Positions 1 to 64,000 of a stretch of DNA of 64,000 bases are shown piece by piece; positions within the stretch are counted from its first letter, which is position 1, and every line of letters starts with the position of its first letter. This DNA comes from Asterochloris sp. CNOR1 (Eukaryota; Chlorophyta; Trebouxiophyceae; Trebouxiales; Trebouxiaceae): assembly GCA_963969365.1 (NCBI GenBank), contig OZ017761.1:1860001-1924000 (forward strand), in the 5' to 3' direction. Made by a program: the position numbers and the translations under genes. Under the pieces are notes generated by a model. The model ran no database searches, was not told the DNA's origin, and saw only the letters and a program-made list of their open reading frames with translations.

Positions 1-3000
1 GGTCGGCTACGAGTAAGGCTGACCCACTGTGGGACAGAGCTGGAGCCGCTGGCAGCCTCGACGGCTGGCACAACTGAGCTTCTGGAGGCCCGTGCTAGCT
101 CCACTGCAGGCAAGTGTCTGACACACCTTTACATGTGCCTACAAGCTGCTGCAGGTATCGCCCCAGCTCATGCAAGAGCACAAGCTGCCAGAAGAGGCAG
201 TTGATGAGGCAGCTTGCACCTCTTGCTGGCTCCAGCAGAAATTGTGTGGCGCAATGGCATCCACAGCAGTGGCTCCTTGAAGCCGGCACTGTGACATTGC
301 AGTTTGAACATAGACATATGCACCTCTGCAGCCTGCCCATATGTGGCCAGGCAGTCATGACCGCTCAAGTGCCATGCCCCTTTATTCTCTGAAGGTGCTC
401 AAAGACAGGCCCAAAGCGACCTCATACCACCAGGCAGTCATCACACAGCAGCTGAGGCGCGCATGCATCAGAAATGTGCTGCCAAGAATGCATAAGAAAC
501 ACACCCACTTGCCAGATAAAGTGCCTAGCCACAGCAATCCGCGGGCATCCCACCTGGCAGCAGTCCTCTGCCTGTCAGGCTGCCTCTGGACTGACTGCTG
601 CAAGCGTCCGCGCTACGTGGCGTGACGCCCACTCCCCAAGTGCTGGCGCCACACATGCTGATTTGCTTCTCCTCTGCTGCAGCCTGCATGGGCACGGAGC
701 CCTGTGCTAGTGGTGGTGATGACAAAGACCAGTGGTGGTCAGGTCTGATGGGCTGCGTGTCTTGTGGACAGCAATCTGTTGGACAGCAGCACCTGGGAAG
801 GCTCAAGACCAAGCCCCCTGTCCCTGCGGCAGCGTCACAGTCATGGGGCACTCAGTGCCAGCTCAGATGGCTGCACAGCGCTTTGCAGGTGCCTGGTGCA
901 GCACCGTCCTGCAGAGCGGCACCATCAAGGCCAGGCCACGCACCCTGAATGCGATACCAGCACCTTGGCACCACAGAGGTGAGGTACTGCCACGGCGTCA
1001 GCTCACAGCATTCTGTCTCCTGATTTCAGAGACATCTGCTCACCTGTGCCTGGAATGCAGCGACACCTTTGGCACTGACCGCCTGCTCAGCAGGCTGCAC
1101 AGAACATGGCAGACATATGACACGCCGGGCCATGCTGTGCAGGCCTGCACACCTGTCCCTGGGGTGACGTCACAGCCCTGGCGCTCAGCGCCAGCTCAGG
1201 AGGCTGCCCAGGGTCTGGCAGGCGCTGCACGCGAGCCCTGCCTGGGCTCACGCAGGTGCCCCGCCGCACAGAAACCTTCATGGCAGCGGCTGCTGCCGCG
1301 GCCTGCTGGAGGCCGGCGTGGCTGCCGGTGCTGTAGGAGCGCCTGCAGCAAAGAGAGAAAGCAGAATGGTAGAGGGTGGGTTTCTGCTGAATGTGGCCCC
1401 GGAGCCAGCTCTGGGTCGCCAGAGCTTCTCGAGTGGCAGCATTGACCAGAGTCAGCAGTGTCTGCTGGTGGGGTGGCACCTTGTGTCTGACATGTGCAGC
1501 TGAGCAGCATTGGAGGGACAGAGCAAGACGCATGTGACTGGACGCAACCTTAGGCAGCCAGCGTGCAGGCGCTGCACCTGCTGGAATGCTGTCACGGCAC
1601 CTGCCCTGGTTGATGAGTGAGCCGGCAAGCGCACGAACCCCAGCAGCAGGGAGCTGCAAAAGGCAGGCACTGGCATGCGCATCCTGTTGAACCTTCAAGC
1701 AATGACTGGAAGCAAGTGCACCTGAGTTTTGTGTCATGAGGCTGCCAGCGAGATGACAATGCACAGGCCTACGCAGCATGGCAGCTGGACTGCGAAGGCC
1801 GCAAGAGATGTGTGCAGTGACTGCAGCACCTCCTCGCCTGCACACATACTGGGCCGCATTCAAAACTGCTAACATGATGGCTGAGAGTCTGCGCTGGTTC
1901 CCTCTCAGTAGCAGCACAGCAGCCGACCTGGACAGCAGAGGCCTGGCAGAGGCAGGCGTGCGCAGGGACTGCTGTCGCAGGAGCACTTCGCCTGCGCACG
2001 TGCTGGGTCGTGGCGGCAACCCGGACACAGCTGCTGCCCTGCCTGTGGGAGTGGCATGTGGTCTGGCTTCCCTTATGGTCAGGCCCTGGTGAGCAAGCGT
2101 CTCCAGCCCGGCTGAAGGTCCAGCGCTGGGTCGAGGAGTTGGCGGTGGCGCTTGGCAGGGGAACTTGAATGAAGCGCTGCCCCCTGTCCCTACAGACATG
2201 AAGGTGCACTGCATGTGGGGGCCCGGCAGATCTTTACCTGAGGCTTGTGGGCATGGGGAGTGCAGTGAATCTGGGTGCTAGTGCCTAGCATGACAGTGCC
2301 CTTCACCCCTTGTGCACGCATGACGGCACAGAAGCTGCAAACTCAAAGGGATGTAACCCTCTGCTGCAGGCAGGACGCCACTGTCACAGACACAGCCCTG
2401 CCATTCTGTGCTGCTTGTGAACAGGATTGCTCCCTGGTCGGCAGTTCCAGAGAGCTCAGCACAATAACTGAGGACTGCTCCCCCCGGCCAGCAGGTCGAG
2501 ATGGTGCAGCTCAGCATTCAGCAAAGCTTGCCAGAAGCTGGCAGGTCCCAAGGCCTCAGCGCATTCAGAAGAGACTTCCCACAGCTGACAGGTGCAAAGG
2601 GCTCAGCATAGCTCCAACAGGACACTGCTCACTCAGAAGCAGCTATTGACGGCTTGGCACAGCTGCCGAACAGAGAGCCGCACTTGCTGACATTGACAGA
2701 GGCTCAGCACAGCCTGTGACCAGGGGTGCACCCAGGTTCAACAGGCACCGTCTCACTGGCTGGCAGCTTCAGAGGGCTGGTGGGGCCGGTCATGTTGGCA
2801 GGCTGCGCCGGCAACCTTGACCCCAGATCGGCAGCTTTGTGGCTGCCTTTGGGCAGTGGAGGGCGCCTGGCCCTGGCAGGGGCTGTCGCCGGCTGCCCTG
2901 CAGACAGTGAGGCCGCCTGTAACATGTGCAATGCTGCCTGAGCAATGCAGAGGCTGTGGCAAGCATGCAGAGGCTGCCCCATCGGCAGTAAGGCCTCTGT

Positions 3001-4487
3001 CCAGGGCTGCGTCGCGTATCGCCTGTGCCCTGCAGAGACTGCTGCTGTAACATGCCACGAAAAGCTCATGTTCAAGTGTCGCTTTGACAGCCTTGCCTGT
3101 TGCTGGACGGCGCTCTGGGCTGCAGTCTTGATCCTGGCTGGGGCCTATCTGTGCTGCTGAAATCATGCCCAGGACCTCAACGCGTACCTCTCCCTGCCAG
3201 AAGCACCTGCAGAGCCAGCAGGCATGCCTTACACAAGCTAATCGAGACACAACATGGGTCTTGGGTTTACATGCCTACGAATGCACAAAACAGCAGCAGA
3301 GTGAGATGCTGTGCACCTTGTATCCCGTGAGGATGTTCAGAGCCGCTCAGGGTGTAGGCACCTAAGACTCAGACCTTGATGCATCCCACATTCACGCGTG
3401 ATACAGCAACTGTTTGCTTGAGGGCACCGTCACATACTCGAGCACGTTCAGTGACTCCATTGAGGATCAGACGTTGGCAAAAATTCTACATTTCTTATCC
3501 CATAGCCTCCCGCTGCACCTTTCTCTGCGTTGAGGATAAGAAGGCTGGGCCTGGAAGCGTGCCAGTGACCTTCTCTGGCAGTCGCCCAGGAGTCAGCAAA
3601 TCCTGAAGGCGCTGTGGAGCCGGCCCTGCATGCTGATGATGAACGCATGTCAGTCCATGCTCTAAGCCGGTGGGAGCAGCACCGTGCAGAGACGGGAACA
3701 GTTGCCGTTGGCTTGGCTTGACTCACTTAGGCCAAGCAGAGCCAGCTGACTGGCCCAATTCCAGGGTGCCCTTCACCTGGATTCATCAGAGGCCCCAATT
3801 GGTCAGGTGAGACATGTTGCAGGCCTGCTGACAGCGGCTGTGGCATGGTGTTCTGCACCCTGCATTGGATGCATGCCCATGCTCTGTCCTGTGTATGACA
3901 CCTGCGGTAGGCATGAACTGCGGGTTGACCGCTGAGCAAGTCGCGACAGCCCACATCATGTTGATGCAACTTTCGCTGTTTGCAGCCACTTGAGCTGCAC
4001 TGACTTTAGTCTGGCATCCCAGGGTTGGGAGCAGTAGACAGCTCCTTCCTGTCAGCCAGCTGAGGAACGCGGGCGAGCATGCAGGCTGGGTCAAGCACCC
4101 AGCAATTTGGCGGTGGGAAGGGCAACCTAGAGGGGCTCCCACAGGTGGGCGCTGTGCATCATCGTGCTCAGCAGCTTATGCGGTTGCAGATGCTCTTGCT
4201 GCAGTGCATGTGCATGAAGTAGGGGGCCTTGAGGGCCATGCCTCTCCCTGAGCTGCCAGCTTGCCTGCACTGTCCAGCAGGATGCATAGATTATGACTGA
4301 GGCCTGGCTGAAGGCCGGCGCATTGGCTGCAGCAAGCACAGCATGTGCATCAAGGCTGCTCCAGGAAGGCGTGCAAGCCTTCCCAGTACAGCAAGCATGC
4401 ATTGATTATTGAACAGCCATCTGCATCTCTGCAGCAGCTTCTTATAGCAGCCCTCCGGCTAACACCTGTTTGCTTGGCTGGCTGCAG
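1..4487. other. No supportable gene; intron-like or intergenic sequence with degenerate tandem repeats
   Basis: I found no conserved protein block on either strand. The sequence resembles the introns elsewhere in the window: GC-rich, full of CTGCAG and degenerate tandem copies. Between about 2450 and 2720 a motif like GGCTCAGCACAG recurs roughly every 50 bases. At 1826-1862 and 1978-2015 two similar blocks read roughly CCTCGCCTGCACA..ACTGGGCCG. The 5' coding exon of the GSK3 gene that starts downstream should lie here, but I could not place it. A minus-strand open frame at 1087-2214 contains the string RRSYSTGS, which resembles a mitochondrial presequence, but nothing else supports it. Confidence 0.4.
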
Positions 4488-9698
<5,211 letters not shown>

Positions 9699-10440
9699 GC
9701 GAGGCCCGGGGCGCTGGGGGCGCTGCAACATGCACCCCCGGCCAGCCCTGCCCAACTCTGCACACCCAGACTGTGTCAGTGGCCTCACTCCAGGTGGCTT
9801 GTGAGCCGCTGCTCCGAGCTGATGTTGGTAGCTGCACACATCCGTGCTGGGTGGTTGTCCCCTGGATCACTCTCTGAAATGAATTCCCCCACTTGCTTGC
9901 GCAGCAGGCTGGGGCTGAAGGAACCCTTCTGCCTGTGAAACGGACTCCCCCGCTTTGCGGCACCCCGGGAACTGTACAGTTGCTCCTTTCACAGCGCCCC
10001 CCAGTTGCAACTTCCTAGCCTTGGACACAAAGTCATCAGCAATGAATGAATATTTTCTCTTGTCACCTGCACCTCCCCGCCGAGACGTGTGAGGACACCC
10101 GCCTGCACCCACATGCTCTGTGACCGACAGGCACAGTGATCCTCACATCAAACATTCACAGTAGATGCAGACAGTGTAAGGAGACGGAGTACTGCTACAG
10201 CAACATGTGCACAATGGGGAAAGTCATTGTGCCTCACTGAGCAATGCGAAGAAGTGGGAAACACAAAAAGGTCTCTCTCTTGAAGTAATTTTCACAGGAA
10301 TAGCTGGTGAGGTACTTGGTAGCCTGGAACAATTCTGGCCAAGCTGACGTTTCTCAGATCATTCATACTCCAGTCTTGAAGCAAGGTGTGCACACAATAC
10401 CAGTGTTGACGTCGAGACAGAAGGTCAGCTCAGTTTTAGC
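9699..10440. other. Convergent 3' intergenic region
   Basis: This lies between the stop of GSK3 (+) and the stop of the coiled-coil gene (-), so it should hold both 3' untranslated regions. A TGTAA motif, the usual green-algal polyadenylation signal, occurs near 10175 on the + strand (AGTGTAAGG). No coding block was seen. Confidence 0.5.
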
Positions 10441-13400
10441 TCATTTCTTTGTCTGGTTGGGACGGACTGCACCCAGCTTGAAGTCTCCAGGCATGGGTGC
10501 TGGCTGAGAGGCGGGCGCTTTCCCAGCAGCCTGCTGCATGCACAGCGGAGCTGTCAGCACCTTTACATATGGTGTGTAAAGTCTCACATGGTGTGCTGCA
10601 GCGCAGCTGGCAAGACGCAATCAGGGCCAGCTGCAGGCGCAGAGGTGGCCATCACACAGTGCACCCTGCTCACCGCCTTGCTTGCAGCAGCCGGGCTGCC
10701 CAGGGCCAGCTGTGAGCGCAGAGCCGCCACCTCAGATGCCAGAGAGTCGCGGCTGCTCCGGAGGGCCGTCACTTCCGCAGACGCTGCCTCCGCCTGCTGC
10801 CGCGCGTTGACTGCAGTGGAAGCTGTTCGCTGCAGGCGCTCAGCCACTGCCTCCACATCCTCCCCTGCAGAGACAGCTGCAATGCCTTTCTGCCAGGAGC
10901 AATGCAGTCAATCTGATGATGCAGCTCCATGTCACTGCAGCCCATGCTGCAGGCGCTCAGCGACTGCCTCGACACATTCTTCTGCGGAGGTGGATGTCTT
11001 GCATGATGGCAACAACTGCATCAAGTGATCAGACTCGTGTGATGATGTCCTGGACCTTGCAGATGCATTCCATTGCTCAGCTGCCTGCACATCCTATCCG
11101 GCAGCAGGGGTTGGCCGTCACGCATCAGGCTGCACCCTTTGATGCCCCCAGGCTCCAGCAACATGCGTGTATGACGAGACATAAAACACAGGTTGCACCC
11201 TGGTTTTGGAGCACCACCAGGCAATATGCTATACCAGCCAACAAAGGCCAGCACCGCGCAGAAGAGGTACCAACGTTGTGCCTCCTCCGACAATGCACCA
11301 AATCAGCTGCAACGGCTCCCAGCACAGCGCACACCTGTTTCAGCGGCAATTTTCTGATAGGCGGCCAGCAGCTTGTTGCGCTGCGCCTTCACCAGCTGGT
11401 AACGCTGCTCCAGTCCCCGATGTTCGTTGCCCAGGGCCTGCAGGCAAGCGATGGCTGAGCGTGTGAGTGTATAAGCGCTGCACGTCGCTTAAGACAACAG
11501 AGGCACTTATGATTGTCTGTCCATGCAATGGCGCTGAGGACCATGACCCACACCCTGCAGGCAGCTTTGATCTCAGAGCTGGTGACCATCTGCTCTGCAA
11601 AGTCTCCTCAGGTGGAGGCTGGCTGCTGCAGCCCCCAATGGTGGTTGCACATGGCCTGCAGATGGCACAAGGCAGCGACGTGAGGCGCTGGCTGGGTGAC
11701 CAAAACCCCGCTGGTCTTGCTGAGGGTCACCAGGCAACCATCAGAAACAGGGCAAGTGGCCTGTCCCCAGTGTTCTGCTGACCGCAGTCAGTGACAGTCT
11801 GCAATATCATTTTTGCCCAGATGGTTGGCGCCAGCCAGAAACAGCCTGAGGTGCGTGCTGGCTGCTCCAGCCCACAGAAATGCAGCTGTAGTGGCTCATG
11901 AAAATGTTGCCCAGAGTGTGCAGGCTGCGATGAATGACAGGCTTAAAGAATGCTTCAAGCATGGCCAGGCTATGTGCGCTGTTCAGGGGCAGCTGTCACC
12001 AGCCCCTGTTTACTGGAAAAAGTGAGTAGTCTCAGGCTGAGTGGATTGACTCAGGGGTGCCTGATGCGAGCATGCAGCCTGCCCTCTCTGGCCATCATGG
12101 CCACCCCGGGCGCAGTATGCTGACTAGGCGCAGCTGCTGATGTGATGTCAGCATGCAGGCTGCATGATCTGCCCATGCCCGGCACAATCTGCAGCCCAGG
12201 AGGCGGAGTACATGAGCCAAGGAAAGCATGACCACAGAGTCTCAGCTAAAATTCAGACTTGCTGACATGCAAATCGGTGAAGATGTAGGCTTGACAGCGG
12301 GTGAGTTTGCAGGCTGTGCTACGGCGATGGCTGCAGTGCAGTTCCTGACCTGCAGAGCCTGGTTGAGTTGCTGCTCCCGATGCCTCAGCTCTGCATTGGT
12401 GGCTGCCTGGGACTCGATGCGGGCCAGTGCACTCTCTGCATCCTCACCAGCTCCTGCAATACAGGTGAATCATCCATGTGAGATTTGACACCCATGGCGG
12501 GCCGCTCTTCAAGCTGCTGGCGATAGCTCAGGCAGGGAGGTGCAGTGGCCACTAGCCTGCCTTGCCAAGCAGCCCCTGCCTAGCCTGGCCTTCATACATG
12601 AGGCAGCTCGTCATGACAGGCTCCCGCTGGCTGAGATCACAGGAACAGCACTGGCAGCCCCTGTAAGGCCACCGCAGGGCATCCCTGAAGTGGACAGTGG
12701 TCTCAGCAGCCAGCCTCCATCCTCTCATTCTGAATGCAGAACAGGACAAAGGTGGCTCAAGCTGCAGCCTGTCACATGCAGGCATCAGGCGCTGCTGCTT
12801 GATGGCAACACCACTGGGGCCAAGTGTCCCAGGTGGCCCGGCTGCAACCCTGATGTGCATGCCAGCAGTTCCACCAACCTTGTAATCCCTCAAAGGCTCG
12901 CAGCAGGCGATTGCGCTGTCCCTGAGCCTGCTGCAGGCGCGCCTGCAGAGCCTCCATCTCTGCACGATGCTTCCGCTGCTCCTCCTCCATCTTGGCCTCC
13001 CGCTCACGCTGCAGCACACATGCAAGAGAGCTCAATCACTTGTCTGGGCTGCAGGGACAGACAACAGATGGCTACCTAGCATGTGGTGGTCGCAAACAGC
13101 CAGCTTTTGGACATTGGGTTGGGCCAGGCACAGGTAGCTTGGCAGTGTGCTTCAGCTGCAGCACTGATGCTACATCTTCCCTCAAGGTCCCAGGTGACAT
13201 TCTGAATAGTGATCTGCCTGGAGCATGCCAGAGCTGCAGGCACCAAGCGTGCTCCCTGCCTCGGACCCCAGCACACTGCTGACCTGAAGTGCTGCTGTCT
13301 GCGCCCCTGCGGCGCTGCGGCCGCTGACGCTGCTGCCCGCACCGGAGGCAGCCAGGTCATGCGTTCCAGCCCCAACACCCTTCTCGCGAGCCTGCATTCA

Positions 13401-16400
13401 CGGCGGGTGTCACGTGTGTATGCATAGCGCTGTAGGTGGGGGCCGCCACGTCATGCGCATTCCTCCCTCAAGTGGGCCAGCCAGAGGGATACGCTGCAAC
13501 ATCATTTGTGGGCCCTGACTTGTCAGGTGGACTGTTGAAGCCAGAAGCTAACCACAGCATCCTGGCTCAACTACAGCCTCCACTGGGCTGCCAGAGGCGC
13601 CAGCATCTGACTTTGCCGGGATTGCATGCCATGCACACCACCACTGCCCGGTATGCCTACAAGCTGCCGACCATCACCGTCCCCAGGGCTTGACAGTGAG
13701 AATGTTGAACAGCACAGATCAGTGCTGTACCTGGCAATGCAGACACGGTACTGCGCTCAAACACAGCCAGCTCCCACCATGGAGTCCAAGCGTGCAATGG
13801 CAGCCTCCACATCACCCTCAGTGGCAGCCACACGCTGCAGAACGCCGCTCAAGCGGTCCCGCTGCGACTCAGCCGCCCGCAGCTGCTGCTGCAGGCGCTC
13901 TGACTCTGCAGCTGCAGGGGCCTGGGCAGCCAGCAGCTGCTGCTGCAGCAGGGCACGCTCCGCCGCCTGGGCTGCCACCTGCAGCGGATTCAGACGCACA
14001 ACATCAGAGGGGTCAACGGCATCTTGTGGGCTCATGCTGCAGAGCTATGCTTGCCTGGATGTCGCCTGCACAAGTTGCACAGGAGCACATCAGATTGTGC
14101 TCAGTACTGCAGGGCAGAGCCCTCGGCCGCTGGTGCTGCCATGCTGCCTCATTGCGCCAGCCCTTGTTTGCACCACGGCTGAGTTCAAAGGTTTGTGCAT
14201 GCTGCAGGGCAGTCCTCATTGCCGCCTGGGCTGCAAACTGCAGCAACACAGAATGTCATGTACCAGGGGCTTGGCAACACCTATGACCTGTGAATCGGGC
14301 ATCTCCTGCAGGTCAGCGCCCTGGCCCTCCACTTACATGGCTGGCACCAGTACTCCACCCCGAGCAGGGATGCTGCTGGCAGTGTGCCGCTCCGGTTTCT
14401 GGCACTTGGGCAGCGCAGCGCTGCTTGGGTCCACGAAACAAGGTGTTCCGAGCGTCAAGTCACTCACCTGCTCCTCCAGGCGCTTCCACTCCCCTTCCTG
14501 GCGCTGCAGATGTTGTTGCCGAGTAGCGCGCTCCCTGGCCTGCTGGCGCTCAGCCTCCAGCTGCCCCTGAGCGCCCTGCAGCGCGGCCTGCAGGGCAGTA
14601 GCAGCATGCTTGGGCAAAGCATGAGAAAAGACTGCGGCAGTGACGCAAAGGTGCAGACTGACGAGCACAGAGTGCTATGGGATGGCCCCCTCTGCGCCCT
14701 GCAGCATGGCCTGCACAGAAACTGCCTGATGTGTGCTCTTCTGGCCTGGGATCCTAGTCGGTAGTGGCTTCCAGCTGGCACAGGTCCCCTGCTGCTCAGA
14801 TGCTGCCTGCAGCGTGGCCTGCATGAGACAGCGGACACAACAACAGCTAGTGCTGGGCAGGGAGAAGTCGGTGAGATGCTGCCTGTCTGCCCCTGCATTG
14901 TTGTCTCCCTGCCAGGCAAGAGCTTGCAAATGCAACAAGCCTGAAAGCAACACCAGGTGCGCGCAGATTTTGACAGACTGGTGCAGCCCCCCTTCAGTGA
15001 AGACTTCAGTTCCCCCCTTTCACTGAAGACTCTGTCGCTCTTAACATGGCAGTGAGCAGCAACTATGGTCAGCATGTGAGCTGCTGCAACATTGAGAGCA
15101 GGGTGAAGCTCCCGCATGCTGCCAGTCACCTGTGCCTCCGTCAGCTGCTGCCGCAGCCTTGCCACGGCTGCAGTCTGCTCTTCAAGCTGCTGCTGCTGCT
15201 GCTGCGCTGCGGCAGGGGCAGCAGCGGCTGCCTGGGCAGCCGTCAAACGGGCCTCACGTAGCTGCTGCTGCAGGGTGGCCCTCTCAGACTGCTCTGCCTG
15301 CATGGCACACTGCCAGCGATCACCAACGGACTGGGATGGGGCCGAAAAAGAGGTGGACTAGGTCTGTAGGCAAACTATGCACTCAAGGTCTACTGCATTC
15401 TGCTCCTGGACTGACGGACCTCCGGTCACTATCTCCAGCATCTGTACAGGGTGTGCTTCAACAGGGCTCATTTGCAAGCAGCCCTCTGGTCAGCAACTGA
15501 ACTCATCACCTTTACAGCTCCTCCAGCTGCTGCTGCTGCAGGGTGTGCGCCAAGAGGTCTCTTAGTTTCTGAATGTGTCCGAGGCAAAATTATATGATAC
15601 AATGATGTCACTCACCTCCAGCTGCTGCTGCAGGGAGCGCTGCTCTGCCTTCATGGCAGCCTGGGCCTGCATCTGCTGCCGTTCCCCTGCGCGGGCAAAT
15701 GTCAGCTGCTGCTGCAGACGCGCCAGCTCTGCTTCCACACTGCTCCTGGCAGCGCTGCTTCCAGACAGCTGCTCCTGCAGCCGTGCACAACACCAATGGG
15801 TTCTTCAGGTGTCAGCAGCAGCTTATGCAGCACAGTCTGCAGGTCCTGAAGGGTTGGCCACTGCGCAGCTTTCCTGCCTGCATCTGGCAGACGCAGGCAT
15901 GACCGTGCAGGTCAGCAAGAGCATGTGCATGTTGGGAGAGATGAACTGTGCAAGAAAGGTGCCTCCTCATGCATATGTGCATTGTGCCCAGGCGCCCTTC
16001 TGCAGCATTGGGGTCACCTTTGGCATGAAATGGTGGGCCGCTGCAGCACTGATGCCCTGCCAGTACAGGCTGTGAACAAACAAGACAGCAGCTCAGGTGC
16101 TGTTGGTACCCCACTGTGCACTTGTGGGGCAGGCAACAGTGCTGCTGGCAGCAGCTGCTTGCCCAAGCACAGGACTGCACAGCGCAGGGCGGGTACCTGC
16201 AGGGTGGCAACAGCAGCTCTGGCGCTCTCCAGCTGCTGCTGCAGGGCATGAGCTTCGGCCTCCCTCTCGGAAGCCATGGCGGCCTGCTGCTGCCTCAGTT
16301 TGACCACATCTGCCTCCCTGCCCTGCACGGCTGCTTGGTGCCGCCTGGACTGCTCTTGCAGGGCAGAGTGGGTGCCCTGCAATGTGCAAAGCTCCCCCTG

Positions 16401-19400
16401 CAGGGTCGCCAGCTGGGCCTGTGCGGCGGCAGCTGCAACGGCCTGCTGCTGCAGCTGGTCCCTCTGGCGGGATTCAGCCTGCTGCGCTGACGCATGCCTC
16501 TGCTGCAGGGCCTCCAACTCAGCACCTTGGCTCGACTGCTCGGCCACGCGTGCGGTGAGCTGCTGCTGCGAGGCGGTGTGAGCCGCCTCAGCCTTGGCCA
16601 GCGCCTGCTGCAGGGCCTGCAGCTGGGCCTCTTGGACCCGCCCCTCATCACCCTTCCCAGCCAGCTGGCGCTGCAATGACTGCTGCGCAGCCTCAGCAGC
16701 TGCCAGGCGCTCCCTCAGGGCAGCCACCTGAAGGAAACGACAACCTGATACTTCGCCAGGACTCAAGAAGCCTTGGTCAGGGACCTGATTTCTGGGATAG
16801 GTAAGCCACTGTCCTTGTGGGTGGAGAGAAGGCACAAAACAGCAGAGACAGCAGAGCCAGGATGAAGTTATGAGTGAAACAAAAACTGGGCGGGTGGAGG
16901 TTGCCCTGGCACTTCACCTGTGAGTCGCTGCTGCTCGCTTGCATCTCCAGCTGCTCCTGCAGCTGCTTCTGAGAGGCAGCTGCCTGCTCCAGCTGCCGCT
17001 GCAGAGCCGTGACCTTTGCAGCTGAGCCCGAGGCCTGCTGCCGGTGCTCCTCAAGCAGTGCAGCCTCTGCCGCCTGCAAGGCTGCCAGCTGCCGCTGCAG
17101 GGCAGCCACCTCCGCAGCTGAACTTGAGGCCTGCTGCCGGTGTTTCTCAAGCAGTGTGGCCTCTGCCGCCTGCGAGGCAGCCAGCTGCTGCTGCAGGGCA
17201 GCCACCTCCTGAGCCCTGGAGGCACCAGCCCTCTCAGCTGCAGCCAACTGGTGCCTGAAACTGCCAGCCTGCGCCTCGCCTTCTTGCAGGCGCTCCCGCA
17301 GGCCTGCAGCCTCCCTCTGCCTGTCCTCCATGCCCAAGGTGGCTGCAGCAAGCTGCTCCCTGAGACTTGTGATGCTGCTCTGATTGGCCTGCAGCTGCTC
17401 CCGCAGGGCAGCAAGGTCAGTCCGCCGCCCTTGCAGTTCAGCCTGGCTGCCGCCTACGTGCCGTTCCAGGTCAGCAGCAACCTGCCTGCTCTGCTGCAGG
17501 TCTGCCTCAGCCGCAGCCAGCTGGGTCTGCAGCCTGGACAGCTCCGCCTGGCCAGCCTCCCGCTGCAGGTGTGCAGCCTGCAGCTGCTGCTGCAGCTCGG
17601 CGCTGCCTTCCCTGGCCCCGCGCTGGGCAGCCATCAGCTGCTCCTGCAGCCCTGCCACCTCCTGCTGCCTGGTCTCCCCTTCAGCAGCAGCAGCAGCCGC
17701 CTGCTGATGTAAGGCAGGCAGCTGGTCCTGCGCTGCTGCCAAGTCCGCGCGGCTAGCCTCCAGCTCCTTCTGCAGGCTACCGGCCTGGCCCTGCAGCGTG
17801 CCCTCACGAGCTTGCAGGCCTGCCACCTGCTCCTGCAGAGCAGCCACCTCCCTCTGCCCAGATGCCTGCTCCACCTGGCTCGCTGCCAGCTGCTGCTGTA
17901 GGCCAGCAAATTCCGCCTGCCTCTCACGGTCCTGCGCAGCCGCCTGGGCTGCCTGGACCTTGAGAGCCTCCAGATTCTGGCTGGCAGAGGCGTGCCTGGT
18001 CGCCAGCTCTGCATGGGAAGCCCTCTCCTGCTGCAGATCACGGGCAGCAGTGGCTGCTGCTGCAGACTGCTCGGCCAGCTGCTGCTGCAGGGCGTGGGCC
18101 TCGGCCTGCCTGCGCTGCTGCTGTGCCTGGGCAGCTGACAGCTGCTGCTCCAGCTCCTGCAAGAAATGGTCTTTGAAAAGTAAGCTTGTGCAGGGACAAG
18201 CCAGTGCAGTGACAGCGTGTATTCAACCAAACTGCCACAGCTTGTCACACCCTGCAGCTCTGTGTGCCACGCAGTATATGTTGCAGCACCCTGCTAGTCA
18301 GCAGGATTTGGCACAGCAGTGGACTGAAGGGGCTAACTTGAGCCCTTCAATATCCTCTGCCCCCGCATCTCGCACTCTCTGCCCGCATCCGCCACATTTC
18401 TCTGCGCAGCCTGCTTCAGAGGGCCCCACCCCAGAATACAGCAATCTTTGTAATCTCTGCAGGCAGCTTCTTTTGAGCTCACCAGCTGCAGCTTGACTGG
18501 GGCCAAACAAGGCCTCCCAAGGCCCAAGTCAGCCCCACAGCTTGCCACTCCTGGACGCAGCGATGCCCAAAACTCACCTGCAGCTGCTTGGTTTGCGCCG
18601 CCCGCATGCCACGCAGCTCTGTGTGCTGCCCGCGCGCCCTCTCTATTTCGCCAGCAGCAGTGGCCACCGCCGAGCGCAGCTCACGCAGCTCTCCCTGCAG
18701 CTCTGTGTTGCGCTGTTCTGCCTGGCTGGTCTGCTTTTGTGCCTGAGCAAGCTCCCCCTGCAGCTCTGTGGTATGCTGCTCAGCCTGCCTGGCCTGCTGC
18801 TGCAGGGCGTCCAGCTGCTCCTGGAGCCTAGCGCTTTGCTGCACAGCCTGGTTGGTCTGCTGCCGTGCCTGTGCGAGCTCAATTTGCAGCTCTGTGTTCC
18901 GCTGCTCACCCTGGCTGGCCTGCTGCTGCAGGACGTTCAGCCGCTCCTGCAGCTCTACACTCTGCTGTTGTGCCTGACTGGTCTGCTTCCGTGCCTGAGC
19001 AAGCTCCCCCTGCAGCTCTGTGGTGTGCTGCTCAGCCTGGCTGGCCTGCTGCTGCAGGGCGTCCAGCTCCGCCTGCAGCACTGCGCTGTGCTGCTCAGCC
19101 TGGCTGGCCTGGTGCCATGCCCCAATCAGCTCCTCTTGCATCTCTGTGGTACGCCGCTCAGCCTGCTGCTGCGCATGGACGAGCTCCCCCTGCACTTCTG
19201 TGGTTCGCTGCTTAGCCTGCATGGCCTGCTGCTGCAGCTCATGCAGCTCTCCCCGCAGCTCTGTGGTGTGCTGCTCAGCCTGCCTGGCCTGCTGCTGCAG
19301 GGCGTCCAGATGCTCCTGCAGCACTGCGCTTTGCTGCTCTGCCTGGCTAGCCTGCTGTCGCGCCTGAGCGAGTTCCCCCTGCAGCTCTGTGATGTGTTGC

Positions 19401-22400
19401 TCAGCCTGGCTGGCCTGCTGCTGCAGGGCGTCCAGCTCCGCCTGCAGCTCTGCGCTTTGCTGCTCAGCCTGGCTGGCCTGCTGCTGCAGCTCATGAAGCT
19501 CTCCCTGCAGCTCTGTGTTGCGCTGCTCGGCCTGGGTGGCCTTCTGCTGCACGACTGTCTGCTGCTGCCGTGCCTGGGACAGCAGGGCCTCTGCTGCAGC
19601 CTGCATGGCAACATCACAACCAGTTGAGCAGCAGGCGGGGGCCTGGTCAGTTGTGGGCTTCGGCCTACTGCAACTGCCTATTGCATGATCCAGTCTACAG
19701 ATGCTGACGAGGCGCACCAGGCAGGGCCTGACAGTATACTGGAAGTCAAATGATGGCGCTGTTAGGTAGGCTTGACAAATCCAGCCCAGCGAAGCAGCTG
19801 CTGCCCAGATTTTGAGATGTGCAGGAAGCTCGCTGTGATATCACAGCAGCATGTTGCACCAGTCAGGTGCAACCCTGGCGCTGCATCAGCAGCCATGCCG
19901 TAGTTTGACCACATCAGGACCCCAGAATGGTGTGAGCACTGCTCACCGCTGTCGTCCCCTGCTCATCTACCTGCACCTGCAGCCCTGCAACCAAGGCAGC
20001 TGTCACACAGCACGGCATGCTTTTGCATGCCACCCAAATTCAACAACTCACCACTGCTGTCCCCTGCTCCTGCAGCTGAGCGTGCAGCGCCGCAACTGCC
20101 TCTTCATGCTCCCCCTCAAGGGCAGCCTGGACGCTGGCGGCAGACTCCAGCGCCTCGCTCAGCTGTGCCTGCAGCATCGCCTCAGCCCCGGCATGCTGGG
20201 CTTTGAGGGCAGCCTGGGCCCTGGCTGCAAACTCGTGCACCTCCTGCAGCTGCGCCTGCAGCGCTGCCATTGCCTCCTCGTGCTGGCCCACCAGGGCCTC
20301 CCGCTCCCCCGCAGCAGACTGCTGCAAGCCACGGACCTGCTCTTTTAGCTGTGCCACTGCCTGGCTGTGCCCAGCCTCCAACACGCCCCGTTGCTGCGCT
20401 ACCTCAGCCTCAAGCTCCACAGCCTGAGCATGGTCTGCCTCGAGAGCCAAACGGCTCTGATTGGCTGCGGCCTGGGCTGCCGCCACCTGCTGCTGCAGGC
20501 TGCCCTGGGCAGCAGCATGGCCGGCAGTCAGCTCTGCAGTCTCTCGCTCATGCTCCTCCCGCAGAGCTCTCTCTGCAGCAGAGACAGCCTCTGCCTGCTG
20601 TGCATGGAGGGAGACCCTCTCCTGGGCTGAAGCCTCCTGAGCCATCACGAGCTGCTGCTGCAGCGCAGCTACAGCCGCGCCATGTTGGGCTGTCAGCTCC
20701 TGCAGAGCCTGCTGGTGGCTCTCTCGCGCTGCTTGCAGCTGCCTGTGCTGCTGAGACATGGCCTCGGCGTGCTGACTCAGCAGGATCTCCTTGCCCTGCC
20801 CTGCTGCATGCTGGGCAGCGTCCACCTGGCTCCTCAGTGCAGCCTGCTCCGCACTGTGCTGGGCGCCTACGCGAGCAAGCTGCTCCTGATGCTGCTTGTC
20901 CAGCTCTGAGCGAAGAGCCTCGACTGCCTCACCATGCCTGGCTGCCAGGCCAGCTTGCTGCTCTTGATGCTGCCCCTCAAGCTCTGAGCGTAGAGCCTCG
21001 GCTGCCTCAGCATGCCTGGCTGCCAGGCCAGCCTCCCGCTCCTCGTGTTGCCCCTCAAGCTCTGAGCGTAGAGCCTTGACTGCCTCAGCATGCCTGGCTG
21101 CCAGGCCAGTCTGCTGCTCTTGATGCTGCCCCTCAAGCTCTGAGCGCAGAGCCCCGACTGCCTCAGCATGCCTGGCTGTCACGCCAGCCTCACGCTCCTC
21201 GTGTTGCCCCTCAAGCTCTGAGCGCAGAGCATCCACGGCCTCAGCATGCCTGGCCGCCAGGCCAGCTTGCTGCTCTTGATGCTGCCCCTCAAGCTCTGAG
21301 CGTAGAGCCTTGACTGCCTCAGCATGCCTGGCTGCCAGGCCAGCCTCCCGCTCCTCGTGTTGCCCCTCAAGCTCTGAGCGTAGAGCCTTGACTGCCTCAG
21401 CATGCCTGGCTGCCAGGCCAGTCTGCTGCTCCAGATGCTGCCCCTCAAGCTCTGAGCGTAGAGCCTCAACTGCCTCAGCATGACCGGCCGCCAGGCCAGC
21501 CTCCTGCTCCTGATGCTGCCCCTCAAGCTCAGAGCGCAAAGCCTCCACCTCTGCATCATGCCTGGCCTGCAGATACGCCTGCCCCTCCTCGCTCTGCTCA
21601 GCCGCACGCAGCCGCTGCCGCAATTCACCCACTGCGGCAGCATGGGCCGCATCAGCATCCCGCTTGGCCTCTTCACCCGCTGCAATCTGCGCCTGCGCAG
21701 CCTGCAGCTGCTGCTGCAGCTCCTGTAGGGCACTGGCGTGGCCCTCAGCAGCCTCCAGCCGTTCAGCAGCCAAGCGCCGCTGGCTGCCAGCTGCCTCAGC
21801 CTGGGCCTCCTGCAGCTGCTGCCGCGCCCTCTGCACCACCCGGTCCCGCTCAGCCTGGGTGGCTGTCTGAGCCTCGAGCAGCTGCTGCTGCTGGAACCCA
21901 GCCTTGCGCTCCATAGCAGAGGCGTGCTCCTGGGCTTCTGCCAGCTGCCTTTGCACCTGAGCCTGCTGCTGCTGGTGGCCCTCAGACAGGCTGGCCAGCT
22001 CCCTCTGGGACGCTGCAACCTGTAGCAAAGGCAGTCAGGCGCGGGTTGATGGCATGGCCAATCGTGTCCAGACAAGCCGAGTCAAGGTCTTGACAGACAG
22101 ATGTCTAGCTACAACAGCCGCCTTGTGGTTGGGTGTGTACGCTGGCAAGTGCAGCAAGGTCCAAGGAGCAAGCAAGTGGCTGCCAGACACTGCTCACACA
22201 TAACAGCAGAAGGATTTGTTGACTTGTTGGTACATGAGTGGGTATGTCCGGGTGAGGGCAGGGATTGATCATTGGCAACAACACACGTTTCAACAGAAAA
22301 GGGCGGGCTCCTAGCTGCGCAGCCACAACCTCTCAGGTCCAGATCTGCAGTCCTTATGCCAACACTATATGGAGGCTCCAAGGAGCCCTATTTTGCTCTT

Positions 22401-25038
22401 TGAGCTGTGCAGTAGCCTTTACCTGCTCCTGCAGCTGCACAGCAGCAGCCTGGTGGCTCTGGGCCTCCTCCTGTGCAGCCTCCAGCTGCTGCTGCAGGGT
22501 CAGCTCAATGTTGGCCTGCTCTGCCAGAAGCCTTCCTCTGTCCGCTGTCCTTGCACGCTGCTCTGCCTTCAGCTGGCTGTCAACCTCCTACACGGCATAC
22601 GCAGTGCATCAGCGCCAGTCACAAAGCGCTAAAGACATAAGGCAGCTAGCTTATTGCAGTCTAGTAGTGGCTCAAGGCATGCTGCAGCCAGCATGCACGG
22701 CGCTCAGCACTTCCCACAGTTCAGGCTTTGTGACATCTTCCATGCTGAGCTCCTCAGCAACGTTCAAGGGCAGACCAACAACAAAGTCTTTGCGTTCTAA
22801 GTTGAGTGCAGGAGGCGCATGTTGCGAACTCACACGCAGGCCTTCTAGGCGCTGTTGCACCTCCTGCAGCTGCCCCTGCAGCTCCTGCTGCTCTTTGATT
22901 GCGGCCTGCAGCTGCTGCTGCAGGCCCTGCTTTCCCTCGGTGGCAGCCTGCAGCTCCTGCCTCAGCGACTCCACAAGCTGGGCTGCTGCCTCTGAGTCAG
23001 ATTGCCCTCCTCGACTGCCCTCTGCCTGCTGGCGGAGCTGCCTCTGCAGGCTCTGGCGCTGGGCCTGCTCCTGCTGAAGCTGGGCCTGCAGGGTGGCCAC
23101 CTGGCGCCACAGCTCCGAGGTGCGTGGGGACCCGGGTGACCCAGCCAGCTGCAGCTCCTGCGCAGCCGGCAGCAAAGCACGTCAGATGCTGGCTGGCTGT
23201 GCAGAGCAAAGCTAATGGCCACCGCTGGTTGCGGGGGGGTACAACTTGTACTGCTGTTGTCAGAGCTCCTGCAGTGGCAGCAATCACGTTGCACCAGATG
23301 CCGCTGCCTGGTGCCTCGGAGGGTTGGGGCACTTGCTGCAGCTGGATCTGCAGTCCAGCCATAGATCTGGGGCGGTGAGGAATGAGCTGACGGTGCGAGT
23401 TCTGAATTCATGACACAGCACTGCATGAAAACCAGGCACGTCAAGGACATGATGACGAAAACAGCAGAGAACTGCTCAGCAGAGTATTGCAGGCCCTAGA
23501 CTGGGTGTGCAGCTCCTGTGAGCCGCTCATTGAATGCAGAGAACACTGCAGTGTGCATGAAGCTGCCTCAAGATGCACAACATTAAATCAAATTGTCAAA
23601 TGCAAGACCTCAGGAACGTTTCTGAGCTCGAGGCAGACTGGGCTTCTGCATGAAGCTCACCAGAAGCTGCCGCGAGTGCGCCTGTTCAGGTACACGGCCC
23701 TGCTCATGGCTTGCTGACGTGGATGCACCCGAAGTCAAAGAACCCAGATTGAGCACTGGCAGCTGTTGCTGCCCTGCCGCTCCCTGATTGCCTGCTGTAG
23801 GTGCCTTGGAAGCAGAGCTGTGCTGACCAGCAAGCAGGGCGCTGTCTGCCAATTGAGCCCCAACGCCTGAGCTCTTGGTGCCTGTGTTCCGGGCAGCTGA
23901 CTCCTGCGAGGGCTGCATAGTCCCTGCAAGGGCTTCTGCAACCTCAACAACTGCGTCTGCAGGGAGGGCACCCGAGGACACAGCCCTCTGCAGCAGGAGC
24001 TCTCTGGCAGCTGCAGCGCGGGCTGCGGCATGCCCTGCCTGGCGGGCAGCCAGCAGGTCGCTGCGCAGGTCAGCTGTCTCATCAGCTGCCTGCTGGTGCA
24101 GGCCGGTCAGGACCTCCAGCTGGTGCTGGGCGCCTGCAGCCGCTGCCTGCATCAGCCAGCCAAACACAAGGTTTCAATGTCCTCATGGACAAAGTCCAGG
24201 AATTGGTGGGCCTGCATCAAGCAGCAGAACATTGGGGTGTGCTTGAATTAACAGGTCGAGAAATGGGTGCAGGCTGGCTGGCCAGTGCTACTCGTGCTGG
24301 GCAAGCGCGTTGACACGTTTGAATCTGCAAGTCCATGCTGGGGCGCCTGCACTTGCCATCTGGACCAGCACACACAGCAGCAACTGCTTCTCTATGCACT
24401 ACAAGGCATCTGGTAATGAGCAAGTGCAGTTGCAGGGACCAGGTGCATGATGTCCCAGCTTGCTGGCAGCTGCAAGAGTTGGCAAAAATAACAGCATGGA
24501 TTTAGCACAAAGCAGGTAGGGGTGGCATGACCTGTAAAGGCTGGGGCTGGGCACACAGCACGAAGTTGATCTGCAGAAGAGCTGTTACATTCTGGAGCCC
24601 GCCCACCTGTGAGGCAACGACCTTCTGCAGAGGCAGCTGCACTGCAGCTGTCTGCTGCGCAGCTCCAAGCCCTGCAGACAGGCAGCCATACTGTCACTTA
24701 TTTATTCGTGTATTCACACTGTGTGACATGAAGCACCTTGTAGAGACTGTATGTGCTGGAGTGACGTGTTATGGCACCTGCAGAAGACCCTTGCATGCTG
24801 CTGGTCCCAAACAGGCTACAGTTGTGCTAAGGTAGCTGCACGGCGCACTCGGGCTGCTGCTGTCCCCCAACAGATCAGCGCTCCCGTCAAGGCTGCTGCC
24901 AGGCACACCTGAGCTGCTGCTGGCCCTAGACAGGCCAGCGCGCGACTTCCTTGGACGCTGCACAGCCAGGGCATCAGCCACACCCTGGCCCAGAGCCTGC
25001 CCCTGACAAGCCACAGAATGCCTGCGATGCAAGCACAT
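10441..25038 (-). CDS. Giant Gln/Ala/Glu-rich coiled-coil protein, about 2435 residues
   Basis: The family is not recognised; it resembles golgins, myosin rods or other long coiled-coil scaffolds only in composition. Nineteen exons join in phase: 24909-25038, 24607-24671, 23661-24146, 22834-23157, 22423-22587, 20052-22019, 18578-19600, 16918-18156, 16197-16727, 15616-15774, 15130-15297, 14468-14587, 13778-13978, 13284-13391, 12879-13008, 12350-12453, 11335-11437, 10674-10864 and 10441-10533. The N-terminal part is Ser/Ala-rich with a basic RPRKSRAGLSRASSS stretch. From the fourth exon on, nearly all is heptad-like, rich in LQQQL, AEL and EAL. Two internal tandem repeats of 26 and 21 residues lie in the 656- and 341-codon exons. 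The tail ends PMPGDFKLGAVRPNQTKK. I see no membrane segment or motor domain. An in-frame ATG at 25038 gives MCLHRRHSVACQG, but this start is weak: only about 180 bases separate it from the stop of the upstream gene, and a phase-compatible splice could fuse the two. Confidence 0.8.
18680..19560 (-). repeat. 63-bp coding tandem repeat (21-residue, three-heptad unit)
   Basis: Within the 341-codon exon of the coiled-coil gene a unit like QASQAEQHTTELQGELAQA recurs in frame about a dozen times. Units alternate between ELQGELAQAR-type and LQAELDALQQ-type. The 63-bp period keeps three heptads per unit, so copy number can change without breaking the coiled coil. The long + strand open frame opposite (18542-19627) is a by-product of this repeat. 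Confidence 0.85.
20900..21560 (-). repeat. 78-bp coding minisatellite (26-residue unit), about nine copies
   Basis: In the 656-codon exon, units like ALRSELEGQHQEQQAGLAAR plus HAEAVK are repeated in frame about nine times, with a tenth degenerate copy (AALRSQVDAAQ). On the + strand the marker CTGCCCCTCAAGCTCTGAGC recurs about every 78 bases. Copies differ at a few positions (QEQQ or EERE; GL or GV), and the two flavours alternate, which suggests a later two-unit duplication. Confidence 0.9.
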
Positions 25039-25216
25039 CTGTCAGCATGAAACACACACGGAGCTGCTGTGCTGCTGGATGCCTGCCAATGAGCAGCAGC
25101 AAGGTCCCTGGCGTTGCCACCTGACTTGTGGACCGCCACTGAAGGCATGTCTCCTCCTCAGTGCCAGCGGGAAGGTTTGTGGTTAGCGCACAAAGGTTCA
25201 GTGCATGCCTTCTGCC

Positions 25217-28200
25217 CTAGATGTTGCCGGAGAGTGCTGAGTCCCACCTGGAGCCCTCCCACTCCGAGCTGGTGAATTCTGAGGAATCAATGCTGTCCAG
25301 CCCGCTGGCATCTGACGGAGTGTGCTGGCCACCTGTAGCAATGGCAAGGAGTCTGTCCGATCTGTTTGCTGCCGTGATGGCTCTTTTTCAGCGAACACAC
25401 ACAATGCTCAACATTCGATGAGCGGCGGCCTTCTGCACCGCTAGCATTCAAGTACTACCTGATGGGCCAGTGATGCTGCAGTGGCAAGGCTCTGGCCTGA
25501 CAAGAACACATGTGGACCATGGCACATAGTTTTCAGCACGCATGCTGTGTGGGCCGCAAATGTCAGACTTGCTGCCATCTTTTTACGGGTGCAGTTCAGA
25601 GTTTCACACCTTGATTGGCAGTGCCTGCCTGACAGTGCTTCCCTGCTGTAACTGTGATAAACGTCAGAAGGCATACCTGCAGATGGCCGGTAATGGAGGC
25701 CACTTGGGCACCATGAGTGCAGGCCATCACCAGACCTTTGTGAGTCCACCTGCACCCTGCAGGTCACTGGAGCTAAGCAAGCACCAATCCATTACTTGCC
25801 TTCAGCAATGATGTTGAAGAGGGCCAACACATGTGGTGCAGGCAGCCAGGCCCAGTGGAGGAGCGACTGGCCCAGCTCTGCCATGGGACCCAGATTTCAC
25901 TGACTCCTGCCCCCTCCTCCCTTTCCTGCACCCCGGTCTCCTGGGTGTTAGTGATGACCCACCTGTGCGCTGCAGCCGACTGGAGCCGTGGAGGGAAGCA
26001 TCGTTGTCGGCACCACCATCTGCTGCCGTCAGGCAGACCCTGCGAGGGCTGCGTGGTGGACGCTGCCTCGTGCTGCGCGCTCCACGGCTGCTGCGGCGGG
26101 ACCTGCAGATAGCCCAAATAGTGCTGATCATGCTGTGATGAGTACAGCGAGACCGTGCTTGCGAAAGACACCAGTGTCTCTAGCCAGATCCCACACTGGC
26201 AGGCAAAAGATGCCTGGTGGACACTACATGGCCGCGCCCAGGGTTTCACTGATGGTGATGTGAAGCATCAAAGGTCATGGTGGGCATGTCAAGCATCTTG
26301 CCCACTCAGGCTTGCAAACCCTACATGCACAGAGCTGTGCGCTGCACCCACCTGCTGCTGGCAGGCTGGTCAGTCGAGGCTCCTGGGGCTGGCCCCTCAG
26401 CTCCCGACAGGCTGCCACGTGGGCTGGCATGCCTCACCGTCCGCCTGCACCCCCACAAGGGCTCTGTCACAAATGACAATGCCTCATGCACACTGCCAGA
26501 CATCAACAAGGCTGCCAGATGGGCTGGACACCTCAAGGCTGCCACATGGCCTGTCAAACCTTAGGAGATGCCTTGTGGCCCACATCAATAAGCCTGCCAC
26601 AAAGGCTGCCTGTCCTCAGGCATCGGCTGCATCGAGTCTGCAACCATGCCTCACACACTCTCTGCACATGCACAAGGCTGTGAGCCTCTCTGGCGAGAGC
26701 CGGCTGATGAGCATGCAGCCTTGACAATGCCACGTGTTGCACTGAGCCGGCCGGTGATGCAAGGCATGTGTGCATCATTCATCTGTTGCCACCTCTTCCC
26801 AGCAGGCTGTGGTACGGTGGCAGCTGCAGCAGGCTGGCCTGCTAAAAGAACCTTTGCCGCCACTTGTGTGGAGGGAGTGGCGGCACAATGCACTGTGGCC
26901 AGAGGTGAAGCAGACCGGCCTGCTGCAACCTGCTCCACATGGTGCAGCTGCAGCAAGGGACGTATATTGCTGCCCGCACACCCCTGCTGCCATGGCTGTC
27001 CATCAGGAACTGCGTCTCATGCTGAGACAAGCGGCAGCCCCTCTGCTGGTGGCACACGTTGAGCGCAGGATGGTTGCACAACTGAACACGCTAACCTCTT
27101 TCGTCCAGTCCTGCTGCCGTGGCTGACGAATGAAGACCGCGCACCAGCCTCAAACATGTCTGGCGCCATCTCGCCCAGGGAGTCCCACACATGGTCCCAG
27201 TGCTCATCCTCCAGGGCATCAGGCAGGCCGTGGCTGCGCAGGAGGCTCATCTTCAGGCTCTCCATCTGCGCCTCCAGCTGAACAGCATGGGCCTGCACAT
27301 TGCACACAGGGAGACTTGTGTGAGATTGATGGTGAGGCTGCGCAGCAGCCTCATCTTCAGGCTCTCCAGCTGCATCTACAGCTGAGCATCAAAGCCTGCG
27401 ATGCAGAAGTAGGTGTGCATCTGAGCCTCCGTGCATATGAAGCCACTGCTTCAGACAGGCTGAAAGCTGAGCAAGCGCATAGAGAGCCGGGGTGCTTTCC
27501 AGCAATCATGCAAGGCATGTGGGGCGTGGGGGACATCATCGCCAGACGACGCTGAGTCTGCAAACCTGCAGATACAACTTGCCGCCAGGCTCTTGTGTGC
27601 GCAGCACCGGTGGCTTGCAAATGCTGGCAGGGCAGCCATCCGCTGATGGCCTCCCGCTGTCTCTGCTCACGTAGCCAGCTTTACCAAGGCAAATGCTCAT
27701 GACAAGCAAATGCTCATGACACGCTTCAAGCTAAGTGGCCTGACAGCTTACCTTGTGGACAGCTGCCTCTGCCTCCTGCTCGCGCAGCCTGTTGATGGCC
27801 AACGTCAGCTGGTCCTGCGTGGACACCAGGGCCTGTCTCTCCTGCAGCCCAAAGGTTCCCCACGTGAGTCAGTTTGCTGTGTGAGTCAGCGGTTGCACTG
27901 CACCTGCCACCAGCACTGGACTGCATGGGGGACTTCTGCATGCAGGAAAGACGGATGCCCCACAAGCAGCCCATGTCACCATCATGTGATCATATGTCCG
28001 CCAGTGAGGAGCTTGTTTATCCCATCTATCATATGAGGCTCACCCTGCTCACCCACAAGCAATGTCAGTACTGTGTCTTTAAGTGCAGATTCCACTAGGC
28101 CTTTTGCACTGGTGATAGGTATCTGCAATGAATGATGACCTACCCGTGTGCGCCTGCGTCGCCGCCTCGAGCTGGTCAGGGCGCGGTACAGCTTGCGGGG

Positions 28201-31200
28201 CATGACTGCCTGGCTCAGTATGTGCCCTGGCGGCCTCAGGAGGTCCATCAGGGCGCTGGCCTGCGCCTGCAGGTGCCGCTGCTTGTCCCTGATGGCGTGG
28301 CTGCGCCGCTCTGCCATCAGCTGCAGCGCACAGAACGAAAGTGCTGGGTCAGGGGGATGCTTTAGGCCAACAGGGATACTGGCACACCGTATAGGGCTGC
28401 CAGTAGGTGGCCATTAGCTGCAGCATCGCACAGTGCTCACAGACAAATGCATATTGAATGGTGGCGTGATGCAGGCGCCGCTGCTTGTTTCTGATTACGT
28501 GCTTGCGCCAGAGCGGGACTTGTCCCAAGTGCATCTACCTGCTGTTTGATGCGAGCCTCTTGAGCTGTGTAGGCCTTGGCTGCCGCCCTCAGGTCTCGGT
28601 CATCGAACTGATGGGCTGCCACTGCCAGCGCTGTGATCCCACTACGAACCTCTGCAGGCAGCAGGGCGATGCCTTGAGCTGTGACGCCTTCCACATGCTC
28701 TAGATGCTGCGATACTGTGCACACATCATTTGGAGGGTGCTACAGGTAGCACAGTGGGACACAGATACCCAACATGGGGCGTGCTGGCATCAATGGCAGC
28801 ACTATGTCCTGGAAAGGACAGATCTATTACATGGCAGTCCCTGTCCCATACTCTACAGGTGCATAACTGGACATCTCAAGCATAGCAGCTCTGCAAAGCT
28901 GGGGCTTGAAGACAAAACCTGCTGCTGCAGCCCAGATTGTCAAGCTCGCTGCAGCAAAAGGATGGGTTTGGCCGCTGCACCCATGAGACACTATGCTCAC
29001 TGTTGCTCCCCTGATACTGAACATGCGACCCCAGAAGGGCTACACCATAGTCGAGGCACAGACCAGGCAGGGCCTTGCTTGTGCGCAGGCTTCTCCTGCC
29101 TTGCCCCCTTCAACAGCATTGAGTCACTAAGAGGCTGAAGTCACAATCAAACAGTCTTACCAGGTGCCGCCTGTTCCCTGCGCTTGCGCTTGGGCATCTC
29201 GTGCACCTCGAAGTTGAGCATGGCCAGCCCTGTGGCCGCCAGCCCCAGCAGCAGAACCACCAGAGAGACAGCACTGCCATGGTCCCGGGGAAAGTCGCCG
29301 TCCCCGCCGCCAGAGCTGCCGTGGCCACCGCCGCCACTGCCTCCTGCATGTCAGGCAGTGTGAGATCATTGCCGGCACCGCTTTCAAAGCCAGTATGGCC
29401 TCAGCATGACCACTCAAAACGGGTCAGGTGATGCTGGAAGCGGCCGTCTCCGCTTCTCAAGAGCGCAGAGGAGAGAGTCAACACGCTGCCAGCCATGAGC
29501 GCAGGCCAGACAACCCTAGAGAGTTGCACTCCCCGCTGCAGGAGCTGCTATGGCCAGATAGGGGAAAGGCTGCAGCGCAAGCAAACGAGATGCTATGGTC
29601 ACCTCTGCTGCTTGCAGGGCCACCCTGTAGAGCCTGTCAGGCCAGGGTCTGGGGATAGGGGGTTTAGCCGCAGCGCAGGACAATGAGCTGTCAAGCACGC
29701 CTCGAGCAGCGTGCTGGTCGCGCCCTGCCCCACTGAGCTCTACTGAGCGGCTGGCAGTCTGCAAATTTTTTGCACCGACCACCAGCATTTGCCGCACAGA
29801 CTCACTGGCTGCATGTGAGTAACCAGCAGACAGCAGACTTTGCCACAGGGCATACAGGCTCATGGGCTGAAGGGGGCCCTGGCCACACCAGAGCATGCCC
29901 TTCTAAGCAGCCATTGCCGTGCAACATTCTATGTGACATGGACAGGGAAAGTCATACACTCACCGCCTCCAGAGGAGCCCTGCCCGCCGCCGCCGCCGCC
30001 ACTGCTGGTCTGCAGCACCTGCATGGGCATAGCTAGACAGGCTCAGCAGAATACTGGGCTACATTGAATATGCCACTGATCCCAGCTGCATCACAGCCTG
30101 AGTGAATCAGATGCCTTGGGAAGCCTCCCCAGCAGAAGCCTGGCAGACCTCTGCAGTGTCACACAGTCCACCAATAAGAGGACAGGTCATGGATTTTGCA
30201 TGTCAACCACAGGAAAAGGACTCTGTGCTTTATGTGCAAGAGCAGCCAGGCTTGCACGCAGGTGATCGCCATTGCAGGCTCTTGCAGTCATGGCCGCAGA
30301 TGTCCTTGATCACCAACAGCCTCAGTCTGAGCAGACAGAGTAATTTGTCTCTGCAACTCCAGGCGATTTCAGCCATCACCCAGGATTGGGAGGGTCAACA
30401 GACAAGAAGTTGCACCTCCAGGCTGTCGATGCCATCCCCCCAGGTGTCCTCTGTCAGCAGCAGCCGGCTCCTCCGGCTCCGAGGCGCACTGCTGTTGGCG
30501 GGTGCTTCTGTGCCACATGCTGACACGCCCACTTCGTCGCCAGAGACAGATCGGCTGCCTGCTGCCCCCTGGGTGCCCTTCTGCTTCTGCCCTGCACCAC
30601 AGACCTGAAACCTGAGCCTGATGGTCCCATCAGGTGCCCTCGCACAGGCAACTTGCTGCCCACCTCTTCACTACAGGCCTGTGTCGAGCTGACTGGATCA
30701 CAGAGACAGAGCGCGCGAGCCGACAGTCTTTGCTGCCAGTGTGGGGTGCGGGGGCAGCAGCTCATGAATCATGCCAAAAACAAACTCCAATGCACAAGAG
30801 ACAGCACCATGAAAGGTGACAAGCAGATGCATGCCCCACCATGGAACACCTGTTGTCTTAGGGCATCAAGCACCACAACTGCTACATGTGTGCAGTGCAT
30901 GACTTGCATAGCGGAGGCATCACCGCATTGCTGCTTGGGTTCCTTCTCTTTGATGATAATGTGGAGCAGCGGAGCCAGGCCTACCTGGCAACAGCTCACT
31001 GTCAAAGCCGGCGGCGCTCTTAGCCTGGGCATCATCCAAAGGGTCCTGGGCTGGCTCTGAGACCCTCTGGGCTCCTCGATTGCCCTCCAGATACCCCCCC
31101 TGTACAGCTGCGGCGGCCTCGCCAGCAGCAGGCCTGCTGGGGGCGGGCCTTCCTGCCGAGCTGCAGGCCTGCTTCTGCTCAGCACGCAGCACTGAGCCCT

Positions 31201-34200
31201 GCGCTCCTGCGAGCGTGGCTGCAGCAGCAGCTGCCGCCGCCTGAGCCTGAGAACTGCGACGGCTTGGCCTGTCTGCAGCAGCCTGCTCGCGGCCGGCCTC
31301 CTTGCCCTCTGCCGTGCCCGCACTTGCAGCAGCCTCAGACCCCACAGCAGTCCCCTTGACTGCGGCTGCAGCAACAGCACTGCCTCCCTCTCCACTCGCC
31401 GGCGTGCCCCCCGCAGCAGGCCCCCTGACCGCCTGAGCAGCACCTACATCATCCCAGGGCCCTGAGCTGCCAGTCTTTGCGTCTTTGATGAAAAGGGTGG
31501 CGGGCAGGGCAGAGCCCAGCTTTGACCGGATGGTGTTCGTACCCTGGGCGCCTGATCCTGTGGCGTGCAGCCCCCCGCCTTGGCTGCCTGAGCCTGCACT
31601 GGCTGCCTCTCTGCCTGCCTCCAAGCTGCTGGCACTCCCTGCGCTTGTTCTGGCGTTGTCCGCTGTGCCTTGACTGCTTGAGCCTGCACCAGCCTGGCCC
31701 CGCTCTGTTCCTGACTGGGTGGGACTGCCAGACCCCATGATTGTCCCTGTCCCATTACCATGGCTGCCTGAGCTTGCACTGGCGCGTCCATCCTGCATGC
31801 TGCCTGCCTCCAAGCTGGCCTGCCTAAGAGTGTTCGAGCGCTGTAGAGGCTCTGCAGGGCTGGAGGCAGCGGTGCCGGCTGTCGGTGCGCTAGGCAGTGC
31901 TTCCACTGCCCTTGCACCGTGACTCTGTGCGGCAGCAACACTGGGTGAGCCAGCAGAAGGTCCCTGCTGGGACGTTGCTGATGCTGCAGCTGGCACAGGC
32001 CTACTGCTGCCTGCCTTGGCACCCTGTCCTCCGGCTGCAGGCGGCTGGGCAGCTCTGTCCTGCACACTGCCACTTGCAGGCTCCACACGCCCAGAGCTGC
32101 CAGCAAGCGATGCGCCCTGCTGCTTTGCATGCAGGCCATTTCCTGACTGCTTACTCCCACCAGCCTTTGCTGCTCCACTGAAAGTGGCACTGATACCCTC
32201 AGCTGAGGGACTTGCCTGCACAGTGCTGCCTGAGGCCGAGGCACTGCCCTTGGCAGGCAGTGCTGCCAGCTGCTGGCTTTCTCTGGTGACTCTCGCTGCG
32301 CCAGCCGCTTTCACACCTGATGCCAGTCCTTCTGCCTGCCCTGACTGCTTGTTCTGCTGCGTGTAGGACCCTGCAGTCTGAACAGGCTCCTTCTTGGGTG
32401 CAGCACCCGGGCCAGACGCTGCAGAGCCTGGCATCTGGGCTGGCCTGGGCATCAGAGGGGGCAGCCCTTTGATGCTGGTGGCCGGCTGCAAGGGCCCCAT
32501 TGCCTGGGCCCTGGCCCCAGTGCCAGGCGAGGCAGCAGGCTCCTTCGTCTCAGCAGCAGCCAAGCCTTGATCTGCTGGCTTCACACGGCCAGTGGCTATG
32601 CCCTGACCCTGCTTCAGAGAGCGCACAGATGTTGCAGCGCGGCTGCTAGACCCCGCAGCAGCACCTCCGTCTGGGTTCTGCTGCCTCTCGGGACCCCCTG
32701 CTGCCTGAGCACCAGTGTTGATGGGAGGGCGAGGCTCCTCAGGTTTGGCAGGCACCAGCGGCTGCACGTTGGTGATGCCTGCAGCCAGCTGCTGCGGGCT
32801 GGAGGCCACGCTGCCCCGAGACTCCCTCACCAGAGTCCCGTCCTCAGCGAACGAGATGGCCGGCTGCTGTGGCGGGGGACGAGCACCCGCCTGGCCCCAT
32901 CTGGCGACTTCCTTACCCTGGGCGGGAGACGGGGAAGGTACAGGCGCAGCAGCAGCCGTCTGCTGGGATGCGTACTGCTGCGCAGGCACGAGCTTCTTGC
33001 CTGCCTGCTCCACACTGGCATCAGCCTTTCCCTGGGGGGACTTGGATGTCAAAGCAGTGGTGGCGCCAGCAGCCTGGCTGGTGCCCTGCGGCAGCTGCCT
33101 TGACTGCTGCTTGGACCGTATGTTGCCTGGGCTGCCAGGTGGCGTCTTGGCTGCCTTCTGCCGCTTCTGGTTCTGCAGACATTCAATGCCAGCTACCTCA
33201 GCTGAGACCTCCAAATGCACAGCCTGAGATCTCTGTAAGAGAGGCCAGCACAGTACCAGTATTGGCAAGGGCAGGCTAGTGTGCTGGTGCAGTCAGGTGT
33301 GTCCATGTGCATATTGTCCTCTCAAGTCAAATCGCCAAAAGTAATGGGAAGCTCTTGGGCGTCTGCAATGCAAGGCTGCGCACAAGAAGATATGCAGGGG
33401 CCATGCATTCACAGCAATGCCACACCAGGTTCTGGATCACTATCAAACTGCAATGTATGAGCCACCAGGAGGTGCATTAGCAGCATGCAACCACCTTCAG
33501 ATTAGTCTATGCTGTACTGCACCGCATGAGCCAACACAAGCTGTGTTTGACAAGATTGTGACAGCGAATATGCACTACCAGACAGTATACTTATTGCAAT
33601 GCACGGGCAGCAGGCACCCATCTCCAGGTCGGCCGTGAGGGGGCCAGGCACTTCAAACTGCATTGCATGAGCCACCTGCAGGTGTGTGCGTCAGGAGTGC
33701 GGCAGTGGCAGCAGGCACCCACCTCCAGGTAGGCCGTGAGGACGCCAGCAGCCACGCTGGCGATGACTAAGTCCACAGTCTCGCCAGTGTTCCACCTTGG
33801 GGCAGGCGCCTGCTGAACGCTCAGATCGTACATTCCTGCAGCGCAGCGGGAGAGGTGGGCATGTGATGAGACTTTGCATGGTTTGCAACACAGAAGGGAA
33901 CAGGCCCTTGCTGGAGGCTCAGGTGATTCATCCCTGCACTTACATGCGGGGCAAATTCTTCACTTAGTTATCGTTCTGTTTTCAACCCCTTTGCCTGCTG
34001 GCCAGCCAGGTCAGGCATCCGCGCAGCGCAGACAGGTATCTCTGCTCTGACTTGTCTCCATTGTACTGGTTATGGCGTGAAAGTGTGCCAGAGGCTCAGG
34101 GTGTTCATCCAGCCAGAAAGGTGGCTTTTACTCCAAACAGGTTCACCGCCTAGGGTGCCTGCTGGATGCACAAATTCTGCCTCCCTGCTGTGAAGCCAAG

Positions 34201-35179
34201 CTTGTGCATAGGATGGGGAGTGGCACACCTAGCACAGGGCAGAAACACCAAAAGCCTGAATTGCACACAGAGCAAGCGTTGCAAACTGTACAGGCCTGTT
34301 TGTCTGACAGGTGTGCCTGCCTGAGCTAAGCAAGCAGTCTTGCACCTCTCTGTATGCACTGTTGCACCTTTACAGTTGTAGAACTTGTCTTTCGCCACCA
34401 GTGAATCCCAGAAAAAAGACACACAGTGCGCGGTGGTACTGCGTCCCTCACCAGCTATGTGAGGGATGCCAACCCTGTGCTCGGCAACCTGCTGCTTCTG
34501 TTCGAGGCCTGAGATCGTTGTCAGCAGCGCTGCCTCCACGCCCCAGGGCAGGGCATGTGCTGCCAGATCCCTTGCAGACGGCTGCTTCCAGCGGGCAAAT
34601 CTGCAGGCGCATTTGGGACGTGGTGGGCACAGCCTGAACATGTAAGAGTTGCGGGACTCAGCACCTGCACACCTGCTGGCACCACCCTGAGGAGGGCAAG
34701 TGCAATGCGCGATGCGCCATGCACACTGAGCACAAGCTGTGTGCAGGTAAACAGCAAGGGCTGCTTCTGGCCTTGAGAGGGCGCAAGGGCTGCAGGGCAT
34801 TGATCGACTGTCGACTGGGCAACCAGGAATCACAAAAGCCACACGCAAGCTTTGCAAGCAGGCGATGGTTGGACTTACTTCACTGATGCAAACTGACTGA
34901 TGTGGGCCGCATGGGGCAAGCAGGTGCCTCCTGTCTGCCATGGAAGCATGACACCTGGCAGAAAGTTGGCAGGCTGGTCCACCAAAATGCGACGCAGTGC
35001 ATGCAGAGTCTGTCCGCAGCGCACCTGCAGTGCTGCCAGCCTCGCATACGCGGGGTGACCTGACCAGGCCCGCTTCTGCATCGCAAGCTCCAGCTGTGCC
35101 CACTGGTCAGGCTGCTGCATCGGCTGCCTGCCCGCCTGCTGGGCCCCAGGCTGTGTGCAGCCAGGTGCCAGCTCAGCCC
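25217..35179 (-). CDS. Unrecognised large protein with two hydrophobic segments, Ala/Ser/Gly-rich middle and Ser/Arg tail (5' end open)
   Basis: I do not recognise this family. Thirteen exons join in phase: 34879-35179, 34452-34600, 33723-33835, 30985-33232, 30416-30591, 29964-30009, 29161-29343, 28539-28699, 28144-28320, 27752-27841, 27096-27292, 25963-26102 and 25217-25332, about 1365 residues without the missing 5' end. The N-terminal part looks folded (KFARWKQPSARDLAAHALPW; HIAGMYDLSVQQ) and has a hydrophobic stretch, TVDLVIASVAAGVLTAYLE. A 749-codon Ala/Gly/Ser/Pro/Gln-rich low-complexity region follows. After a Gly-rich linker comes a clear membrane-like segment, AVSLVVLLLGLAATGLAML, followed by basic PKRKRR. 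Helical blocks come next (LRAAAKAYTAQEARIKQQ; DEHWDHVWDSLGEMAPDMF), then SRRSSRGARSTRQ, and an acidic end DSIDSSEFTSSEWEG. The stop is TAG at 25217-25219. A donor inside the last exon (SR|GTGGGA) could instead splice in phase into the coiled-coil gene downstream. Confidence 0.65.
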
Positions 35180-37244
35180 CTGCATGTGCAAGCGATTGTT
35201 GGGGCCAGGAGGGTGCGAGCAGGTGGCCATGCATGCAGGGCAGTCAGGCGGCAGAATTGCTTGCCAGGTACAAACAGCGGCCAAGCTTCCAGGTACCTGC
35301 CCTGTGCTGGTACACTACTGCTGCTGTTGAGGCAGCGCTACTCGATGCCAATGAGACCTGCCCACACCAGCTCACCTGCACCTGTACTAGAGGTCTGCAG
35401 ACAACCAGGAACATGCACTTCCTGGTCTGGGGTGACATCTGCTGCCGCTGGGGCTGGGATGTGCTACCTCCCTGCAGACCCTGCCCTGCACATGGCTGGG
35501 CTGGCAGGGATGCTGCATGCTGTTGAATGCTTCTGTCCATGCAGCTCTTGAGATCCCTTCGAGCCAGAGGATGCTGTCGGAACCAAATCAGATTCATCTA
35601 TGGCCCATAGTTTGCTGCAGCCCTCAAGTCACTCCGGCAAGACCGGCTGATCATGCTCGTCGAGACTTCAAAGGCTCAAATCTTCTCAAAGTGTCATGCT
35701 AATAACAGGCTTGTGAATTGAGGCATGTGCCTACGCGCATGGAACGGCGCCAATTCATTCTGACCTATTTTAAGGACCTATCTCATGATGACCTATCTCA
35801 TGATGTATGGCTTTGCCAGACTGATGGGTATTCAAACACATGAGTTCATCTGCAGAATGTCAGGGGAGCAGCAGCATCTGCACGAGATGTACTGGGTTCT
35901 CCTTCTGGATGTTGCGTTGTACCGTTCTTCAGCCATATTAACAGTGCCAGCAAGCAGACATAAGCCTTTGGTGATGGTGAGCACAGCCAGGAGACTTGGG
36001 TTGTATAACACCACGGCAAGATGGTTGTATGACATCACGGGAATATTGCACAGATGCAACATGCAAGGCATACCTGCAAACAGCCCATCAGGGTGATGTG
36101 CAATGCATAGCTTCTGACCGTTGCCTGTCAGAGCTGGCTCGGACTGAGAGCACCTTGCCAGCCAGAGCCCACATGTATATACGAATGCTCCCGCTGCATG
36201 CATGGGAGGTGCGAAAGCAGACAGGCACCAGAGGCTGCCAGCAGGCTGCAAGGGCTTCTGTCCTGTGCTGCTTCGGCACCTCACAAGGATGTCTCAAGCC
36301 GCAGCCAGAAGCTGCACACCCTGCTGGCAGGAACCCCTCTGCAGCCTTCCTGCTGACGTGGGAGAGCTGTCGTCCTCAGGGTCTGGGGCTGTCCATCATG
36401 GGGAAGGTGCAGCATGGGGGGACAGCTGGCAAATCAGTGCTCTGCTTCCAACTGCTTCAGCACAGCGGCCACTGTGACGCCCATCTGCTGTCTGCATGCA
36501 AGACGAGCGGCAGCTTGCGGTGACAAAGCGAAGTTTGACGGACTGTGACGGACTGTAGGCACCAGGGCATGCACGGCCAGATAGCTCTGAAAATTCCAAG
36601 GCAGAGGCCACTGTGAAAGGGCACATGCGCTTGCCTGGGCAGCTTTGCTTCTGTCCTGCAGAGCTGTGCATGCTGCATTGCAGCTCTCATGACGGCATTT
36701 GTGTAAAGCTTGCTTGGTGCTGCTAGCGGCAAGGTCACCCTTCAGCTGAGCGCTTGACATTGCTGTGTGCTGCATGGTGTGCACAACATGAAGATCCTCT
36801 GCAAGCACTGCTGGTGGTGGGACCTTCTGGCACACCTGTTCAAATAGTGTTCCAGGCAGTCGCTGTGTGGGCAGCTGCCCAATGCTGCATGCTCTAAGGA
36901 CCTATTGGTGGTCATCGATTGCGCTGACCCAATTGGCACCACCTCTTGATAGTGTGGACTTGGCCAAAGTCATTGCAGCTAAACCAGGGCAATTTGGGTT
37001 CTTTCCGATTATTCCACCTGGCAGTTGCCTTTTCACAGCATTTGGTGCATTGGCCAAGACTTTGCCGATATTTGGTCCATGTGTGGAGCGCCAGCAAGCC
37101 ATCTGCTGGAGCAGTGGCGAGTTCCGCATGCTATCTAGCGTATCAGCAACGTGTGCAAGCCGAAGGCTGGTGCGAAGAAGGCAAAGTGCTGCAATTGTTG
37201 CCTGGGTCCTACCGGCTGGCTTTTGCACTGGCTGCATTGTAGCA
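35180..37244. other. Divergent intergenic region and unplaced 5' exons
   Basis: This separates the unrecognised minus-strand gene from the plus-strand sterol desaturase, so it should hold both promoters and any missing 5' exons of the former. The stretch at about 35690-36020 is more AT-rich than its surroundings and includes a short direct repeat, ATGACCTATCTCATGATG, near 35785. A minus-strand open frame begins at 35597 (MNLIWFRQHPLARRDLKSC) and could be an upstream exon, but no phase-checked junction supports it. At 36902-37309 both strands are open for more than 100 codons; I could not decide whether either is coding. Confidence 0.35.
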
Positions 37245-40200
37245 ATGAAGCGATGGGGACTGGCTGCATCCGCTCTGTGCGGTGCTGCTGCAATTGCCTT
37301 CCTGGGCACCAGTCATGCAGCGTCCCCGCTTGATGTGGCTCAGGTGAGTGCCATCAAGGCTGGAAGGTTTTACAACCACATCAGCCAAGCTCCTGACTTG
37401 ATTGCAGGTGCCCTCGCTGCTGCCGAGGCTGCAAGTGAATGCATCAGACAGCAGTGGCAGGTGGGAAGTCAGAAGAGCGATCGTCAAGCAGGCAGTGTGA
37501 TTGAGTGGCACTGGGCACAGACGACATCGACCTGACTCGTTGCTGCAGCAGTGACAACTGTGCCTCTTCTGTGCACGCGCTCCATGCCTGCTGGCCTCAA
37601 CAAGAATAGGAACCCCTGCAGCTGCCGACAGCACATGCTGATGCCTGGTTGTCATGAGCTCTAGCTGCCTGAAAGTCCCTGATTTGCACCTGCAGGCTCC
37701 CTCCGGAGCGCTGGCTCGCAGCCTCTAATTTATCAGTTCAGAAGCTGGAGCAGCAGCCCCAGCAGCACGCCAGCAGTGCCGCCCCTGCAGCGCTGGAGAG
37801 GACAGCCGCGCGGCTGCAGCAGTTTCGGGAGGAGGATGACTGGAAGAACGACCTGGCGCTTTTTTGGATGCCTGACGCAGTCAGGTGGGTGCCAAGGAGC
37901 AGCCAGTCCTGGGCGCCAAGGAGCAGCCATTCCTGGGCGCTTGAAAAGACCACAACGCCAGTGCTGTCCTCCAAAGACAAAGACCCGACATCTCACCACA
38001 GCTAAGTGCCCATGCCCACTCTGCAGGGATGTCCTGCCCCGCGTGGTGCAGTCCTGGGCGCGCAACTACATATTCTGCGTCGCCCTGTACTGCATTGCGG
38101 GGAGCCTGTGGGCGTACTACATCTATGCCTGCTATGGGGCGACGCTGTTCGGCGCGGGGAACATGCCAGCATGGCCAGACATGCTGGAGCAGATCAAGGT
38201 GACTCCCTGGTGTTAGTCGCTCCACAGCAGGCTTCTTTTGCTCGCCTGTGCAGACAGCGGAGCCTTGGTGCCTGTGCATCGACGCAGGGCGCAGCTGCCT
38301 GTGGGTTGGGGCGGCAGGCCAGCACATCCATGTTCTGACCAAACCTCTTGTCTGCAGTGCAGGAAGCTTTCAAGGCCTGGCTGCACACCAGATTGTGCAC
38401 GCCTGTGCAGGTGTTGTGCAAGCCCTGGCCCCAATGGGGCTCCCTGCCAAAGTCCTACGATTGTGGGTTCACGTGTCGACATGTTTGTCTGTGGGCCACC
38501 CTCACATGTGCAGCAGACACTGCTGCCCCCTGACATCATCTTGCGCCGCCCAAGGACATCATGCACATCTCATCATCATCATCATCAGTCCCGCTTCTAT
38601 TTGCCTTCAAGCTAGTCCAGCCTCTGCAGTAGATCTGCCCAGCAGGTCATCTATGTGGCCACTAGAGGTTATGGCCAGCATGTCTGCAAGGGTGGACATG
38701 CTGGTGTTTGTAGGGGCGGCTTGCCTCATCTGCCTAACCTATCCAAAGCTGTATGTGCAAGTTAGCTGCAGGGGTCTGAGCTGGCCACACCCATGCCACC
38801 TTCTGTATCCAGCTGGCACTGCGTGATGCCAGATGTCCCTGGGAGCCATGTCTACTCAGGGCCTTCCTTTTTGTGGCTGCACCTAAGTGCTTGGACACCA
38901 TAGACGGGACACAGCAGTTGGCTTGCAGCTTCTGTCTCAACCCAACTGTAGCTCCAGCAGTGTTCTGAAGATATGGCGCGCCCTTGGCTGCAGGTGTCCA
39001 TGTGGGCCATGCCCATGTACTCCATACTCCCCGCAGTGACAGAGTGGGTGGTGGAGCAGGGGTGGACGCGCTCCTACACCCGCATTGGAGAAGTTGGCTC
39101 CCTCAAGTACCTGACGCTGTTTGCAGTCTACATGTGCTGCGTGGAATACTTTGTCTACTGGTCCCATCGCAGCCTACACGACATCAGGCTAGGGTACAGG
39201 TGTGTGTGGCTGTCTCTGCAGAGTGTGGAAGACATGTGGCCTGTGCTCCTCCTGGAAAAATTTGTTGACCTCCACCCTTTCATTGGCTGCTGCGGGCTGC
39301 AACCACCAGTGTGCAGGCTGATGCAAGTGTGCATGGCACCCCCTGCAGTGTGTGTGGGTGTTGGCCTCTGGGCGCCCACAGTAGCCTACGCGATGTCAGT
39401 CTGGAGTATGTGCAGGCGTGCGCTGCGGCCGCCACTGGGCTATGAATGTCACAGGGATGCTGGTGCACCCTGGACACCTTCTCACACCCACACAATTTGT
39501 CCTGCATCTCTGGCAGCAGGCTCCCAGCAAGTAGGCTGCAGGGCCCCAGATGGGCTTGAGCCCACCCTGGCACGTTGACATGTGTGCTTTGGGGGTAAAG
39601 CACGCAAGACAGGCAGAGTTCCCTCTACTCAAGCCTCAGCCCACTTGTGTGCCTGAAGTAGGGCCATGTGTCCCTGCAGGCTGCTATTGAACACATGGAT
39701 ACAGACAGAAGCCTCACTGGGTGTGCTGCAGCCCCTTGTTGAGCTGCAGGTTGCTGGAGGGATGAAAGCGACATGAGTTCCTCCTGCTTGAGCACTTGGC
39801 GTCTGGTGTGCTGCAGGCTGCTGCACAACATCCACCACAAGTACAACAAGGAGCACACGCTATCGCCCTTTGCTGGGTTGGCCTTCCACCCTTTGGATGG
39901 CATCATCCAGGTGAGGCTACAGGGGTGATTTGGTCAGGTGGCTGCCAACCCCTTGCCTGGCGTTTCACTGCTCCCTGGGTGGCATCATCAAGGTGGCTTT
40001 CCCAAAAAGGGCTTGCTTCTCTGTTCTTTGTTGCTTGTTCCTTGTCAGGGGTCAGACCGATGGTTCGTGCCGTGCGTGCTGATCTGCTGTGCATCCCCAT
40101 GCGGCCCACTTGCCTGCATGGCATTCAATCCAGCACAATGCGGGCTGCACAGCTGAGTAGCACTGACTGAATGCAGCCGCCCTGCAGGCGCTGCCCTACT

Positions 40201-40757
40201 GCTGGATGCTCTTCGTTGTGCCCATGCACTTCCTGACCTTCGAGCTGCTGCTGTTTGCCACTGGAATCTGGACAACCAACATTCATGACTGCCTGGATGG
40301 GAAGTGAGTGTCTGTGTGGTCGCCTCAGACATCTGGCTCTTGTGACATGTCTTGCCTCAGCCTGCACCACTAGAGACATCAGCCTGCACAGTGCGGGGCT
40401 TGTACAGCTTGGCGTCAGATGCACAGCTTGGCAAGTGCAGCCTGTTGCTTTGCTTCGCAGCTGAGCAGCTGTTGCTTGCCACTTGTTGGCTGGCAGTGGG
40501 AAAAGTGAGCCGCAGTAGCGCTGTGGCTGCCGCTTCATGTGAGTGGCCAGTGCTGCTGTCCATTGTTGTTGCAGCCAGCCAGTCTACATCAATGTCACGG
40601 CTGCTGCAGGCTGGAGCCTATCATGGGCGCTGGCTACCATACCATCCATCACACAACCTATAGGCACAACTATGGCCACTACTTTATCTATGCTGACTGG
40701 CTCCATGGCACACTTGTGAGCCCTGACCAGTATGAACAGGAGCAAAAGCAGAAGTAG
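37245..40757 (+). CDS. STE1: Delta7-sterol C5(6)-desaturase (ERG3/STE1 type)
   Basis: This membrane di-iron enzyme introduces the C5 double bond into delta7-sterols in the endoplasmic reticulum. Seven exons join in phase: 37245-37343, 37742-37884, 38027-38198, 38994-39199, 39817-39910, 40188-40303 and 40610-40757, 325 residues. All three histidine boxes of the fatty acid hydroxylase superfamily are present: HRSLH (HX3H), HNIHH (HX2HH) and HTIHH (HX2HH). Family signatures include [32 protein letters not shown] and [20 protein letters not shown], close to plant STE1. The first exon gives a hydrophobic N-terminus ([20 protein letters not shown]) with a strong GTGAGT donor. It is the least certain part, because the frame stays open upstream of that Met. 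The C-terminus QEQKQK is not a classic KKXX signal. The intron after exon 4 contains a degenerate copy of that exon's end. Confidence 0.93.
38570..38587. repeat. (CAT)6 microsatellite
   Basis: Six perfect CAT triplets lie inside the long third intron of the sterol desaturase gene. No function is suggested. Confidence 0.9.
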
Positions 40758-41346
40758 ACAGAGGCTGAGTGTGTGATGTGAATTGAGAGCTGTTTACGAC
40801 TTATTTGGGGGCATTGCTGCAATGTGATCCCTGTGAGAGACTGCACTTCCGTGAGCATGAGGCAAGGCATATAACGCATGATGTTGGGACCAGCACATGA
40901 ATTTGAGCGACTGACAGCAATTTGTTCAACTGACAGCCCATCATCTCGAGCAAGCTCAGTGGGCTTGCTGTATCTGGAGAATTGTGCATGACATGTTCTT
41001 GTCAGTGGTCACTTGTGCCCTTGCCTAATTGGGCCAGATGGGGGCGCACCATTGGTCTAAAAGCATGGACCACGTGCTGTTGAACCCCTCTGTCCAGAGA
41101 AATCTACACCAGTTCTGCAATTTTCGTTGCGTTTCATTTCTGCATTTGTTTTCTGTGGGTGTGCCACACCCAGTGGTGGCACAAGCTTTGCATTTGCTGG
41201 TTGAATGCAGGTCTTGCATGGCAGAATTGCACACAAGGAGCAGCACGGAGCAGCAACTTTTCTAGAGCTTAAGCTACACAGACATGATGCATGCTTTCAA
41301 AGCTTCACTGTCTATGAATAAATGAGCAACATTTGCGCAAGGCAGC
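40758..41346. other. Convergent 3' intergenic region
   Basis: This lies between the stops of the sterol desaturase (+) and chlorophyll synthase (-) and should hold both 3' untranslated regions. It is more AT-rich than the genes, with no conserved coding block and no clear TGTAA signal. Confidence 0.5.
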
Positions 41347-44300
41347 TCAGTGAGAGTTGCCAATGGCCAGGCCAGTGGTTAGCAAGCCAAAAACAAGGAA
41401 GGGCTGGGCGCGTGCCTGGTACTGCACGTCATTTTTGATGGGGTCTGGGATGAAGTACTTCCATTGGAAAAAGAGCTGCAGGCAACAGCACATCATTTGA
41501 GTGTGGTGCCATGAGAGGATGGCACTACTGGTCAGCAAAGGTGCTTGCCCCTGACAGACTTGCTGTCTGGCAAGCATTGCTGTCAGCTGAGCATGCATCA
41601 CATAGAGAGGACCTAGACGACAATGCCACAAGTCTACAATGTGTTCCTGGGCCACTCTGAAAGTGTCGCTGCACGGTCGTGCCAGGCTGCATAGATTCTG
41701 CAGCCTAGGCACAGATTATGTTGAGTTCCAGGGGCCTCGCAGCAGCTTACTGGATGTTGCAGATATGCTGAGATGCAGCCCAGATGCCCAATGCCTTCTG
41801 GCAGTACGCAATAGCAGCCTGCACACTGCCCACATGCCAAACAAGCAGGCCCACCTGTGGGAGGATCAGGGCGGTGAGCACGCCAGCATAGATGGGAGTA
41901 TGCCGGCCAAAGGCAAGGTACAATGCCACAGCTATCTGGGTCACATCGATGGTGCCCACAGTGATCCACTTGGCTGTGTCCACCCCAAAGGCCACAGGCA
42001 GAGACTGCAAGCCCATCTTCCTGCAGAGAAGGGTGCCCACAGTGACTCACTTGGCTGTGTCCATCTCAGAGGCCACAGGCAGAGACTGCAGGCCATCTCC
42101 CTGCAGCGAAGGGTGGCCAAAAGGGGTGACCATGTTCATGACAGTTGACTCAACACATGAGGGCCATCTTCCTCAAAGGAGCACAAAGTCAACCAGTTGG
42201 CCTTGTCCTTTTCAACGGCCACATGCAGGAATTGCAGCCACTTGTCCCTACACCGGACAACTTCAACATGTTGGCCGTCACAAGCAGATGGCTTCTGAGC
42301 TGAGGCGGGGAAGGCATGTTCGTCTTTCTTTAGGGGTGAGCAGAAAACCCAGGCCGATGAGGGCTTCACTGGTGAAAGCTGTATACAGCTGGACATAGGC
42401 AGATGTTGCTGCAACGGGGCAGCAGAGGCACTGACATTGTGGGCAGTTGACAGGCCATGCTGGATACAGGGTGTGCCCAGGCATGTGCTGCGCAGCCAGT
42501 TTCCTGCATGACAGGGGCTGACATGATTGCAGCGTGTCAGCTGGCGCCACACTGACTCGAGGGCGGTGTGGGAGCGCAGCCACTGCTGTGTGACTGTGCC
42601 ATGAGGGGCAGAGGCGGCCCAGCAGATGACTCGCTTCAGCTTTGCAAATGCAGGCTGCACCCTGCCAGGACAAGCTGGCATGTGGCCCTTTCATCTGCTG
42701 CCCTTCATGCTTTGCTCATTTTAGATAGGGACACAAACATTATTTGTCCTGGAGTGCAAGTCCTAGGGGGGGTTCTGGGGTCTGTACCATGTAGGCACAG
42801 AGCATCAGTAACCCAGCAGACCTCTCACCTGTCGCCCTCAATGCTCTTGAAGTCGTTCACGATGGCAATGCCCAGGCCCGCCAGGGAGTAGAGGATTGTG
42901 AGCACCACCACGTCTGGCGTCAGGGTGCCAAACAGGGCCTGCAGCCTCAGAGGAGGGGGGTGTCTGGCAAGCAGAGGCATGCAACACTATCCTCACTGCT
43001 GCTGCTGCACCTCAAGAGGACATCACAGTGTGTGCCAGGAAAAGACCGAGGCAATCAAGCACCAAACAGGACCTGCCACAGGCTTCCCCCTGTGAGGCCT
43101 GAAGCCTGCACTAGAACAGTACCACAACCCTAACCCCCAACAGCCAGCATAATGGTGAGACGAGTGGACGCCCACCCAACCACTCTATTGTAGGAGCAAT
43201 ACAGCGGAACGCCACTGCTCAAACAGGACAGTCTGCTCCCCTTCACAGCCAGTCAGCAGAACTGATGCAGAGCCTCACGAATGACAGAAACCCCTCAAGC
43301 CCACCTGGCCTGCCCACCAGGGCAGTGCGATGTAGGAGGAGCCCAGGGCATAGTTGCCCACCCAGCCGCTCTGCTTCAGCTTGAGGGGAGGGGCTGAGTA
43401 GATGTAAGAGACGATGGAGCCAAAGACAGCCAGCTCTAGCATGATGGGGTTGTCATGGCCTGCAGGAGTGCACCTGCTTTCAGGAAGAGTAAAAGCCATG
43501 GAGAGGCTCCACAGGCATCTTCTTGCCGGCAGGAGAACAGTTTGTGTTGATGTGCAGGCTCGTCTGCGACTTGCAACAGCATCCTGCAAGGTCCTTGAAG
43601 CTTGCCTGATGGCACCAGGGAGGCAAAGCCACTGTGTACTCATGCAGAAGGCTGCCACTGCAGCAGAGGTTTTCTGGCACAGCACATGTTGCTGATGCTA
43701 GTCACCGACATGCCAAACAGGGGGATCCGCAGCAGAATTTGCCCAGGGAATGGAGGTGTGCATCGGAAGATCACACTGAGCATTGAAGGTGCGTTGTCGG
43801 GTCACTCATACTGCCCAGATGCTTGCCATGGCAGTCAGGCAGCTCTGCATGCAGAGTTGCTAGGGGCGCCTGCTAATGATCATAACCCCAAGCAATCCCA
43901 CTGGGGAGCTCATTGTGAACACTAGTGCACAAAGGCCTCTGCCCATGTGGCCAGCTGGGCACGTCATGACTGACCTGCCCAGCGATCAAGTGTGTAGGAC
44001 ACGCCCAGCCCTCCCAGCAGCAGTATGAGGAACTGAGCCACCACCTCGCCCTCAGAAATGGCACCTGCACACAGCACAGGACAAGCTGCTGTGGCTGCAG
44101 CTGCTGGGGGCCACTGCTCCAGACAACTCACCCGCAAACTTGGTAGCGCTCAGATCCCAAGCAGTGCTTCAAGACTCTCGTGAGAGATGGGGCATCTGAG
44201 GAGTTGGGCATGGTGTGCTTGTCAATAGACTGACAGATTTTTGGCCAGGGCCCTAACATAGGTGCAGGCTGTATTTCCTGCCTCAACTCACATGAGCAAA

Positions 44301-46035
44301 AGGGCCTGTTGGGCTCGTCACAATTTCGACTGATTGGCAGGCACTGTTGCTATGGCAGAGCCAGGCATTTGAGGTGCTGCTGCTGCAGCAGCAGCTGTGT
44401 CCAGACAGAGACATCCGCAGATTCACCTGAGGGTATCGGCCTGTTGGGCTCATTGATGGCATCGATCTCTCTGTCATAGTAGTCGTTGATGGTCTGCGTG
44501 TACCCAGTCAGCAGGGGCCCTGACATGGCCATGCACAGCAGGGATTTGGCCACATTCTCAGGCGTCCATGAGAAGTTGCCTGAGGCTGCTGCGCCGCACA
44601 GGACACCTGTACAGGGGCAGTGCGGGTGTGTGAGGAAGTGAGGCGCCTGGTATAGGAGCTGTCAGCTGCGACTGAGGCTGCTGTGCCACAGAGGGCACCT
44701 GCGCAGTTGCAGTGTGAGTGTGTGAAGATCAAAGGGGTTCCTTACAGGAGCCATCAGCTGTGACAAATTTCTGAGGCTGTGGCCCTGCAGACAGTGCCTT
44801 CGCAATGGCAGCACATTGCGCCAGCTGAGAGAACAACTACAGAGCAGCTGCAGGTGGGAGAGGCGACGGCGCAGCACAAAATCAGTGCGCCACAGCAGGC
44901 ATGTGAGGTTTGGAAGCAGCAGCATTGGCAGGCAACTTTGTGAGGTCCCCTAGGTTGCAGCTCTGTGGAAACCCTTGAACAGTGGCAGCAGGTTCCCTCA
45001 GGCCATTGAGAGGGCCCAGCCTGACTGCACATGCTGCATGCCCTGGGCATGCAAAGCGTGCAGTACCAGGTCCGGAGCCCCTAGCTGGGCACAGGCTGAC
45101 AGCATCCCACGCACTGTACTGCCAAGGTTGGGCACTTCCAGGGACTTGCACTGAGCAAACTGGCCGCTCACCCCAGATCAGGGGGACCCACGTCACAGGC
45201 TTCATCAGCTGCAGCCTGATCTTCCAGATGTTGCTCTCCTTGTCGCCCCCACGGATGCCGAGAATCTGGGCCACATTCCCCTGCACACGCAGGGCTGCAA
45301 AGCCTACAAAGGGCGCAGAATACGGTACCTCTGACGGGCTTAAAGGTTCAGATGTGGGCCACACTCCTTTGCATGGGCAGAGAAGCGTGAATAGGGTGCT
45401 TCAGTATCATGTACCCTCCAGTTCTGCCTCCACCAGCGTGCTGGCTGCACTGCTGTGCAGGTTTGCAACGCCAAGCTGCCTCCGCTCAGCATTGTCCTGC
45501 AGCCCACTGACCCACTGGCCAGCACGAGCCAACATTTTGAAGGCTGATATACCAGTAAGCACACCAAACCCACAGGGTGCGCACATGTAGGCAGGGCAAG
45601 AGGGTGCAGGCAGTCCAGCGCGGTGCGGAGACGCCTTCGCGAGTAATGTCAGGGACAGGAGGCGCAGGCAACACAGCAGCACCCTGATGCACGGGATAAA
45701 ATGTGGGCAACAGGGGCAGCACCTGGTGCTGATGAATCGAGTGTGTTGTAGGGCGGCTGGCAAAGTGCTTATACCATCAAGACTATGCATGGCAATCTCA
45801 TGCAGATAGCGCTGCATGTGCGGGAAGCATTGCGCCTGTAATAGCAGTGCCTGCAGCGCAACTTCCAGAAGCAGCAACGAGTCAGCGCTCCCCCCCCCCC
45901 CCCCCTCCCCCCCAAGGCATGCTGCTGATGCCTGTTTGCGCAGTGTGTCACATGCCTTAACAAAATTTGCAGACTCCTTGGCCTGATCCTTAAGCTCCTT
46001 CTGCTCAGCTCTGACGGCCACGCAGACCCTGCGCC
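41347..46035 (-). CDS. CHLG: Chlorophyll synthase, chloroplast (5' end open)
   Basis: This UbiA-type prenyltransferase attaches the phytyl or geranylgeranyl tail to chlorophyllide in plastid membranes, the last step of chlorophyll synthesis. Phase-checked exons are 45172-45280, 44427-44606, 43975-44064, 43305-43459, 42829-42938, 41855-42020 and 41347-41475, giving 312 residues. They match the family from ESNIWKIRLQLMKPVTW to the end LVFGLLTTGLAIGNSH. The two Asp-rich prenyl-diphosphate/Mg sites are visible as NDYYDREID and NDFKSIEGD. Other signatures are GYTQTINDYYDREIDAINEP, SAPPLKLKQSGWVGNYALG and SLPVAFGVDTAKW. Upstream, about 45970-46035 encodes RRVCVAVRAEQKELKDQAKE, which fits the end of a transit peptide. 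Its 3' splice junction is uncertain, since the candidate donors are GTTAAG or a GC-type site. The start codon was not found. Two introns contain tandem copies of the following exon's 5' end. Confidence 0.95.
41951..42112 (-). repeat. 81-bp tandem duplication spanning a chlorophyll synthase exon start and its acceptor
   Basis: Positions 41951-42031 hold the first 70 bases of the exon 41855-42020 plus its CTGCAG acceptor and flanking intron. The adjacent 42032-42112 is a copy, about 85-90 percent identical by eye, lying wholly in the intron. The copy keeps a CTGCAG acceptor (42101-42106) and reads DGLQSLPVAS..DTAKW in one frame, but it soon meets a stop, so using it would not yield a normal protein. 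Confidence 0.9.
45890..45913. repeat. Poly-C tract
   Basis: A run of about 16 C, one T and then 7 C lies in the first visible intron of the chlorophyll synthase gene (poly-G on the coding strand). Its length may be imprecise in the assembly. Confidence 0.85.
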
Positions 46036-47422
46036 CTGCAGCAAGGCAGTTGGGTCTGAAAGTGGGCCACAATGCTGAAGCCGCCTGAGACAGACATCAG
46101 GCAGGACGTGTCTCACAAAACAGGGCGCCTGCTTTCAATGAGCACAATGGGTCTGAAGCTAGCTCAATGGCGCACAGCAGCCGGTCATGCAAAGGGCGCC
46201 AGCATAGAACACCAGCGCTGTGAAGTAGCACTGGTTAAAGAGCAATAGCATTTGGGGGAGTTGAATAGCCAGTCACTACATACCTGACTTCCTGGGCAGC
46301 CTGGGATCGCATGAAGCCCCAACAATGCGAAATGCAGGACGCTGGGCTGGCCCTGCCAGAGGACAGTTTCTGCAATGAAGATCTGATGTAATCCGCAGCT
46401 GCCCTGGCATCATAGAGAGCACCATGCTGTTTGGGAGGTTTTGCGATCTAACCTGATTGTGTCAGTGTCACGCATACAATCTGCGCGAACTGGTCACAGC
46501 AGAGGCTTTCTGCATGCAATTGCACACTACACAATCCTCCAGCATGAAGCTCTGCATCACTGTCGAGAATATGCAGTGCCTGTGCATTTGGAGCTTGCGC
46601 CCTTCGCTCGTACATCATGTCCAAAGGTCAACGTGCTACTTGAGAGGCTGAGCAGCCTCAGGTTGGCCTGAGCAGTTCATGAATTACCTCCGGCATCAGC
46701 ATTGCGCATTGTGAAGGCAACTCCCCGCTGTGGAGTGCGGCATGCAGACAGCGGCCGCTGTGTTGTGCATATCCACAGCGGGCAAGGCCGCTGCGCTACA
46801 CCAGTGTCACAATCAGCTGAAGGGCACACAACTATGGATCGCTCCGTGTGCAGCTGGCCGACGCATCCTTGAGCTGTTGACTGAGCTTGTGGGAGCCCTC
46901 CAGTTCAAGTGGGACCGTGCCTCACCAGAGCATCTTCATGGTGCTCAGGAGTGAAGAGTGTGAGGGGAATTGGCCTCTTCTGTGTGCTTGGGAAGGCTGT
47001 GACAGCAGACCACAATCTGCTGTTGACAGAGGTGAGCTCAGCCTCGTCGTCTCAAGCAGCGAGTCTGCTGCTATTGTGAAATGGCAAGTGCAATGTGTAC
47101 TGTAGACAAAACAACTCAGTTGCCTCCCCAATTGCGAGTCAAGTCACCCAAGCTGCTGGTCCTCTCACAGAGGTTACCTTTGTTCAGCAGCAATTCTCTG
47201 GCTTGCCTCGGCAAGCACTTGTGCACAGAGGTCTGAAAGCGCAGGGCTGAGAGGCCCACAGTGCCTAGAGAGATTCCCAGCACCATGCTGCGCATTGCCA
47301 TCAGGCAGGAGGAGACTGATGCCGCCAGGGCTGGTGTGACAAGGGCCCTGATGGGGAGGGCAGCAAGAGAGTGCTGTGTCTGTTTTGTATGTGCACATTA
47401 CGTGACGATTGTAGCAACTTGT
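46036..47422. other. Intergenic region; chlorophyll synthase 5' end expected here
   Basis: The promoter, start codon and first transit-peptide exon of chlorophyll synthase should lie in the left part. No exon could be placed with confidence. A minus-strand string near 46640-46700 (NLRLLSLSSSTLTFG) is reminiscent of a leucine-rich repeat and may be a decayed relative of the fragment at 47423-47929. Confidence 0.35.
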
Positions 47423-47929
47423 TCAATCCCGTATACCACTTATGCAGTGTTCATGCATGACATTGAGGTGACGGCGGGATGGAACAGCAGGTTCACCTGG
47501 TGAATGGCGAGTCCATCTGATGTGTGTGATCTGATACTGACATTGTTGAGTGTCCTCCGCGCTCTCTTCGCTCCTGACAATGTGGCCACCAGCAGGGAGA
47601 GCGAGCTGGTCTACATCAACGGAGTGCTTTCGACCTTCACATATCATGGTGATGGAGCTGAGAGAGGGGGGGAGCACCTCGGGGTTGAAGTTGTGGATCT
47701 TGTCAGCTACCAAAGACAGGGTGTGCAGGCATGTGAAGTGAGCCAGGGTGTTAGGCGGTTCGAAATCAACGTGATATGCATACAGATCGAGCTCCTGCAG
47801 TGTCATCGCGACGGAGGACACAGTCTGCAAGTCTTCTGTCCACGCGCGCAGGTACAAGAGAGCAGGCAGCTGGGGGAGGGGGGGCTTCCTTGAAGAACTG
47901 ACTTGTACTACTGAAAACATTTCCTTCAA
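47423..47929 (-). CDS. Leucine-rich-repeat-like protein fragment
   Basis: A 168-codon open frame has spaced leucines in the pattern of plant-type LRR proteins: LPQLPALLYLRAW, MTLQELDLYAYHV, FTCLHTLSLVADKI and LPPSLSSITMICEG. The stretch from about 47540 to 47920 looks coding; the Arg/His-rich end after about 47500 may already be intron. No F-box or kinase domain is visible nearby. At 48181-48483 another minus-strand open frame (..ALNVMHEAPG..) shares the short string LNVMHE with the end of this one, so the area may hold duplicated pieces of one gene. Start, end and intactness are unknown. Confidence 0.4.
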   Translation of the reverse strand: MKEMFSVVQVSSSRKPPLPQLPALLYLRAWTEDLQTVSSVAMTLQELDLYAYHVDFEPPNTLAHFTCLHTLSLVADKIHNFNPEVLPPSLSSITMICEGRKHSVDVDQLALPAGGHIVRSEESAEDTQQCQYQITHIRWTRHSPGEPAVPSRRHLNVMHEHCISGIRD

Positions 47930-48730
47930 CTTGCCTAAGTTGTGATGACCTCGTCAAACTAACCAGATTGAATCACTTGGATATTGACAACATTTTAATC
48001 AGATCATGATGCCATTGCCTACCAGCTAGCCTGCTCAGCACACCTCTTCCATCAAATGCCAGGTCACATTTGAGAAGTCAAGCCTCTATCTGACATAGGT
48101 CTGCTGCCTCTGGGCACTGCACAGCCAACGAGTTGCAAGCACACCGGAGCCTGGCTGGGGTTGGGGAGCCAGCCCTCTCTCTAGTACGACAATCTGTGCA
48201 CTAGGCCCAGCTTGCACTTGTCTTGCATGACCCAGAGCTTGTACAAGTCCAGAGTAGCCTGGTCGGGGCCAGCTATGACTCTCATTGGCTTAGTGTGGCT
48301 GCACAGTGGAGTTTCCAGTGTAGCTTTAGCAGCTTCTGTGCCAGGTGCCTCATGCATGACATTGAGAGCACTACTGGGTTCTGGCATGTTCAAAGCGGGG
48401 AGAGGCCAGCAGTGGCCACAGCTCTTTGAACTTAAACTTTCGCAAGTCTTGAAAGGCAACAAGCTGTAGCAGCCAGATATCAATGTCAGGCTGTATTTGC
48501 ATGGCCTGTCAACCAGGGTGGCGCTGCCTGTGTTTTACTGTTCCATTCTATGAGTCCCTTGATATGCTTGTCATGTATAGGGACCAGTGTTTCTCACAAG
48601 AGGCAGCAAGGAGTGCAAGAACCAGCAATCGCTCTTGACTAGGGCCAGCCTGAAATTTTCACGAATAAATTGGCCAGGAGCTGCTGATCTCAACATTTCA
48701 GCGGAAATCACCTGGTAGCAGTGCAACAGC
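47930..48730. other. Region with a weak LRR-like open frame
   Basis: The only coding hint is the minus-strand frame at 48181-48483, with KLWVMQDKCKLGLVHRLSY at its end. No splice partners or family signature were found. The block just left of the tRNA is plain AT-richer intergenic sequence. Confidence 0.3.
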
Positions 48731-48802
48731 GGCGGATTAGTGTAGTGGTTATCACTCCAGACTCTGAATCTGGCAACCCCAGTTCGAATCTGGGATCTGT
48801 CA
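48731..48802 (+). tRNA. tRNA-Gln (anticodon CUG)
   Basis: A complete 72-base cloverleaf can be folded. The acceptor stem pairs GGCGGAT with ATCTGTC (two G-U pairs) and A is the discriminator. The D arm is GTG..CAC. The anticodon arm is CCAGA-CTCTGAA-TCTGG with anticodon CTG. The T arm is CCCAG-TTCGAAT-CTGGG. No intron is present and CCA is not encoded, as usual for nuclear genes. The internal promoter boxes (TAGTGTAGTGG and GTTCGAATC) are intact. It reads CAG, the dominant Gln codon of the coiled-coil gene in this window. Confidence 0.95.
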
Positions 48803-48820
48803 GCCTGTCAACCTTTTGGA

Positions 48821-49184
48821 ATCTAGACAGAAAAGGCTTGATGGCATGGCAACTGAGTGCTGCAAGGATTCGTGCTGTACTCATGTTGCAGTCAGCATCA
48901 ATTGGAATGAGAGGGGTCGCAGAGTCAGGCAGACTAGGCGAAGAGTGCTGCAAGTCAACTGCAACAAAGAAGCCGTGACCGCCATACTGGCTGTCCTGAT
49001 GAATCTAGACAGAAAAGGCTTGATGGCATGGCAACTGAGTGCTGCAAGGATTCGTGCTGTACTCATGTTGCAGTCAGCATCAAGTGGAATGAGAGGGGTC
49101 GCAGAGTCAGGCAGACTAGGCGAAGAGTGCTGCAAGTCAACTGCAACAAAGAAGCCGTGACCGCCATACTGGCTGTCCTGATGG
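48821..49184. repeat. 182-bp near-perfect tandem duplication
   Basis: The unit starting ATCTAGACAGAAAAGGCTTG at 48821 is repeated at 49003 with almost no differences (one clear change, CAATTGG to CAAGTGG). It begins 18 bases after the tRNA-Gln. The unit is not a multiple of three, and no frame in it resembles a known protein. Such high identity means a very recent duplication or a local assembly artefact. Confidence 0.93.
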
Positions 49185-49666
49185 CCATCAAGGGGCCAGG
49201 CCAGCTTGGGAAAGAGATGTGCTGACACAGCTTGGGCGAGACCTCATTTTGTGTGAGTTTGGTTGAGATCCAGCTTCAATCAAACAGCTGGTGGTTTCCT
49301 GCCGGCTTTCAAGCAGGGTCTGGGATGCTCCCAGGTGGGTTGCACAGCCTTGTTTTGTGCTCAGCAGGCTGCAGCAGCAGGGGTATTTGTTGCAAAGGCC
49401 AGGGAGGCCAAGCTGCAGATGTTGCTGAGGGGCGGCAGCAGCAGCTGGTTACAGATCACAGACACCAGTGTGATGGGCACGGGGCAGGGGACTCTGACCC
49501 TCATGCGTTGACGATTAGACCTAGCAGCTCTTCCCACAAACATCGGCCACCCCATGATCTACTGCCTCCGCGCTTTGCTCAATTGCCTTGAGACCAGAGG
49601 CCACGCCTGGGGAGGCCCCCTTCAGATAGGAGCAGTGCCTTGTTGACTTGTTGTCAGGGAGCTGCC
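49185..49666. other. 5' flank of RPB5
   Basis: No gene seen. It should hold the RPB5 promoter and 5' untranslated region, read rightwards. No clear TATA box could be picked out. Confidence 0.4.
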
Positions 49667-52600
49667 ATGGAGGGCACTGGCCTGGACAATGCCACCAGGC
49701 TGTACAGGATCCGCAGGACCTGCAACGAGATGCTGGCAGACAGGGGCTATGTCATTGGCACTGTAAGCAACATCACAGAAGGGCAATGTGCTGCGTTCTG
49801 CTGCTGCACACCCTGTGCTGCAGTGGCCCCCGCTGATACCCATTGCAGATGTTTTAGAGGTGTTGTGTGCCAATGTCAGGACTCTGGCGGCTAGTTTGGG
49901 TTGTCCATCCTCTCATAAGATCGGTTGTTGCACACGTTGAGCTGCAGCTTGAGACACAGCGCGAGGGCAAATGCTGCCATGCAGCCCAGCATGGCAGAGG
50001 ATTTGCTTCCCGCAACTGTCGATTTCACTTGCCATGCATTTACAAGCGCACCGCCGTCCAACCTCCAGCAGGCTGATGTTGTGCAAAACCTTACAACAAA
50101 ATTTGTGGTATTGTGATCTGCCTGCCAGCATTGTCCCCTCACACGCGATCTGCAGGATGAGATGGCGCAGACCTTGGACGAGTTCAAAGAGAAGTTCACA
50201 GAGGAGCCCAAGCGTGAGGACCTGTCGCTGCTGTGGCCCCACAGTGACGACCCCTCCGACCAGGTGAGGCTGCAACAGTGTGCACATTGTCCAGGCTTCT
50301 GGCGGCCTGGTCAGCTGTTACCCCCCTTGCTGGTGGCATGAGCCACAGGTCAGCTTTTGCCCCCCTCCTGGTGGCATGAGAGCCACAGGTCAGCTTTTGC
50401 CCCCCCCCTCCTGGTGGCATGAGCTAGAGGTCAGCTTCTGCCCCCCCTCCTGGTGGCATCAGCTATAGGGCAGAACCTCTCCCTGCTGTAGCCCCACAGC
50501 GATGGCGCCACTCTGACCAGGTGGGGCTGCAGGCGTGCTCATGACACATGTGCCTGCCGTGTTCCCTGCTGAGCCTCCTGCACCCCTCCTGATGTGAGCT
50601 GCAGCAGGACGTGCTGCAGCCGCACAGCATGACTATGTGTCCAAGGAGACTGGAGGGTGCTCCAGACTGCAGCTGCACCACACCCTGCACGGTTCATCAT
50701 TTGACCAATGTCCGCAGCCCAACCCTGACAAATGCCATTTGCCAGGGATAGCAGGTCTCAGTCCAAGCACTAGTTGCCCCCGTGGGGCTCAGCATTTGGC
50801 CCCACAGCCTCCTGCAGGCGCTGCTGCTTTGTGCCCTTCCCCTGGTCGCTTGTCTGCATGAGGGTATGGTGCAAGCTGTGCCCATACCTACTGACAGGGC
50901 CTAGTGCTGGTGTGGCCGCAAGCAGCACCCTTTCAGACCAGGTGAAGCGGGAAGATGCCAACAAGCATTTGGTGAGGCAGGGGGGTGTGCACAGCCCACA
51001 AGTGCTCTGTAAATCAATTCAAGGCCTTGCACCCTTTGTGGTGTGAGCTGCAGCATGGCAGGGCTTGCTGAGTCCCCACAGTCACGACATCGCTCCAAGG
51101 CCAGGCAGATGACTTACGGTATCTGCGTTGGCACTCCTGTACTCTGGAGCGCTGGCCTGCACTCCTCATGGTGTGAGCTGCGGCAGGGCAGCAGTGCAGA
51201 GCCACAGTCATGCATCTCGTGGCATTGGCTGTCCAGGGGCTGGCGGCTAACATATACAATGCCTGCATCAGCTGGGGTATTGCCCACACCCCCTGCATAG
51301 CTCAAGGTGTGATCCCGTGCCCGCCCCAGCCTACACCCGCAACATCATGTTAGGTTGCAGAGTCCCATGGGCCCCTGCTTGGGTTAGAGCCTGCCCGCCC
51401 TGCATGTCCTTGTGTGTGAATCTGGCAAGGTACACGGCAGGGTTGCAGTTTTGTGCAGATCTCAACATCCTGCCAACATGGCGCTTTGGTCAAGCATCCC
51501 TGCATGTCCATGTGTTTGCCTCTGCCAAAGCACACGGCAGGGCTGGGGTCTCCTGCAGACCTCAGTGTGCCGCTGCTTAGGGCAATGCCTGAAGCTGCCT
51601 GCACCTCTTCAACTGAGATGCCATCAGGGCTGCACTACCCAACAATATGTACCCTCCCTGCATCCACAAGCTGTGCGCTGCTGCTCCCTGCAGGCCTTTG
51701 AGCTGTGCTCTTCAACAGGTCAAAGGTGCTCAGCCCTTTGCCATGAAGCTCTTATAACACCTGAGCGTTCTGTAGCTGCAGATCTCTGTGCCCATGCTGT
51801 GGAATCGCGACCCTGCCTTACATCTTGCTTGGAGCCAGGCCACGCAGTCTGAGCCACCGCTGACCTGCAGATCTTTGTGTTCTTCCCCTCCGATGCCAAG
51901 GTGGGCGTGAAGACCATCAAGACCTATGCGGAGCAGATGAAGAGCGAAAATGTGCACCGCGCCATCCTTGTGGTCCAGGCCGCGCTGACTGCCTTTGCCC
52001 GGCAGGCCCTGGCGGAGCTGTCATCAGCTGGAAAGTACCACATAGAGCAGGTGAGGCCAGTCGATGAAGGTTACCCTGCTGTGAGGTGGGGTTGATGACT
52101 CCATCATGTGCCAGGCGGTTCTGTCAGGAACAAGCTTTGGCCAGGGCGGCAGATGAGGCTGCTGGTCACAGCTGATTTGAGCCGGCAGCATGCTGGCAAG
52201 TGTGTCTCCAGCAGGCGGGGCTTGCAGTGATTGGTTTCAATCTATCACCAGGTGGGATCCACAGTCTGGGTGGGTGCGGGCATCTGATGCAACTTGCGAC
52301 TGCAGTCCTGTGTGAGCTGTCAGCAGCAACCAGGCCCTTGCAGACCTGTCACAAGCCTTTAAGGACGAGACTCGTTGGGTCAGGCCTTGTGGCGCGCCTG
52401 TGGGGTCTCTCACGTGAGCTGTGACACCTGCTGTCCTCAGCTGGTGGCCACAGCACAGAGCAGGTGGGGCTGGAGGCAGGCGGCTGCTCCCCTGCAGGAC
52501 CGAAGGTTGAATACATTGCAGGTTGTCTGCCACTGGCCGCAGCAGCAGACAGGCACATGCCTGACACCTACTTCCGCAAAGCAGGCCTGCTGTACCCCTG

Positions 52601-53154
52601 TTTAGTTTGTAAGGAGTCCACAGCCCATCGTGCTTGACTGGCACTCCTGCTATGTTACAGTCAGGACCTCTTTGCTCTGTTGCAGTTTGTGGAGGCTGAG
52701 CTTCTCATAAACATCACCAAGCATGTCTTGGTGCCCCCTCATACCAAGCTCAAACCACAGGAGAAGAAGGAGCTGCTGCAGAGGTCAGGAGCTGACTTGT
52801 TGCAGCAGGCCATGCTGCTGTTTGCTCATCTCTTAAAGCTGACTGCTGCCTGCCGGGGTAAGGCGCTGCTTTGTGTCATCTCTAGCACGCCCCCCGCCTT
52901 GCATAGCAATTGCTGAATGCTGACAGCACAGAGCTTGCTGCTGCCTGCCTGGCTGCAATGCTGCTACATGCTAAGATTACAGAGCTGCCTGACTGGCGCT
53001 GTTCAGGTACAAGGTGAAGGAAACCCAGTTGCCTAGAATACAGCATAGCGACCCTGTTGCCAGATATTATGGGCTGGCCAGGGGAGACGTGGTCAGGATT
53101 GTGCGGCCCAGTGAGACAGCAGGCCGCTATGTCACCTATAGGTTCTGTGTCTGA
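49667..53154 (+). CDS. RPB5: DNA-directed RNA polymerases I, II and III subunit RPB5 (RPABC1)
   Basis: RPB5 is a subunit shared by the three nuclear RNA polymerases and contacts downstream DNA in the lower jaw. Five exons join in phase: 49667-49762, 50156-50263, 51871-52050, 52686-52783 and 53007-53154, coding 209 residues, the usual length (about 205-215). The N-terminal jaw domain starts [19 protein letters not shown] and includes [20 protein letters not shown]. The highly conserved C-terminal assembly domain is present: [53 protein letters not shown] and YVTYRFCV. The ATG at 49667 gives the standard N-terminus. The 1.6-kb second intron holds a near copy of the end of exon 2 and a 40-bp minisatellite. 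Confidence 0.96.
50321..50472. repeat. About 40-bp minisatellite, four copies, in RPB5 intron 2
   Basis: Units of the form C-run, CTGGTGGCATGAGCCACAGG, TCAGCTTTTG repeat four times with small indels in the C-run. It lies about 60 bases past the exon 2 donor and contains repeated ACAGGTCAG strings, which look like splice-site-like AGGT words. Confidence 0.9.
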
Positions 53155-53441
53155 CTTGGGTGACAACCAAACAGTTCAACATGTCTTCAGCAGCTGTTGT
53201 CAGACGCAAACAAAAATGTATCACTCGGCAATGAAAGAATCAGTATGCACAGCTGGCGGCCTGCCAATTGCGCAGGTGGTATGGAGCACAATGATTAACA
53301 AGCAGACAGGCTGTCAGAGTGTCCCAAACAATAATGGCTCTCTCAAGTAGTCTGACGGCACAAAATGTCAGGCATCTGTCTCGTGTGGTCATGTCTGTAT
53401 GAACAACTGTGTACATCTTTCAAAGTTTGGCTAGCCACGCT

Positions 53442-56400
53442 CTATGCTGCCACCGCCTGCTTCTGCTGCCTTGTGGCACCGTTTGAGTGAGCTGGGCTTT
53501 TGCTGTTCTTGATGCCACGGATGGCTGCAGGCAGGGCAGGAAAATGTCAGAAGTGGCTAAGGCTACGCAGCGCAGGCAGCAGAAGAGAGCTTGGCAAAGA
53601 GGCACAGCAATTGTCGCACTGCACGCCTAGCTCTGCGAACAACAAGTGTGCTAAGTGCATCTTTCCTTGTACAGGCGGTGCATGTCTGCTGGTAACAACT
53701 CTGCATCCTGCAGGCACTGTCAAACACAACAAACCTTCTGCATAGTCCTTGGCGCCAAATACTGCTGACCCTGCAACCAGTGCATTTGCGCCGGCCTCGA
53801 TGACCTGCAAGAGACAGATGAGATGTCAAAATGATGCTTGTTGCAAGAGCGAGGAGGCCATGCAGGCAGTCATAGTCTGTCTCGGACAAGTCTGTTGCAA
53901 AGAGGCCAATTCAAGTGCCCCTGAAGAGTCAGGCAAACGCAACCGCACAGGCACTTGACCAGGCAATCGAGGCACTCAAAAGGACCGTGCACTATGTTGC
54001 TGCAGAGTGTGTGCTGTCCTCCACATGGCCCACCACAGACATCTGCCTCAACTGGCAAGCAAAGGTACAGACTTCAAAATCAGCCTAGTCCAAAGCTATC
54101 GCACCTTGTAGGCATTGGCAGGGCCCACGCCGCCGTCCACCTCGATCCATGGATCAGCCCCCTGCTCATTGCACATCCTGCGCAGCTCCCGGATCTTCTC
54201 CACCTGGTACTCAATGAACTTCTGGCCGCCAAAGCCGGGGTTGACTGCAGACAGAGCGGCAGGACAGGGGACTCAGCCAGCTACCAGATGCAGCATCGAT
54301 GTGGCAGGCTTCCCTGCAGGATGGCCAGCGACCCGATGCACCACTGATGTGGCAGGCCTCCCTGCAGGATGTTGCCTGCACAGGCCCTGAGATGCAGCAC
54401 CCACCCTGGCAGGCAAAAGTGCCTATGGTAACACATGCACTTCAAAGGACAAACAGGGTTTAAGACTCACCGCTCATAAGCAGGATGAGGTCGACCTGGG
54501 AGATGACATACTGGATCGTGCTCAGGGGGGTGGCAGGGTTCAGCACCACACCAGCCTTCACGCCCAGGTCTTTGATCTGCAGCAGGACAGCCGCCTCAGT
54601 CAGAAAATGCACTGCAGCATGGCAAGGCTCTCTCTTGAAAGGAGTCGCAGTCGCAGCCACACTTCTGGCCGTCACCACCCTCTACTCCCTGACCTTCAAT
54701 CTGCAGCAGAGATGGCCAGGCCCCCATTGAATGCACTGCTGTATGCCAAGAGGCCTGGGTGACTGGGTTGCATTGCCATGCCACTTGCAAAACATGCTTT
54801 GCTTGGCATGGGTATTTGGTGACTCAGTAGCAGGTGGCGCTGCAATCTCAGCCCCTACAAAACAGCAAAGCGGCTGTCAGTGTCGTACACGGCCAGCCAG
54901 GAGGCACATAGCACGGCCAGAGGCCGGAGAAGCCAGTGATCTGCACATGGCCAAGGTCTGAGCTTGACCAGTGCACAGCGCTTGCTGGCGATGAGCACCA
55001 AGCCAGTCAACTCCACACAGCTGAGGAGCTGCCAGACATGCAAGGCACTGCTGTGCTGGCGGATGTACATGTATGCCCTGCCTCAGCAGCTGATTGTGAG
55101 ACAGCCTTGACAGCCACCATACTGGCCACAGCAGGTGACCACCACAGCTATCACCGCACTTCATGGCCTTACCACCTTCCTGACAACCTCACACCTGACA
55201 TCACACATCCTCACAGCGATGCCCCAGCTCTCAAGATCACTACCCTGGCCCCACCTGGTTGACGACACGGTCCAGGTGGATGGTTGACCCCTGCTCGCAG
55301 TGCACGCTGATGATGTCGCTGCCTGCCTTGGCAAAGTCCGCCACCCTCTGCTCGGGTTCCACAATCATCTGCAGGGGGCAGGCGGCAGGGTGTCAGCACA
55401 TCAGTCACCAGAGTCCATCTGGGACATCACACTGGCGCTGCTGTGAGACACCTGGCGGGGCAGGCAGCAAAGAGTCAGCACATCCGGCCACAGCAGGGCC
55501 GGCGTAGGTGCCAGGGAGCAGCATCTCTGTATCACCGCCTGTCTTGCAGGGATCCCTGCCGCGGCGGTCAGGCTCCACACACATCTGCAGCAGGGAGTTG
55601 ACCCAAGCAGGCCACAGGACCTCTGAACGCTGGTCAGGGGCAACCCCGTACAAACAGTGCCTGACAGCAGCCAGTCTGAGGCTGCTGCTGAGGGTCCACA
55701 GTCATCTGCAGGGGCAGACAGCAGTGGGTCAGCCCCATCAGGTTGCAGTACCTCTCAGGAGCACCACCCTTGTGCGTCGCCTCAAGTGACACCACTGCTC
55801 AGGCTTCACAGTGGTCTGCAGCGTCAGCTGGGGGATGCTGTTAGGCCTGATCCATTGCATATCAGTGGACTGGGAGTGCTACCAGCAGTGGCCATCTGGC
55901 TGCAGTGCCAGGTGTGCTCAAGCCAGACACCACGCTGTGTGATGCCCAGAGCGCAGCTGGCTCACAGCTGGTTTTGTAATGACATACCAGTGTGCGCCAC
56001 AGGGCTGCCATCAATCCTTTTGGGCACTGAGCGCAGGGCATGGGTCTTACTTCTGATTCACTGTGGCCCTTGTCTACTCATTACAGCCTACTCTACAGGG
56101 GTAGCTTGCAAGCATGTCACAGCGGCCCCTGACCTCCTCAGGGCAGATGTCTGGGCTGGCACTCAGAAGGGACGTCATGCTCAGCTCACCAGGTGGGTGT
56201 CGATAGGCTTGTCTGTGAGCGGCCTCAGCGCGTCCACCACCAGAGGGCCCTGAGAGTGCAACAGCCACTCAGCAGCTTGCCCTTGAGGACATGTGCGACA
56301 GACAATGCAGCATACAGCCCTTCATACGCATATGCTACAGACCCTGGCAGTGGCCAGTAGCCACAAAGGGCTGCTGCAGACGGTGGCAGCCAGCAGACAA

Positions 56401-57028
56401 GACAACAACCAGCCAGTCATCTTCAAAATACGACTGAGAGCTGCTTTCTGCGCTCAAAGTGCGGCGATGCTCAACATCTCCTTGATAGCAACAGGTCGCT
56501 GGCCCTCAGGTGCACAGCAAGGCTCCTAGAGGTGGTTGTGACATGTGTGCATCGCCCCCAAGCAGCACAGCAACCCAGCCACTGCCCCAGGCGCCTCATA
56601 CTCACAATGGTAATGTTGGGCACAAATCTCCCATCCATGACGTCCACGTGGATCCAGTCTGCCCCGGCCTTGTCAACGGCTTGCACCTGCGGAAGGACAG
56701 TCAGCCCTCAACATCACCACATGAGCAAATGCCTGCCTGTCTGTGAGCCGTCCATTGCAGGCGAGCGAGTATCCAGAATGAAATCCAGAATAATCATTCT
56801 GCGCCGGTGCATGCCAGCAGCGAGCATGCTGCACCAGACAGCAGCCTGCGCAGATGGGCTTGGCCTTCTCACCTGCTCGCCTAGCTTTGCAAAGTTGGCA
56901 GACAGAATGCTGCAGAGCAAGGGCACAACCTTCAGCCCAGCACATAGGTGAGGATGTGAGCAAGCTCGTCACAAGAGCAGGAGCGTGGCGCTTACCTTGG
57001 GCTCACAATGATATCGCTCTTGCTGAAC
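53442..57028 (-). CDS. RPE: Ribulose-phosphate 3-epimerase (5' end open)
   Basis: This TIM-barrel enzyme interconverts ribulose 5-phosphate and xylulose 5-phosphate in the Calvin cycle and pentose phosphate pathway. Nine exons join in phase: 56996-57028, 56873-56909, 56606-56686, 56190-56249, 55255-55368, 54471-54576, 54105-54244, 53735-53804 and 53442-53524. They cover the whole barrel. Key blocks are [93 protein letters not shown] and [19 protein letters not shown]. The metal/active-site His and Asp of HVDVMDG and the catalytic Asp of EVDGGV are present. The last exon adds a non-conserved Gln/Ala-rich tail ending KQAVAA. The residues before FSKSD would tell plastid from cytosolic form, but that exon was not found. 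It converges on RPB5, with 287 bases between stops. Confidence 0.95.
55345..55825 (-). repeat. Three decayed copies of an RPE exon start and acceptor within the upstream intron
   Basis: The exon 55255-55368 begins, on the minus strand, with CTGCAG then [12 protein letters not shown]. Upstream in the same intron three more CTGCAG junctions are followed by related codons: near 55561-55595 ([11 protein letters not shown]), 55681-55720 ([10 protein letters not shown]) and 55795-55825 (TTVKPEQW). Spacing between copies is about 120 bases. They are not usable exons but clearly derive from the exon edge. Confidence 0.8.
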
Positions 57029-57487
57029 CTGCATGGCGGCACTGGTGCATTGGTGCAGGGTCATCACAGGACGCTGCTGTCTGCAAGGCAAGGCCAGTCT
57101 GTGCAGCAAGGACAGCCAACTGCACATGGGCCGGAAGCTGCCTCACTTGTCGACCCTTGAGGCATCTCCCTTCGCACACACGTGCACTGCCCTGCGGCCA
57201 GTGCTGCGGCCAAGGCTCGCCCTTGAGGGCACCTGGAGCCCAGCAACTTGCTTATTTCCGAGAACGTGCTGCTGAGTAAATGTCATAGCTGATCTGTGAA
57301 GACGGTGTCGTGACAGCCGCAGGCAAGTTTGACAAAGTCTATGAGTTTTTCTTTTATTATACAGACGGAAAGCCTGAAGGTTTGGGTCCCAAGCAAGATC
57401 ATGTGAAGTAGTTCAGGGAGACTGAGAGAGATTTGAAAGGACGAAGGCCAAAATGATCACGTTCTGTCTGCATTCCTCCTGTCAGCA
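57029..57487. other. RPE 5' region and 3' flank of the PLAC8-like gene
   Basis: The missing first exon of RPE may lie at about 57050-57290 on the minus strand, where an open frame contains MPQGSTSEAASGPC, but no phase-checked junction was found. The stretch 57300-57460 is AT-richer and likely untranslated. No other gene seen. Confidence 0.35.
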
Positions 57488-59884
57488 TCACTTGTACATG
57501 CCCTGCTGCTGAGGAGGGTAGCCTTGCGGCGGGTATCCTCCTGGGCCACCATATCCCTGTGGCTGTGGTGGGTACCCTGCAGTGGGAGCTGGGCCATAGC
57601 TGCCCTGGGGTGCGCCTGGAGCAGGAATGGCCTGCTGCATAGGCGCCTGCATGGGGCTTGGGGCGGGTCCGCCCTGGCCGCGCTCGCGGTCCCTCTTGTC
57701 CAGCTGCAGCTTGTGCTGCGTTTGCATGCAGGCACACACGCTGCGGGGGCAACATGACAGCATGTGAGAGCATGCTGCACAGCTTCGGCATTCTCCTTGC
57801 GCAAGCAATCAAGAGCATGCTCTTGCAGGAGGCAGGCATCAGACTTCACAGACTCAGGGGCAACTCACAAGCATTGCAGCTTGGAGCGCAGCTTGACTGC
57901 CTCCCAGCATCTAGAGCACGCTAGGCGGCGGAAGGCGCAGCTTGCTGCATGCACAAGCATGCAAAACTAGCACCGGCAGCACAACTACATACTCACGTGC
58001 ACCACACAACCTGAGCAATGTTGTCAATGCAGTGCGCCAGCTCCGCGATCTCCTGGCTGCCAGACAAGCATGCCGCAATGTTGCACTGCACAGCAGGGGC
58101 CACCAACGTTGAGTGACAAGCATGCAGGGGCAGCCAGGCTGGGTGGCAGTGCCATTAGGTTTCACAGCTCAGCAGACAGCACCAAGGCAGTGTGACAGGA
58201 CACACAAACAGCACAGGGAGCAAGTCAGGGGAGCAGGCAGATCTACACTGCCCTGGCACAATAGAAACACGCTCTGCAACAATGGTGGGCAGGACGTGCT
58301 CGCTGACAGGCACTGCAGTGCCTACAGCAAGCCACGCAATATGCAGAGCAGATCAGTCAGGCAGGCTCACAATGCAGGCCAGGTACTGCAGCGCCACCAT
58401 AGTACCTGCAGCAACGCACGGGAACACCTCAAGCTCTGGTTGGTGGGGTGACACCGACACAAGCGGAACATGAGAGCTGACGGCAGGCTCAAGTGCTGGA
58501 TGCAAGCCTCAGGGCACGTTTGGTCATGTGAATGCATGTTGAGCCATTGCACCCCAGCAGGCCATGGCACTAGGCTGCTGTCCTGCGGGCATGCGTTGGC
58601 ACTCACTGATCAGGCAGTTGTCACAGGGAGTGTTCTGGACACGCTGCTCGTCCTGAATGCCCCACCGAGTCGATGCCACCTGCACCAAGAGAGAGAACAC
58701 ATCCAGAGTCCGAGGGCCACAGTGAGTGGGCATGGGACTGACCATTCACATGATAAGCACATCTGCGGCCAAGCTTGAGAGATTGGGCTTCTGACCGCCA
58801 GCCAAGCACACACTGCGACCACCTCCCTTACTGCGAGGTGCTCCAGGGCAAGCAAGCGATCATAAGCAGAGTATGGCCATCACAAGGCACCCTGCTGCGG
58901 GGCTCTCACCGACTGTGTGAAGCAGAAGAACACTTCCATGCACAGACAGAACTCTGGGCAGCTGCAGGGCACGCCAAGTTTGTGAGCATGGCATTCTTGG
59001 CATAAGGTACACACAAAAGGGAACTGGGATCTGTTGGTTACCAGTCCTGCTTAGAATTTACAGTCTCTCACCTCTGCTCTCCCATACGCCCTGAGCAAGG
59101 ACAGTCGCCATTGCAGCAAACATATCTGCAAAACACAGGCAAGGACAGCCCTGTTGTGTCAGATGTGTCATGGCGAAGAGCAGCACCCTGCCAACCATGC
59201 ATGGCAGCACCTGGTCGCAGATATGCTGCACTATGTCAGATGTCAATGGGCAGCTGTGGGGTGTATGTTGACTTGTAGGGTTGGCCCCTCTTGCAAGAAT
59301 GGCAGCAGGTTGTCTTCGCAACAACATCTAAACAGAAGACCAAGCTGGTTGACAGCTCTGAATCAAGCAGAATTCCAGGGACCACGACAGCAAGATGCTC
59401 AGCAGAAGTGCTGCACCAGATTTCTAGTTCACGCAAGCAGACGGGCAATGTTTGCACAAGGCTGCACACTGTTTGGTGCCCACCAGCCCTGCCCTCACCT
59501 TGTCATGTCATGGTAGATGAGCTGCTTGCGCAGCAGGTAGCTGACGCAGTATGGGCAGGCGGCACTGAGCAGACAGTCTGCAGCATAAACAGGAGTGGTA
59601 ACATGACTTCAGGCTGTATAGGAAGGAAAAGCAAGACGCTCAATGAACATGCTGCTTACAGCCAGGTGATGCGCAGCAGGCTGTCTTGAGCTCTGTCACC
59701 CAGCCATTTCCATACCTGCAAGCAGCAAGACAGCGATGAGCTTCTTGGATGGTGGGCCCAATGCAAGGTTTATCAACAAAGATTGGACGCACAGTCGAAT
59801 GGATGCAAGGAACACTCACTGGTTCTTCCTGACATCGTACTGCTGGTATTTCTTCTGCTTGAACTGACTCTGATTGTCAAACAT
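57488..59884 (-). CDS. Cysteine-rich PLAC8-like protein with Gly/Pro/Tyr-rich tail
   Basis: Nine exons join in phase: 59820-59884, 59660-59715, 59499-59577, 59072-59125, 58910-58961, 58607-58679, 58371-58405, 57997-58085 and 57488-57740, coding 251 residues from MFDNQSQFKQKKYQQYDV. The order of Cys blocks resembles, from memory, plant proteins annotated as PLAC8 family: GNGWVTELKTACC, CLLSAACPYCVSYLLRKQ, RYVCCNGDCPCSGRMGEQ, SCPEFCLCMEVFFCFTQS, STRWGIQDEQRVQNTPCDNC and VVWCTVCACMQTQHKLQLDK. Related proteins are Cys-rich and thought to sit at membranes; the molecular function is not established. The last 50 residues are a GYPPQPQGYGG-type tail like those of Gly/Pro-rich proteins, with GYPPQ motifs, ending QQQGMYK. 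It is transcribed away from NSE1. Confidence 0.8.
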
Positions 59885-60339
59885 GGTGGTCTGCTGACTG
59901 GCAGCCTGCAAGCACCTGTTGGCAATTGAGCTGCCTCAAAATGGCTCAGAAACGCCAAGCATGCCGACCCAGTAAAGCAGGCAGCCAGCATTTGATTCTG
60001 CTTTATGTGCCCATTGACTCAGCCACTCAGGGACATTTCAGCGCACACAGGACCTAGGACCGATCAGGGTGACACCCCAGACGCCTGGCAGAGCCGTCTG
60101 CGGGCTCACAAGAGCAGTACATGGTTGGCTCTGCCAGTCCACCCAAGCAGCCCAGGAAACGTGAACACCAGCTCACCACTCTCAAGATCTCTGGGTGGCG
60201 GTCATGGCCGGCTGCTCGCCCTGAAGGGGCCGGCACTCAAGGGAAGTGAGCATTTCCCTATTTCCTTGATTGACTTCTTTCGCAGAGCTGAAAGGGCTGA
60301 CGCGCATTGGATCATCACCTCAGCTGATGATCAGGCAAC
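59885..60339. promoter_or_regulatory. Short divergent promoter region between the PLAC8-like gene and NSE1
   Basis: Only 455 bases separate the two start codons, so both promoters must lie here or in untranslated leader exons. No TATA box or named element could be assigned. The assignment is positional. Confidence 0.4.
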
Positions 60340-62321
60340 ATGTCAGGCCGCAAGCGCAAGCACAAGTCAGCTGCTGCTGCCTCTCAACCCCTCTCTGAAG
60401 AGGACCAGGAGCAACTTGATAAGGCCCACAGGCATGCATTCCTGCAGGTAGGGTTCGCAGCAATCTAGAGATCAGGCGCAAGATTTGGCAGACCTTGGCG
60501 GCGCTATGCTGTGCTGCATGCACATGTCAAGAAATGTTCCAGCTGCGTGCCAGGTCATGATGCAGCGAGGATGGATGGCTGAGGAGGAAGCCAAAGCGCA
60601 CTTCAGGCAGCTGACTGGCAGAGAGGATGGTGAGCATGCCCTCTTTGCATCAGATGTCGCCGCACTGAGATGTGATGCACTGCGTATGCGCAGAGCCACC
60701 CTCCCCTGCAAGTTTGTTCAGCAACTGCCATCAGCAACAGCTGAAGTGATGCAATGCTATGCTCCAACATTCAGGGCAGCTCTGTCTTGACTTTGGGCCT
60801 AAACAGTGCTGCTCAGGCTGTTGCCCGCCTGTTATCTGCAGATACTGAGTACCCAACCTTCACTGCTCTCATCGACGCTGACATCGCCCCACTTCAAATC
60901 CGGCTCAAGTCCATGCGCTTCCCTGCAAGTCCTCTGGCTTTAGGCTGTACTGCTTTGCCAACATGCGCAGCTGCTGTAACCCACGCTGACCTGACATTCT
61001 ACTGCAGCTGGATGGAGCCAAGTACATTGCACTCATCAACGAGGTATGGCGTGCTGGAATGCTTGTTGTTAGGGATTTCTGCGAGGGTCAAGGGTTGCAT
61101 CTGCTACAGTCTGCATTGTGTCGAGGTCAGGGTCAACGGTGCTGCTTGCGCTGCAGCTCTTCGATGCCTGCCACACTCGTTGCCTGTGCTGTGTTCAACA
61201 AAGCCGGCATGATGAGCACCCTTGTGTGTGCAGCAGCCTTTCTTGTGCTGTGTCTGAATGGCACTGCCTCCTGCTGCTGCAGGCAGCAGATGAAGTCTCA
61301 AAGTTAGGGTCAACATTCAAGATCCCTCAGCGAGACTTTTTCAAGGCGCTGGTGAGTGCTTGGGCTGCCCATGCTCTGTCCTGCTGCAAGCTGTCTCTGC
61401 ACACTGAACCCATTGCTTGTGAATGCAATCCTCCAGTCCTCTGGCCTGCTGCTTGCCCTGCATACTGTGATACGCAGCGCAGACCTGAGCACTTGCACGG
61501 CACAGCTTGCCCTGCACCATGCCTGCCACCTTCATTCTCTCTGCCTCTTGCTGCCTGGCATGCGCCTTGAGGGCAGCCCTGTGCGCCCGTGCTGCAGGTC
61601 GAGCAAATTGCCTCAGAGGAGAACTCCACAGATGGCAACCCCTACATTCGCGGGATTGAGGCCTTCAATCTCAATGTCCAGCATATGCAGCGACTGGGCA
61701 GTGCGAGTCAGGTGTGCCGGCCACGTCTCGCGTGCGCAAGCACGTGCGCAGCCCACATGGCAGCATCACTGCACTCAGCCACTGGGTTCAGCAGCGCCTT
61801 GCTGGCGTGCACCATCCAGTGCAAAGCTCTTGCAGCCAGGCATCCCTGATGAGCTCCATGACCCTGCTCAGAGCTGCAGCCCTGCTTGCACCTCACAAGT
61901 TGCCAGTGGGACCGCACAATAAAGCACAATAACTCATCAATCACTGCTGCTGGCACCCACAAGGTGGTTCCTAGAAATTCATGCAGCAATTCAGGTCTGC
62001 CTGGCAGCACGCTGATGCCACCTGCAGGCTGGCTCCTCAGGAGGCTCCAACAAGCGTTTGAGCACGGCAGAGATTGAGGAGCTCCTAAAACAGCTCGTCG
62101 TGGATGGCTGGCTTGCGCACACGCCAGAGAGGTCAGGCTGCTACAGCATCGGGGTGAGCCACTGGTTTGAACACTGCACCCATGTTGAGCTGCACTAGTT
62201 GCTTCAGCTGGTGTTGTGCCTGATTCTGCAGGTCAGGACCTTTTTGGAGCTTGGTGGCTTCTTGAAGGAACTGCCTGAGCTGCCAGAGGACACACAGAGA
62301 GCCTGGGAGCGCGTGCTGTAA
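60340..62321 (+). CDS. NSE1: Non-SMC element 1 (NSE1) of the SMC5/6 complex, without RING domain
   Basis: NSE1 forms, with NSE3 and NSE4, the kleisin-side subcomplex of SMC5/6 in DNA repair. Eight exons join in phase: 60340-60447, 60554-60629, 60842-60924, 61008-61043, 61283-61351, 61598-61711, 62028-62153 and 62232-62321, coding 233 residues. The start MSGRKRKHKS is basic, followed by the helical block AHRHAFLQVMMQRGWMAEEE. Winged-helix regions are seen at KYIALINEAADEVSKLG, FKIPQRDFFKALVEQIAS and LSTAEIEELLKQLVVDGWL, with CYSIGVRTFLELGGFLKE at the end. The protein stops at RAWERVL, exactly where the family's Cys-rich RING-like domain should start. The intron after exon 3 appears to be GC-AG (CCT|GCAAGT), needed to keep the frame. 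Identification rests on the layout of short blocks and is somewhat less certain than for the other genes. Confidence 0.75.
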
Positions 62322-63420
62322 TTCACCATCCAGCCCCTGTGTAGACCATGCACTTTGGCTTGATGGTGGGCCCTTACTTTATTGATACCATTATATGATA
62401 AAGGCGGCACCACCGCTGTTTGCCAGTTCCGTGATTCAACATTGCTGGCTCAGAACCTGTGGACCACTGAATAGAGCACATCGGTCGCTTTCACCAAACA
62501 CCTTAAACGAGGAGTTGGACAACCTCACCTGGACATGAACGTATACAGCACCGGCACTCAGCCCGAAGGGTGCTGACAGGTTACAGACTGCACTTGCTCA
62601 GGTGCTTCACCAATACAGGGCATTTTGTGCTTGTATGGCATCTCACAATGTTGCGAGCATCCTGCCCAGGCGCAAGCTCTCCTGGATTGCTCATGCAGAC
62701 TGCCTTGCTGTCAACTGCTTCTGCCACCTCCAGGACCAGCTACAAACTTCCCAGTCATGGGAGTCCTGCAGACTTCACGTCACGCCCTGCAGGGAGCTGC
62801 CTGCGGAGGCAGCCACAGGAGCTGGCCTCCCTCAGTGCTGACGTCTGTGCGGTGGGCAGCGTATCTCACGGACCGAGGGTCCTGCCTGTGCTGCAAGGCT
62901 GCCTCCACCATCCATGGTGGCCGAAGGTGAACTTTGCTTAAGGAGCGCTGCCCCTTTGTCGTCCCAGTGGCGCCCACAGCCAGCACCTGGTCAGTCCTTG
63001 AGGCAGCATGAGCTGTCGACTGAGCGATACGCCAAGGCTGCAGGGCCAGGTGGTTTGCGCCTGTTTCTGGCCACGTCTCACGAGACAGGCGGGTGGCTGG
63101 CAGGCTTGCCCTGGAACTTCAGACGGTCACCTCAGGCCCCAGCTGGAAGTTGCTTCCACCCGTCTGCGTGGGCTTTGTCCATCATAGCAGCAACCTTGGT
63201 CCTGACTGCCCTGCGAGCCACCCATGCGCCTCGGCAGGCGTGGGATGGGGCACAACAGAAATCGGTCAGCTCTCGAAGGCGCCACCATGCATGTGCCGCC
63301 TGCAGAGTCCATGCACTGCCCCAGTGCTGCAGCTGGCCTTGGCAGTTGGCAGCATGTCGAGCTGGGCAAGCTTCGTGCTGTGCAGGCATGGACCTCGCTC
63401 CGCAGCAGCCCCGAGCGTCG
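62322..63420. other. Unassigned region after NSE1
   Basis: The NSE1 3' untranslated region should be at the left, with an AT-rich patch at 62375-62405. No Cys/His cluster that could encode the missing RING domain was seen. Short open stretches exist on both strands, such as minus 63132-63270 with VRTKVAAMMDKAHADGWKQL and plus 62820-62930, but no chain of phase-consistent exons could be built. Confidence 0.35.
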
Positions 63421-63609
63421 ATGCCCTCAGTGGCTGGCACAGTGGGCGCCCTCAGCCGCATGCTGACCGGCATGGTCACCATGGGAGCCTACAGAGCAGT
63501 GCTGGGGTGTGCCAAGCCGACGGCCTCTGTGGCCACAGAGCCCCCGCCACGGACGCAGGTGGCAGTCGACATCAAGCCCCTGCAGCAGCTGGATAGCATT
63601 GTGCATGTG
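63421..63609 (+). CDS. Possible first coding exon of an unidentified gene running off the window
   Basis: An ATG-led frame of 63 codons, MPSVAGTVGALSRMLTGMVT.. to ..LQQLDSIVHV, ends exactly at a GTGAGT donor. The N-terminus is hydrophobic with Arg and could be a targeting sequence. I recognise no family. Its last 17 codons are echoed twice, in decayed form, in the following sequence. That is what is seen next to genuine exons in this window and mildly supports it. Confidence 0.4.
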
Positions 63610-63926
63610 GTGAGTTTGAGTGATAGGGAAGTGGGGTGCGGGCCGTGAAACGTGCATCTGGCTTGCTGCACTTCTTGCCATGGCCAGGTGACGGTATACA
63701 CCAAGTCCCTGCAGCAGTTGGACAGCAGCATGCAGCACTGTGACGTTTTCAATGCAAGGGTCTAGGGGCTGGAGGTCGCAGTCTTGTCTGCAGCAGCTGA
63801 AGTGCATCCTGAACATGAGTGTGAGGGCACCTTGACCGTGCACAGGGCTGGCCTGCAGCCTCATGTGGGCAGGTGGCAGTTGGCAGCAAGTCCCTGCAGC
63901 AGCTGGACAGCATCTGGCTTGTGGTG
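63559..63926 (+). repeat. Three related copies of an exon end
   Basis: Segments at 63559-63612, 63688-63740 and 63872-63926 each start CAG|GTG(G/A)CGGT-like and share a core AAG(C/T)CCCTGCAGCAGCTGGA then CAGCAT. The first belongs to the possible exon 63421-63609; the other two are diverged. They may be decayed copies or small alternative exons. Confidence 0.8.
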
Positions 63927-64000
63927 TGTCCACAGGGGTGGGGCTGGCTGCAGCTTGCTGGAACAGATGCTCTCCCTCTGTCAGGCCTGCCTTCCAGGGG

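Follow-up and report, generated by a model that had tools for sequence, protein, structure and literature searches.

Introns of this trebouxiophyte green alga contain degenerate copies of the exon edges adjacent to them. These copies are real and frequent and look neutral, and they probably derive from ordinary local tandem duplications, which occur throughout the non-coding DNA and whose remains are decaying. A sequence-only reading of the 64,000-nucleotide stretch analyzed here (the window) had described one to three such copies per intron, for genes on either strand and for donor as well as acceptor edges, and the counts bore it out. Of 777 exon edges on three contigs, 72 (9.3%) were significantly matched by a copy in the intron next to them, compared with 30/9235 (0.32%) in swapped introns, an excess of about 29-fold, and 3/777 when the own introns were reverse-complemented. 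The count left out paralogues, repeat-family genes, the array gene g19 and the coiled-coil gene model g30; an artefact of coding repeats in g30 and g19 was rejected because the excess persists once both are dropped. Contigs C5 and C9, whose gene models were predicted after training on C16 only, repeated the excess, with copies at 7/165 and 19/158 edges, respectively (pooled, 26/323 in own introns, 16/4693 in swapped introns and 1/323 in the reverse complement). Introns of the same gene that are not adjacent to the edge gave 4/651 and 5/663. The copies adjoin the exon edge, since exon sequence taken 60–120 bp inside gave 1/213 when used as the query. The sequence-only reading had proposed the comparison with swapped introns and had held that the idea would fall if the similarity reflected CAG/CTG-rich composition; similarity to the own intron was far above that seen with swapped, reverse-complemented or same-gene non-adjacent introns.

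All gene models are computed predictions made with an unsupervised HMM, those of conserved genes being backed by Pfam matches and by the alignment of a kinase to a solved structure. At a score of at least 84, copies were present in 11 of 48 introns and in 5 of 8 gene models of the window, g30 left out. In the long model g30, 10 of 49 edges had a copy at a score of at least 92 (14.0–23.4 kb left out), and BLAST pairs reaching exon edges were also seen in g33 and g36. Six of nine window gene models by alignment score, plus two by BLAST pairs, are in line with the original mention of at least seven genes, the models having been predicted independently.

The clearest set of edge copies was found in a GSK3-type kinase gene (4079–9478, + strand; Pkinase E = 3.1e-60), modeled with 11 predicted exons. 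One of these, a 9-bp mini-exon at 7679–7687 that sits on a decoy, is a gene-finder artefact: the only insertion of the predicted protein relative to 8qcw_A (query 14–372 of 384), three residues long, falls there, and the 8qcw_A chain itself has three small insertions of 1–2 residues elsewhere in the alignment. All copies in this gene are on the + strand. The donor-side edge 5160–5216 of exon 5046–5219 is copied at 5292–5348 (score 114, 67% identity, spacing 132), and the acceptor-side edge 7425–7476 at 7247–7297 (spacing 178), where the decoy acceptor, with its CTGCAG, reaches 12.3 bits by PWM compared with 12.8 for the true site. The donor-side edge 7546–7591 has a copy at 7644–7687 (score 123; decoy donor 8.0 bits, true donor 10.5) and further ones at 7745–7795 (score 86) and, weakly, at 7981–8014 (score 71). 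Two copies of the donor-side edge 8272–8331 occupy 8377–8509 (8377–8423 and 8450–8509, scores 109 and 136), and the decoy donor after 8423 has 10.4 bits compared with 12.0 for the true one. Finally, the acceptor-side edge 8761–8804 is copied at 8664–8705 (score 104, spacing 97) and the donor-side edge 9138–9172 at 9271–9307 (score 96, spacing 133).

Copies at other loci of the window were similar. In a gene of the fatty-acid-hydroxylase family by Pfam (37245–40757), the donor-side edges 39151–39196 and 39866–39910 are copied on the + strand at 39361–39408 (score 97) and 39950–39992 (score 91). The chlorophyll synthase gene (41347–47806), named from a UbiA Pfam match and from homologues so called, has on the − strand a copy of the acceptor-side edge 41961–42020 at 42042–42100 (87%), the most alike in the window alignment list and part of a head-to-tail 81-bp unit at 41951–42119. 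An older copy lies at 42173–42252, and the acceptor-side edge 44574–44606 is copied at 44664–44698 (− strand, spacing 92). Also on the − strand are copies of the acceptor-side edge 54552–54611 of a ribulose-phosphate 3-epimerase gene (Pfam; 53442–59111) at 54676–54735 (score 102) and of the donor-side edge 1044–1094 of gene model g28 at 818–870 (score 89). The ten copies in g30 are all on the − strand. At least three belong to acceptor-side edges: 10829–10863, copied at 10946–10982 (score 132, 86%); 11378–11437, at 11592–11655 (score 115); and 27233–27287, at 27337–27391 (score 203, 85%, spacing 104). The segment 29290–29327, copied at 29519–29556 (score 109), stops 16 bp before the acceptor-side edge at 29343. 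The donor-side edges 30417–30465 and 33723–33776 are copied at 30273–30321 (score 110) and 33622–33675 (score 104, spacing 101), and the remaining four copies, found by alignment score, are at 32002–32047, 24851–24896, 14196–14236 and 10603–10655. In the RPB5 gene (Rpb5 Pfam), the boundary segment 50217–50287 has a local copy at 50472–50542 (+ strand, 77%, spacing 255). Outside genes, a young intergenic tandem duplication at 48819–49183 (a 182-bp unit present twice, with 1 mismatch and 1 shared junction base) shows what such an event looks like before decay.

We propose that a duplication spanning a donor would leave its first copy as exon, and that the second, made of the exon tail, the donor and some intron, would fall in the intron; the acceptor case would be the mirror image. 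Because the mRNA need not change, duplications at boundaries could be fixed, while those inside exons would mostly be purged. The intron would gain one unit, and the copy and its decoy splice site would decay neutrally. Exon edges would be conspicuous since conservation of the exon keeps old duplications visible: an exon and its relic would diverge on one lineage and pairs of relics within introns on two. A likely molecular route is the fill-in and end-joining of staggered breaks. At the junction, two tandem duplications of 99% identity from this DNA share a single base. The spacing between copy and source had quartiles of 101–179 bp (n = 72 edges with a copy).

Exon edges need not be hotspots for this process, since local direct duplications are frequent within introns and between genes as well, where 4.8% and 5.2% of 60-bp windows, respectively, were duplicated compared with 11–12% of edges. 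With equal targets, the counts were 41/350 for edges, 35/731 for introns and 18/348 for intergenic DNA, against the 1/213 of the exon interior. A 1/−1 BLAST scan, which missed at least one close pair (41951/42032) and was not used for ages, returned 264 direct and 10 inverted local pairs, the coiled-coil gene and arrays included. At a score of at least 90, edges and non-coding windows gave 62/533 and 63/1390, a calculated 2.8-fold difference net of the null. One-lineage compared with two-lineage decay predicts about a 1.4-fold edge excess at a constant rate, assuming a 130-bp unit, and more if the events are old; decay on one side versus two can account for the difference. A boundary hotspot was thus not needed. 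The earlier proposal that introns lengthen through local tandem duplication across exon–intron boundaries held for the crossing events, their survival in introns and the gain in length; it did not hold as a process aimed at exon edges.

As for length, introns with copies had a median of 485.5 bp (n = 72), or 312 bp after the spacing was subtracted, and those without copies a median of 300 bp (n = 323). The surplus is therefore about equal to the repeat spacing. Exon-edge duplication may be a part-cause of long introns in some algae. According to a comparative paper, Chlamydomonas and its relatives, a different group from this alga, have unusually long introns with no short-intron peak; the advantage of these introns is described there as unknown and their driver as probably ancient (PMC8226300). 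A countable relic of intron growth that is readable through a conserved exon end would make the long-intron question testable in any annotated genome, and exon edges would allow otherwise unreadable local duplications to be timed by a one-lineage clock.

The copies have lost their frame, as first described, with frame-breaking gaps (not multiples of 3) in 40 of 54. That they specially keep splice dinucleotides was an overstatement: GT was intact in 14/26 decoys and AG in 15/24, and retention per base (0.75 for GT, 0.79 for AG) was at the neutral expectation set by the copied exon bases (0.67–0.79 by codon position). It is thus unlikely that the copies are functional, that is, decoy splice sites or alternative exons retained by selection, although some decoys in the kinase gene come near the true sites in strength and identities cluster at about 73%. 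Two of 40 edges in a tandem family of four genes had relics whose alignment columns coincided in three and four paralogues. These columns were slightly more alike than the other intron sequence (0.808 vs 0.750, sd 0.062), but 15% of random block sets scored as high, and extra constraint was not significant in this one family and its two blocks. Decaying duplications would leave decoys that are probably little used; as a natural series close in sequence to real splice sites, these could serve to study how such sites are passed over by the spliceosome.

In single alignments, homology clearly extends past the splice signal into the intron side, yet over 48 hits it was weaker than simulated: 6–7 were at or above the 95th percentile, compared with 36–76% in the simulations. 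This shortfall counts against the duplication explanation; older copies, short intron parts or large indels could account for it.

The copies are old, with a median identity of 73%, only 1 of 72 at 85% or more and none of the exon-edge copies above 88%. The near-absence of copies at 85% or more is not predicted by a steady neutral process and counts against the plain explanation. Rate fits took all edges, paralogues included, with swapped introns as the null. A mixture placing 28% of edges (CI 23–34%) at t = 0.38, a fraction that may be too high because own scores were shifted upward in low bins too, outperformed fits with a constant rate by about 20 log units. A strict constant rate was rejected for edges on this basis, and a second fit agreed in direction. 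A past burst or slowdown fits the ages better than a constant rate, and most events probably come from an older period of higher activity. More tentatively, tandem duplication of about 60–350 bp, in an earlier burst or with a near-stop in recent times, may have affected roughly one exon edge in four, leaving relics at about 0.3–0.46 substitutions per site that form much of the present intron length. If true and common to other green algae, this burst would give a concrete reason for the odd length of their introns.

The gap above 88% could also arise at a steady birth rate if young copies diverged unusually fast, through mutagenic copying or repeat-directed mutation, and slowly afterwards. The single paralogue-specific internal insertion of at least 25 bp that was found, a copy of its own flank, points in this direction, being 72% like its source while the introns of the nearest paralogue are 79% alike. 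However, this is one event, by calculation about 1.4 standard errors low, and tandem duplications at 99–100% identity are present in introns and in mostly intergenic DNA. A hypermutation signature was sought in the copy substitutions (309 transitions, 310 transversions; CpG>TG 27/113) and no directional bias was found apart from CpG; RIP-like hypermutation was rejected on this ordinary spectrum. We therefore regard fast early divergence as improbable indeed.

It is very unlikely that the introns themselves were created by tandem duplication of an AGGT-containing exon segment, as in the Rogers/Hellsten model (PMC3443670, PMC4974935) to which the copies had at first been linked. The class of event, local tandem duplication of AG|GT sequence, is shared, and the copies carry AG|GT and CTGCAG motifs. 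Nonetheless, the in-register signature of that model (intron 3′ ends resembling upstream exon ends, intron 5′ starts resembling downstream exon starts) was absent here, at 3/238 for each end (1.3% vs 1%), and the copies lie inside introns, half of them 101–179 bp from the edge. Comparable with the duplications proposed here is the potato RdRp type, in which a tandem duplication spans an existing intron–exon junction and carries splice signals along; direct local repeats contiguous with the junction were found in the alga as well. The new spliced intron in potato was verified by RNA and phylogeny, whereas in the alga each copy remains within a single intron and decays, and many genes have such copies. 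The potato paper also reports an 83-bp tandem duplication within an intron. Novel Drosophila intron positions, attributed to tandem duplication or sliding, likewise involve partial exon duplication, proto-splice sites and conserved genes, but amount to five probable cases in 31 near intron pairs with new positions (PMC2891723), and no new positions are shown in the alga. In tandem exon duplication (PMC9013439), exon-derived sequence is also duplicated beside its source; the matches here, found with exon edges as queries, are to one exon edge and mostly out of frame, where a whole copy with an open frame and both splice sites would mark a duplicated exon. Among the literature matches listed, no systematic survey of exon-edge copies in introns appeared in titles and abstract beginnings.

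Chance or compositional similarity between CAG/CTG-rich exons and introns is scarcely credible given the excess over swapped introns, the contiguity with the edge and the repetition on C5 and C9, even though the swapped, shuffled and reverse-complement controls were non-zero and, on the donor side, the own reverse complement exceeded the swap at lower thresholds (7.05% vs 5.0%; 2.0% vs 1.06%). Introners also bear on algal intron content (PMC9860276), but are dispersed families, whereas the copies match their own neighboring exon and swapped introns only at chance. A Pfam search with the first 400 aa each of the tandem gene family g5 and the repeated family g21 gave no match. Among 516 introns, 91 similar pairs were found across genes, and the best 25 of these 91 belonged to the tandem gene family, the repeated gene family and one dispersed repeat.

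The window (C16:1860001-1924000, in a 56.4-Mb assembly of 21 contigs) has a GC content of 55-64% in 4-kb steps. Gene models were obtained with an unsupervised gene-finding HMM trained on 264 kb of contig C16, where after convergence it called 37 genes and 584 exons, with a coding share of 25.5%, median exon and intron lengths of 95 and 240 bp, and the splice consensus CAG/GTGAGC (donor) and CTGCAG/G (acceptor). Six window genes matched Pfam families: protein kinase (GSK3), fatty-acid hydroxylase, UbiA (chlorophyll synthase), RPB5, ribulose-phosphate epimerase and Nse1. Among the best named matches of the chlorophyll synthase were those of Trebouxia (83% over 75% of the query) and Myrmecia (81% over 77%). 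Residues 14-372 of the 384 in the predicted GSK3 kinase aligned to one PDB structure, and the sole insertion that the kinase shows in that alignment, three residues, came from a 9-bp mini-exon (7679-7687) called on a decoy, i.e., a splice-site copy carried along with a duplicated exon edge. Exons shorter than 25 bp were left out of all subsequent tests. The gene model g30 (9517-35493, minus strand), with a long coiled-coil region built of tandem coding repeats, probably merges more than one gene.

The sequence-only reading had described introns containing degenerate copies of the adjacent exon edge. In a first test, with thresholds at the scores passed by 0.2% of swapped introns, 28/298 donor-side and 26/302 acceptor-side edges matched their own intron. 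The own introns reverse-complemented gave 1/298 and 1/302, non-adjacent introns of the same gene 4/651 and 5/663, and shuffled introns 4/1490 and 11/1510. The final set excluded paralogous copies, repeat-family genes, an array gene and the coiled-coil model, and included two further contigs, C5 and C9. In this set, 72/777 edges matched their own intron, compared with 30/9235 for swapped and 3/777 for reverse-complemented introns, so that similarity to the own exon was greater than similarity to random exons. Copies touched 68/431 introns and 24/39 genes; with models trained on C16 only, they were found at 7/165 edges on C5 and 19/158 on C9. Exon-edge copies in their own introns are real and frequent.

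In 64/72 cases the alignment approached the exon edge to 5 bp or less, a figure that alone is only moderately telling because 120/228 chance alignments of the same query kind also did so. Comparison with the exon interior is a stronger test: with equal targets, sequence 60-120 bp inside the edge matched in 1/213 cases and edges in 41/350. Copy-to-source spacing in the final set had quartiles of 101, 133.5 and 179 bp (range 61-923). In the GSK3 gene (4079-9478, plus strand), three copies belong to the edge at 7591, the last of them weak, and two to that at 8331. The chlorophyll synthase gene (41347-47806, minus strand) contains a plain 81-bp head-to-tail duplication at 41951-42119, whose first unit comprises, by our own count, 70 exonic and 11 intronic bp. 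Frame-breaking gaps were present in 40/54 copies. The claim that splice dinucleotides are kept did not hold: GT was intact in 14/26 decoys and AG in 15/24, and their per-base retention (0.75 and 0.79) resembled that of copied exon bases (0.67-0.79). Exon-to-copy substitutions comprised 309 transitions and 310 transversions, with no strong bias besides CpG, where change to TG was elevated (27/113 vs 65/714 for other C to T). Some decoys score near true splice sites, and we infer that splicing ignores them.

The excess over swapped introns and the orientation of local pairs (264 direct vs 10 inverted, coiled-coil gene and tandem arrays counted in) support local duplication as the source of the copies. 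A process targeted at exon edges was unsupported; with 60-bp queries and 240-bp targets, as for edges, 35/731 intron windows and 18/348 intergenic windows also carried local direct copies. Tandem Repeats Finder located arrays with units of at least 40 bp both within introns and between genes, including three at 99-100%. An intergenic tandem duplication of a 182-bp unit (48819-49183) has 99% identity, one mismatch and one base common at its junction. Edges matched more often than non-coding windows, at an observed net ratio of about 2.8; by our own arithmetic from power curves, a constant rate would give about 1.4, or more if the events are old. The exon being conserved, exon and relic differ by decay on one lineage, and relic pairs by decay on two. 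For this reason a special boundary hotspot is not needed for the edge surplus, though one may exist. Outside the window, a repeat array (L015, C16:1800607-1802120) comprises about 12 units, each 106-113 bp long and containing a GTG run of varying length. The gene finder modelled every unit as an exon of 45-51 bp and an intron of 61 bp. As the GTG run varies by triplets, these exon lengths remain divisible by 3; since this accounts for the frame, it is doubtful that these are real exons.

The two 99% tandem duplications have one base in common at their junctions; judging by these two cases and by how breaks are generally repaired, end-joining of staggered breaks with fill-in fits better than homology-driven slippage. 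That introns lengthen by such duplication is probably right. In the final edge set on three contigs, with 31 introns scoring 80-90 left out, the median intron measured 485.5 bp with a copy (n=72) and 300 bp without (n=323), and copy-bearing introns minus the spacing had a median of 312 bp (p=0.58 vs introns without copy). Among introns of at least 270 bp the difference persisted (507 vs 403.5 bp, p=0.0003). Reverse-complement matches at scores of at least 90 numbered only 4 over all three contigs. Since longer targets are easier to match, the length difference supports lengthening without proving it. The proposed link to intron creation by tandem duplication of AGGT-containing exon segments was not borne out, with in-register copying of exon edges by intron ends at 3/238 in both tests (1.3% vs 1%). 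According to a 2012 review (PMC3443670), tandem duplication alone among the proposed mechanisms has been demonstrated in vivo, and in potato an intron created by boundary-crossing duplication has been described (PMC4974935). None of the present results points to a new intron.

On the intron side, similarity past the splice signal reached at least the 95th percentile in 6-7/48 copies. Simulated tandem duplications decaying on two lineages gave a higher share, 36-76% across the scores and settings used. Single alignments do display such similarity. The weak homology may reflect older events, short intron portions or large indels. Copy identity was 66-87% (median 73) and at least 85% in 1/72; exon-edge copies above 85% are nearly absent on all contigs, yet 99-100% tandem duplications occur elsewhere in the same DNA. 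A mixture fit gave a narrow age of about 0.38 substitutions per site for 28% of edges (CI 23-34%), a fraction possibly inflated since swapped introns served as the null and paralogues were included. Constant-rate models fitted worse by about 20 log units, and a second fit (533 edges, 1390 non-coding windows) went in the same direction. The age gap could reflect an earlier burst, a slowdown since then or young copies that diverge faster; the substitution spectrum speaks against directed hypermutation.

Four paralogous genes, each 8-9 kb long, lie in tandem at C16:1708331-1744937 (L005-L009). The cluster, whose introns can be aligned (non-exon identity of 73-79%), is useful to date intron events. 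A Pfam search with the first 400 aa of one of these genes gave no match. Relics were present at 2/40 edges, one sharing its alignment columns across three of the genes and the other across all four, and diverge much as other intron sequence does (0.808 vs 0.750, sd 0.062). Three singletons of 25 bp or longer postdate the split; two lie at alignment ends, and the third, which is internal, duplicates its own flank with 72% identity. Five segments absent from just one paralogue look like deletions.

Another repeated gene family occupies C16:1781933-1791185 and 1816635-1819847; the gene models g14 and g21 share 85-91% identity in aligned DNA pieces, and between g13 and g14 the introns match at 87%. 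A Pfam search with the first 400 aa of g21 gave no match; judging by a motif, the family could be a tyrosine-recombinase type of mobile element. A 251-bp element with 98.8% identity, inverted, is found in introns of g25 on C16 and of gene 1 on C5, and is a young dispersed repeat inside introns.
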